Shown here piece after piece: positions 1 through 64,000 of a DNA stretch of 64,000 nt. The notes under the pieces were generated by a model that saw nothing but the letters and a program-made list of their open reading frames with translations, ran no database searches and was not told the DNA's origin. Position 1 is the stretch's first letter. Every line of letters starts with the position of its first letter. The DNA is from Antedon mediterranea. Lineage: Eukaryota; Echinodermata; Crinoidea; Comatulida; Antedonidae. The position numbers were made by a program, and so were the translations under genes. The stretch spans positions 7,817,001 through 7,881,000 of the forward strand of contig NC_092677.1 in assembly GCF_964355755.1 (NCBI RefSeq), given 5' to 3'.

Positions 1-3000
1 TCAGTAGCCTCCCACTTCTCTGGAGTTGGACTATCCATTGTGAAAACAATGTCTTCTGGTTTAGATTCATCGTCTACACTATCAAAACCAGTCAACTAGA
101 AAAAATAACATGTAGAGATCATTTCAAAATTAACTGAAGTTACTGCAGTAATAATATTTTTTCATGATTTTAGTTTGTTTCAATGTAAAGGTTGAGGCAC
201 TAAATAGCACTTAATAGTTTTTTTAATTTTCCAGTAAAACAATTGCATATACAGTAATATTAATAAGGTAAGAGTAAACAAAATATAGTAAGTAAGTAAT
301 ACAGTAAGAAATACAGAAAGTGCAGTAGAATTATTTAGACAGCATCTCTCAATAATTAAAAATAATTTGAAAAGCAGAATTAGAAGAAGTTGATGTTGGT
401 AATTCATAAAGCTCTGTCTACACTATGAAACTAGTTTGACAAAAAAAGTGGATGTGCCCAAATATGGTAGTTATATGCCCAAATATGGTAGTGATATGAT
501 ATCATCATTATGTCCATATATGAGCACATCACATTTTTTGATCACATACAGTTTCATAGTGTAGACAGAGCTTCACTTACAAACTGAAGAAATTGATGAA
601 GTTCAGGATGTGACTTGGGATCCTTGGTTACTTCAAACAACGGCATAAAAATGTTGTTCAACATCTCTCCAAAGTTGTTGAGAATACCGTTAGAGCGGTA
701 AATGTCACTGTAAGATTAAAAGATTGTCATTAAAGCTTGTGTGAATTTCTGTGTACAATATTTTGTTTCACTCATTCAACTTATCTTAATCTATGTTGGT
801 GAACATCAGTCCAAAATATGCAGATTTTATTTCCATATTGTGAACATGATTGCTCTATTAAACTAATTCTAAAAATGCGAGAATCTCAGTGGCGTTTATC
901 AAAACTTACAAAAGTCGGGGGATCTGGACAAGCCAGCGAATGTTGTCGGAATATACTTGATGTCGAACTGCCCAGATTGCAAGCTGATCCCACTCATTTT
1001 TATTCCTACCATATATGGAAAGTCTGTACTCAGCATTCTGATACTTAGATTCTTCTAAATCAGCACCAACCTCCTAAAAAGATACAGATGGCAATCAGTA
1101 TTCTTAAATCATTTTTATAATCAGTTATTTACGTGATATTAAGACCTTGCTCAAGATTAGATTTTGGCAAAGTGGTAATTTTTAGCAAGAATTCATATTT
1201 ATTGATATAATTATTGGGAAAGATTTAAGAAAATTAGTGTTACGTTTTTTTTTTCTTTTGTGTTGGTGTAATGTTTCCAACTTTGTTTTCTGTCTTTTTT
1301 AATGTAATTATGTCAGGTCGACAGATCCTGTATTTTAAAGTGATGTTTTACTTGGACAACATAACAATTAACAAACCTAATTATGTGGAATTCTTCATTC
1401 AAATCTGCTGAACAGAAGAACTACTTACCTTAATAATTTGGGCAAAGTATTTGCCATTTAATGAATTATCTGTCTTAATGAAGATCTCACGCAGCTTACT
1501 TTCTCCCACAGGATTATACTTGGAGTTGAATTTGTCAAAACGATGAAATGTATTGCGGTCCTGTAGACAAAATATTTTTTGGTAGTCATCACAAAGTCAC
1601 CAACAAAAAGGATTTGACAGGTTTATAAGAACAGAATTCATTTAGGTGACTATGTGCGAACAGATAACAGGTTTGGAATATACACTCCACAAAACTTATT
1701 TTTGAGATTCCAGAATACATTTTAAAGAGTTTGAAACAATATGAGACCTCTAAAAATAAATTGCAGATTGTGAGACTGGTATTTCACTGGTATTGGCTGG
1801 TTTTTGGGTACACTTTATGTCCTTTATTTTATAAGAAACTTTAATACTTACTGCATGTACGTCAAGTGTGTCGATGTTAATATCATAGGCGGTAAGGCCA
1901 AGTATGTCAAATACCTTTAAAAAAAATGTTTGTAAAAAGTATTCTTCTAAATACCGGTAATAACTAAATATTATTTTTAATTCAATATTTTAATTAAAAA
2001 ATACAGATATTTTATAAAATCAAAACTAATGAATGAACTAAATAAAATGTACACTGAACAGAATCTGTGTCTTTATATTGTGAAATTAAAAAAAAGTGAA
2101 TGTAATGTACTTCTTTTAATGTCATCATTCTCTTTTCCTTCTTATCAAAGTAGACTAGTTCTTCCGAATCTTTCTTAATCTTCTTCTTAATGAAACGTAG
2201 TAGATGCTTTTGGTTCATGCAAGAGGCAGCGTGAACGTGAGTGTCAACCTGCAGATGTAAAAGCGTTTGAATCAGCGAAAAGAAATGTAAAGTCAAGATT
2301 ACAGAACTAGCTAAGCTAACAAATTAAAAATAGATTATGGTACAGCAAGTTATATTTCTTTCGATCAGAAACACTGTGATATTACTATACAACCAACAAT
2401 CAATACTTATTTGATCCTGGCCAACACAAATGGCTGGTTCACAAAATCTTTGCACTTCTATTGGCTGGTTCACGTTATCATTTTTAATTAAGCTTTAGGA
2501 CCACTTTTTTGTTCTCTAAGTTGGTTATATATGTTATTGGCTGGTCCGCTATTATATAGCATACAAACAAACCTTGCGTATATTGTAAAAGTCACGATGC
2601 GGAACTGTCTTCTGCGCTGCCAACTCCTTCATCTCGTTTAGTAGACTATGCAAGTGAAATTTTGAAGACAGGTACGACAGACGACGGTAAGCAAATGATT
2701 TACTGGAACATAAAAATAGAAATACCAAACATACTACAAACATATGTAAAAAACAATATCAATATGGCACCTAGTTACAAATGTTAATCTTTGTTTATAT
2801 AAATATTTGTTTCTTACATTGGGCAATTAGTGAATAATTATTTTGAATTAAAACAAAAAGAAAATAAATTCCTCTGCTCTTGATAGACTCAAAAAAAAAA
2901 AAAGGAAAAAAAGAAGTTCACTATCTGGATACCGCAATTAGTCTAACATTGCTAACAATTTGGTCAATTTGAAATTTTGGCCAGTAGAATGTTCATATAC

Positions 3001-6000
3001 ACTTGGAAGGATTAAGAATCAGTGATATGGCATTTAGTATATAACATTTCTTACATTGGACCATTTGCTATTAGGGCCAGTAAGATATTCATATCTGCCA
3101 GGAATGTTTGGCGATCTGGGTACGGCAGATCGATTGACTGTTGGTTTTCTGTACAGCTTGCAGATTCAAACACCTGGATGACACCATCCACCATCTTCAG
3201 TTCGCAACAGATTTCTGCGGGTACTGGGCACTGAAACGGATTTCCTTTGGTCGCAGGTGGATGGATTGGGTGGTCTAAAATATATAATTCAAGACTATTA
3301 GCGAGGTTACAAGCTACAGTCAAATCAAATTGAAATTAGTAGATTTTTTTAGAAATAACAGTAACTGTGATTATATGTAAAACAAGTATAATAAAAAAAA
3401 ATAAAATATATAAAAAATAAATAAATAAAAATAGTATTTACACTTATTTGAAACATTCTTTTCAAAATAGTTCTCTTTTGTTTAAAACTACATGTTTAGT
3501 AGTCTGCCACAACAAATGTATATCACAACAGATCTCAGTAGAATCACATAGACGTTGATTATTAATGGACAATAGGTGACAATGAACAAGGCACAGTATA
3601 TCTACAGGTAATATGGCAGTTTCAACCAAGGAGAGAATAAATTAGTATAATACAATTGGTATGAAACAGGTTTTAATTGTACTTTAGTCTTTCAACAGAA
3701 GCCCTGAAAAAATGAAATATCAAGACTTTATAAAAGCATGACCAAACCATAGAGGATGCTACATTAAATAAATACATCCAAAAATAGATAGTACTATTAA
3801 AAAAATGTTTTAATAAACAATTTGTATGCAAAGAAGTCATTTTTCAAGATGTTTTATTTTGTATTCCAAACCATTAGGAGAAATAATACTTTATTGGGAG
3901 ACAAGAAACTTGAAGATATGCTTCAATCAATGTTTCTCTGTTTAAAGAATTGAAATTCCAATGCTAATAAAAATAACATTACAATATACAAAACAAAGGC
4001 ATTGCAATTATGTAGTGATGTCATACAGAAACTGTGAAATGCAATTATTAAAGTATTGTAGTATGACTTCTGCTTATAATGACCTATGCCTTTCATGCAT
4101 TGGTATAGAATAGCATTCATGTTACTGCCGGTTTTTATAATGCATGGAAAAGATTACTGTAGGTGTGCCAAAACATGAACATGACTTCCCTTTTGTCCAA
4201 GAAATATGGCTGAAACTGAATCTGGTAGAAGAAGATTTTTATTCCAGGAAGTGTCAGTTAAAATGCTGGCAACAGATAGGATTTGTGCATGTGTACATGC
4301 ATATATTGTACCAAAGGGGTCACCCAGTATAAAGAAGACATATTATAAGTTAAATGAATGTATAATCATTTTCGTATATTTATCTGTAATTATTGTTTAA
4401 GTGATAATTTTTCTCCCGTGTGCTTGTCTGGGTATCCAAACTAAATTCCGTTCTGATGATTAACGAAGGTGACCATATCCTAAAATTTTCAACTTATTTG
4501 GTCACCTTCCACACTCAAAATACTTTTTTTAATATCTAAATATTTAAGTAAAATGTATATTGATGTGTGTGGAAAAGAATTAATAAACAAACAAATAAAC
4601 AAACAATATAAATAACTAGCAAATAAAAATGTTATTTCAAAGATAAAATAAATCTCATAAAAAAGAGTTTAAAAAAAGCAACAGCAAAAAGAATATTAAT
4701 AACAACAACGGCAACAGCAGATGTTTTAGCCTACAGGTGTGCAAATCACAGCAAACGGAAATTTCAAAATACAACTGTAAAGGGTAAAATGTTAAATATC
4801 ATAAGTAATTCTATAAATATATTTCAATTATGTTTATCAATACAAATCCTTTTATTATTGGTACTTATTATTTATTTTTAATAAATGACGTGACTAGTTG
4901 GCATTGAGATGCTGCAGATAATATTTAAACTAACGTCACATTATATTACAAGTAATAATGTTGAGTATTAAGAGTTAAAAAAGTTAGAAGAACTTATACA
5001 ATTCCAATACATACAAATGAAATTCACACATCTTCAAGCATAGAATATATACATATTTTATTTGAATATGAAATTTAGCATATAATTTTGAAACTAGTTA
5101 CTTTGAAAAATAGAATGGCTAGATACCCACATCACTGAGAACACCTGTGAGTTATGTATTGGCTGGTCTATACACCTTAAATTGCTGGTAAACGGAAGCA
5201 GTGATGTGGGTTCGATTTGCTTTGGTTTTTTATTAAGTTTTTGTCAAATTTATCAATAGTATTTAGGTTTAAGGGGAATATGTTTCATGGTTTTCACAAG
5301 CGCTTGAGCACTTTAGTGAATATGTGCGCTGTATAAATCTTATTTTTATTATTATTATTAAAAACACTACTCTGATTCAGATGAAAAATATTGAAATGAT
5401 TTTAAATATTAGTTTATTAAATATTAATAATACAAATAAAACATATTGGTGAACGTTATTGGCGGCATAAAACCACAACAAACACACGTTTTGAGTAGAA
5501 CTATCTACGTTTTGTACCTTTTCTGCGAGGAGACATGGGAAAATATACGTAACCCACTAGAAAAGCGAAAGAAAAAAGGGAACATCACGCAAAATAAAAT
5601 ACCACAATTATAAAGCACATATAATGAGGAAATTAAATGATTTTCTTTTACATAATATAATATAATTATATAAAAATTGTATGAAAGTGCAGAGAAAATT
5701 TGTGAGAATGTCTTGTTTCTGCAGGCAATTTTGTCAGATTATTGGTACTAATGATACAGAACAAATAATTATCTGGAATTTCAGATAGAGAGAATTAAGT
5801 TTGTTTACTAAAAACTTGTTAATCAATTAAATAATAAATACAATGGTTCTTTAACTAGCATTATCAAGCAAGCAGATTTTGAAATCATAACAATCCTGTG
5901 CAAACAGATAGTATGTTTTCCTGACTGGAATACTTACTGGGAGAACATAGGCCATTATTAGTTTATCCAGGTAAGTGTAAATAATCAACACCATTACTGA

Positions 6001-9000
6001 TTTCAATAGTATACAAAATAAACAACTGTTGCCCAGGTTATAACTACTATTATCTATGTACCTTGGTTTTAGACCCACTTACATATTTTTGGTAAATTAA
6101 TTGATTCTAAAAAATGCTGAATTTACAGAAAAACAAGATTTAAGTACTGTTGTCAGACTACAAATGATTACAACAAAATTACAACCATTATCGAACAATA
6201 GTGGCAATTATGACAAACGTACTCAGGCATTGCTAGTATGCAGGGTGAATTTTGAGTAATTATATGAGAGCTACAGTATAATCAATTAACTCATTATTAT
6301 GTGCTTTACATGATTTCAGGAATGTATATAATCCATAATACATCTATCCATCAATTAATCATGCATCCTTTAGTCAAAAATGACTATGGGGACAACATTG
6401 AAGAGCATTTTAACGAACACCAAGATAGTTCTATGATGGTAATAAAAATAAAAACTTTGGAGAAAAACTTTAAAATAAAAAATTACAAAAACAAACCTTC
6501 ATCGTCATGACTTGTCGCATCTTCTTCGTCCATTGGTTCATTATCAACGGTGCGTAAACATCGTTTTGTAACTTTTGGAAACGACTGTAAATTCAACTTC
6601 ATGTACTTTTCACGGATCAGCAACGCCTGTACAAGGAGGCTAGAAGCATCTCGAAGATCATCAACAGGGACCTGCATTAAAGATCACAGGAATATTTTAA
6701 ATTGCATGTGGATGACTTCTGGTGGGACACCAGTGTTTGCTCTGTCTTGCTTAAAGATTTAAAAGGTAGTAAAACACTACCTTTGTAACAGTGGTGTAAA
6801 TAATTCAAATTCTAACTAGTGTAACTTATAAACATAGTATTTTCCTTTATAAGGTTAAATGTTCTTTTGACTTTTTTCCTCTAATAATAATAATAATATT
6901 TATTGGTTACTCTCCTTTAAAACGGAGGAACACGTTAGTATTACAAGGTCCATACAAGTAAATAGTAATACAGTACAGGGAAAAATTTCATCTGAAAATT
7001 TTGTTTAGCAAAATTGCTAATCAAACTGATTTTTTAGTCAAGAAACATAGTTTTGTATTGTATTTTTTGCTACACAATTGTAGAAATGTGTAGCAAAAAG
7101 GTTGTTTTGTATAGCTTTTTGCTATGCTACACTGGCGAAATTATTCCCTGCAGTAGTTACAATATATACAGATACAGTATAACAGGTTTATATCGGTTCA
7201 CAATTACAAATTGTAAGATAGAAGAATTTTCTTCTTTGCAAAAAAAGTAATGCAGCACAACTTTATAAAAAAATGCTTATATCACGATGCTTGTTCTGCT
7301 TTACTACTGATAAAAAATATGAGGTTATTTATTTTTTAAAATTTTTTTTTTTCTCACTACACTTATATCTTTAAAAAAATATTTGTTTGACCATATTTAA
7401 TTAGGGTGATCCATTCAGCAATTGCTGATCATTAAGGACCCTCATACAGTAGGTTCACATTACACAAGATGCTCTACATAAACAAAGTCTTTGGGAGTGG
7501 AGTTCCTGACATTTGACGGGACTTAAACTCAGGACCCTTGGAGTGGTAGCCAAGCATCATAACCACCAAGCAACAACTCCACTACTACAGCTACACGTAC
7601 TGTACACATACCAAAATGAAAAAAATGACAGCGGTGTGCTGACGGAAGAAAGTTGTTGGAATAACGGTTTCTTAATTATCTTAAAAGCGTAATATTAACA
7701 TCAAAATGAGTCTTTGTGTGTGATATATTAATATTTTATTGACCAGAGTATTTGTTGGAGTTGTACAATGTAGGTATTAAATTGAAAACTTCTGTGAGTG
7801 ATTGATGATAGGCCACTGACCTTGCTAGGCCTTGCTTGACAGCTGACGGCTTTTGAACATATTTTTTCGGCCTGATTTTTTTCAAAAATCGCATGGTCGG
7901 AGTATAAGTCGACCCCCCGATTTTGCAATTAAAATTGTCCCACAAAGTCTCGACCTATACTCCGGAAAATACGGTACGCGTATTATGCTTACCCCACTTG
8001 TGTCTTCACCGCTTATTGAAACACGTTGAAAGTCCATGTCGATCTGCTTGTGTATCTGCATGTTGACATCGCTCGTCGTCAGGGGTGGTGTCTCTGGAGT
8101 CATCATATCCACGTCTTCTGTTTCAACATCGACTGTCTGTGAGCGTGTCCTACAGAAAACGTCAAACCGTTATCACTGAAGTATTCATACAAGGCTTAAA
8201 AACACATCTTTATATGTGCTACTGTAATAATAATATGGAACAAGACAAATTACATTCATTTGTATAATATCCCACGTTTTAAACTTTTCATTTACATCTT
8301 CTTTATTTTATTTACACACAATTCTTATGTCATTTATACAGTGGAAATCTCCCTTTAATTTGATTTATTTTTTATTTATTGATTTATTCCTTTTCAAAAT
8401 TCTATATAAAAAAAATATAAAGAAAAAAGAACAATAGAAATAAAACTTTATTTAAGTACAGTAGTAGAAGAATTGTATTTGAGATTATTAAACATTTTTG
8501 ATGAACTACAGATACAAAAACAGTACATGTACATATACTGTAAAGTAGATTAGAATAATTATTTTCTTAATTAATTATAACAGAACATGCACTTTGTTAT
8601 ATCATGGAGAAATCAGTTAGGAGTCTCGCTTGATGCGCGTCACAGGAAAGCAATGGATATGCGCATGCTCAAATCTAACAAGCGACAGATCAACGGCAAT
8701 TAAATGTTACGTAACAGTCAGATAATCCAATTAGCGGCGGGGTGGCCTATTCGTTTGATGTATTCTCGATGTTACTCCTTCCTAACTGATTTCTCCATGG
8801 TTATATCATGCTTTACATTGTGAGATATTACATAACAGGGAAGATAACAGTGTATTGTTCTATTAGGGCCATATGGTGTGCATAATAAAATAGGAGTTTC
8901 TGAAAGACATTAAACTATATATACAAATGCCATGTGATTTCACTACCAGCTGTCCAGTAGACACATGGAAACGCACATCATGGAACACAATAGAAATCAC

Positions 9001-12000
9001 TATCTTCGTCTCCACTGCATCCCTCTCTCCATTCTTTACCATTGCATCTCCTACTACACAATAGAAATAACTATCTTCCTCTCCATTGCATCCCTCTCTC
9101 CACTCTTTACTATTGCATCTCCTACACATCATGGAACACAATAGAAATCACTATCTTCGTCTCCACTGCATCCCTCTCTCCACCCTTTACCATTGCATCT
9201 CCTACACATCATGGAACACAATAGAAATCACTATCTTCGTCTCCATTGCATCCCTCTCTCCACTCTTTACTATTGCATCTCCTACACATCATGGAACACA
9301 ATAGAAATCACTATCTTCGTCTCCACTGCATCCCTCTCTCCACTCTTTACCATTGCATCTCCTACTACACAATAGAAATCACTATCTTCGTCTCCACTGC
9401 ATCCCTCTCTCCACCCTTTACCATTGCATCTGCCACTGTATCATCCTATTTTTTCCTCTCCCATTTTAAAATTCATTTCACACATTTAAACAAATCTGTT
9501 ATTTATGGACAAGTAAAGGAACCTCTATTAAAGGATATGTCACGGACAAGGAGAACATCCAGGGGTATAGCTTAAAGGGAGTGTTCTCACTCAAGACAGC
9601 TAAAATGAGATTAATTATTGACATTTCATTAGCGCATCGCTAAAACATGCCACTTGTCTGTAAATGTCTCAAAGGCAAATCAGTATCCGTCAATGTACAT
9701 TTTACATACATAAAACGGAAACAATTATGTTACACATTCATGCTATATTACTACAGGGATGTGATGAGATGAAACAATTGTTCAACAGCATAGTCTATGG
9801 TGCTATTAATAACTGGTAGTGGAAGCCATGATTTGTCAGAGGGGGCAAACTTTTCGTGAAGTCTGATATATTTCTTCTTCCTATTGTGATATTTTTAGAC
9901 TACAACAACAGATATCATTTCTTTAATGTTGTATGGTTGTTTTTAGTTAATTAAACAAAACCCTTAATGAATCTGCCAGCCAATCTCTGCTTTTCTTAAG
10001 TAGCTATTGTTTTTAAAGAAAACAGTAATATAAATGTATGGCAACATTTGACAGTACATAACATTTTTGTAAAGAATCAGGATCCAGAGGATAGCTCTAG
10101 CTAAAGGGCACACATTCCCCTTTACAGATAAAATTAAATTACTAACTACTTTTTGATATCTATTTGAGACTATTAGTGATATTGAATCTTAGCATTCCCT
10201 TGGATTGGCACCCGAGAATTACTCAACATCTACTGTACTGTAGGTCAGACCAACTGCGGTGAGGGTTGCAGCTGACAATAAACAGCTTATTTACGTCATA
10301 AGGCAGTCTATCAAATAATTTCAGAAAGAAATTCATGCAGGCCTGTTTTTTCTATTGCTATCTATAATGAGCTAATCACTTTCTAAAACAGAAGAAATGA
10401 GGGACTCTCTTATAATATATTCTAAAGTTGTATTTTTACTAAACTTTACTCAATGTTTTTCTTAATTTTAAAAACTATAAACGTCCAATCACTGCTGAGA
10501 CCTATTAGTGATAAATTCGCTTTTTGGGAATTCTGTCTCTGCCTGTCTTTTACAAGAGACAACATAAATGAAGTGAAATTTATTGAAAAAACAGGGAAAC
10601 ATTCTAAGGAAAAGAAATGCTTTGTAGATCATAGTAAAAAATGCTGTTATTATGCAACACCGAATAAAAACATAGATGTTTCATATCCTACAGTACTGTA
10701 CATGCAAATGTTAGTATGCGATTGACACATGCAACAACTTTATACCTTTTCCGTGGCCGTCTTTTGATAACGTGTGGGAGAGAGCAACAGCAAGATGTCA
10801 AATTAGGGTCACTGCTAGACTCATTTTTAATCCTGTTTATTAACATCATAAAACACTTTTATTTTAGATATTTAGCATGAACAGTTATAATATAATAATG
10901 AAACTACAGAAGCATCGATTGCACTTTGCGCACACTTACATAAAAACTGTGATACAAAAATGGAAAACACAGAAATAGTTTCTATAGAATATACCAGGAA
11001 CAACTAAAAAAAATATTCCTGTATATTATCAAGTACGGTCCTAGGGGGCCTGGGTATAAAATGTGGGGAAAATTTTGAAAGTCTTGTGTCCAAATTTAGC
11101 CTAAATTGGGGGGATTATACTTGAACAGGGTATTCATACATACTCGGTCATGGCATGGAGAAATCAGTTCTCCATGGTCATGGTAATAACCAATTAGAAA
11201 CGCAGCAGATATTACTTGATTGACTATTGTTTATAATTGTATTTTGTATGTTCAGGGCCCTAGTAAAGAACAGCTCTGTCCTGATAATCTGGGCCTCTGT
11301 GGATAAATAAATTTAAACTTTAAAATTTCAATCTCAACCAAGATGCGGGAGAGAGCTCCAGTATCTGTCACCATCCACATTTATACTTAACTAATTATTT
11401 ATAAAGAAATATATTATATATTATTTGTGGAAATCAAATAAAACAAAACAATAAAACAAACAGTAATTTTAAATTAGGAAAGGAAATAATGCTGAAAAAA
11501 TAGTGTGCAAGACAGAACAGATGAAGAAATCTAAAAAAAAATTATTGTTTAATGTCTGCATGACGAACACAGTAAAGATAGATTTGCAGTGTGTTTCCAA
11601 AAGGAAAGTACGGTTGAGAATGTCACAATGTTTCGGTTGTTTAATGTTATGCTGCAACCGTCTTCTGGAGAAAATAACAACTGAAATGATTACATTACAT
11701 TCTCAACTTTATTTCTTTTGTCAAAACTACTACTGCAATCGTAAAGTCTTGTTACAATACATACTATAAATTAAACTTACCTTGTCCAATTCTTTGTTTT
11801 CATAGTACCAAAACAAAGACCCATTTTAAATAAATAATAATAAATACACTATACAATCTGTAATTCACCCCAGTCTATAGTACTGATTCAATAACAGAGA
11901 GACAATCTTAAATTAACTTGCTCGATTTTGATGTTGCTAACTTTATTGCTACGTCTGGAATACTTTTTGTTATAAAAATATGTCTTATATGGGTGGGTTC

Positions 12001-15000
12001 AAAAAGGCATAAACAATAGAATTTTATGTGTACATAAAAATAAGAGGAAAGTAACTAGTAGAAACTTAAATAAGTGAGTTTCCTAATTTGCAGACTATTG
12101 TTTAATACATCAATTTAATAATTAAAATTGTTTACAGGATATTCAGGTCAAAGGGTTTGTCTGCATACTTGACCCTTCAAATCATGCAAAAGTTCTTCCA
12201 CAACACAAATATTACCATATATCCTCGGGTATAATCACACTTCGGGTTTAATATCACTCCCTACTTTATTTATGTCTGATTTCACAAACAGGCATATCCC
12301 GGGGTATAGTCCCGGTATTGACTTTTGGTCTGGATGTACAATAGGCCTTTCTTTAGCCAGTTCAGATGAACCAGGGTTCCCCCGGGTATAGTCCCACCCC
12401 CAAAATTGGCTTAATTTTTTTTCCTACTGTAGTTGGGTCGGATTATACCAGAGGATATACGGTTTATTAAAAAGGTCTTTTTATAAAGATATTCATCACT
12501 TATACAGTTTTTATCGATTGATTTTTTCCAAAATGAATATAATTATTTATGTATTAATAATCATTCTGAGGAGATGATCTCCTAATTGTTTGAACAGATA
12601 GCTTTACGTCCGATCCGAAGGACAAGGCATTGAAAGTACTGGAAATTATGTTTTAATTTTGCAAAAATTGATTTTTTAGTGTCTTACCAGTTTACCAATA
12701 AACATTTGGTTAATTATTTACAATAGTTCATAGTGACATATTATACAGCAGTACAAATGTTAATATTCAATTAAACAAATATTGTAAACAAATAAAATAG
12801 AGTTAATAATGTGTATTATTAATAAAGGTGTTGTCAAAAATGCAATGACATTTTCGATCAATTAGTAAAGATTAAAACCAAGTCCAAGAAATTGTGAACA
12901 TTATGTAATAAGGAGCTTTTGATTTGCGACAACCTATGACCTACCTAGGTTATGTGGGGAGTTAGGGCAAGCTTCCTTGATCCACATCCTGGCACAGTTT
13001 TTCATGGTTTCTAGGTACAAAGGATTGATTGACGATATAATCAATTGGCATGACCCAGCTTGTTCCTAGGTCGTTATATAACAGCCAACTCTCTAATATT
13101 TGTTAAACACTATCTACAGTACAGAAATCCTAAATTTGTTTGGCTTGCTAAAACTGTAAATAACACAAACACTTAGTCAACTGATAATGTCAACAAAACA
13201 ACAGATGACCAAGTGGAAACAAAATAGCAAACAAAATTCCAATGATCAAACAACTGCAGTATCAAATTCTTTGTTGTAACTCAACAAGGATTAGTAATTA
13301 TTTCTTTAAAATTAGTCTCATTTCAAAGAAAACAATTATTCTAAACAAATCTTGATTAATTAAATTGAAGTATGAATTTCCTATTACAATTGACAGTAAA
13401 TCAAATTACAGAAGAACAAAAAAAATGAACTTCGGTATAATATAATGGTGCAAGCTAGTGTTTCTTGTGGAACTATGGTACAGGTCAGTATATAATTTGT
13501 CTTTTAATAGTTCATAGTTAATATGTGTAACAAGGTTTTTACAATAACAAGTTTGTTGAAAATTAATTATTTCTGATTAATTTTAAATTGCTAGTAGATT
13601 AAGTGCTGTGGTGAAGTAAAGTTTGGGTGAATTGTGTTCTTTCAGGTAAAAGTACCAGAAGTAAACAACACTGGCTTGTATGTATGTTAGAATTTATATT
13701 TATACTATGTGAAGCCATGGAAAATAAGTTAGAACTTATTTGTCCATGGTGTATCATGATAACATTATTTTTTGAATGCAGTTAATGTTAGATTCCCACT
13801 AGAGACAAGGACATACTCTTAATGTTTTGAGCAATCACAAGTGACGGATTATTCAAATGGTCATTGGTCAATCTTGCTTGCGTTGCGTCTATGTGTTATG
13901 TCTCTAGTGGGAACTAAAACTGTACATGCTTTAAAAAACTGTTTATGTGTGCAAGTCACAGCATTCAACACTTAAGTACTTACATTGTTTCACGTGAGCA
14001 GGAACACAAGATCTGAGTGGCTTTAACAGTAGCACTACAAAAGCATAGCAGTAAGAATAGAGAAAATGAAGTAAAGCAATTTAATCAGATTTACTGCAGC
14101 AACTGTGCATGTGCATACACAAATAAGGGTACACAGTACAACAGTGGTTTGACACAATATTATTAAGCACTTTTACTACTTGCAGTAACAATTATAAAGA
14201 AAATGGCAAATCTTTTAGTGCTGTGAGACAACAGTAAATAGTACTTTATAAAAGTGTATTATAAACGCTATTATCATAATTTAATTAGACTACATAGCCC
14301 TCAGTTCAATTCAACACCAACTGTTGGTTGTTGTCTGAATAAACCTGTATCTCATTTCTCATCACTTTTCTATGAAATATTTAAATACGCTCAAAACAGA
14401 ACAGTTATGTCAGGGAGATTTAAAGGCTTCTGGATTGATTGAAGCAATATAACTAACCACAATACAGTGCTGTAGCCACAAGAATTAAAGTAGTCGCAAA
14501 AGAGGGGAGAATCCTCTGTGCCGGCCACAGGTTTGTCAAAGATCAAAAAGTGGTTGATACCTTGCCAATCGTACTGAGTGGCTATCTATTCAAAATTGAA
14601 TGCTGATTAAGATGTTTGTATCATGAGTTTAAGTCACTGATTTTTCCTGAAAACAATGATGACTTTCAAAAGATATACGAGATGTTATGGATTCTAGACC
14701 CAGACACAGAATGAGGGTGAAATTTTAATGTAGTTACTATTTTTACAGGAAACATTTTCTAAATAAAATCTGATTAGCCACAACTATCAATTTAGCAGAA
14801 AACATAGTAATTGATTTTAGTTTTCTTTTTTATATTATTCGATATAAAAATGTTTGTTACACTGGCAAAAGTAGACCTTATTTGTCTTTTTATGCTATTA
14901 TACTGTAGGCCTACTTTACAGTATTCTTTCAAAATTAACTAAGTAAAAAAATTATTATTATTACTGTTAGTTGAAACTTCTTTACACACTATTTATTCTT

Positions 15001-17491
15001 AGAACTTTAAGTTTTGAACTTGATTAGTTCTGAAAATATTTTAGCCCTTCTTTTATTATTATATTATGATTATGTTTTATTTATGTTTTACAATGTTTAG
15101 AACTTATTTTTGGGTAAATAAAAGAAATAATAGAAAAGAAAAATTTGAAAATTCAATGAATTAACTCAAAAGTGCAATTTGAGTTCATCTGGATTTATGG
15201 TATTAACATTGTTAGAAAGAGTGATTGTTTGAATGAATACTGTACGCAAAATGAAAAAAAAACAAAAAATAGCAGATATTTATAACCAGCTATTTCCTCA
15301 TACCGAATAATAAAAAAGGAAACAAATAAAACGTATGTGGTGTTATGGTTTTTTCACTTCCAAATTGTAACCGCATGTGTATTATTTTGATTTATTAATT
15401 TTTGTTTATATTTTATATCTGTTTTTTATCGTACTAATATTTTCTAATTTTTAAGAAGAATTTATATTGTTATTTTATGATTTATAAATGCACAATTAAA
15501 GTATTTTAGTACTGTATTCAATCAGGTGAAAAGGCAAAATTAAAAAAAAACTTTAAAGAAATAGAATTCATCGCAAAGAAAGAATTAGAAGGAAGCACAA
15601 CAGGCTTTAGAACCTTGGCACTTGTGATTTGATGGCAAGCCTGTTAATTACTAACTACGAACTGCCAACTATGACAAAATATGTTTAAGAACAAACCTTG
15701 CATAATTAAGTTGCCGCTGCACAGCTGTTTTAATTTCTTGCTCATTTTCAATGGGAATTTCCTCGGGAAATTCATAGTCGGCACACCGTGATTCATCTGC
15801 TCTGCTCTTCTCAAAGACCTGACGTGCAATCTCTGCATACTCATGGTCTTTTGATGTAGGTTGATGTTTACGAAATGTTCCTTTACGAGATGGAGAAAAG
15901 GTTGATGGACTTGCACCTAAAGAAACAGTTTTTTAAACATTTTTTTTAATATCATCAATGACCCTTTAATAATGGCCCTCATTTTTTTTAAAAGGTGGCA
16001 ATGTCACTATGGTAATAGATAGTGTCAGGGGCAGGGACATTTAATTGAGATGAAAATAAAAAGTCTTTGGTCGCAGCATATGGCAGCTAAATCTCCTGTT
16101 CTTGTTCTTCTTGTTTCCTTTCTTCTTCGCTTAATTGAATTGAATACCTTATCATATTGTTCATCTTGTAATTGTACTATTGTCTTAGCAATTTAAGCTT
16201 CTGTATTTTTATTGTAAGCCGGACTGCTATATACCTTCATTATTATTATTTTCATTTATTTTTTATTTTTAACCCTTTTTAACTGGTGGACACGACTTAA
16301 AGTTGTTCGCAACTTATTTTGACCTCCATCCGCACATTTTTTATGTTTTTTTTGGTTATTGTAATTTTCTTATTTGCAATTTGTAATTTTTATCTTTTAA
16401 TTATTTTAAAATGTGTGGAGAAACTAATAAAACAAAACAAAACAAACAAAACAATTAGGCCAACATAAAATCGGCCAGGGTAGAGTTACACCAATATTAC
16501 ATTATTTAGGCTTTCTGGTAAGGTAGAATGCACACGAACAATTTCAATATTTTCAGCAGAAAAGAAAAATCACAAATTTGTTTGTGCTATTAAAAGAAAA
16601 TAACGAACAGCACAATATATCGTACAATTATTATTTTAAGCAAGAAAAGGTGTATTTTAAGCAAAAAACCTATTTTGTTTGCATAATAATTATATTGTAT
16701 TTCTGTGACAACATGTTACATTTTCACGTCAATGACCTTTAACAGCTCGGTGTTGAACCACAAAAACTTCGTGTCTCCGGTGTAGATTTGACTGCACCGG
16801 AGAAGGTACACCGGAAAACATTCAGGTTCGTTTCACCCCGGGGAGAGCACACCAGGGTGGTTGGATTTTCCCATTTACACCAGTCAATATAAACCACAAC
16901 ACCGGCGTTTAACGGCCCGGTGTACTAACAACCGCGGGGTTACACCGCTGTTACGGTGATACTAGTGTAAAAGGGATATTACTCACCATGCCCAACCTCT
17001 CGATCCAATGTTTTAAGGGTTAGCTATATTTCAATATTCAAAAACATGTAGGCCTAGGTGTACAGTTTGTGTAGTGATGACAAATAACAAGGGGAAAAAA
17101 AAGGGCAGGGTGAACAAACTAATAATAGGCCTAGCCTAGCCCCGGCCCTGGGCCTAGGTCAAAGTAATATTAATATATCTGCAGCAGAATTTACTACTGG
17201 AAGAGTCTGTGGATAAGAATCTCAATATTACTTTATATTGCCCACTCTGCACTGTAGCTTACAGTAGTTAGCTAGACCTCCTAGTACTTAGTAAGTTAAA
17301 TTAATAGCTAGGCCTAGGTCTGGTGGCGATACGTTCATCTATCACATACACAACATACCTCCAGATGATGTGGGCGATTGTTCTTTTGTTTCGTCATTAT
17401 TGGGGCCAAGGCCTGACGATCTTGCGCTCAATCTTAAACCGTTCTGGCTATTTTCATCTGTTTGTTCAACACCGTTCGCAACCTGTTCCAT
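1..17491 (-). CDS. AMPD2: AMP deaminase 2-like, 3' end outside the window
   Basis: AMP deaminase converts AMP to IMP and ammonia in the cytosol (purine nucleotide cycle). Coding exons on the minus strand: 17491-17359 (ATG), 15916-15697, 8149-7993, 6671-6497, 3274-3055, 2702-2573, 2248-2111, 1914-1852, 1560-1429, 1073-910, 707-581, 95-1. All joins are GT-AG and keep phase, giving 584 residues and then truncation. Family blocks seen: [51 protein letters not shown], the zinc-binding [56 protein letters not shown] and [24 protein letters not shown] and [20 protein letters not shown] are closer to vertebrate AMPD2 than to AMPD1 or AMPD3. The C-terminal part of the catalytic barrel (HCGEAG and STDDP motifs) lies left of base 1. 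The start is the first Met of the 5'-most recognisable exon; further 5' exons or other promoters are possible because the AMPD2 N-terminus varies between isoforms. Confidence 0.96.
409..573. mobile_element. MITE with 24-bp inverted ends (family 1)
   Basis: The left end AAGCTCTGTCTACACTATGA is repeated inverted at the right end (...CATAGTGTAGACAGAGCTT). The interior has tandem words such as GCCCAAATATGGTAGT. No ORF is present, so it is a non-autonomous DNA transposon by structure. Related partial copies lie near 18555-18650, 30117-30170, 35861-35960 and 58060-58135. The right end lies 7 nt from the AMPD2 5' splice site at 580. Confidence 0.8.
5200..5360 (+). mobile_element. SINE 3' tail fragment
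   Basis: The sequence ends with TATGTGCGCTGTATAAAT followed by T/ATT-rich repeats, a typical 3' tail of tRNA-derived SINEs in marine invertebrates. A possible box-B-like word (GGGTTCGATTTG) lies at about 5208. The tRNA-related head is not clear. It lies in an AMPD2 intron. Confidence 0.45.
6880..6980 (-). mobile_element. retroposon 3' end with (AAT)n tail
   Basis: AATAATAATAATAATATTTATTGG followed by a short unique segment looks like the reverse complement of a LINE/SINE 3' terminus. There is no coding content. It lies in the AMPD2 intron upstream (in minus-strand order) of exon 6671-6497's neighbour region. Confidence 0.35.
7410..7583 (-). mobile_element. tRNA-derived SINE
   Basis: The reverse complement begins GGAGTTGTTGCTTGGTGGTT (box A-like) and has a box B-like GTCCTGAGTTTAAGTCCC about 45 nt later. 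A tRNA-unrelated body follows, ending near GGATCACCCTAATTAAAT. The tRNA-like arms are too degenerate for a functional tRNA. Confidence 0.6.
8603..8799. mobile_element. 197-bp MITE with inverted ends and 7-bp target duplication
   Basis: Ends CATGGAGAAATCAGTTAGGA and its inverse (CCTAACTGATTTCTCCATG) are flanked on both sides by GTTATAT (8596-8602 and 8800-8806). A very short relative, CATGGAGAAATCAG joined to TTCTCCATGG, lies at about 11153-11180. Both are in AMPD2 introns. Confidence 0.8.
8975..9435. repeat. 80-bp minisatellite, about six units
   Basis: Units begin TAGAAATCACTATCTTCGTC and contain CATCCCTCTCTCCA and CATTGCATCTCCTAC. Full units are spaced exactly 80 bp (9142, 9222, 9302); two units lack the ATCATGGAACAC portion. 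Open frames running through it are repeat artefacts. It lies in an AMPD2 intron. Confidence 0.9.
10746..10832 (-). CDS. AMPD2: candidate 87-nt cassette exon of AMPD2-like gene
   Basis: On the minus strand an acceptor (AATAAACAG, 10833-10834 complemented) and a donor (GTATAA, from 10745) bound 87 nt, exactly 29 codons. The exon begins with 1 nt and ends with 2 nt of a codon, which matches exon 15916-15697 (ends with 2 nt) and exon 8149-7993 (begins with 1 nt). It can therefore be included or skipped without breaking the frame. It would insert [15 protein letters not shown]..., ending in a basic KRRPRKR, into the variable N-terminal region. Family alignment does not demand this exon, so support rests on splice signals and phase only. 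Confidence 0.5.
12213..12463. mobile_element. TIR element, short, non-coding
   Basis: Left end ACCATATATCCTCGGGTATA and right end complement ACCGTATATCCTCTGGTATA form inverted termini around a 250-bp non-coding core. The core holds further GGGTATAGTCCC words in both orientations. It is related to the larger element at 40818-41499 and probably to fragments near 7900-7975 and 11035-11130. Confidence 0.65.
13793..13913. mobile_element. 121-bp MITE
   Basis: Inverted ends TTCCCACTAGAGACA and TGTCTCTAGTGGGAA enclose about 90 bp of non-coding DNA. A similar start (GGTTTCCACTAGCAA) occurs near 57852. It lies in an AMPD2 intron. Confidence 0.75.
16735..16985. other. GC-rich block of unknown nature in AMPD2 intron 1
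   Basis: This 250-bp island is far more GC-rich than its surroundings. It repeats CCGGTGTA / TACACCGG words in both orientations (for example 16780, 16808, 16918, 16947). It has the look of a decayed transposon with many sub-terminal inverted words. No ORF is present and the ends were not resolved. Confidence 0.35.
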
Positions 17492-18913
17492 TCTGCACAA
17501 TAGGCTTTTAGAATTTAGTTGAAAATCTGGATTTATAGATATTTTAAAGTAGAAAAAGAGCTAGGCCTACCGATCACATCCAAACACTCTGCTGACAGAT
17601 GGATCTGCCGATTGTTTGTTTACTAATTCTGCTGACGACCTCTATAATTTATTTAATATGGGACGCCATAAGAGTATTATTAGGAATTTTAATTATGTTC
17701 TTGCAATCTTGCTCAGGTATCTTCCAAAAATTGTTTCATATTGTCAACAAATCATTTTGATGACGTCTCTGAATATTGGCAAGTCATACGATGACATACA
17801 TCAACTTTCTGCGCTGTTGCATTGTTGGAAGATGTTTTATTACCGATTATCTCTGTTCTTCAATCACAAATGTCATATCTAAAAAAATGCATGACGAATT
17901 AAAATCTAGTTAGCACTTAATGACAGCCGTAACAAGACATAGGAGGAAAACAGATACAATGAATTGATACTATCTTCATTAGTAATAATTAGTTAGAGGT
18001 AAAGAGAAGTTCTAATAAACACAATGATTATGCATAACTACAGCAGTAAATTATAAAGGGTTCCCTTTAGGGCTGTTCAATATAACTTCACAATAGCCTA
18101 CTTTCCTACAATAATAGAAGTATGAATGAGTAGGCTTGTGTGCCAGTTACCATTGTTATTTTGAATTCCAGTGATTTAATATCACATAAAAGTTATATTC
18201 AAACAAATCGTTGAAGTTGAACGTTCCGCCTGTGTCTCTTACCCGTGCATTTAAATATTACAGGTTTAACCATTGAAACGGTAGCCTATCTGTTATGCAT
18301 CCCTGAGGTATGCATCCCATTACTGACTATGACCACTGCAAAATAATATTAATAAGGTTTTAAAGCAACACTATCAAATTGTAACAAAAAAATGTGTCCA
18401 TATACTCAAGATTCAATATTCAAGATTCAATTTATTGTCACATAATATTACATACATGAAATTTGTTTTCCTGAGCTTAGAAACATAGATACAATACAAT
18501 TTAAAACAATAATATAAAAACGTAACACCTTAACTAATTATCTCTATATATGAACATGATGATGTCATATCACTACCATATTTAAGCATATCACTACCGT
18601 ATTTGGGCACATCGCACTTTTTTGTCAAACTAGTTTGATCATGATGTAAATGTTTGCTTCCCATTATGACGCAATACAATGAGTGTATGTAATGATTAAT
18701 TATCAACCATCATTTTTTTTTTCGAACAATGTTAACATTTGAGAACCTTTTTTTTGTATTGTTGCAACAATTGGTGGCCTATAGATTGTGTGTGTGTGTG
18801 GAAATAAGTAAAAAGGGACTCTCTCACGAGCATACAAAACAGTAACAGTATAATGTAACAAATAATAGCAAAGTTCGATGGTTATTCTGTGAGCACCAAG
18901 ATTATATAGCATG
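17492..18913. other. intergenic region between AMPD2 and Reeler genes (divergent promoters)
   Basis: The region separates the 5' ends of two divergently oriented genes, so it should hold both promoters. It contains a retroposon-like 3' end (18418-18540, starting with repeated CAAGATTCAATATT words) and a remnant of MITE family 1 (18555-18650). The small open frames here show no recognisable protein. Confidence 0.5.
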
Positions 18914-18921
18914 TATAAAAG
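18914..18921 (+). promoter_or_regulatory. candidate TATA box of the Reeler gene
   Basis: TATAAAAG lies 143 bp before the ATG at 19057. A start of transcription about 30 bp downstream would give a 5' UTR of roughly 110 nt, plausible for a TATA-driven secreted-protein gene. No transcript data are available. Confidence 0.5.
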
Positions 18922-19056
18922 CTTTATTCATTTAAACCAATGATGTGGAGAGGAAGATAAAGGCAAAATATTGTTTCGATACCTTCACTTCAATTTGTCA
19001 TTGGAAAAGGATCAGCATTCCTGTGCTGCTACTTACACAACACAAACACTTACAGG

Positions 19057-22000
19057 ATGAATCAAGTTGTATTTGTGGTAATACTGTTCTGTTTTGGGAA
19101 TGTGGCAGCCTACCCATCTGGTGCCGCAAGTTCTGCTTGTGAGAGCATGACTCCCAACCATGGAGCTTCGGCACAGCCTAACAACGAGTCGCCATATAAT
19201 GTTACGATCAGTTCCTCAGCATATACATATGAAAGCGAAATACAAAGTACGTATTATTTTTTCGTTTAGGCACACGGAACGAAAGATGAGGGTAATGTAT
19301 AGAGGGTGATGGGTTTATACCGTTCTTAATTGTTATATTTATAATTTAGAGCAGATGTCGTTTCGTGTACAAATACAAATATTTTGGAGCTATATTCGGA
19401 CAATCAGACTGAAAACAGCAGCATGCCAATGGAAAGCCCTTAGTACTAACACTAATCATAATCCATCAGCTTTGTTTTTTTCAGGGAAGATTTACTCTTC
19501 CCTGTTTTTTTTTCTCACTAAGACGAAACGAGGAGGACGTAAGCGCAACGCAAGCAATTTGATCAATCACGACGGGTTTGAATGATGTAGTAATTGGTAA
19601 AAGTACATGCGTTGGAGGAGTTGGATAGCCGAGTGGTTAGGACACTCGACTGTCGTACAATGCCCGACAACTCACAGTCCACTCAGCTGTAAAATGAGTA
19701 CCTGGTTGAAAATACTAGGGAGAAAAAAGGCGGCGTGGAAATGAACTGGCCACCCTACCACATAATGCCGAGGCTTAGTACAATGAGCTCCTAACAGCTC
19801 ATTCCCCTACGTTCAGAGAACACGGGACTCACCCACCCCACCCACATGCGTTACGCTTACGTTCTTGCGTTGCAACCTAGTGGCAAACCAAGTTTCAATC
19901 CTAAAATTATACGTATATTACAGCCATGAGCATGCTACTGTTTTTGACGATTCACTATCTGATTGTTCTGGTTTTTGCTTTTTTAGTTCAGATATCTTCA
20001 GATGTAAATTTTAAGGGATTTCTTTTACAAGTAAGGAATCCGGATACTGATGAAATCTATGGCGAATTCATCGAAAACCCACCATCTACGAAATATTTGG
20101 GTTGTACTGGCGGTACTTCAAATGCAGTCACTCATTCAGACTCAACGAACAAAATGTTTCTAGAGTTTACATGGAAGGCAAACTTCCAAAATGGCCCATC
20201 GACACTTGTTCCATAGTAAGTATTCTAGAGTTTACATGGAAGGCAAATTTCCAAAATGGCCCATCGACACTTGTTCCATAGTAAGTATTCTAGAGTTTAC
20301 ATGGAAGGCAAATTTCCAAAATGGCCCATCGACACTTGTAATGCGCCTCTTACACTAGGAGCATTGGGACTCGAATAACAAGGTTTGCGACAGCTCCTGG
20401 GAAGCTTGCCCATATGTTTGGGACAAAAAAAAACTATATTATTTATAAATACTTGCATAATAACAATGAATATAATAACATAGATAGGCCTCCAAAATTG
20501 GATTAAAACATCTTTAATTACATCAATACCATGCATTTATTGTGTCAGCATCCTCGTTGCCGTTAAGACAGTCAAAGAGTGAAAGTGGTTGATTCTTCAA
20601 CTTTTGTACCTTTAATGCTTATTCTTCTTGAAACAATTGTCCCTCTGAACAAATAATTTGTTTGCGCCTTTTTTTAGCTTTAGTCGAATAAGACCCTTTA
20701 TTGTGTTTTCTCCAAAGCCAAAATTATTATTTGTATTTTCAGTGTCACGGTCGTTCAGAGCAGGCTAACATTTTGGGTAAAACTTGAGGGACCGGAAATT
20801 AATTGTAAGTATTCATAATCGTCATCGTACCCACTGAAGTTATTATTATGTATAAAATACATTGTGTAAACCAATTAATAATTGTTTTCTTGAATTTTTT
20901 TTGTTGCATTTTAAAACAAAACAAAACAGATGTTTGTTCTACTCTCTGACGTTTAAGACTCATCTGTTTCCAATTTCAAAATTGTTATTCTAGTAATGAT
21001 CGTTTTAATTAAGGATTGTGTAAAATACAAAATGTTTACCTTAATAATCTTTATGGTAAGTTTTGATTTTTGTAATTTTAAGATGTATCATTTTAGGTAT
21101 TCTATCTTGTTTGGAACGGCCCCTTATAAATACTATTATAATAATTATTTATTATTATCATTACACTTGAGATCTTTGTTTAATCATTCTCCGGTAGGAC
21201 TCGAGCCCACAATCTTAAAGAAACTAGACGTTCATTCCCCTAAGCTACAGAGCTTTCGCTGATGTTCAGGGTTAAATTCTAAAAGTTATTAATTCTTAAA
21301 GTATAAAAGGCCGTAACGGTAGGGCCTACTGCGCCAACAGAATGGCAATTTAACTAATAACCATACCTCGAAGTAGTTATATTATCAACATTTATATTGC
21401 AATATTAAAAACATACATGCGTTTTAGGCCTATTTTGAATTGGTATTCCCATAATTTTTAGCATGCAACTTGAACTGTTTAAATGGAGGTACATGCAGCT
21501 TCAATGGGAATGGTGAAGAAATCTGTAATTGTGATGATGGGTTTTCAGGACCTACTTGCAAAATTAGTAAGTTTTTAAGACAATTTTGGAAAATTATGAT
21601 TACAGCATTTCATTTCATAACTGATGATATATATAATATTTAGTTGATACATATTACCATCGAGCTTGTTAAATGAAATGTCTGTTAGATCATAATTATT
21701 TGTGTGTGAAGTATTATTGCTGCGTAGTAGCTATATTTATATCTTGACGGCAATTTGACCTCCTGTAACGCTTCATTGCTTGTCAATTAATTCGAAAGAC
21801 CATGGTTTGTCTTCAAAACAATAGGCCCAAGATGACCTAGGCTACGTTATGGCTTTCGCTCTCTCTGCTGATAAAATCAATTATTGCAGGCGACAATCGT
21901 AAACTGCATAGAGTCCGTGGGAGGTCATTTGCTATCAAATTAGAAATACAATTTAATTATATTTTTTTAACGTTTATTATCACATTATTTTAAAATAATA

Positions 22001-22119
22001 TCAGAATTTGAAATTTACATATGTGACCCGCCAATAACCAATAAGTGTAGGCCTATGTTAAAATAATGTATCATTGTCTTTTTTTTACAGTAACTGTGTA
22101 TTGTCCATGTAAAAACTAA
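19057..22119 (+). CDS. secreted Reeler-EGF protein, 204 residues
   Basis: Exons: 19057-19246, 19987-20215, 20743-20804, 21462-21566, 22091-22119. All joins are GT-AG and phase-consistent (615 nt including stop). Residues 1-18 are a signal peptide (MNQVVFVVILFCFGNVAA). A Reeler domain follows at about 19-155: YPSGAASSACESMTPNHG, FKGFLLQVRNP, a second Cys in YLGCTGG, NAVTHSDS, and LTFWVKLEG at the end. An EGF domain follows (CNLNCLNGGTCSF, then CNCDDGFSGPTC), then ITVYCPCKN and stop. Reeler domains occur in reelin, spondins and small insect/invertebrate defence proteins; an extracellular role is inferred but the partner is unknown. The EGF and tail exons resemble the last two exons of the gene at 58590-63772. 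Intron 1 carries a SINE. A convergent neighbour (CAP gene) follows 2.3 kb downstream. Confidence 0.92.
19612..19830 (+). mobile_element. tRNA-derived SINE
   Basis: GGATAGCCGAGTGGTTAGGA is a strong box A, followed by tRNA-like anticodon-arm sequence and a body with AAATGAGTACCTGG, a word common in echinoderm SINE bodies. A canonical box B and CCA end are not seen, so it is not scored as a tRNA gene. It lies in intron 1 of the Reeler gene. Confidence 0.65.
20160..20339 (+). repeat. three tandem copies of a 65-bp exon end plus splice donor
   Basis: CTAGAGTTTACATGGAAGGC starts at 20160, 20225 and 20290, a strict 65-bp period. Copies 1 and 2 include the 5' splice site CCATA/GTAAGT; copy 3 stops just before it. 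Only the first donor keeps the Reeler gene open, because reading past it gives TAG at once. Confidence 0.95.
21110..21262 (-). mobile_element. tRNA-derived SINE
   Basis: The reverse complement has GCTCTGTAGCTTAGGGGAAT (box A-like) and GTGGGCTCGAGTCCTACC (box B-like) at tRNA spacing, followed by a short AT-rich tail with ATAAT repeats. Arms do not pair well enough for a functional tRNA. It lies in intron 3 of the Reeler gene. Confidence 0.55.
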
Positions 22120-24387
22120 CCAGTGGTTTTATTTGGAATATTATCTGAGGTTGAAGAAAATGACTGTAAACGAGAAAACTGACATCAAATGTATACATAT
22201 TTTTATAAAAAAAGAAGGAGTGAAAGGCTGGTGTGTCGAATGTTATTAATGACTTGAATTTAATGAATATAACCAAGAAAAAAAGTTTTATTTATTGTTC
22301 TTTCTACATTCAATGATGCTTTTTTTTGTTATTGATATTCTATCTAATATAAGAAATAATGATTTATTATTATTTTGTTTAACAATCATTAGTAAATATG
22401 TAGTCTGGGTTTCAGGGGGAGTTTTGTTTTAATATTAGTAAAAAGAGAAATATTTTGACACATATGGCGTTTCATACGTATACTATACTTGAGTTTGAAT
22501 ACACAAATCGAAATAAAAACAAATAAATAAACAAGAAATATTTGGCACATAATAGTTATTTTACCTGAAAAAAATGTAATTTAAAGCAACAAATACTTAA
22601 ATTGTCTGTCAGACAATGGTTTTTGGGTTTATTTTCTCTTTTTATATGTGAATAAATATTATTTTTTTGTTACAGAAGTGAATACTCAATTTCTGTCACT
22701 TTAGTTAATTGTATTGCTAAGGTCAAGTCTGGGGGGTCACTTCATCACCCTAGATATTTCAAGTGTGAAATATCCTATTACAAACACAAACTTTAATGGA
22801 CTGTTTCGATAATAATTCAATGAATATCTGACAGTGAATATACCAGAAATGCTTTGGGATTTGTAATTTTAGCATGACATATGTCCTAATAGACTCTTTT
22901 TCTAGACGTTTTTTGGGTCTACTGTAGCAGCTGGAATCAATAAATTATAGTGGAGTTTCCATTTTCGTAAAACTGTCGTCCTTAGAACTATAATTGCTGC
23001 TTGCTTTAGGTTCTGATTGAGTAGTCCTAGCGGGCTAGAGGAGCAGCAGCGTGGTAAAAAAGACAAAGCATACAGACTTGGGGGAAAGTCTAGTGGCGGG
23101 GATAGGTCTACACTTCAGACATTTGGCCTGAAAGCTACTCTATTCTATTTAGTCCAATCTTTATGAGGGCGTGTGTTTTATTGATGTACTACTAATCGGT
23201 AATTTAGTCCAACGCTCGTCGCATTGCTGCTTGTTTTATTATGCAAGACATTTACGCTGTCTTTAAGTTCCCGGCACCAAGTTGTACAAATGGGTACCTG
23301 GTAAGGTCAAAACACAACTGCGTTAAGGCTGCCTCATGTGATCAGTATTATTTTGTATGTTTCCATGATATTTAAGTTTTCCAAAAATGTGAATCGCTTG
23401 TTCATTTCATTTTATCTTTATGTTTCGGAATAGGTCTACCATGGTGACATAATAATTATATCCATAACAAAAGAGAGAAAAAAAATCTTAATCTAAGAGC
23501 TCATAGAACAAAAACAAAAAAATACTTATATATAAAGTCAATGCAACAAGGCATTCCATTGCATAAAGCACAATAAGAATGACATTATTATTTATTTATG
23601 TAAATGTATGTGTGATTGCCATTGTATTACTTTTACATGTTTGGTACACCGGTTTAGTTTTTGTAACTTCTTTTTGACGAATAAGAAACGAAATATTCTC
23701 CATTAATACATGTTTTAATGATTATTATAACAATTTTTATATTGAAAAATAAACTATAGGCCCTATAATAAATAAATATTAAACATTATATATATCAAAT
23801 GCAAGGTTTATTTCAATTTTAATTCTATTTTAATCATTGGTAAGTCTTCTTATTTCCCCATATTAATATCTTTTAGGCCTACTTATATTTTCTACATATT
23901 TTGATTATTACAAAACAAAGCCTATATAAAATGAATAATAATATTATAATAAATATTAACAATATTGCGACTATATTTATTTCTTTTAAAATTGTATCTG
24001 CATTTATATAAAAGAACTCTATCGGTTTAAGTTCTGATCAGTTTTTCTTACATAGTTCTAATATTCGGTTAATTAATAATTACTGCGCATGTTCAAAATG
24101 TTGCTATGTATAGAGGGCGTGGAGGAGGCGGTACTAACACTTCGTTGTGCTGTACGTGAACAATATATTACATGGGTTCAAAGATGTAAACGCGCTGAAA
24201 TGAGTCAAGTTTGCGCTCCTTATTTTTTCACAACCATGCATGCACTGGAGTGCACAAAGTGCGCAGCAAATCTAACGCACTTCGACATGTGCATTTTTTT
24301 TGTAGGCTATATAGGCCTACTATTATATTAGATATTTGTGACGACAATCTCATGGTACATGCGTCCGTTTGGTGGCTTACAGATGAC
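22120..24387. other. convergent intergenic region
   Basis: The region lies between the stop codons of the Reeler gene (plus) and the CAP gene (minus). A candidate poly(A) signal for the Reeler transcript is AATAAA at 22512-22517. A SINE-body fragment (AAATGGGTACCTGG) lies at about 23287. The rest is AT-rich with no coding signal. Confidence 0.5.
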
Positions 24388-27300
24388 CTAAACACCAGGT
24401 GGTTTGTGTCGAGTACATGGACAAGGCGTTTCAGTAGGAAAGGCTGTAAAGAAAATAATATTACATAAATCTGGGTTAGTGAAGTCTTCACTATTTATAT
24501 TTAATGTCAACACCCTGTTTGCAAAACAAATTGAATAGTATGTTAGTGTGCAGGAAGAAAGGAGTGTATACTGTACTAGGCCTAATATACTTTAATAAGT
24601 CTACTACTCTACTTGCCTCTAAATTACTCATTTATTTTTAATACTGGGCCTACCTATTACTAAAACAGTGTACTCACCAAGACAAACGAAATCTGGATCA
24701 GGATCAACTGTATTTTAAGAAGAAAAAAAAAAAAAAATTTAAACTTTAGAGAAAAACAGCAACACAACAGGTAGAGCTTATAATAGCAACAGTCAATCAT
24801 CAAAACGACAGAATAAAGATTAAAAGATCGTAGCCCTAGAAATAATATTTATTCCTTCTTGCCAAAATCATCATTGCATGTAATAGCCACCAGACTCGTC
24901 AGAATAGGGAAGACAACCATGCATCGTCGCGACGGTAAACGAAAGGGGACGGTAATTAAATCAACAGAGACAATTATTTCGAGAACACAAGCGACGGCGC
25001 AGCGGTCATCCCCCTCCTGACATGCCCGCAGACTCTGTACACGCGTGGGCTTGCGGGAGTGTTTGAAAAGATTAATTTATGGTCTTAGGTTAACGAAGTT
25101 AGAAGGTTGAACTAAAAAACCCCAGGACGCTTATTTTTTTTTAATGAATCTAAAATCACTTCTACACATACTACGTAACATACCTAAACTATGATGTTTT
25201 AGTTTACAAGTGAAAACTTAGGCCTATATTGGGCTTATACGCATGCGCTGATTAATATTTTGTATAGATTACCATATCTCTGTCCCCTATCGTCTACCGT
25301 CGATGCAAAAGCTCACTACTACTTTGACGACGGTAAACCATCATGTAAAACGTTGAATGAATTCCATAATGAATCACCACGTCTATAGTGGAGATCAAGT
25401 TGAAATTTATTCATCTACATCTTTCCTCAGCGCCTCGATTACATAGTTCTAGTCGGATCTGCGTCGTTTTATTACTTTCATTCTCGAACCGAGAATTTAA
25501 TGAACAAGCCGGACAGAATATTTCTACAATGTGGTAGGCATACCGACCTAATTCATAAAACAGGGACAATTAAGTTTGTTCTCACCACATAACCCGCACA
25601 TCTTAGGACAACCTTCATCGACGTAATCAAATCTTCCACACTGTCCTACGAACCAACCATTACCGCAATTCGCATGTGTGTCTGCACAAATTTCTAAGAA
25701 AGACAAAGTCTTTAAACTTGAATAGCAATATAAACTGGACTCAATTGAACAACATTTCGCTTTATAAAGGCCGTAAGGTTTACCAGAGCGGGTACCTCCC
25801 AAACTAATTCGCCAACCACCCACCCACTTCGAGGCATGTTTCCAAATAAATGTAGTTAAAACCTTAAATTCTATTCGATTTGACGACCAATTACTCTCCC
25901 AACTCAGCAGTTAAAAACCATACTATTACAATTCCGGTCACCTTGATACCCTACCTACCCGAACAGTCGTTTCCGAGGTAACCGTCTCTACACGTACACG
26001 TACAGTCACTATTCAATGTTCCACAATTTTCACAAACCTGGTTGCAAACTGTAAAATGAACAGGTTATTATAACGACAATTACTTATTCAAACAGTGCTC
26101 GAGATTTCAATGGATTTTATTTATTACTTAGTCATATAACGTCTACGATGCAGCGGTAGTCATGTGATGTCATTTCGACCGATCACGTATTTACTCTGCA
26201 GATAGGCCTGCTGTAATTTCTGTTCATTGACTTTACATTATAATACAATACAATATCAAAGTTTTGTATTAAAGTGATAAAGGATTATAATCTGGAGATA
26301 AAACTTTGTTGGAAATTCGGAAGAAAAATAGACGGAGGACTCAACAAAGATAGAAATCCCACCGTTTCCCATGTTTCTGATTTTCTTTCGTCATACTCAT
26401 GTGTAGAATAAACTGAAAGTTTATGATGAAACTGAAAAAAAAACAACAATACTTACTGCATTCCTCATTGTGTTCCGAACATGGTCCTATACATAAAAAC
26501 AAGAATCAAGAAGAAAATAAAAAGAAGGCATTAGCAGACCAGCTGACTGGAAGATTTAAAATCGATTCAGGATAAGCGCAAATAAAATTGTTTAGTTGAT
26601 CACGCATAACATTTTTAAAAAACAGGGTCGGTTTGACTGACATCACATAATACAGTAATAATCTTGTTAAAAAAAAACTAAAGATAGAAGATTTACCAAT
26701 GCATGCTATGTCAACAAAATATTACTGTAATGCTCAATTACAAAAACCGAATTTTAAATCGTTCATTCTTTTTAGGCCTAATTAATGATGCTGAACAATT
26801 TGAAAAAGAAACAAATATTATTCAAGGTAAGGTAGGCCTACTTACGACATTGATTTTCGTAGCATTGATTCGAACCCGAAGAACACTCGGTACAACTCGG
26901 TCCACTGACGTAGGGATGTCGATTGTAATTACCACTGAAAACGATAATTGATTTTGTTGAAAGATGTATTGAATGCCATATGAGAACATTTTATGTTTTC
27001 GTATTTTTCTACAACACTTTAAAATATCTCCATTGTCAAATATCGTGTAATAGCCTACATTATGTTAATTCGATAGGAAAGCTTATATAATCATTTTCAT
27101 CGGTGGCCATACCCAAATCAATACACCATAGCTAGTAAGTAGCCTAACTACTGCCCTAAGTATCTAGGTAGGTCCTATGTTATTCTCAATGAGTTGTTAT
27201 AGAGAGAGATTTAATAATTTCTATACTGTGGTTACACCATGATAATAATTTAAAATAAAAAATACAAACAATACGTACGCTGGTCCATAGTTACATGTCA

Positions 27301-28792
27301 ATATCCACTTATTTGTACAAAAAGTAAGGCCACAGCCAAGTGCATACGAGTCGGCCCAAACCACCTAAAGAAAACATGACAATTAACACTCAGATTCAGT
27401 TGAATTACATTGTACAGATTGTCCCATGGTAACGTCCCCGATATTCAAGTCATCCTCGCAACCTCCTTCAGCTAAAGCTACATCCTCAACGAGGCCGGGC
27501 CGTAGACAAATCAGAGACAGTTACGTTTTTCGGCGCTGTGTTCACATACGTAGGATACGGGAAAGATAATTCTTCCTGTATACATTACTATATTATTTAG
27601 GTTATGCTATTATAGGCCCTAGTTTGTTAAACAATGCAAAATCTTTCCCAACCGTCATTTACCCCTTTGTCGCGCCTGGAAAGCATAACCATTGCTTTCT
27701 ATAAACGAATATTTTGGTTTAATACTTATGTATTATAAATTATAAAAAAAGTTTGATGCCACCATAGATATATTATATATATCTATATTTCACTATAATA
27801 TCTTCGTTAACTGTGTAACATATTTGTGTAATGAGTCTTTGTGAACATTTTACAATGTGATATGACATATAATAGGCACAACTAAGCACTATAAGCGTAT
27901 ATAGGATGGCATACATCAACATTTTCCGATTGTATGTTAACATACGTGCATGTTTAAAAAATATTGATGTCAATAAATTTATAAAAATGATCAACTATAA
28001 TTCGTTAAAGTGACGAATTAAATTCTAGTTCAAATCTAATTTTGTTGAAAGAATTAACATGTTATTTTTTACAGTTGAACCACTTGACTGCAGATTACTT
28101 ATTATTATTTTTTAAATCACATACCTGCGTGTAATGGCCACAGACATCACTACATTCACGTGTGTCGTAGTTGTAATATTGATCTTCATTGTACCACGCC
28201 TGTGTTGCCGATGCCAGGTTTGGACGGTTGCTAGCGCTTGCACCGGAGCTGTAAAGGTTTTGTCCAACAGGGTCAAATGGAGAGATGTTTGTTGGTTGAC
28301 CATGTTCAAAGACACAACCGTCCGACCATTCTTGTGCCATAGATGCTAGGTCGTCATCCCACGACTATACAAATGCAATAATACATTCAAATAAATTGTT
28401 TCGTTACCAACTATAAATTAGAAACTTGGAAAAAAAAATCAATTTCCTTCCTGGGAACATTATGCTGATTTTCAATTCGAACTTTCCATTGAAACTTACG
28501 AAACGAAATTAGTATCATATTTCTGTTATGTCTTTTATTCATTTCATTTCACAGTCATTTTACGCATGCTCGTATCGTTTCTGAGCGTGCGCAGAATATT
28601 GTGAAAGACATGGCCTACCATGTACTTCATGTCCGATGCTTCTGGAGAAACTTGTGACCTTAGTTCATTGTGTTTGTCGAGAACTGTCTGAATTTCTTCT
28701 GCTGTCAAATTACTAGAACTTGGTCTGAATGTAACATAAAGAATTAAGATAAACAGAAATGTCCTTAGTCTGAAAAAAAGAAAGAAAGACAT
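24388..28792 (-). CDS. secreted CAP-ShK protein (CRISP-like), 300 residues
   Basis: Exons on the minus strand: 28792-28619, 28364-28125, 27364-27279, 26934-26846, 26486-26457, 26048-25959, 25693-25586, 24707-24678, 24443-24388. They total 903 nt including stop, all GT-AG, all phases agreeing. The signal peptide is MSFFLFFRLRTFLFILILYV. The CAP domain spans about residues 30-175: HNELRSQVSPEASDMKYM, SWDDDLASMAQEW, CVFEH, VGQNLY, WYNEDQYYNY and GHYTQVVWADSYALGCG. Next come a Cys-rich hinge (PCSEHNEEC), an EGF-like exon ([15 protein letters not shown]...), a six-cysteine ShK domain (ICADTHANCGNGWFVGQC to CPKMCGLC), a 10-codon linker exon (DPDPDFVCL) and a tail with TPCPCTRHKPPGV. CAP proteins are extracellular sterol/lipid binders, protease-linked factors or channel modulators; the actual role is unknown. 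The last exon is the least certain. A polypyrimidine-CAG at 28762-28775 also leaves a spliced 5' end possible. Confidence 0.92.
24921..25306. mobile_element. MITE-like element in CAP gene intron
   Basis: Imperfect inverted ends GCATCGTCGCGACGGTAAAC and GCATCGACGGTAGACGATAG (complement of right end) enclose about 350 bp of non-coding DNA between the ShK and linker exons. Termini match imperfectly and no target duplication was resolved. Confidence 0.5.
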
Positions 28793-30211
28793 TTGATTAA
28801 ACAAGACATCAACTTGTTTACCTATGTATTTTTCATACTTTCAATACCATTTTATTTTGTTTGCTTTTTAATACTGTTTAACAATCTTCTGCAAAATATT
28901 TTCAAAATGTGAAAGTATTATGACTATTTATTACATTATTTTTTTCTCAGTTGTGGGTGGAGAATAATATAATAATAATTTCTTTTTATCATCATTATTT
29001 CATAGAAACATTAGTGTAATTTTACTTTGAATATAGACAATTTCCGAAAGGATAGATAAATACAATTTTTTTAAATAGATGTTATTGCGATCTTTATGCC
29101 TGAGTAAAATTCTTAAAGAGCACCTTGCATAATAATAATAAATATAACAAGGGCATTTTAACCGTATTTACTTATTTTATGTTGATACAGGTATATGTAG
29201 GTAAATTATGTATTCTGAATACAATGGCCTATTATATAGTATATTTTTATCCTTTGCGGAAGATTGAAATTATATAATAATTCACCAGCCCATTGGTTAT
29301 CTCAAACAGTTTTAGACCTCGACAATTAAAGATATGGATATATGGAAATGCAACAGCATAAATGGAAAAAATCAATCTATTAATTTAACTTGGGTGTGCG
29401 TGAATTCAAAGGTTGTATGGGCCGTTGCTGGAAATATTAAATCATACGGTATTGGGCGAGACAAACGTCTTTGTATTATTCTTTTATGTATTGGGTGTGA
29501 GAACAGTGGATCAGTTGTGTTTATTAAGTAAACTGTAAGCCACACATTGAACCGCAGTTGTTGAATTTTCTTCTGCGTTTTATAGTTAGGTTGAGAATGC
29601 GTTTAACGAAGCGTCAACTTACAAGGTTCTAAGGGTACCGAAAGTAATGGATGAATAGCAATGTCGGTCAATCGTCACGTCGGGTTTTCAACGACTTCAG
29701 AATTAAACTATTCAAACGTAGAAAACAATAATTATTGATTTGTTATTTAACATAACAAATGCATGATAAAATCTCTAAGAAAACAAACTTTATTTCGGTA
29801 ATTTTTAGATTATATGAATTTATGGAAATAAAAGTAGGGCAGATTATTTAGATTTAAATGGGCCAGTGAACTACATCTAGGTTAAATAGTGATGTGTCGA
29901 TACGATTTTAGTTAATAAAAACGTTAAAATAAGACCATTACATGTCTAAAATAGTATTTTAAAAGTTTCAACACATCTCCTGTGCACGATAACAGTTGTT
30001 TACTGTCGGTAGAGAGAAAGGCAACAGCGATGTATCGCAGATATTATTGTCCCACTGCAAAACAAAAGATGTTATTGTCTTTGTTGAATAATTATGCCAA
30101 TTTAATGTCACACAGCCTAAAGCTATGTCTACACCATCAAACTTGTGATAAAAATACACATGGACTTGAATATATGGACATGAACATGATAAAACAATTC
30201 TGTACTTTCCT
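28793..30211. other. 5' flank of CAP gene and intergenic DNA
   Basis: AT-rich DNA upstream of the CAP gene. A 65-codon open frame on the plus strand (29334-29531) has no recognisable domain and no splice partner. A fragment of MITE family 1 (AAAGCTATGTCTACACCAT) lies at 30117-30170. No promoter element stands out. Confidence 0.4.
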
Positions 30212-30884
30212 ATTTACCTCCGCCAAAGAGTTTGTTTGTTTGTTTGTTTGTTAGCAGGATTACTCAAAAAGTAATTACAAGATCTTTACCGAAATGAATA
30301 TACAGATAGATATGTGGTCAAGGACCATTCCATTAAATTTTGGGACCATTTGGGACCACTTTTTAGTATAGGCCTACTTTTCAGACCCGCTAGATAGGAC
30401 ATAATTTTTCAAAAGCCGGCGAGCAGTCTTAAAGTAACCGTAGAGATATTATAATATCTCCATGAAGTAACAAGTGAACTGAAATTGCATATTCTCAAGA
30501 ACTACTTGTCCAAAAAACTTCATTTTTGTACAAGAGGCAAAAGTTATAATTTTTGATTGGTAATTTTAAAACAAATTGATTTAATGTGCACATTTTTTGA
30601 TGCGAGTAGTTTAAAAACCTATTTCTTTTCAAATTCACTCGTTTGATTTTCGCGTTGCTATTGTTAGTCAACTGAAGCTTATATTGTTAATTGAAAGGCT
30701 TGTTACATAACCATTACACCAAACTCGCATATACACACTACATACTTGTAGTGAAATTAGCCTAAATCACAAACAGCATTAAGACACACACAAATATAAA
30801 TATATATTTTTTTACCGAAGAAATCTTATGTAGGGGAATTTTACAGTAGGCGGAGGTATGCACTCTCGGAGTGGCTTTCTAGTT
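30212..30884. mobile_element. CCTCCGCC...GGCGGAGG repeat element
   Basis: The left end ACCTCCGCCAAAGAG is followed by a (GTTT)n run and TTAGCAGGATTACTCAAAAA. The right end is GGCGGAGGTATGCACTCTCG with GGCTTTCTAGTT. I recognise these two ends from memory as a repeat type widespread in marine invertebrates. The core includes ATTAAATTTTGGGACCATTT. No intact ORF. Confidence 0.6.
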
Positions 30885-33800
30885 CTATTGTTTTATAGGT
30901 CTTGCCATCTCGCTACTATTATATTTTAAGAAGTGTATTCAATATTCAATATTCAAGCAGTGACAGAATAACCAGTAAAAGAAATTATTAGAATACACAG
31001 AACATAGAAGAGTATAGACTATTTTATATATTTAATAGTTTTATATGTGAATCTATAAAGATAATATGCAAGGATGCACCACAAACAGAACATATTAGTG
31101 AATTGAGAATGTGTACTGTAGTTGGTACAGGAGTTATATTTATATGCAATTGATTTCTTTCAATCAAATACAACTCGTGCAATATTTTGATAAGTTCTAA
31201 TGACTTTTGGCATTGTTTTCAAACAAATGTATTACAGTATCCACTGAAACATAAAAATAAAATTAACTTTGATTAATTAGTACTGTACTATTTGACCTAA
31301 GAATGTTTATTTGGTGTAACTGGGTAAATGTTTAATAAAGCTGATTTATATAGATATTTCAAAGGAAAAATATCAAACCCTCCTAGTTCTAAAATAAACA
31401 TTTTTTGTGTTCATCCAATTCAAATATTCGCACCACCTTCACCAGGGCCATAGTTCATTTATATTTATATAGAAAGATTCAATAGAAAACCTGTGCAACC
31501 ATTCCATAGAGTTTTATATACCTTATATAGAATGTCTATACCGAGGTTTTTATAGACCTTCTATAGAAGTTTTCATAGAATTTCCATATCATTTCTATGG
31601 ATTTTTTCTATAAAAATCTTTATTGATAATCTGTAGACAATTATATAGATTTTCATAAACATCTATGCATAGAATCCTATAGACAACTTTTGTAAGAGCG
31701 ATCTCGGATATGTTGACTTTTAAACAAAATAAGTGAACCAAATCATACTATTTCGTCTTGGATTTAGTAGTTTAAACTCTCACTGGTATTTAAAATAGGG
31801 TTAAGTTGCTTCTCTCACTGCTGGTTATGAGAACTCATTTAATTTTCTTTTGCATGGCACCTGATTCTTATTCAGCGAAAATTGTTAAACATTTACTTGA
31901 TCAAAATTCTATGTAACATTTTGTTTATATTTTTTGATCAAATGAGAAAAAAAAAATTTCTTATTTCATTGTGTCCAGAAATATTTAACTCCAATACATT
32001 TACTATTTAGATTTATTTATATGTTCATCTTCTTCTGAGCAGGCAGTTTTAATATTTTAAATTTTCAACTGTATTTCGTAAGTTTTTTAAATGTTTTTTG
32101 TTTTCATTTTATCATCTTTTTTTAAAGAGATATTTTGTAATTGTAACATTTACACATTAACACATTTGATTTTAATATCCAGTCACATTTACTTTATAAA
32201 TAAACATTAACAAAATGTATAGTCCAAAGAAGACAATTTTCGACTATATATCACGAAATACGTACAGTATAAAAAAACATGTTTATAATGAAGGAGTAGC
32301 CTATCTGAAAAACAAAATGCAACTCATCGCTCGGACTTTGGGAACCAGACGTTTATTGCCTGAGAGAGCGTATAATGTATCTACAATTGCTATCACATGG
32401 AGCCATGATCAGAAAGAATATGACAGCTAAGTTATAATAAATACAAATAATATACCAACTTACTTCATTTTGTCTCTTACTCTTAGTTTTATCGTAAGAC
32501 TTTTCAAGTACGATTCCGTAAATTATGTCCACTTCGTCTTAAAAATACGCGGATTACCGGATATAACGTTCTTTTACTTTTTTTCGCCGTTTCCATATAA
32601 ATTGCCAAATGCTAACTGAATGATTCAGGTATAATGGTTGGACAAATATTCATAGATAATTATACGCTTAGCGATTTAATTGATTTTCAGCCTTCTTACC
32701 TATAATATCAAATCATTCTAGCTTAATTGGGTGTATAACCTGTCGGCTTTCCGTGTTAGTGCGCTCTAACAAAACGACTTGTTTGCTTTGTCGCGTTTAG
32801 TTTAAACCCGATACTTCAATGTTTATACTTTAGTTGCATTGTCGGTAATATTTCTTATTTTTGCCGATTGATTTTAACTTGTTGAAGAAACTTTTTTATT
32901 TGTTCATTTTGGATTTTGTAAAGAATTAAAGTATATAAGCAATTCATTTTAATTTAATTTATATAAACCTTAAATTATAGAAATTGTTTTGTAATTGTCA
33001 TTGTAAACTGGTGTTTGAATGTTTGTTTTATCTGTACAATGTTAATGTTTTGTTTGCGTTTATCACGACCTTCTATAAAAACTGTCAATGTGACCAATGA
33101 ACAAGAAATTCGTGAATACATTATATTTAGGCCTAGTGACCTACATACAGTAGGCCTATAGCATATTATTATAATCAGATGCAGATTTACGTAGGCTTAA
33201 TACAAATCATTATGTTATAACGGTTTTCACCAATGGTTATTCTTAATTATATATTCCTGGTGTGTTTTAACTGATCATCATCATCGAGAATTTATGAACA
33301 CTTCCTAAATTCTTATTGGATTTAACATGATATCGGCTCGTCTACTGCGTAGGATGGGACACGCAACTAGCGAAAACAATATTTAATAGAAACTTGGTTT
33401 TACATGCATGTTTCAAGCCTCCGAGAAACTGCGTATCGTAAGGCTTTGCGACGACTGCTGACATACTTGTATAGATGGTAAATTGAGGGGAACATTTCGA
33501 CGCGGTTCCGTACGGATTCCGCTACACAGGTTTTATATTTCAAAATCCTGGATTCGCCACAACAGCGTCCTCAGAATAGGATCTTTTAGATTTTCACGTC
33601 GACTATGTCGACTGCTACCCTATTACCCTATTACATCAGTGTTTTGGTATGCGCATGCGCTAGGACGTTCGCTCTCTCACATGAGTACCAGTGGACATAT
33701 GACGTCATAACACTGCAAAAGCTTACCCAAAATCACAAAATCATCGCCGAAAATATCGCGATGATTTTCTGAGAATAGGCCTATAGTAAAGCGAATTTCA

Positions 33801-34917
33801 GTAAAATGTTATTTGCAAACTGTGAAGTATTGATTTGTATTGATTATTTTAAATAAAAGTTTTAATAATACAGGTTATGGCCTAGGACGCCAGACTTCGT
33901 TCAGAAAATTAAGGCTCTAGGCTAGGCCTAAGCTACACACTTATAATTAATACAATAGCACCACGGACGAGCGCTTACTTCCATCTTCCTAAGCTTACAC
34001 CTCTACCTCATAACCAGACTACGCCCTATAATAATAGTATGCCTTTTATATGTATTCATTATGGAATACCATAAACGTATTATACCAGAAGTTAATTTAA
34101 AGAGCAGATACATTTACAGTTGAAAGGATAAAGCTGACCAAGCCTTTCATTGGGTCAAGATGATAAAGTTAAAGATAACAAAATCTGTGTAACAAACCGA
34201 TATTAATATTATTGATTTAATATATGTTATGTGGATTTAAACAATATATTGGCTACTGGTACCCTATCGGTCTCACAGTCGACACATAACTTTTGATTTG
34301 TAATCCAACAGTAAATGACCACTTCAATTTAATGGACTGTGAACGCATCGGTATACAAAAGCGTATACATTTCAGTTCAATATATTATTACTATTTATTT
34401 ATTTGTTATTCCATTCATTCAATCTTTTATTTCGGAATCTCTGGTCCATAGAAAGTAAAAATTACATATAAATGAAATAAAAATAATGTATGTCTTTACG
34501 CATATGGCCAAGGAATGCCAATAGTAAATCATTGTCCTATCATCAGATAGCCGGTAATCCCTCTGACGCACCAGATACTATTTTGTAACCCCCTACTCGT
34601 CTCGAATGAGGAACGATTTTACACGGAAATACTGAGTACACTAGACCTACGGGTTATAGCCTGGAAACAATGCTTTATGCACTGTTATTCGTAGTCTTGA
34701 GAATTACGGTGTCATCTAAAATGGCATGAGGAAGTATGATTTTCATGGATAAATGTTTTACATAAATTATTCGGTTTATTAGGCTTTTTCCTGGTTTATT
34801 TTCATCAACTTTTTAATTTGTACACTTGTGCTAAACAGCGCATAGAGACTATTTGTATTTTGCGCTATATACATTTAAAACCATTAAACATGTTTATGCT
34901 GTTGAACAGGCTTGGAA
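30885..34917. other. intergenic, AT-rich, no gene recognised
   Basis: At 31480-31690 the sequence is a degenerate low-complexity patch of TCTATAGA-like words. A 71-codon open frame (32215-32430) and a 75-codon one (33483-33710) match no family I know. The stretch 33430-33720 is richer in CpG (ACGTCGACTATGTCGACTGC, GCGCATGCGC) and could be regulatory or transposon-derived. Confidence 0.35.
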
Positions 34918-35000
34918 TTCCACAACTCGGGTACAACTCGAGTAAAACTCGCGTAAAAATCGGGTACAACTCGTGTACATCTCGGGTACGACTCAGGTTA
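34918..35000. repeat. short 12-bp tandem repeat
   Basis: Degenerate units of the type ACTCGGGTACAA (variants ACTCGAGTAAAA, ACTCGTGTACAT, CTCGGGTACGA) recur about six times. Each unit carries a possible CTCGAG-like core. Confidence 0.7.
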
Positions 35001-36300
35001 TTACAAATAATTTGTTCGGGCAATGCAAAAAATAAAGACCTATTTAAGTAAGATCTCACGGGCAATGCGTTGTAAATGAAAATGATTGGCATTTATATTT
35101 CATAAAAGCATGTTATATAAAGTAATTGAATTGTAAATTCTGATGAATGAGGCTGTTGTGGAAATCTTATGGAAGAATTGTATTGTAAACATATAAAAAC
35201 TGGCGTGCCAGGATATCGACCTTGACACTTATTTCAGCAGACAGTAATACTGTTGTATTTCAGTCTCCTCCAATATCAACAATAACAAAGTGATATTAAT
35301 TTAGCAACATGCTTTTAGTAATAAATGTATATTCATGTTTGTCTTCAATGAGGTGTAAAGATATGCTTCTATACTCGATTAACGATAAAATACTTGTATT
35401 GCAACTTTTGGGTTGAATTATACAAAAATATATAATTATACTTAAATGAAAATATATCATATCCATCAACAACAAAAATCAAATTACACAAAACATCGAA
35501 GAACAGACAAAACAGAAGTCAGGGGAAGGTACGACTGTGCAGGGATACATTTTTGCCTACCACTTGTAAAAGAGACCAAAATTTACCATGACATTTTCTG
35601 ATCGTTCCGTTTTTACTTTTGGAATGCAAAATTCTTTAACTTGTCTTAAATTGTATCCAGATTTAGGCGCTTTTGGCAGAAGGTGGTGTAGTCTATGGGA
35701 AGGGTCTTTAAGTTTCTGATAGTAATCCTTGCACAGTCTAGTTCGACGTTCGATTGCTGTAACAATACGGAGATGATTGCGATTTCTGTATGTTATTTTT
35801 TGTTGTAGGAATTAGACTACTGCATTCACATTACACTTGTACCATCTTTACGAAAGTTAAGCTCTACACTACCAATCTTTATGTGACACAAAATGTGATG
35901 TCATATCACTACCATATTTGGGCATATCACTACCATATTTGGGCATATCACTAAAATTATGCCTAGAATAAATACTAGATGCCAAATGGGCCAAAATTAT
36001 GCTAGATAGCATATATGCCAGATTTGGCCACTATGTTTTTAATACCTACGAGTGAGCCCTCTATAGTTTTGACGGGCTCAAACTTTTTTTGAATTACAGT
36101 AGGCCTAATGAATACATTGTATTTAGAAGGTACATTGAGAAATAGTATAAATTAAATTAGAACATTTTAAATTGTTACCACTACTGACCGCTGCTACTGA
36201 AAAGGCAAATATTGGCGTACAAAAGGTGGGATAAATTAGCGAGGGCTTAAAATAATTATTGTTTGTATTGTATTTTTAAGCAAGTTCAAAGGTTATTAAA
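35001..36300. other. intergenic with MITE family 1 fragment
   Basis: At 35861-35960 the words AAGCTCTACACTACCAATCT, ATATCACTACCATATTTGGG (twice) and TGATGTCATATCACTACC match the interior and end of MITE family 1. One end is lost. The remainder is AT-rich without coding signal. Confidence 0.45.
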
Positions 36301-37200
36301 AAAAAAACTAGATAGAGAGCGGGAAAGAACCCAGACATACGGGTTCTGTTCTACCATCTCAGACTACTTAGACGGCACGAGAGGCGAATTGAGATGCAGG
36401 TAAGTTTAGATGTTTTGTTTCGAAAATATACGCAAATCGAACGTAAATATTGCATCAGCTGTACTGAAGAACAACCTGTATTATCCAAGAAAAATAGCTA
36501 ATAATTTATTTCACTGAAACACTAAAGTACCATCCGAAATAAAGTTTTAGTTTGATGTGATCCCCGAAGCCATGTCGTTGGCACCATCCGGGCGCGCTGC
36601 TTACGGTTCGAGAAGAACTCAACACACTGAACTTGAGTGTTCAGAACAACTTACAAAGAAAATTAATTAAAATAATTACACAATTATTCAGTATTCGCTG
36701 ATATATTATCCCGATAATCAATTGATTTACACATTATTTGGATTCATTTATAATCCAATTCCAAATTCAGATCGTTCTAATTTTGTTAGTTAAAAATAGG
36801 GTTTCAGATAGTTTATAAAGAAAGTAAACCACTACGACACACACGCCGCCATGTTTCCAGATTTTGTTTTCGCTGATGTTTATTTTACGTAGGCCTATTT
36901 GTGTTTTGTATAGGCATACGGTTGTTGAAACTTTGAATAAAATAATTAATAAATATCAATAAATGTATTTTATTACGTACAATTTGTATTGATAAGTTAT
37001 TCAGGTAAGTATGAATTATTTTGTTATGTTGAAGCCACTCAAATCGCCACTCACCAACTAAAGCACTAGGCGAGCGTACGTCTACGTCACACGGTCACGT
37101 CACACGGTTGTTGTTGATGGTCGGTAGTTTACGATAATGTGACTGCTCAGAACTGTAGAGTATCAAGGACAGACGTATATATTTGGTAATTAAACGCAGG
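36300..37200. other. CpG-containing region, possible promoter or old repeat
   Basis: This part is less AT-rich. It contains a donor-like GATGCAG/GTAAGTTT at 36399, a 33-codon ORF at 36572 (MSLAPSGRAAYGSRRTQHTE...) and paired CRE-like words at 37080-37100 (TACGTCACACGGTCACGTCA). No downstream protein exon could be attached, so it is only noted. Confidence 0.25.
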
Positions 37201-37919
37201 GAATTATTTCTTTCATCTTCATTATCTTTAATGAAAATATAACTTTTTATTTTGAATAAATACATTTCTTTGTAATCAATTTCTAGTTCTTGTTTTTCTT
37301 ATTGTTTTTTTGCATTTACAGTAGGCCCTATATAATATAACACCACAGGCGGCAAACATTAATTTTTAACCGCCTGAGTGATGATATTCCGAAAAATAAT
37401 TTTACAATATATAATACATACATTTCTTTTTATATTTCTTTTTTATATGTTAAGTTTCCCATATCAATAAATATAAATTATACAATTCATCATTAACATT
37501 TTTCTTTAAAGAGTTTTAAATTAAAACAAAACACATTAGTTGTATTGTCTTTAGTAACTCTCATCTTTTTTAAATATAATATGTTTGCATTATTTATGTT
37601 TATGCACAGAATTGAGTGGTTTATTCACATCTTCACAATAATAAAAAAATAAAATCAATACATAACATAAAATAAATCAGCATTAATAAAATACATTCAT
37701 AGTATGTACAAGGATACTCTTAAAAATGACCCATTGGTTTTATTTATTTAGTGCTGACAATATATTTTTTTGTATATAGAATAAAAAGCAATTAAATATA
37801 GTTTTCTTTATGCTGCATTCACAACCAAAAACTTACTCTTTAAATGAACAGATACAATTAAGTTGTGCATATTTTTAATTTTTCGCATTTTTTACTTTCT
37901 TTACCAAATGTCAAACCAA
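37201..37919. other. AT-rich intergenic DNA
   Basis: Very AT-rich, with (AATAA)-type runs and AATAAA words. No ORF, repeat end or splice-exon candidate was found. Confidence 0.5.
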
Positions 37920-39420
37920 CATGATACTAATTTCATGTTCCCATTTGGGAATGGTAATAGGGAAAACAAATGTGCCATCAATTAGACTTGAATATATCTT
38001 TTATATCTTTAATTTTAAAATCCTGCTTAGGCCTACACTATATTCATCTGGATTTAATTCAACACTATTTTCTTTAACATTTTTTTATCAAATCCAGCCA
38101 ACATTTAGGAATAGCTTGTATAAATGTAGCATATTCACTAATCCAGTTTTTTTTACTTCTAACTGTAACAGAATTTCACCTGGGTACATATGACATTTGA
38201 CTAAATCATTAATTTGATTAAAAACTCCACATTTTATAAACGAAGCTTTGTTTTTAAATACAATTTCCTTATTTCCCCATAGGTTTTCTTGCATAACATC
38301 ATTATATGATGTTACACTATGGCATCTTATTTAAAAAATAACTGCACTTATTATTATTCAAATTTGACATGTTCAATACTATAAATTCATTTCCCATCTT
38401 ATTTATGTAATACAAAGGAAGTATTTTCCATTTTACATGCTTTCTACAAAGAATTTACCCATGAGATTTTGAGAGCTTTCACTTGAATAGAAAAATCAGA
38501 CATATTAATGCCACCATTAACTATTTTACCTTAATGTTTTCCTTTTTATTTTTTCCTTTTTTCCATTCCAGAGAAATTCATAAGATTATTGTGTTATCCT
38601 TTTAACAACACTTTCTGGAACATCATTTATAGATGCATTGTAAAGTAATTGAGCTAAAGCTAAACTATTATTTTCCCAAATACTGTAAGGTTCCTTCCTG
38701 CCTTTCCATATATTCAACAACTTTTCAAAATGTGTTAACTTTTTGTCCTAATTTAATTCTTTGCACAATTCTGTATCATATCCAAAGTAGATTCATAAGA
38801 TCTTTATTAGATGAATGACACAGTTTAAGTTATATGGTTTATCACTTGTATATCTATTCTTACCAATCCACATAGCAATTGTTTGTTTTTATTTAAACTT
38901 AAACCAGATACTTCACAGAAATCACTTAGATTGAATAGACCTCTTTCTATATTCTTTTTCATTTCCTGTAAATAAGACTGTATTGTCTTCAAGTTGTGCT
39001 ATACGCACTTCATTTTTAATAGGACTAGGCAGCATAATTCCTTGATAGTTTAGATCGTTTCTTATATTATTCGCCATCATTTCTACCACCAATAGAAATA
39101 GTAATGCTGACAAGGGGCAGCCCTGTCGTATTCCACATTTCATTTCAAAATTGCGGATATCAAACCATGTTAACAATGACATATTCTGTTACCCAACTAA
39201 AAAATGACTGGACAAAATTAAACTTTCTAACACTTTAAACATAAATTCTCTACTAACAGAGTTAATTTCTTTTTTGAAATCCAGTGACAAAAAGGACCCT
39301 TCAATATCTTTTTCAACAGTATAATATAGGAGATCATTGATTAGCCAGCAAAATGCCCTTTGACTTAACCTTTATGATCACTATTTATAACAGAATGAAT
39401 AACCCTATGCAATCTATTAC
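37920..39420 (-). mobile_element. decayed Tx1/L1-like LINE, reverse transcriptase and C-terminal part
   Basis: Minus-strand fragments are in the order expected of an L1-superfamily ORF2. They are DFKKEINSVSREFMFKVLES (about 39290-39230), GIRQGCPLSALLFLLVVEMM (about 39140), RIAQLEDNTVLFTGNE where the catalytic ADD has become EDN (about 38980), then GGINMSDFSIQVKALKISWV (about 38500) and LWGNKEIVFKNKASF (about 38290). Many stops and shifts make it a dead copy. Confidence 0.8.
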
Positions 39421-39943
39421 TAAGGATATGTATTAACCCTTTGAAGATGCGAGGTTTCTACCCCAAGTGACTAAGGCTAAATAAGGTATATTTAATGGGT
39501 TTAGGATTTAGGATTTTTATGACTAACTTTCTGCAATTGTTGGTTTTATTGTTATGTGAAATGTTTTGGGCCTTTCGAAAAATTTCATTCTTTTTTTGGA
39601 CCTAGGTCAAAGATTAAATGCTCAAAAAGTGCAATTCAGTGACCCCAAAAAGTCAACCTGTACATATACGGGCCTCGCATACTGGGACACTAAGTTACCC
39701 CATATGCATTATTATCTTTTTTCGTATTAGGTTAGGAACTATAGAGGGCGTGCATCCATACATGAATATTCATGATGTGACGGAAAACTTGGAAATAGTT
39801 TATACGCGGTGATAATCAAACACCCAAACACTCAATAACCATCATGTAGCTGCGTGTTAGTAATATAATCTTGTTAATAAGTACAGGCCTAGCTAGGCCT
39901 AATGATAAATATTAAATTGTAATAATATGAAAAGAGAGAAATA
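39421..39943. other. intergenic, no gene recognised
   Basis: No coding signal found. The 64-codon open frame at 39618-39812 has no recognisable family. AT-rich, with TAGGCCTA words near 39889. Confidence 0.4.
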
Positions 39944-40190
39944 AATATATGGCCCCATCAGGATTTGAACCAGAGACATACCATGCAGATTCTCTACCAA
40001 CTGAGCTACAAGGCTTGGATGTGCAACTCGCCAATTCAATTCTTTTACATTCTTAATTTAATTGTTGAGTTGCTTTTCATGAGCATACAATGCAGAAAGA
40101 ATTTGGGGCCCTGTAGATCAATCGGTAGAGCATTCACACGGTATGTTGAAGGTCTCTGGTTCAAATCCTGATGTGGGGCCATATATTTAT
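39944..40190. repeat. inverted pair of tRNA-like sequences
   Basis: On the minus strand (about 40020-39950) GCCTTGTAGCTCAGTTGGTA (box A) and CTGGTTCAAATCCTGATG (box B) occur. On the plus strand (about 40108-40186) CCCTGTAGATCAATCGGTAG and the same box B occur. The outer ends AAATAAATATATGGCCCC and GGGGCCATATATTTATT are inverted copies of each other. Anticodon stems do not fold properly, so functional tRNAs are unlikely. Confidence 0.75.
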
Positions 40191-40817
40191 TTTCTCACTT
40201 TTTGAATAAAACCTTTACATATGATTGGGATGGTTCCATACCAAATTCTTAAACATTCTAGATTCAAACTTACTTGATTGAAAGAAATTAATATTTCTTT
40301 TTTGATTAGATTGTATTTTAGAATGCATATTTCAGTTCTCAATTATTTTTAACGGTGTTTTCTTTGACACTGAAAGAGAAAATGAAATATCGAACATGTG
40401 AATATGTGAAGGACTGTTGCAATGCATACCCTTTTCTTGGAAATTTGTGAAAATGAGATATCTTCATCCTTAGATGCTGGTGTCAAGAACTTTTGTTATC
40501 TTTTTCGATTCTATCCTCGAGTTCCTCTTGTAATCCTGTGTTATAATAAAAGTTATGATATTTCAGGTTTAAATTCATTAAAAAAAAATTTGTGTTGGCC
40601 ACATTTTGGTTAAATTACAAAAATGAGTAGGTCGGTAGGAAAAGTTTTTTTTTTTTTTTCAGACCAAAAATGTGTTGCCGGCAAAATAATAAACAATTTA
40701 CACAAATGATACAAAAAGACTTTTAAAAACACTTTTCATAGCACCCTAGGCTCATGCTAGCTATAACATCTTGTTTCAACAAAGTTTAAAAAATAAATGT
40801 TATTGTTTATTAAATAT

Positions 40818-41499
40818 TACCGTACTGACGCGGGTATAAGCCCACCCCCCTCGAACATGAAATCACGTCAAGTTTGGGGGGTGGGCTTATACCCGAGGAT
40901 CCAAAAATGCAGATCGTCAAAAACAGCACATGTACACTACTGTGTATTCCACCATGCGAGCGAGCGCCCTCACGTGTACGACGTTGCCTCTAATTAATAC
41001 ACAAGGTGTAGAGTGTCGGAAAATTAAGCTTATAGTTCGTGTAATTTATCGTAGAATATCTTATTTTACTGTAAACATCAATTTAACAAGAATTTATCAA
41101 GCAGAAAAGCAAGTATACAATGTTCGTTAAATAGAAATGTACCAAAGAAATTTAATAAGCTTGTTTATGGCAGCCGATCCCAAATAGTGGTTTTCCGTTT
41201 TGGCGACTTGTAGCGTCGTGTGTGAAGCGATCTTCGACCGCGATGGAGTGTAAACAAAACAGGACCGCTAGGCCTCATATGGCCTAGCGTATATTAGCCT
41301 AGCTTGGTTATGATCAAAGGTAGGTGTATTCGGTGTATGGACGTCGCCAAATACAAAATAATGCATTACGACATACACTGTAGATCTTCGAATTAATGGG
41401 TGGGCTTATACCCGAGTTCCTCATTTTTCATGAAAATTAGTCAAAAGTCGGGGGTGGGCTTATACCCGAGTATGGACTTATACCCGCGTCAGTACGGTA
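40818..41499. mobile_element. 682-bp TIR element, TA...TA ends
   Basis: Termini TACCGTACTGACGCGGGTAT and TATACCCGCGTCAGTACGGTA are perfect inverses. GGGTGGGCTTATACCCGAG is repeated inside, next to both ends (about 40879 and 41400). The small open frames do not show a transposase, so it appears to be non-autonomous. TA at both tips would fit a Tc1/mariner-type target site. Related to the element at 12213-12463. Confidence 0.85.
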
Positions 41500-41503
41500 C
41501 ATA

Positions 41504-42950
41504 TAAAATGTAAATTAAATATAAAAATATAAATAGTTTTAACTAGGCCTACACATGACGGTCATTCCTTACCAACTCATAGTCATAGATTTTTTGGCAC
41601 ACTGGTACTAGGCCTAGTTATTTTATATTATTTTATCAACATTGTTTACAACAATACTGGGCAGAGGTCTACATTTAATTAATATATATTTTAAGAATAT
41701 AATGTACAATATAATATTAATTTGTAATCAGGCCAAAACATTTTTATTGTGTTGTCCATGCCCGACCGACCCTAAACTGATGAAAATGAAGGTTGGCTTT
41801 TTTTTGGCGAGCCAAACGGCAATTGTGAAACCAAAAAAATATTGTCTTATTTGCCAAATTGGCGAATATATTTCACCTCCGCCGTACGTGTAAAAAAGAA
41901 GCGTGCAACCAACCGTGAATCAAGCATGTGATAACCGGAATACGCGATTATCAATTTTGGGGGGATCTAAGTTTTAACAAAATAAATGTTTCATTACACA
42001 GTGGTTGAGACACGTTTTTAATAGTTAATAATCACATTTTGAAACACCCTGATCATAATTAATGGACTCTACCAATGTTGATCTGCTGCAAAGAACAACA
42101 GATTGTACATCGCACGAGGTTGTTGAGGCGGTGGTTTTACTGTACAGTACTACAGTACGATCCGATTACAAACTTGTAAAATTATTTCAAAGCCATGGAT
42201 TCGCCAAGCAAGTAGGCCTATACGTTTAATAAAAAATTACCTAAGATTGTTTATATTCCGATAATCCACTCATTCCGGCATGCACGCAGGCCTCTAGCCT
42301 AGGCCTACTCCTAGATCGATTGACTGGACTGGATCCCCTCTACAGTGCTCTTACTTTTGCTGCCACTTCACTGGCTTTGTTTGGTTGTTACTAGCAACAG
42401 GCTTAGCCGTAGTAGCAGGAAACATTCGATCGAATGTATACATATTTTTTCTCCTAAGAATAATTTTCTTAATCAACTGTTTCCTGAGTATTGTATAACA
42501 ACGTTTACTTACTGCTTTTTTTCTTTACTGTGTTTTAATAATAAATAATTTAATATTTTTATAACTGATTTCATGTAGAGCGACCTGCAGCCTTCCACCA
42601 TAATGTTATGTTATACACAAACTGAATTATTATTTACTGCTGTTCAGTCAACACTGGCAATTTTTTGTCTTGCATTTTTCTAAACGGGACTCTGAATCTA
42701 ACAATGTGAATATAATATTTTGTTATTTGAATATTAAAATTATTAAAGCAGTATTAAGTTCAGCTGTTATCTTTCAGATTTGATGGTCTATGGTTATCCT
42801 GTCCCTGTGAAGACACTTTTACAGCTTCCGGAAGTTGTTTGTTCATGTTCCGAAGATGGTTTTTCCTGGTGTTTCATTTAGTTATGATTACAATTTTTAT
42901 TTATTTTTTTATTAATTTTTATCCCTCACCCCTCCACACCAAAAAAAATT
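41504..42950. other. intergenic, no gene recognised
   Basis: AT-rich, with a somewhat GC-richer stretch at 42240-42430. No exon with a recognisable domain was found. From about 42780 the sequence begins to resemble parts of the duplicated minisatellite locus downstream (ATGTTCCGAAGATGG versus ATGTTCCGGCATAGATG at 44229). Confidence 0.4.
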
Positions 42951-43560
42951 CACAATACATTGAAAATAAGTACACATGTAGAAAAATGTGTCTGCATGTT
43001 TACTACATTACATCATCAAAATACATTGAAAATAAATAAATATTTTAAAATGTGTATGTGTGTTTATTTCGTTACATCATCACAATATATTGAGAATAAA
43101 TAAATATCGAAAAATGTGTCCATGTGTTTGTTTCATTATATCATTATATCAATCAATATCAATATATATTAATAATAATAACAAGGAGCCTGTGTTTTTA
43201 TATATGAAATTCCTTATAATCAAAATAATTCCTAAAAATTTAAATTTTTGTTACCCTTAAATCATGTTATATTGTATTATAAACAGCATTTTAATTCACT
43301 TATATGTATGTTAATACAAATAATGTTAATTTGCTTGTTGTGCTTGGTTGTAACAAAATTGTTTTCAATTCAATTGGTATTTATATTAATTTTAAATAAT
43401 CAAAAATATCTGTGTTTAATATCTTGTACTATGCTAAAAGCATTCTATTTCACTATTGTATGTATGTAAATTTTAAATAGTGTTAATTATTATTGGTTAA
43501 ATTTTTGTTTACTGTTCTTAAAAAAATGTATATTCACTATTGTATGTATGTATGGTAATT
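42950..43560. repeat. upstream copy of a duplicated segment flanking the minisatellites
   Basis: It starts with three to four minisatellite units (AATAAATAAATATTTTAAAATGTG and relatives) and continues with unique DNA. That DNA recurs at 47590-48115 in the same order: TATATGAAATTCCTTATAAT, ATAAACAGCATTTTAATTCA, ACTATGCTAAAAGCATTCTA. A direct duplication. Confidence 0.85.
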
Positions 43561-44045
43561 TTAAATAATGTTAATTATAATTGGTTTAATTGTGCATTCT
43601 CTGCTTAAAAATGTATTTTAATTTACTATTGTGTATGTATGTTAATTTAAAATAATGTTAAATTATAATTGGTTTAATTGTGCATTCTCTGCTTAAAAAT
43701 GTATTTTAATTTACTATTGTGTATGTATGTTAATTTAAAATAATGTTAAATTATAATTGGTTTAATTGTGCATTCTCTGCTTAAAAATGTATTTTAATTT
43801 ACTATTGTGTATGTATGTTAATTTTAAATAATGTTAAATTATTATTGGTTTAATTGTGCATAAAAATGTATTTTAATTTACTATTGTGTATGTATGTTAA
43901 TTTAAAATAATGTTAAATTATTATTGGTTTAATTGTGCATTCTCTGCTTAAAAATGTATTTTAATTTACTATTGTGTATGTATGTTAATTTAAAATAATG
44001 TTAAATTATTATTGGTTTAATTGTGTTATACTTGCTCTAAAAAAT
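43500..44045. repeat. 88-bp minisatellite, about six units
   Basis: Units contain TTGTGCATTCTCTGCTTAAA and TTTACTATTGTGTATGTATG. Starts at 43591, 43679 and 43767 give an 88-bp period; one later unit has an internal deletion (about 43855). Strongly AT-rich, non-coding. Confidence 0.9.
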
Positions 44046-44634
44046 CTTTTTAATTCACTTTGTATGTATGTTTTAAATAATGTTAAAAAATCTATTTCAT
44101 TTTATACAGTACTGTAAAACTCCTGCACATTCTGCTATTTATGCAAAGGTACTGACTATGGGCAAGAAACTTTTATCATTTCAGATTTACAGTTTTGTTT
44201 GGTATAACTGCAGATGGTTTTTTTTTTCATGTTCCGGCATAGATGTTTATTTTTCTATTTGAAGACATCCAAGTAAGACCTAATTAATAAACCAATCAAA
44301 ACTAACATATAGATATTGAAAATCTATATCTATGTGTTGGTTTGTGGTTATTCCTTTACAGATTGACTTAAGTTGTTACTTATATAATATATTATAATCT
44401 ATATCATAAAATATGTGCATTAGTATTATAGGCTATGATAATTGGGTAAGTATATTGATACAGGTATGTGTTTTTTGTTTATAAACTACCTACATGAATT
44501 TACATAGGTTAGTTTTCATACCTCTTTGAAATATATTTTTTTATGTAATTTCTACTCATTCATACCCTTTCAGTGTTCTGGTCTGATGTTTGTCAGTATG
44601 TTCCTGCCTAGATGTTGATTTTTTTCTTTACGAT

Positions 44635-47600
44635 CCAGTCTGTGTTTATTTCAATACATCATCAAAAAATATTGAGAATAAGTAAATATGGAAAATGTGT
44701 CTGTGTTTATTTCAATACATCATCAAAAAATATTGAGAATAAATAAATATTGAAAATGTGTCTGTGTTTATTTCAATACATCATCACAATGCATTGAGAA
44801 TAAATAAATATTGAAAATGTGTCTGTGTTTATTTCAATACATCATCACAATGCATTGAGAATAAATAAATATTGAAAAACGTGTCTGTGTGTTTATTTCA
44901 ATACATCATCCAAATACATTGAGAATAAATAAATATTGAAAAATGTTTCTGTGTGTTTATTTCATTACATCAAAATACATTGAGAAAAAATAAATATTGA
45001 AAAATGTGTCTGTGTTAATATTTCAATACATCATCCAAATATATCAAGAATAAATATATTTTGAAAAATGTGTCTGTTTATTTCCATAGATCATCACCAA
45101 TACATTGAGAATAAATAAATATTGAAAAATGTTTCTGTGTGTTTATTTCATTACATCAAAATACATTGAGAAAAAATAAATATTGAAAAATGTGTCTGTG
45201 TGTTTATTTCAATACATCATTTACAAAACATTGAGAAGAAATAAATATTGAAAAATGTGTCTGTGTTTTATTTCAATACATCATTCACAATACATTGAAA
45301 ATAAATAAATATTGAACAATTTGTCTGTGTGTTTATTTCAATACATTATCTAAAAATATTGAGAAAAAATAAATATTGAAAAATGTGTCTGTGTGTTTAT
45401 TTCAATACATCATTCAATAAATAAATATTGAAAAATGTGTCTGAGTGTTTATTTCAATACATCATCACAATACATTAGGAATAAATAAATATTGAAAAAT
45501 GTGTCTCTGTTTATTTCAATACATCATTCACAATACATTGAGAAGAAATAAATATTGAAAATTGTGTCTGTGTGTTTATTTCAATACACCATCAAAAAAT
45601 ATTTAGAATAAATAAATATTATAAAAATGTGTCTGTGTGTTTATTTCAATACATCAAAATATTTTGAGAATAATATATATTGAAAAAGGTGTCTGTTTGT
45701 TTACTTCAATACATCATTCACAACACATTGAGAATAAATAAATATTGAAAAATGTGTCTGTGTGTTTATTTCAATACATCATCACAATGCATTGAGAATA
45801 AATAAATATTGAAAAAATGTGTCTGTGTGTTTATTTCAATACATCATTCACAATGCATTGAAAATAAATAAATATTGAAAAACGTGTGTGTGTTTATTTC
45901 AATGAGACATGTTTACGCCAAGTTTGTACTTTCCCGAAACCATGAAATACCGGAATGGTGTCCGGTGGGGGATAGTTTCACCATGTAGTTTAAGTTCTAT
46001 TTATTTGTTGTTAGCCGAAATTGTTCAATTCATTTCAAAATAAATGTTTTTTTTATATATTTACAAATGACAATAAATTTACTTACTTACTCATTCACAA
46101 AACATTGAAAAAGTGAATAAATATTGAAAAATGTGTCTCTGTTTATTTCAATACATCATTCACAATACATTGAAAATAAATAAATATTGAAAAATGTGTC
46201 TGTGTTTTATTTCAATACATCATTCACAATACATTGAAAATAAATAAATATTGAAAAATGTGTCTGTGTTTATTTCAATACATCATTCACAATACATTGA
46301 AAATAAATAAATATTGAAAAATGTGTCTGTGTTTTATTTCAATACATCATTCACAATACATTGAAAATAAATAAATATTGAAAAATGTGTCTGTGTTTTA
46401 TTTCAATACATCATCACAATACATTTGGAATAAATAAATATTGAAAAATGTGTCTCTGTTTATTTCAATACATCATTCACAATACATTGAGAATAAATAA
46501 ATATTGAAAAGTGTGTCTGTGTGTTTATTTCAATACAACTATAACAAAATATTGAGAATAAATAAATATTTAAAAGTGTGTCTGTGTGTTTATTTCAATA
46601 CATCATTCACAAAACATTCAGAATAAATAAATATTGAAAAATGTGTCTGTGTTTATTTCAATACATCATCACAATGCATTGAGGATAAATAAATATTGAA
46701 AAAAATGTGTCTGTGTGTTTATTTAAATACAACTATCAGAATGCATTGAGAATAAATAAATATTGAAAAAATGTGTCTGTGTGTTTATTTCAATACATCA
46801 AAATATATTGAGAATAAATATATATTGAAAAATGTGTCTGTGTTTTTATTTCAATACATCATCACAATGCATTGAGAATAAATAAATATTGAAAAATGTG
46901 TCTGTGTGTTTATTTCAATACATCATCACAATACATTGAAAATAAATAAATATTGAAAAGTGTGTCTGTGTGTTTATTTCAATACATCATCACAATGCAT
47001 TGAGAATAAATAAATATTGAAAAATGTGTCTGTGTGTTTATTTCAATACAACTATCACAATGCATTGAGAATAAATAAATATTGAAAAAATGTGTCTGTG
47101 TGTTTATTTCAATACATCAAAATATATTGAGAATAAATATATATTGAAAAATGTGTCTGTGTTTTTATTTCAATACATCATCACAATGCATTGAGAATAA
47201 ATAAATATTGAAAAATGTGTCTGTGTGTTTATTTCAATACATCATCACAATACATTGAAAATAAATAAATATTGAAAAGTGTGTCTGTGTGTTTATTTCA
47301 ATACATCATCACAATGCATTGAGAATAAATAAATATTGAAAAATGTGTCTGTGTGTTTATTTCAATACATCATTCACAAAACATTGAGAATAAATAAATA
47401 TGGAAAAGTGTGTCTGTGTTTATTTCAATACAAATATAACAAAATATTGAGAATAAATAAATATTTAAAAACGTGTCTGTGTTTATTTCAATACATCATT
47501 CACAATACATTGAGAATAAATAAATATTGAAAAATGTGTCTGTGTTTATTTCAATACATCATCAACAAATATTGAGAACAAATAAATATTGAAAAATGTG

Positions 47601-47640
47601 TATGTATGTTTATTTCATTACATCGTCACAATATATTGAG
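44635..47640. repeat. 64-bp minisatellite, about 45 units, 3 kb
   Basis: Units of the type TGTGTCTGTGTGTTTATTTC + AATACATCATCACAATGCAT + TGAGAATAAATAAATATTGA. The usual period is 64 bp (46897, 46961, 47025), with 57-66 bp variants. Each unit carries AATAAA on the plus strand. A higher-order period of about 318 bp is visible between 46700 and 47340. A 187-bp foreign segment interrupts it at 45904-46090. Confidence 0.95.
45904..46090 (+). mobile_element. retroposon 3' end inserted in the minisatellite
   Basis: GAGACATGTTTACGCCAAGT to GACAATAAATTTACTTACTTACT is unlike the surrounding units and ends in a (TTAC)n tail, as LINE 3' ends do. It has no coding content. Confidence 0.65.
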
Positions 47641-48115
47641 AATAAATAAATGTTGAAAAATGTGTATGTGTGTTTATTTCATTATATCAATCAATATCAA
47701 TATACATTATTAATAAAATCTGAACATGGAACCTGTGTTTTTATATATGAAATTCCTTATAATCAAAATATTTCCTTAAAATTAAAATTGTTGTTACCTT
47801 TAAATCATGTTATATTATATGTTATAAACAGCATTTTAATTCACTTATATGTATGTTAATACTAAATAATGTTAGTATGCTTGGTTGTAACAAAATTGTT
47901 TTCAATTCAATTGGTATTTATATTTATTTTAAATAACTAAAAATATCTGTTTAATATCTTGTACTATGCTAAAAGCATTCTATTTCACTATAGTATGTAT
48001 GTAAATTTTAAATAGTGTTAATTATTATTGGTTTAATTTCTGTATACTGTTTAAAAAAAATGTATATTTACTATTGTATGTATGTATGTATGTTAATTTT
48101 AAATGTTAAATTATA
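47590..48115. repeat. downstream copy of the duplicated flank
   Basis: Same unique order as 43030-43560: TATATGAAATTCCTTATAAT, ATAAACAGCATTTTAATTCA, GCTTGGTTGTAACAAAATTG, ACTATGCTAAAAGCATTCTA. Similarity resumes further on: 48440-48560 (CAGATTGGCATCGGTGTGTT ... CAAGTAAGAC) matches 44180-44280. Confidence 0.85.
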
Positions 48116-48619
48116 GGTTTAATATTTTATTTCGGTGACTATAAATATTGTGAACTGTCCGTCAATGCAATTTGAGGACAGTGTTGATTATATTGTGCAT
48201 ATAGGCCTTGTTAAGATTTTACTACAATTATAACTAAATAAGTTATTTCAATTAGTCTAGGTAGTTAATTTAGATTACAATGTAAAAGTGAGTGGAGGGA
48301 GTGGTGAGTATTTGTATTTAGACATCATCTTCAATAAACTGATTTCCAAACTTTCTTAAAGCAAAAACCATTTGCTGACGCCTTTCTCAATTTTAAAAAT
48401 CACAAAAAAATATGTATATATGTATTAACGCGCCCTCTGTGGGAAAGATACTTTCATCGTTTCAGATTGGCATCGGTGTGTTCCAACCTAGATGTGTTTT
48501 TTTTTTGGTTTGTAGCTTCTGGACTAGATGTTTGAGTTTGTATGACTGCGTTCAAGTAAGACTAACAAAACTAGGAACTGAAAATATTTTTTGAAAATAA
48601 TTATGTTATTCCTCTTTTT

Positions 48620-49460
48620 TCTTTAAAGGTACAAATGCCAGAGCAGAGTGTACATAAATGAGGTATGTGTTTATTGGTAAGTTTATTTATGGTAAGTATT
48701 GATTACGGTAAGTTAGAAATGTTCATTATTCTACTATATGTTTTTTCTCCAGTATCTGTATTAGATCTTGATGATTTTGGTGTTTGTTTCAATCATATCA
48801 AGATGGTAGGAGTCCTGAAGAATTGCGATGGCTAACCATGAGACAACCAATATGCTACACTGCAACTTGTCATTTAAAGTTGGGTACCAATCACAGGTAA
48901 TGATGTGTACAGTCATAACTACAGTATTTTTTTCCCAGCACTCTCCAGCAGATTTTTGCTGTACCAATGCCATATTCAATTAGAAATGGGGATGTATTCA
49001 GAATAAGTGTGTAGACATTGCAAGGTAAGTATAAAGTGTACTGATCTAGTATTTGTTTTCCTCAAGCTTTCTTTTTAGGTCTTGGTATAGTTTGTTTGTT
49101 GTGCTACTTGGATCAACAGGGCAAGTCCCAGAGATTAACAGAAGAATGGAGCTCATTGGAGATAATGTCAGATTTCAGGGTTGCAAAAACCGCGAGTATT
49201 ATAATAATAATTATTATCTGTGTACCTCTTTCCAAGCACTCTTTTCAGATGTTTCCACTGTAGGCCTACAGATTGCAGACAAGGTAAATATTGCATTGTT
49301 ATACTATGTCTTCTCCAGCATTCTTATACATGTATTAGGACTGGTGGGTGCCACTCGGATCAACAGGGCAGAAATTCCAGAAAATATCAAGAGGAATTAG
49401 AGATCATGGGCTTACTACAACACAGGATTACAGGATATCACACTGCATGCTAATCTGTAA
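48620..49460 (+). ncRNA. candidate multi-exon non-coding transcript with repeated exon-like units
   Basis: Three related segments start at about 48745, 49052 and 49313. Each follows a pyrimidine-rich acceptor-like word (TTTTTTCTCCAG, TTTCTTTTTAG, GTCTTCTCCAG) and contains related text (CTTGGATCAACAGGGCA / CTCGGATCAACAGGGCA). They end near donor-like words (CACAG/GTAATG 48896, CAAG/GTAAGT 49023, AAG/GTAAAT 49284, CTGTAAGTAG 49452). Frames are not conserved between units, so protein coding is unlikely. Transcription is inferred only. Confidence 0.3.
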
Positions 49461-50458
49461 GTAGACTAATAGTAGATTATTCTAAAATTATCATGGTTTT
49501 TTGTTACCACAATTTTGTAACCTAAATGATGATATTTTCAATATCATTAGCTAATCTGTTTTTTTTATTGAATAAATAAATTGTTTTTACAGGTTTCAGT
49601 AACAACTGTAACCAAAACAATAATGATTTTCATTCATTAACTAAATGTTACTGGTTTTTTTTAAGGTAATACATGGGAAATTGTTTCTCCTTTTTTAAAC
49701 TAATGATAATGTCTTCCTTTTGTTTAATAATTTGATTTTCTAGGTATTTTTAGTCACATGCAAGCTCACTATGTCAGTAAAATTTTATTTTATAGGTTTT
49801 TTTTCTAAATATTTATTTTCTTATACAAATATTTTCAATGTTTTTCTTTGTAATTCTTGATAAATATGGTAATATTTTTGTGGGTAAATATATCGAATGT
49901 TCTTTAAATAATGATTGCTTTTCTAGGTTTTTTATTCATAAAATATGTACTTTTTTATATACTTTCTTATATAGATATACCTACCTTCTCATTTGTCAGG
50001 TCCATGACCGTCTTCTTGCTCCATACTTCACTGTTAATTCTTTTATTCAGAATATGTATTCTATTTTTTAATATTATATCCAACATTCCTTTCCTTCCTT
50101 TCCTTGTTTTACCACTTCATACTATCATAATTTTCAATAGTCCTTCTCTAATTCTATGTCATGCTAACTGATATAGGTTGATTTCCATGATTATTTCTCA
50201 CTTTCTCGATGCCGTTTCGACCTTTTATATAATAATTTTAATAATGTATATACTAATAATAATCTTAAATAATAATAATAATAATAATGACGTACTCAAT
50301 TTTATGAACGAATAATATTGTATTTTGTGTTTTATAATATATAGTTATTTTTCTATACTGTTTGTAATTGTGCCTCTTTTACTTTTAATTATATATGTAT
50401 ATTGATTGTAAACAAACGTTATCAGCCAATGGCTGCTGTTAAATAAATAAAAAAAAAA
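49461..50458. other. T-rich repeat DNA ending in a poly(A) tail
   Basis: TAGGTTTTTT-type words and GATAAATATGGTAATATTTT recur here and at 55920-56440, so the two stretches are related repeats. At 50430-50458 CTGCTGTTAAATAAATAAAA followed by A-run looks like the 3' end of a plus-strand retroposon. Confidence 0.45.
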
Positions 50459-50960
50459 ATCAATTGCTTTTGCTGCTCCACTATCATTTTCATTATATGC
50501 TTCTCCACCCCTATTTCAATCAATATATCCTCATTCCTTCTGTGTGGAGTATAATGAAACATTTTCTTTCCCTGTAATCCATGTTTCGCCTCCATACAAT
50601 GCAACATACCATACCACTGATTTAACCATATCTTTTTGTTTTTATGCTTGCCTTGTCAGAAATAGAATTTCCTTTGCCGTTTCCTATCCACCTTATTATC
50701 TATCTATTTCTACCATGTTCTGTTAATTTTTCTCCTAAGAGTAGATTGATGCAACTTTTAAACACGCACAGACCTTCGACTATACCCTGTGTCCCGCAAA
50801 GGGGATTTGTTCCATCTTTTTGTAATCACCTCACCACTTCCATTCTTGTGTCTATGGCACAGTCACATGGTGTTAATTTTTCTATTATTGGTCTTCCTTC
50901 CATAATTTTTCCTGCTTCATTTATGTTATCCATTAGTATTTGCGATTACCACCTTGTCAT

Positions 50961-52046
50961 CTATGGAACGCCTCCTCTGCCTTCAGTTCACATTTATCAT
51001 GCAGTACACACCAATCGTCATGCAGTACACACCAATCGTCATGCAGTACACACCAATGGTCATGCAGTACACACCAATCGTCATGCAGTACACACCAATC
51101 GTCATGCAGTACACACCAAACAACATGCAGTACACACCAATCGTCATGCAGTACACACCAATCGTCATGCAGTACACACCAATCGTCATGCAGTACACAC
51201 CAATGGTCATGCAGTACACACCAATCGTCGTTCACATTTATCATGCAGTACACACCAATCGTCATGCAGTACACACCAATCGTCTTGCAGTACACACCAA
51301 ACATCATGCAGTACACACCAATTGTCATGCAGTACACACCAATCGCCATGCAGTACACACCAATCGTCATGCAGTCAAATATTGCGTAATTTATCGACAA
51401 AATCGAATATCACGTGAGTTTTATTAGACGGCTGTAAAACTAAGACTATTTAAACTTCTTTTATGGAATTCAATAATTGCTAATGGCCTCCTAGCCGCGC
51501 CTGTGTCTCACATAATAAATTATTGTATATATAAAAAACAGAGCATTCACAGAGATGTGTAGCGGTTAAAATAAGTACAGTATGTCAAACATAAAAGAAA
51601 TCTTAGAGTCGATGGCCTAGTTTTACAGCCGTCTAATAAACGTCACGTGATATTCGACGATTGGTGTGTACTGCAAGCATGACGATTGGTGTGTACTGCA
51701 TGACAATTGGTGTGTACTGCATGACCATTGGTGTGTACTGCATGATGTTTGGTGTGTACTGCATGACGATTGGTGTGTACTGCATGATGTTTGGTGTGTA
51801 CTGCATGACGATTGGTGTGTACTGCATGACCATTGGTGTGTACTGCATGACGATTGGTGTGTACTGCATGACCATTGGTGTGTACTGCATGATAAATGTG
51901 AACGACGATTGGTGTGTACTGCATGGCCATTGGTGTGTACTGCATGACCATTGGTGTGTACTGCATGACCATTGGTGTGTACTGCATGACGATTGGTGTG
52001 TACTGCATAGCAAATGTGAACTGAAGGCAGAGGAGGCGTTCCATAG
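50961..52046. mobile_element. foldback-type element: 1.1-kb palindrome with minisatellite arms
   Basis: The left arm (50961-51442) and right arm (51618-52046) are inverted copies. Outer ends are CTATGGAACGCCTCCTCTGC, then 21-bp tandem units (TCATGCAGTACACACCAATCG) about 18 times on the left and about 16 on the right, then GAATATCACGTGAG and TTATTAGACGGCTGTAAAAC. A 175-bp loop lies between. TCAT directly flanks both ends. No transposase is present. Long inverted repeats made of tandem repeats are the hallmark of Foldback/Galileo-type elements. Confidence 0.85.
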
Positions 52047-52067
52047 TCATCAGCCTTTTTTTTTTTG

Positions 52068-54415
52068 TATTAAGTGCCCTCTGCTACTTTGACTCCTTTA
52101 GTACAAATGCTTCTGCTCGTAGAAATTCCTTGTATATAATAAAAATTAGGCAATATAATTCCTTATTGACGCCTCTCACGTCGTCATTGTTCTTTTTGAT
52201 TATTTTCCCTCCCTTCTTCATATAGCTCCCATAATAAACGCCTGTAATCAACAACAATTTTGTTTAAATATGCATCATTTCTAACCACTTTATCCTATAA
52301 AAGGTATTTTCATAATTTTCAAAACAGATGTATAGTTCATCGTCATTTCACTTTTCTCGCATCCCATGTAAAAATCTCTTGTACCTTTGCTTTTAACAAA
52401 ACCAAATTGATAATTTCCAATATAATCTGAGAATAATAAAGTCAGTCTACTATTCATTGCTCTGAGTTTTATTTTGGAAGTATAGAAGTATATGTTTAAT
52501 GATACTTGCAGTCTGTGTTCCTCACATCTTTGTAGGTTTACTTTCTTTTCCATCATATCTTTGATTTTAACCATATTCTGTACCTTATTTTTAAGTTCTG
52601 TTATTGTTGTTTCTCCTAATTGCTTTAGCAATTCCATCTATTTAGTTTTTCTAAATGTTTTAAAGAGAACATTTTGTTTTGTCTCTGATCGGCTGCATAT
52701 ATGTATTCTATATATTCTTTCCATCTGCGACTTGCATAAATATTCCAGGTAATATAGTTCCTTTTAATATCAATAATAATGTCCTTTCTCTTTTGATAAT
52801 TCCTGCTAATTCCTGTAAAGCAACTTCATTTTTTCTATGATTGATCAATTTCCTTACACTTTCTACCGAAATCCAGTCTTCCTTCTCCTTGTCAGTTATT
52901 CACCATAGCTGTTAAGACTTTGGTAGGCCTAATTGTTTTGATTTTACCATTTCTTCTCTCATCCATATGTAAAAAAATCTCTTCGGTAATCCATGGGTTT
53001 TTTGGCTTCTAGCCTTTGACATAATTAATATTCTTAATTGCACTGTTATACTTTCTTCATGAATACACTTTCCTTCAGTTTTTTTCTTTTATCTATGTGC
53101 ATCCTAATTTCCTGTTGAGTGGCATCGAACTCCAGGACTTAAAGATTCAACTTCATTTTTAATATATATTTATTAAGTGCCCTCTGCTCCTTTGACTCCT
53201 TTAGTACAAATGCTTCTGTTCGTAGAAATTCCTTGTATATAATATAAATTAGGCAACATAATTCCTCCTTGACACCTCTACACATCTTTGTTCTTTTTTA
53301 TTACTCTTTCTCTTCTCTTCATATAGCTCCCATAATAAATACCTGTAATCAACAACAATTTTGTTTAAAATATGCATCATTTCTAACCACTTTATCCAAT
53401 AAAAGATCTTTTCCTAATTTTCAAAAACAGATGAATAGTTCATTAGCATGTTCTTGTGACTTTTCTCCCATCACACGTAAAAATAGCATCTCTTGTACCT
53501 TTGCTTTTAACAAAACCAAATTGATACTTTACAATATAATCTGAGAATAATAATGTCATTCAACTATTCATTGCTCTGAATTTTATTTTGGAAGTATAGA
53601 AGTATATATTTAATGATACTTATAGTCCTGTATTCCTCACATCTTTGTAGGCTTATCTTTGATTTTAACCATATACCGTACCTTATTTCTAGTCACGTGC
53701 AAACGCGACTCTACAGCTCACTATGTCGGTTGGTCAGTCGGTCAGTAAACACTAACTCAAATTTGCGCACGCGACTGCAGCCATGTATATGGCCTTGTTA
53801 AGTTCTGTTATTGTTGTTTCTTCTAATTGCTTTAGCATGTATTCCATCCATTCCTTTCGCTTTCCAGTATTTAGTTTTTCCAAGCCTTTCCTTATCTCAT
53901 CTTTAAAAACAAACACCCCATCCTTTCATCATTTACTTTGTCTCTGATCTGCGGCATATGTATTCTATATATTCTTTCCATCTACGACTTACATAAATAT
54001 TCCAATTAATATAGTTCCTTTTAATATCAATAATAATGTCCTTTCTCTTTTGATAATTCCTGCTAATTCCTGTAAAGCAACTTCCTATTTTCTATGATTG
54101 ATCAATTTCCTTACACTTTCTACTGAAATCCAGTCTTCCTTTACCTTGTCAGTTATTCATCATAGCTGTTAAGACTTTGGTAATTGTTTTTATTTTACCA
54201 TTTCCTTCTCTCTAACATATATGTAAAAAAACTATCTCTTCAGTAATCTATGGGTTTTTTTGCTTCTAGCCTTTGACATAATTGATATGCTTAATTGCAC
54301 TGTTATACTTTCTTCATGAATCCACTTTCCTTCAGTTTTTTTATCTATTTGCATCCTAATTTCCTGTTGAGTGGCATTGAACTCCAGGACTTAAAGATTC
54401 CACTTCTTTTTTAAT
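52068..54415. repeat. 1.1-kb direct tandem duplication inside the decayed LINE
   Basis: 52068-53165 and 53169-54415 begin with TATTAAGTGCCCTCTGCT and run in parallel (GTACAAATGCTTCTG, CCTGTAATCAACAACAATTT, CTTTTGATAATTCCTGCTAA, GTTGAGTGGCAT). Copy 2 differs by a 109-bp insertion (53689-53797) and point changes. Confidence 0.9.
53689..53797. mobile_element. 109-bp short interspersed element with (GGTC)n core
   Basis: CTAGTCACGTGCAAACGCGA ... TCGGTTGGTCAGTCGGTCAG ... GCAGCCATGTATATGGCCTTG interrupts the LINE copy exactly where its sister copy reads CCTTATTTTTAAGTTC (about 52580). This gives an empty site and defines the ends. Other copies: 56438-56512 and 59270-59376. Confidence 0.75.
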
Positions 54416-54720
54416 ATCCTTCATCATAATAGAAACAAGGCTGTGGTCTGAACCAACATCAGCTCCAGGATAGCTATGGCAATTTTTTACTGCATTCTTG
54501 TATCTTTCTATAAATTGTTCTTCCTTGCAAAACCATTTTGCAAATTACAAACTTATAATTATTTGCAAATGTCATTAATTTATCTCCTCTGCCCATTTTA
54601 TTGTCCAAGTTCCATTTTCTTTTTTATAGTAATCCAGTAAATCGTCTATTTCTTTTCATACACTCTATCTACATCTCCCTCATCACTCTTGTTGGCATGT
54701 AAACCACTCTATTCACAGAA

Positions 54721-56437
54721 ATGACTCAATTCTTGTCATAAGTCTTTCATATTTAATTTCAACGTTTTTTTGCGTATCTATAGCATGTTCTTGTTTTTCA
54801 CTTAAAGAATTTATCAATTTATATTCATTAAATAGTAAGCCTAATATCAGTTTTTGTTAAAGCCCCATTCCCTACGTTTTTTAGATCTAATTTTAAGATC
54901 ACAAACTATATTTAATGTAAAAATAATACTATATGGTCCTATTGCGATAACTTTTTTCGTCTTTAAACGGTTAAAAATGTGAAAAATAAGTCGATTCTAA
55001 TAATTATAGCGGCCCGCTATAAATCCCAAAATGCATTGCGCGCGGATTGATATTTTTGTTTTTCACCTGTAATTCGCCCACTTTTCGATCGATCGTGAGG
55101 CCAAAACAAATGAAAATACCGGGTTTTCCCCAATTTGTATCAACGGAGTCTGGCAAAAATAGAAATACAATTAATGCAGCAACTATATAACGTCAGGCTA
55201 GGTATATAGGTAGCGTACGATGTTCGTACGTTACCGATGTTTACCAGCTAGGCCTACAAAACTAAGCCTAGCTAGACTAGGCCTAAAGACCGTCCACGAG
55301 AGGTCGATCGCCGCGAGCTACTTAGGTAGTGCATTGTTTCTCACTTTTTATCATAATTTACCATAAAACGTACATTTAAGACAAGGAATGACATGGTTTA
55401 ATGTTTTTAAAGTGATATATATGTATTATTTTCCAAAAAACGTCCAAAATTGCAGTGAAGGGGTCTTTAATCTTTTATCAATCAATATATTTAATTAATC
55501 GCCATCAGCCATCTGCACATTTTCTTTTACTCTTTTTAAGATCAAAGTTAGCACATTCCATGTGCCTATTTTCAAATGGGGCATTGACTAAATTGGCGAC
55601 CATGGAGGTCCATGACCAGTCCATCCAAATTACTAACCATTCTGTTCTGGACACGTGACTTCCAATTAACATTTTCTTGGAACCTGTTATCAGTGGTTTC
55701 TTTCTTTGTATTATTCAAAGGAAAAACTTACAGTGAGGTGCATGTTTCCTATTGCCTTTTTTCCCAATAGCTAGCTGCTGCCAATCAGGTTATCCCTTTT
55801 TAGCCATTTATAGCCCAGGCTAGCATGCTCTTTTTAGTTGTTCCAGCAACACATTTTCTTTCAGGGATTGTTCCCTTTACCTTTGCTTTTTACACAACAC
55901 CTCCCTCTATAAATATTTTGGATTTTTTCCTAGGTATTTCTTGATCAAATTAATATGCTAATGTTTTACTGACTTTCACGATAAATGTAATGTTCTTCTA
56001 TGTATATATATATATTTTTTAATATCCTCATAATTGACCTGTTGTTTTATAAATACTTATTTGGTTTTCTAGGGTTTGTTTTCCCCCAAAAAATCTAAAG
56101 TTTTATTTTTATAAATATATTGAATGTTTTATAGTTATATAAATATTTATTATTTCCTATTTTTTCCCTCAATATACAAAATTCTTTATCGTACACACTT
56201 TATAATGGTTACATATGTTGAATGTTGTACTAGCTATTTTGATAAATATATGGTAATATTTTGGAGGTAAGTATTGACTGTTTGTCTAGGTTTTGATACA
56301 ATTATGCTAATATTATATAAATAATATTGATTTTCTTTTCTAGGTTTTTCTTTCCAAAAATATGCCAATGTTTACTCATTTTGATAAATTATATGTTTTA
56401 TTTATGTAGATACTGATTGTTTTTCTGTGTATTTTTT
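54721..56437. other. intergenic, repeat-like DNA, no gene recognised
   Basis: 54990-55330 is GC-richer and contains GGCCCGCTATAAATCCCAAA, ATGCATTGCGCGCGG and CGATCGATCG, resembling old repeat DNA. 55750-56437 is T-rich with TAGGT/TTTTTC words shared with 49560-50000. A 67-codon open frame at 55455-55658 is unremarkable. Confidence 0.35.
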
Positions 56438-56512
56438 TAGTCGTGTGCAAACACGAGCGACTCTATGTCGGTCGGTCGGTCGGTCGGTCAATTGGTCGGT
56501 CGGTTTTCTATA
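56438..56512. mobile_element. copy of the (GGTC)n short element
   Basis: TAGTCGTGTGCAAACACGAG, CTCTATG, then (TCGG)n. The 3' part (CAGCCATGTATATGGCC) is missing. Confidence 0.6.
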
Positions 56513-56754
56513 TATTTATTGATGAATTATTCTACTATTGTACCGTTTTCAATAGATTGTGTATAATTTCATATTTATTTAGGAATATATTTTTGTATGA
56601 TAATATGTTTTTATGTATTTTCCTTACATATTTCTAGAATGAATATGCTTTGTTCCTTATTTCTTGATATGATATAGTGATTGTATTTTCTTACATATTT
56701 CTTGATATATTACTGTATATTCTTGAATATTTCTAGATATACTGTATTGTGTTT

Positions 56755-57370
56755 TACTTACATAAATTATGCATCTCTTGATATGATATATGTTTTCTTA
56801 TGCATTTCTTGATATGATATATGTTTTCTTATGCATTTCTTGATATGATACATGTTTTCTTATGCATTTCTTGATATGATACATGTTTTCTTATGCATTT
56901 CTTGATATGATATATGTTTTCTTGTGCATTTCTTGATATGATATATGTTTTCTTATGCATTACTTGATATGATATATGTTTTCTTATGCATTACTTGATA
57001 TGATATATGTTTTCTTATGCATTACTTGATATGATACATGTTTTCTTATGCATTTCTTGATATGATACATGTTTTCTTAATTATTTCTTGATATGATATA
57101 TGTTTTCTTGTGCATTTCTTGATATGATATATGTTTTCTTATGCATTTCTTGATATGATACATGTTTTCTTAATTATTTCTTGATATGATACATGTTTTC
57201 TTATGCATTTCTTGATATGATATATGTTTTCTTATGCATTTCTTGATATGATATATGTTTTCTTATGCATTTCTTGATATGATAATATGTTGTTTTATGC
57301 ATTACTTGATATGATATATGTTTTCTTATGCATTTCTTGATATGATAATATGTTTTCTTATGCATGTTTT
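56755..57370. repeat. 31-bp minisatellite, about 19 units
   Basis: The unit CTTGATATGATATATGTTTT + CTTATGCATTT is repeated with a 31-bp period (56839, 56870 and so on) and variants TACATG, TTAATTATTT and GTGCA. Open frames through it are artefacts. Confidence 0.95.
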
Positions 57371-58589
57371 GATATGATATATTAGGTTTTTCTGTTTTTT
57401 TTATTAACCAACACCAAGGAGCACCATTACAAGTGCTACCTGCCCTAGGTGTCCTCGCTCTGATCATCAACCTTGACGTGGTAGCGAGGCTTGTGTGTTT
57501 CCAATTCGGAGACCAGACTAATGATGATCATAATAATTTTTCCAAAAATTTGTTATTGACAATATCATGAGCAAACTATTAGAAGACAATTAGTTTCTTT
57601 AAATTTAAAAGCATAGTTTCTTCATCAAACAAAAAATAATAGAGGAGTATCAATTCAATTTCATTTATTAAAACAGATGAAAAAAATTATTATAAATGAT
57701 GAGTTCCTTCTGAAATAAAGAATTGAAGGAGGGCTTAATCCCTAAAATATTAATATTTAGTTGGGTAAGCCTGAAAGAAAAAAAAAACAAACAAAAACAA
57801 TATAATCGCAATCTCTTTGGATGTTGTCACTGTAGCTACTAATGGTAAAGCTTGGTTTCCACTAGCAATGAGTAAGTGCTGTACTATGTTTTCCAGTGTT
57901 CTTTTGCCTTCCGTTGTTGCGTGAAATCAAACTGATTTGATTTCCCGTGGCGATGCTTGCAGCACTGTTGCGTCGTCGGTTCCCACTTGTGATTACGCAA
58001 GATGGCACTTTGCGTCGATACATCGCTGCGTTGCGTTACGTTCTACTGAATTATCTTGGAAAATCACTACCATATTTGGGCACACCACAATTTTTGTCAC
58101 ATAAAGTTTGATAGTGTAGACAGAGCTTTAGAAATACTGTACATTTGGAAGTGTGAACGCACACCGTAAAAAAGTTCAGGCATATTATTTTTGTTTACAC
58201 TTATTTTTCTATCTTTTATTATTTTCACAACTAAACTTTAAATTGTTATCCATTAATATGTGTTAGTCTTGAATAATAACTTCATTTCTCTCCACCAAAT
58301 TAGTTACAAGTATTTGATTTCCAACCTTAACTGATATCTTTTTTGACCGTTACTAATACTTAACTGTCATACAGAGAAACCCGTCTACGTCTAGGAGTTT
58401 TAAAATCTTATTTAGACCTATAAATTATTCAAAGAGATGCGTACAACATTTTCTAATATTGATCTGTGTCGATCTCTATTTCGTATTTGTTAAATGTTAA
58501 AGACAAGTGTTTTTACCACTCTCCAGTAGTTTATGTAGGCCTACGATAGGTCTATATATCTTATGAATGTTCCTTTTTTCACTAACCCT
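57371..58589. other. 3' flank of CAP/EGF-family gene 2 with transposon remains
   Basis: 57852-58055 contains a MITE-like piece (GGTTTCCACTAGCAA to TGCGTTGCGTTACG). 58060-58135 holds the right half of MITE family 1 (ATCACTACCATATTTGGGCA ... GATAGTGTAGACAGAGCTT). A candidate minus-strand poly(A) signal AATAAA is the complement of 58215-58220, 370 bp past the stop codon. Confidence 0.5.
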
Positions 58590-61500
58590 TTAGTAGCAGG
58601 GGCAATACGCAGTTACTGTAAAATTAAAAAGAAATATTATAAAATTAGAACTGTAAATATGAGTTCAAATGCTTTGAAAACAAGTGATTATAGGATAAAC
58701 TATACATTTACCTGCTAAACGCAAAAGTTTTACTTACAAGGAATGACCAGTCTCATGTGTATTTTCTAAAACACTCATGGATCGTTGATATATACTACTA
58801 ATCATGTTTGATCAAATTAACATACCTCTTCGGCAAGTTTCTCCTGTGAAGCCATGTAGACATGTACACATTTCATTACCATCGCCATTGTAACCACATT
58901 CCCCTCCATTCAAACAATTTAAGCTGCAATCGTTTTCTAAATGTCATACCAAATTAATAATACATTTGGTTGTCATATATTGAGATGGTTCGTAAGCTAT
59001 CTTTCGGTTCTTTGAGAGTAAATATTTTTTGTCTCTGCCACTTTGTAGAAAACAATGCATTTGGGTTTATATAATCCTACTGTAAAATGTTTTATAGATA
59101 CAACGGCTTTTTAGTAAAAATTGTAACCATTTATTTTGTCTTTTTACAAGTGATATCATTATTTCAGATAAGCCACCAAAACTAATGATTTGTAGAAAAG
59201 ACAGCATTAATATCATATAGCTTTAAAGTAATTGTATTTATAGTATGGGAAAATAATGGGCATTCCGTTTTTAGTCGCTTTACAGCTCACTATGTTGGTC
59301 GGTTGGTCGGTCAGTTGGTCAGTTGGTCAGTAAACACTAACTTGAGCACGCGACTGCAGCCATGTATATGGCCTTGTTCAAATTGTTTTGTGTTGTTGAA
59401 CTTGTCTTACCTTCTTCACATGTCTCACCAGTATATGTGTCCAAACATGTACAAGTGTATCCTGAACCATCGCCGGAACAAGAACCCCCATTAAGACAAG
59501 GATCACTACCACATGGATCTAAATTAAATATACCGTTTATGAAAACTAAGAAATAAGAAAAAATCCAAACATTTTTCTATGGTACGTATCATTAATATAT
59601 TTTGTTTTCATTTTTGGTGTGTTTATGTATTTTATGATTATTTTAGGAGGAATAAAGAGGAGGTGACTGAAGCCAAATCGTAAGGTTGATAGGGTTGTGT
59701 TAGCAATGATTGTGGTAACATTATAATAAATTCTGAAAATATTATTGTTTACCTATCTTATTGTTATCTTATTGTGCTGGGCTTACCTGGTGTTTCACAT
59801 GTCAGGCCAGTATACGGCTCCAGACATGCGCACGTGTAATCAGAGCCATCGTTGGTACAAGTACCTCCATTAAGACAAGGATAACATTCGCATGGATCTG
59901 AAGGTAATGAAGAAATGAATACAACAATAAATAATCAAGACGACATGCAATAGCAGAAAAGAAAAGTTGCAATAATTAATACCGCATTGCTATATCTAAA
60001 TGACGGAATACAATAGAACCCCTACTTTGGGAACAGTTTCCCACAAAAATAGGGGAATGTTTAACACTATACGGCCACCCCCTACTCAAGGGACACCCAT
60101 ATTAAGGGGACGGAGACACTGTTGAGTGTGCCAAATGGTTGATTCAATTCCTAATAAAGGAAAAATATATTATAAAAAATGACCAAATAATAATTAATTC
60201 ATAACATTATCAATACAAAAATATAATATCCTGATAATTATAATACTTTCTCAGCTTCCATGACAGTTTTTCATGAAACGTTGGCTGCTAAAGTTTCGAT
60301 TCTTCTTAATTTCTATAGATCAGATCAATTAGTGTTCCTTTTTATATATATAGTATATGTTTTTTTGCCGCGAAAACCCATATTTCGTTTTTATTAAGGG
60401 GGAAATTTGTTGGGTCCCGAAGGTATCGTTTAATTGTGATTCTACTGTATTTCGTTTTGCAACTTTGTTTTAGTGTGCTGCTCAGTGAGGTGATCTTACT
60501 TTCAAATTCACATGTTGTACCAGTGTGCGAGTCATAACATGCACAGGTGTATCCTGACACATCGTTTGTACAAGTACCTCCGTTAAGACAAGGGTTACTG
60601 TTGCATGCATTTGAAGCTAAAGTTATATGAAATAATAATTATCATAGAAACTAAAAAAATAACAACAAAACAAAAATCTTTTTTAGAAAGAATGAAAATG
60701 TGAAAAATCCGTGAATGACGGTTGCTGTAACATTGATTGTGGTAACATTAACATTAATTACAAAATGATATGCGTTTGATTATTCCATTTTCATGCAGTA
60801 ATATTTGCTTTGAGCTACATTGTCTATGGGGCCAGATAGGCAGAGCCACCGTTGCAAGGATTGCAAATGCATGATTCATGAAATTATAGAAACAGATGGT
60901 TATTACAAAACAAACAAACAATAGTATGACGTATTTAGTTTTGCAACTTTGTTTGAGCTTCTCTTACTTTGTGTTTGACATGTCGCGCCGGTGTATGTGT
61001 CCAAACATGTACAAGTGTATCCTGAACCATCGTTGGTACAAGTACCTCCATTAAGACAAGGAGCACTGCCACATGGATCTAAAATTAAAAGAAAGCTATC
61101 ATTATGAAATAACGACAATATTCATCCAGAAATATGATGTATTATTTTTCTTTAAACCTTCGCTTTTGTGGTTGTTATGGTTTTACTTACCATGTGTTTG
61201 ACATGTCGCGCCGGTGTATGTGTCTAAACATGTACAAGTGTATCCTGAACCATCATTGGTACAAGTACCTCCATTAAGACAAGGGTCACTTCCACATGGA
61301 TCTAGAGTTAAAATAAAACTATGTTTATGACATAACGACAAACATTATTGGTGAAATGACCGGAATAATCATATTAAAATATAAGGTATTGGTTTTTCAA
61401 TATTTCTTTTTGTAGTTTTCTTACTTTGTGTTTGACATGTCGCGCCGGTGTATGTGTCTAAACATGTACAAGTGTATCCTGAACCATCGTTGGTACAAGT

Positions 61501-63772
61501 ACCTCCATTAAGACAAGGAGCACTGCCACATGGATCTAAAATTAAAAGAAAGCTATCATTATGAAATAACGACAATATTCATCCAGAAATATGATGTATT
61601 ATTTTTCTTTAAACCTTCGCTTTTGTGGTTGTTATGGTTTTACTTACTTTGTGTTTGACATGTCGCGCCGGTGTATGTGTCTAAACATGTACAAGTGTAT
61701 CCTGAACCATCATTGGTACAAGTACCTCCATTAAGACAAGGGTCACTTCCACATGGATCTAGAGTTAAAATAAAACTATGTTTATGACATAACGACAAAC
61801 ATTATTGGTGAAATGACGGGAATAATCATATTAAAATATAAGGTATTGGTTTTTCAATATTTCTTTTTGTAGTTTTCTTACTTTGTGTTTGACATGTCGC
61901 GCCGGTGTATGTGTCTAAACATGTACAAGTGTATCCTGAATCATCATTGGTACAAGTACCTCCATTAAGACAAGGGTCACTTCCACATGGATCTAGAGTT
62001 AAAAGAAAACTATAGTTTATGACAAAACGACAAACATTATTGGTGAAATGACGACAATAATCATATTAAAATATAAGGTATTTGTTTTTAAACCTTTCGT
62101 TTGTGTGGTGTTTATGTGTTTTCTTACCTTGTGTTTGACATGTCGCGCCAGTATATGTGTCCAAACATGTACAAGTGTATCCTGAACCATCGCTTGTACA
62201 AGTACCTCCATTAAGACAAGGACCACTATCACATGCATCTAGTTGATAGATAATTACGGTTTATTCATATGAAAATCATAATATAATAAGATTAGAAAAA
62301 ATATTTGAAATATTTTTGATAAATTTGACAGTTACCAGAGGACCAGCTGCATAATGTAGGCCTACTATGCAGACAATTTATTTTGATGACTATTTAGAAT
62401 CATTACCTCCTAGAAAAAAGGTCAAAGTTCCCTAACATTTATCGCTGCCACTAAATCATCCTAAACTATGTTTTAATCCAATGTATATAAACTTATTTTT
62501 CATAAATGAAATAACTAAAGTTTTTAAATTAGGAAACACTACTTACTATTACAAACAAAATCCGAATCCTGTGCGGCTGTTTTGATGAAAAGAAACGAAG
62601 TGCATATTAATTCGATTTTAATAGAACAATGAAAATCTCAAGAAACAACAATTAAATGTCAACAATCTAATTCAAAAGGTACAACTTTTCATTTATTTTG
62701 CTTACGAGAAAAGAACACATCATTATGCAACACAGGTGAAACACATACAGTCTAGAGAGTGCCAATATTAATAAATAAATAAATTCGTCAAATTTCTTTT
62801 GACTTCAACTCTATAGTTAGTTAATACACGCACCTACGTAGAAACTTACCACATATGCCACACATAAGAGGGCATCCTTTAATGACGTAAGATAGATGAC
62901 ACTGAGCTGGATACCAACCGTTACGACAGTTTTTATGTGTATCTTCACAAGTCACTAACAAAGAAAACAGTTTCACAAACCATAAACCATAGTACTACAT
63001 TATAAAGTAAAAAATGTCATTTTTTTATGTCTTTAGGCAATGTGGCCAATGATTACCAATAGTTTATATACTAATCACTGTTCTATCAGATAGGTGGTAA
63101 TCTCCCTGACACATGGGCTATTTTGTGAACCAGTTTAACGGGTCCCTCTAATTAAAATACGTCAAAATGAAGATTCACACGAATCAAAATATTAAGTTAA
63201 ATAAAGAGCAGATACCATGATTGACACAATCCACAGATTTACACATTTTTGAAGTATTTCAAGGTAATAAACTTTATTTAAGGACCGTAAATAGTAATTG
63301 TGATATTCAAAAGATGATTAATTTACTCTTCGTTGAAATGCGAAGTACTTACATGTGCAGCCGTTTCCATGGTAACCATTTGGACAAGTACAACTGCAGT
63401 CACTATTTAGTGTTCCACAGTTTTCACATTCTTGATTGCAAACTGAAATTATTATTATTTTAAACAAAGATTACCGTATTAATAAATATTGCTAGATAGC
63501 CAGATATTATCATTACACCACATCATCACTCTCCGGTATATGCACAGCACCGACGCGATATTCCCGGCCTGTCTACCATTCAGAAAGCAACCGGGAAAAA
63601 AGTTGACGAGAACCGGTGTCTCAAATAAACAAACTTTAAATTATTCATACCAACACAATAATAATAATAATAATAACACCAATACTAATAATAATAATAA
63701 TAATTACTTTTCAACCTATAAAAAAAAGAAATATAAACTCACCACATTCTTCATTGTGTTCCGAGCATGGGC
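58590..63772 (-). CDS. secreted ShK / multi-EGF protein of CAP-gene family, 5' end outside the window
   Basis: Exons on the minus strand: 63772-63743, 63442-63353, 62954-62850, 62576-62547, then EGF exons 62238-62128, 61992-61882, 61758-61648, 61535-61425, 61301-61191, 61078-60968, 60616-60500, 59897-59787, 59518-59411, 58936-58826, and the last exon 58615-58590. All are GT-AG and phase 1, giving 463 residues in the window. The first four exons parallel the CAP gene at 24388-28792: [24 protein letters not shown], the Sh[18 protein letters not shown] ... CPLMCGIC, and the linker DSDFVC. Ten EGF domains follow, most reading [16 protein letters not shown]... TGATCQTQ, then a divergent [20 protein letters not shown] and VTAYCPCY with stop. 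A CAP domain upstream of base 64000 is predicted by parallel with the paralogue but not seen. EGF arrays suggest extracellular binding; no calcium-binding consensus is obvious. Confidence 0.92.
59270..59376. mobile_element. copy of the (GGTC)n short element in an EGF intron
   Basis: TTTTTAGTCGCTTTACAGCT, (TTGGTCGG)n, AGTAAACACTAACTTGAGCA and GCAGCCATGTATATGGCCTTG match the element at 53689-53797. It ends 34 bp from the exon at 59411. Confidence 0.75.
60968..61992. repeat. 457-bp tandem duplication containing pairs of EGF exons
   Basis: Exon ends at 60968, 61425 and 61882, and exon ends at 61191 and 61648, are all offset by exactly 457 bp. The introns between them are almost identical too (for example GAAAGCTATCATTATGAAAT at about 61090 and 61547; GACAAACATTATTGGTGAAA at about 61337 and 61794). 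Confidence 0.95.
63656..63705. repeat. (AAT)n microsatellite
   Basis: Imperfect AAT/ATA trinucleotide run in an intron of the gene at 58590-63772. Confidence 0.95.
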
Positions 63773-63879
63773 CTAAATGAAATAAACACAATTTTGCATT
63801 ATAAAACAAGCCTACTCTTGTAGTGAATGTGAATAACTGGGATTAGAATAGCCTATATTTAGTATTATCTGAATTCGGT

Positions 63880-63990
63880 TCAACTCGGCCCGCCTCAAAC
63901 ACGGTTCCAGGTAAACTCAGTCCCGCCTCAACACTATTCCAAGTCACCTCGGCCCGCCCCAACACGGTCCCATTTCAATTCGGATCTCTA
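63880..63990. repeat. about 35-bp tandem repeat at window end
   Basis: CTCGGCCCGCCTCAAACACG, CTCAGTCCCGCCTCAACACT and CTCGGCCCGCCCCAACACGG alternate with GGTTCCAGGTAAA / ATTCCAAGTCA. Three units are visible and the array may continue past base 64000. It is GC-rich compared with its surroundings. Confidence 0.8.
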
Positions 63991-64000
63991 TAATACAGTC

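What the first reader, a model, noticed from the sequence alone, without database searches (positions are those of the whole stretch)
19057..63772. Reeler gene and the EGF-array gene share the same two terminal exons
The last two exons of the plus-strand Reeler gene encode CNLNCLNGGTCSF...GFSGPTC then ITVYCPCKN-stop. The last two exons of the minus-strand gene at 58590 encode [13 protein letters not shown]...GFTGETC then VTAYCPCY-stop. The intron phase, the distinctive [10 protein letters not shown] start and the tiny tail exon all correspond. The CAP gene between them ends in its own short CPC tail exon but lacks the EGF. This suggests that an EGF plus YCPC tail cassette was moved, with inversion, between neighbouring secreted-protein genes with different head domains (Reeler versus CAP/ShK). 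The shared CPC tail may be a functional C-terminal module, for example for disulphide-linked assembly.
Basis: partly seen in the sequence, partly recalled or inferred. Interest (0 to 1): 0.72.

Follow-up and report, generated by a model that had tools for sequence, protein, structure and literature searches.

The report
Shared EGF-plus-cysteine tail on unrelated proteins
In this animal genome many secreted proteins with quite different front ends finish with the same small two-exon ending (an EGF domain plus a short tail with two cysteines), and the Reeler gene shares that ending with the CAP genes around it, a concrete case of how animals recombine protein parts.

Summary
The main observation is real. 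The plus-strand Reeler gene (5 exons, 204 aa) and the minus-strand CAP-ShK-EGF-array gene end in homologous exons: a phase 1-1 EGF exon and a phase-1 tail exon ([17 protein letters not shown]). The side claim of a CPC tail exon in the CAP gene between them is not confirmed.

The pair is part of something larger: 17 predicted genes on six chromosomes carry this ending, and one more has the tail only. Heads include Reeler, CAP, YWTD repeats, DM13-DOMON and V-set Ig. One DNA-tree branch (98/98) separates two types. The Reeler tail subtype has 10 genome matches, 8 of them in a 110-kb CAP-gene cluster that includes the Reeler gene, so a Reeler head joined to a CAP-cluster 3' end is the best reading. 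Direct inverted transfer between the two genes is not shown: the array ending groups with Ig-EGF genes 6 Mb away (89/94; rival not rejected).

At the tail's Tyr and Cys codons most changes are silent, suggesting selection on the peptide. Disulphide-linked assembly is my favoured role, by inference only. No RNA or protein data were available.

The parts
19057..19246 (+). Reeler gene exon 1 (start codon, putative signal peptide, N-terminal part of Reeler domain)
19987..20215 (+). Reeler gene exon 2 (core of Reeler domain; PF02014, E 1.4e-28 for the whole protein)
20743..20804 (+). Reeler gene exon 3 (end of Reeler domain, phase-1 donor)
21462..21566 (+). Terminal EGF exon of Reeler gene, phase 1-1, CNLNCLNGG type
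22091..22119 (+). Tail exon of Reeler gene, (I)TVYCPCKN-stop
58826..58936 (-). Terminal EGF exon of CAP-ShK-EGF-array gene, phase 1-1, CSLNCLNGG type
58590..58615 (-). Tail exon of CAP-ShK-EGF-array gene, (V)TAYCPCY-stop
59411..62238 (-). Array of ordinary EGF exons (C-x4-C-LNGG type) of the same minus-strand gene; not part of the shared cassette
62848..62949 (-). ShK-like exon of the minus-strand gene; its CAP exons lie beyond the window (L035)
25551..28714 (-). Second CAP gene (CAP exons 28619-28714, 28119-28361, 27281-27364, hinge 26841-26915, ShK 25584-25688); its CPC is read-through of the ShK exon, not a separate tail exon

Best explanation
The last two exons are a portable 3'-terminal gene module: a short EGF domain (mostly 3 residues between its first two cysteines, encoded by one phase-1/phase-1 exon) followed by a tiny tail exon that starts in phase 1 and encodes x-[TVIL]-[VAG]-[YH]-C-x-C plus 0-7 residues and the stop. 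Because any upstream secreted-protein exon that ends in a phase-1 intron can be joined to it in frame, the module has become the 3' end of many genes with unrelated heads. In this window the Reeler gene stands at one end of a CAP-gene cluster whose genes carry the same tail subtype; most likely Reeler head exons 1-3 became joined, through a phase-1 intron, to a module copied within that cluster (shown: homology, phases, clustering; inferred: direction and event). At the protein level the tail adds two cysteines beyond the EGF's own six; I infer that they pair between chains or as a CxC disulphide and so help secreted proteins assemble or be retained. That last step is inferred only.
For: Module on 17 predicted genes with both exons: 16 in the tree, plus the CAP gene L062 whose EGF exon is partly disrupted; one further gene (C-type lectin/EGF/Sushi) has the tail only. 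Heads by Pfam: Reeler 1.4e-28, CAP 9.2e-11, Ldl_recept_b 5.5e-18 and 1.1e-13, DM13 7e-15 + DOMON 1.1e-14, V-set 4.6e-8, and Lectin_C + Sushi for the tail-only gene. Phase-1 acceptor, donor and tail acceptor available in 14 of 14 modules examined. Tail patterns: 3 vs 0 reversed control, 11 vs 0, 6 vs 0, 10 vs 1, 8 vs 3. Controls: of 15 other C-x3-C-[LF]NGG EGF exons, 14 have no short [YH]CxC tail frame in the stretch read and one (L052) has a doubtful one; 0 such tails in 65.5 kb of ten other Reeler loci. DNA tree: one branch, 98/98, separates the six type B modules from the ten others; simple CAP modules 98/98; Reeler with CAP-array + Ig-EGF 84/71. Local clustering: 8 of 10 matches of the Reeler tail subtype lie in C8:7.839-7.949 Mb; of the five matches not known before that search three fell in the cluster, in two genes that both show CAP exons. 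The Reeler EGF is closer to CAP-array/Ig terminal EGFs (61%) than to any EGF read in the other Reeler loci (best 53%), although its Reeler exon matches those of 8 of the 10 loci at 24-36%. Tail selection: at the Y, C and C codons, type B tails show 28 synonymous and 0 non-synonymous pairwise differences, type A 16 and 4.
Against: No RNA-seq: the splice junctions are read from signals and phase only. The EGF is short: with 84 background EGFs (33 columns) none of the five finished AU tests rejected anything, the simple-CAP modules fell apart from the rest, and the EGF of L052 fell beside the CAP-array EGFs. Tails were in part found with patterns that demand Y-C-x-C, so their conservation is partly ascertainment, and pairwise counts are not independent. 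Direction (CAP to Reeler) rests on six of the seven cluster genes being, or probably being, CAP genes; for CAPs2 and the second array gene the CAP exons were not read. No relic of CAP exons was found beside the Reeler gene, nor of Reeler exons in the seven loci searched, all of module-bearing genes. Tail-like exons without an EGF in the stretch read exist, so the two exons do not always travel together. Reeler + array, Reeler + Ig-EGF and Reeler + simple CAP are all not rejected.
Confidence: 0.62

Rival explanations
1. Direct transfer between the two window genes: the cassette was copied, with inversion, from the EGF-array gene to the Reeler gene or the other way.
For: The two lie about 36.5 kb apart on opposite strands, share YCPC exactly, and are close relatives (72% DNA over the module). 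A Reeler + array clade is not rejected (p-AU 0.244).
Against: The array cassette is closer to Ig-EGF cassettes about 6 Mb away (76-78% DNA; 89/94 branch; blastn E 2e-22 to 2e-21 vs 7e-8). The EGF-tail introns do not align, which argues against a recent copy. Same-strand candidates exist in the simple CAP genes.
Confidence: 0.2
2. Ancient shared descent: the Reeler gene and the CAP genes descend from one gene that already had the EGF + tail, and only the head was replaced or lost; no cassette ever moved.
For: Heads and tails are adjacent in one cluster; Reeler genes elsewhere in this genome also have EGF exons behind the Reeler exon in 8 of 10 loci read, so Reeler + EGF is a standing combination here.
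Against: Replacing the head of a gene while keeping its 3' end is the same exon-joining event in mirror image. The Reeler EGF is less like the EGFs read in the other Reeler loci (best 53%) than like CAP-array/Ig modules (61%), and none of the ten stretches shows a YCxC tail (but their 3' ends were probably not reached).
Confidence: 0.2
3. The tail is a passive by-product: EGF-bearing genes gain a ready-made stop codon and 3' end when they fuse to this cassette, and the YCxC peptide has no function.
For: A terminal cassette brings its own stop; tail copies without a visible gene exist (C8:6531294 is 84.5% identical over 317 bp to the 3' end at C6:5174867).
Against: Y-C-x-C is kept while third positions change and residues around it drift, with the reservation that pattern searches favoured YCxC; one gene lacks the terminal EGF but has the tail.
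Confidence: 0.2
4. Splicing artefact: the tail exons are not used, and the similarity reflects chance CPC peptides in open frames.
For: No transcript data; CPC alone occurs in several unrelated frames.
Against: Phase, acceptor and stop fit in 14 of 14 modules; pattern matches 3 vs 0, 11 vs 0, 6 vs 0 and 10 vs 1 against reversed controls; DNA homology of tails between genes; 14 of 15 control EGFs without such a tail.
Confidence: 0.05

Closest known systems
EGF-like domain encoded by a symmetrical phase 1-1 exon (classical exon-shuffling module, recalled; Pfam PF00008/PF07974)
   Same: Six-cysteine EGF on one exon, phase 1 at both ends, combined with many other extracellular domains.
   Different: Here the shared unit is the 3' end of the gene: EGF plus a second, stop-bearing exon with an extra cysteine pair. 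The unit is asymmetric (1-stop) and can only be terminal.
Terminal domain gain by joining exons of adjacent genes after duplication (Buljan et al. 2010, PMC2926785; contested by Nagy and Patthy 2011, PMC3927616; abstracts and section lists seen)
   Same: Terminal position, neighbouring genes, tandemly duplicated family.
   Different: Several genes with the module in different contexts are visible in one genome, with intron phases and two module types; I could not date or polarise the events.
Secretory tailpiece of IgM/IgA (recalled, not from a call)
   Same: Short C-terminal extension after the last domain, on secreted chains, with cysteine near the end that can link chains.
   Different: The tailpiece has a single cysteine and belongs to one gene family; here two cysteines as C-x-C and many unrelated heads. 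Function here untested.
CAP superfamily proteins with C-terminal cysteine-rich parts (CRISP with ShK-like domain, CLEC18 with EGF; recalled)
   Same: CAP head followed by hinge, EGF and/or ShK.
   Different: The YCxC tail exon; no such tail is known to me in those families (recall, not searched).

Membership tests
Reeler-domain protein (PF02014) | Full-length match to the Reeler profile above its cut-off | tested here: met
   residues 28-152, profile 1-131 of 131, 100.5 bits vs 21
EGF-like domain | Six cysteines in EGF spacing and Pfam match | tested here: inconclusive
   cysteine pattern met in the 16 modules aligned; for the Reeler EGF the Pfam scores 19.9 and 17.2 are just under the cut-offs 22.1 and 21.5
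Exon-shuffling module, class 1-1 | EGF exon bordered by phase-1 introns on both sides | tested here: met
   14 of 14 modules examined have such sites; sites by signal and phase, no RNA
CAP superfamily (partner genes) | CAP profile match | tested here: met
   PF00188 43.1 bits vs 21.1 for the array gene; CAP exons in L060, L061, L062, L063 by tblastn
Disulphide-linked assembly tail (IgM-tailpiece-like function) | Tail cysteines form inter-chain disulphides needed for oligomers | not testable with these tools
   only sequence conservation is available
Adjacent-gene exon joining | Donor-type and recipient-type genes are neighbours and module subtype is local | tested here: met
   8 of 10 genome matches of the subtype within 110 kb, in seven genes
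Adjacent-gene exon joining | Recipient nests within the donor clade | tested here: inconclusive
   Reeler groups with array + Ig-EGF modules, apart from simple-CAP modules; 84/71 and 89/94 support, not starred

The most novel reading that the evidence does not exclude
This lineage uses a generic, heritable C-terminal 'assembly tag' for secreted proteins: any head (Reeler, CAP, YWTD repeats, DM13-DOMON, lectin, Ig) fused to the EGF + YCxC 3' cassette is cross-linked through its tail cysteines into a common extracellular structure, and new components are recruited by exon joining to the cassette.
Probability: 0.15. Interest if true: 0.78.

Novelty: new variant of a known kind. Interest (0 to 1): 0.52.

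Why it matters
How animal proteins gain terminal domains, by fusion of neighbouring genes or by exon shuffling, is contested in print (PMC2926785 versus PMC3927616, abstracts seen). A genome in which one small terminal cassette sits on 17 predicted genes, in two distinguishable types, with a local cluster where genes of different heads share one subtype side by side, is a good natural test. It also names a short peptide, Y-C-x-C at the very C-terminus, whose conservation across unrelated heads predicts a common biochemical role that can be tested directly.

Tried and rejected

Protein tree of 13 tail-linked and 84 background EGFs and AU tests on it: 33 columns; the tail label is clustered (4 changes against 12.4 in shuffles, 0 of 500 as low), but no clade was rejected or shown, and the last of six AU tests did not finish. 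Replaced by a DNA tree of the module's exons (one search was the same script with a wrong pattern and failed).

Polyadenylation signals behind the tails: present in 13 of 15 stretches of 239-600 bases, but also in 54% of random 300-bp stretches, so no evidence. Solved structures with the module as query: 39 sequences, among them Notch, Delta-like, Jagged and coagulation factors; only the two best alignments were displayed and show no YCxC tail after an EGF. Literature: YCPC with EGF-like domain, 0 papers; CXC motif with four other terms, 0; Reeler, DOMON, CAP domain, EGF (3 of 4), 0; Reeler domain, EGF-like, domain shuffling (2 of 3), 35 papers of which 15 listings were seen and none opened; exon-shuffling terms, 4 listings, none opened; domain-gain terms, 3 listings, two opened as outline and abstract. 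These searches cover open PMC papers only, so absence from print is not shown.

Control mended on re-check: I had first counted 0 of 15 control EGFs with a YCxC tail. Rescanning showed that L052 (C8:567165, minus), one of the 15, has a GTAAGT phase-1 donor and a short frame ending AYCVC-stop about 75 bases on, behind an acceptor without a pyrimidine tract; it is a doubtful or decayed member and is not counted among the 17.

Rows dropped or limited: pattern hits C2:4592571 and C2:4592731 were not followed. L028 (C10:15201677), L034 (C8:6531294), L064 (C11:18187410) and L066 (C11:5292947) have tail-like exons without an EGF in the stretch read and are not counted among the 17. L065 (C10:17002373) gave no short tail frame. 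In L062 the start of the EGF exon is disrupted, so it is counted among the 17 but not in the tree. Of the 40 EGF pattern matches, 11 are cassette EGFs, 15 were read as controls and 14 were not read. Heads were not read for CAPs2, IgEGF2 and IgEGF3, and the CAP exons of the second array gene were not read; these are placed by near-identity of their 3' ends or by their EGF.
Full report
What is there. The window is C8:7817001-7881000 of an unnamed 354-Mb genome, by its genes an animal's. The plus-strand Reeler gene has five exons with clean AG/GT inner borders, 19057-19246, 19987-20215, 20743-20804, 21462-21566 and 22091-22119, which join in frame into 204 residues. Residues 28-152 match the whole Reeler profile; E 1.4e-28. 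The fourth exon is an EGF bounded by phase-1 introns, the fifth gives the tail ITVYCPCKN. On the minus strand, an EGF exon at 58936-58826 and a tail at 58615-58590 give ...[42 protein letters not shown]. That gene runs out of the window; its upstream exons in L035, at C8:7.881-7.884 Mb, are CAP exons, so its plan is CAP, EGF-like, ShK-like, EGF array, terminal EGF, tail. A near copy stands next to it (L031; 79.5% over 976 bp at the 3' end).

One part of the finding fails. In the second CAP gene (25.5-28.7 kb, minus) the CPC is in the same open frame as the ShK exon, 17 bases past a GTGAGA site at the place where the homologous exon of the array gene has its donor, and I see no acceptor before it. 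Three-residue CPC strings occur in several other frames of the window.

The sharing is homology, not chance. In DNA the two EGF exons match at 71% over 96 bp (E 7e-8) and the tails at 83% over 36 bp (E 1e-4). The only other match between the two 3' ends is AT-rich, 34 bp, in opposite orientation, between the intron before the array gene's EGF exon and DNA behind the Reeler tail (E 0.006; the second array copy has a like match of 40 bp, E 3e-5); I leave it uninterpreted. The introns between EGF and tail have no detectable match, which argues against a recent copy. Genome-wide, the strict tail pattern occurs three times against none for its reverse. The Reeler EGF's five best non-self matches are all on C8 at 61%, E 4.9e-8 to 1.5e-7; the next is at 8e-5.

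The cassette is genome-wide. Looser tail patterns gave 11 matches against 0 reversed, 6 against 0, 10 against 1 and 8 against 3. Reading the loci showed the same EGF + tail ending on YWTD-repeat genes at C3:11.70 and C6:5.17 Mb, a DM13-DOMON gene at C7:22.93, a V-set Ig + EGF-array gene at C8:1.58 (with near copies of its 3' end at 1.20 and 1.62), an Ig-like/EGF gene at C11:15.40 (Ig by eye only; Pfam sees EGF), two genes without a Pfam head at C6:23.59 and C8:16.03, simple CAP-type genes at C8:7.918, 7.928, 7.938 and 7.948 and at C2:26.93, and the three copies on C8 already named. That is 17 predicted genes with both exons on six chromosomes, 16 of them usable in a tree. A C-type lectin/EGF/Sushi gene at C11:20.14 has the tail directly behind its Sushi exon, without the terminal EGF, and that tail matches the others in DNA. 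Some membership rests on the 3' end alone: heads were not read for CAPs2 (C8:7.918) and for two of the three Ig-EGF copies, and the CAP exons of the second array gene were not read. That heads and tails belong to one transcript is inferred from order, strand and phase.

Controls. The EGF subtype with three residues between the first two cysteines followed by [LF]NGG has 40 pattern matches, 4 in the reversed control. Eleven of the 40 are cassette EGFs, 15 were read as controls (1.6 kb downstream for 14, about 1.5 kb for L010), and 14 were not read. Of the 15, 14 had no short [YH]CxC tail frame; one, L052 at C8:567165, has a phase-1 GTAAGT donor and a frame ending AYCVC-stop about 75 bases on behind a poor acceptor. 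Its EGF also fell beside the CAP-array EGFs in the protein tree, so it may be a divergent or decayed member; I do not count it. The same scan showed a tail in L014, reached through, which became a counted member. Ten other Reeler loci (65.5 kb) held 0 such tails on the sense strand. Phase-1 acceptor, donor and tail acceptor were available in 14 of 14 modules examined.

Two types and a local cluster. In a tree from 114 DNA columns of EGF and tail codons one branch (98/98) separates six type B modules (YWTD x2, DM13-DOMON, Ig-like/EGF, two unknown heads) from the ten others; simple CAP modules form one group (98/98), and Reeler joins CAP-array and Ig-EGF modules (84/71), which pair with each other (89/94). 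Reeler + CAP-array as an exclusive pair is not rejected (p-AU 0.244), nor Reeler + Ig-EGF (0.277), nor Reeler + simple CAP (0.242). The tail subtype with threonine two residues before Y has 10 matches in the genome, 8 of them in C8:7.839-7.949 Mb, 109,434 bases, in seven genes. The pattern was written after five of these were known, so the fair statement is that three of five new matches fell in the same cluster; the two genes behind them have CAP exons (in one the tail exon is duplicated in tandem). The simple CAP genes lie on the same strand as the Reeler gene, so no inversion is needed.

Where the Reeler gene got its ending. Of ten other Reeler exons in the genome, eight are followed by EGF exons on the same strand within the 6-7.5 kb read, so Reeler plus EGF is a standing combination here. 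But the window's Reeler EGF is closer to CAP-array and Ig-EGF terminal EGFs (61%) than to any EGF read in the other Reeler loci (best 53%), while its Reeler exon matches those of eight of the ten loci at 24-36% and finds none in the other two at E 0.05. Against it: no relic of CAP exons near the Reeler gene, nor of Reeler exons in the seven loci searched, which belong to module-bearing genes; the 3' ends of the other Reeler genes were probably not reached; and the nodes that matter are weakly supported.

Function. Across 13 tails compared (one of them the orphan L028; four later or near-identical members left out) the Y codon is TAT 6 times, TAC 6 and CAT once, and the cysteine codons switch between TGC and TGT. 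At these three codons type B tails (seven, the lectin gene's included) show 28 synonymous and 0 non-synonymous pairwise differences, type A tails (five) 16 and 4, while the residue between the cysteines varies more freely (ratio 0.6 and 0.9). These counts are not independent, and patterns that demand YCxC found part of the set, although all 16 tree members are also on the hit lists of the EGF searches. I take the peptide to be under selection. The EGF uses its own six cysteines, so the tail brings two more; pairing between chains, as in the IgM tailpiece (recalled), or a CxC disulphide is the likeliest use. Nothing here tests that.

Verdict. Exon joining at phase-1 introns is a known process; a short stop-bearing EGF + YCxC ending on so many different heads is a variant I have not seen described, within the limits of the searches.

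Noticed in passing
window 20158-20352 (+): A 65-bp unit covering the 3' end of Reeler exon 2 and its splice donor is repeated three times in tandem; the first two copies keep the donor, the third does not.
   Followed up: partly
L034 (C8:6531000-6536500), minus strand: Orphan copy of a tail exon: 84.5% identical over 317 bp to the 3' end of the YWTD-repeat gene at C6:5174867, with the frame of the tail kept (VGYCQCALP) but no EGF seen in the 5 kb upstream.
   Followed up: partly
L052 (C8:565590-567190), minus strand: EGF exon of the same subtype with a phase-1 donor and, about 75 bases on, a short frame ending AYCVC-stop behind a poor acceptor: a possible divergent or decayed member.
   Followed up: partly
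L061 (C8:7938269 and 7938540, +): The tail exon of one CAP gene is tandemly duplicated 271 bp apart, both copies reading TGYCNC-stop.
   Followed up: no
L062 (C8:7941400-7948700): CAP gene with an internally repeated hinge exon and an EGF exon whose start is disrupted, next to an intact-looking tail.
   Followed up: no
L036-L045: Eight of ten other Reeler exons in the genome are followed by EGF exons on the same strand: a Reeler-EGF-array gene family.
   Followed up: partly
window 42855-47950, 50944-52058, 56643-57417: Minisatellite arrays: about 61-65-bp units, two inverted arrays of 21-bp units, and a 31-bp array.
   Followed up: no
L028 (C10:15201677, +): Tail-like exon (IVYCPCQT-stop) whose DNA matches the Reeler tail at 76% over 58 bp, without an EGF seen in 7.7 kb upstream.
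   Followed up: partly
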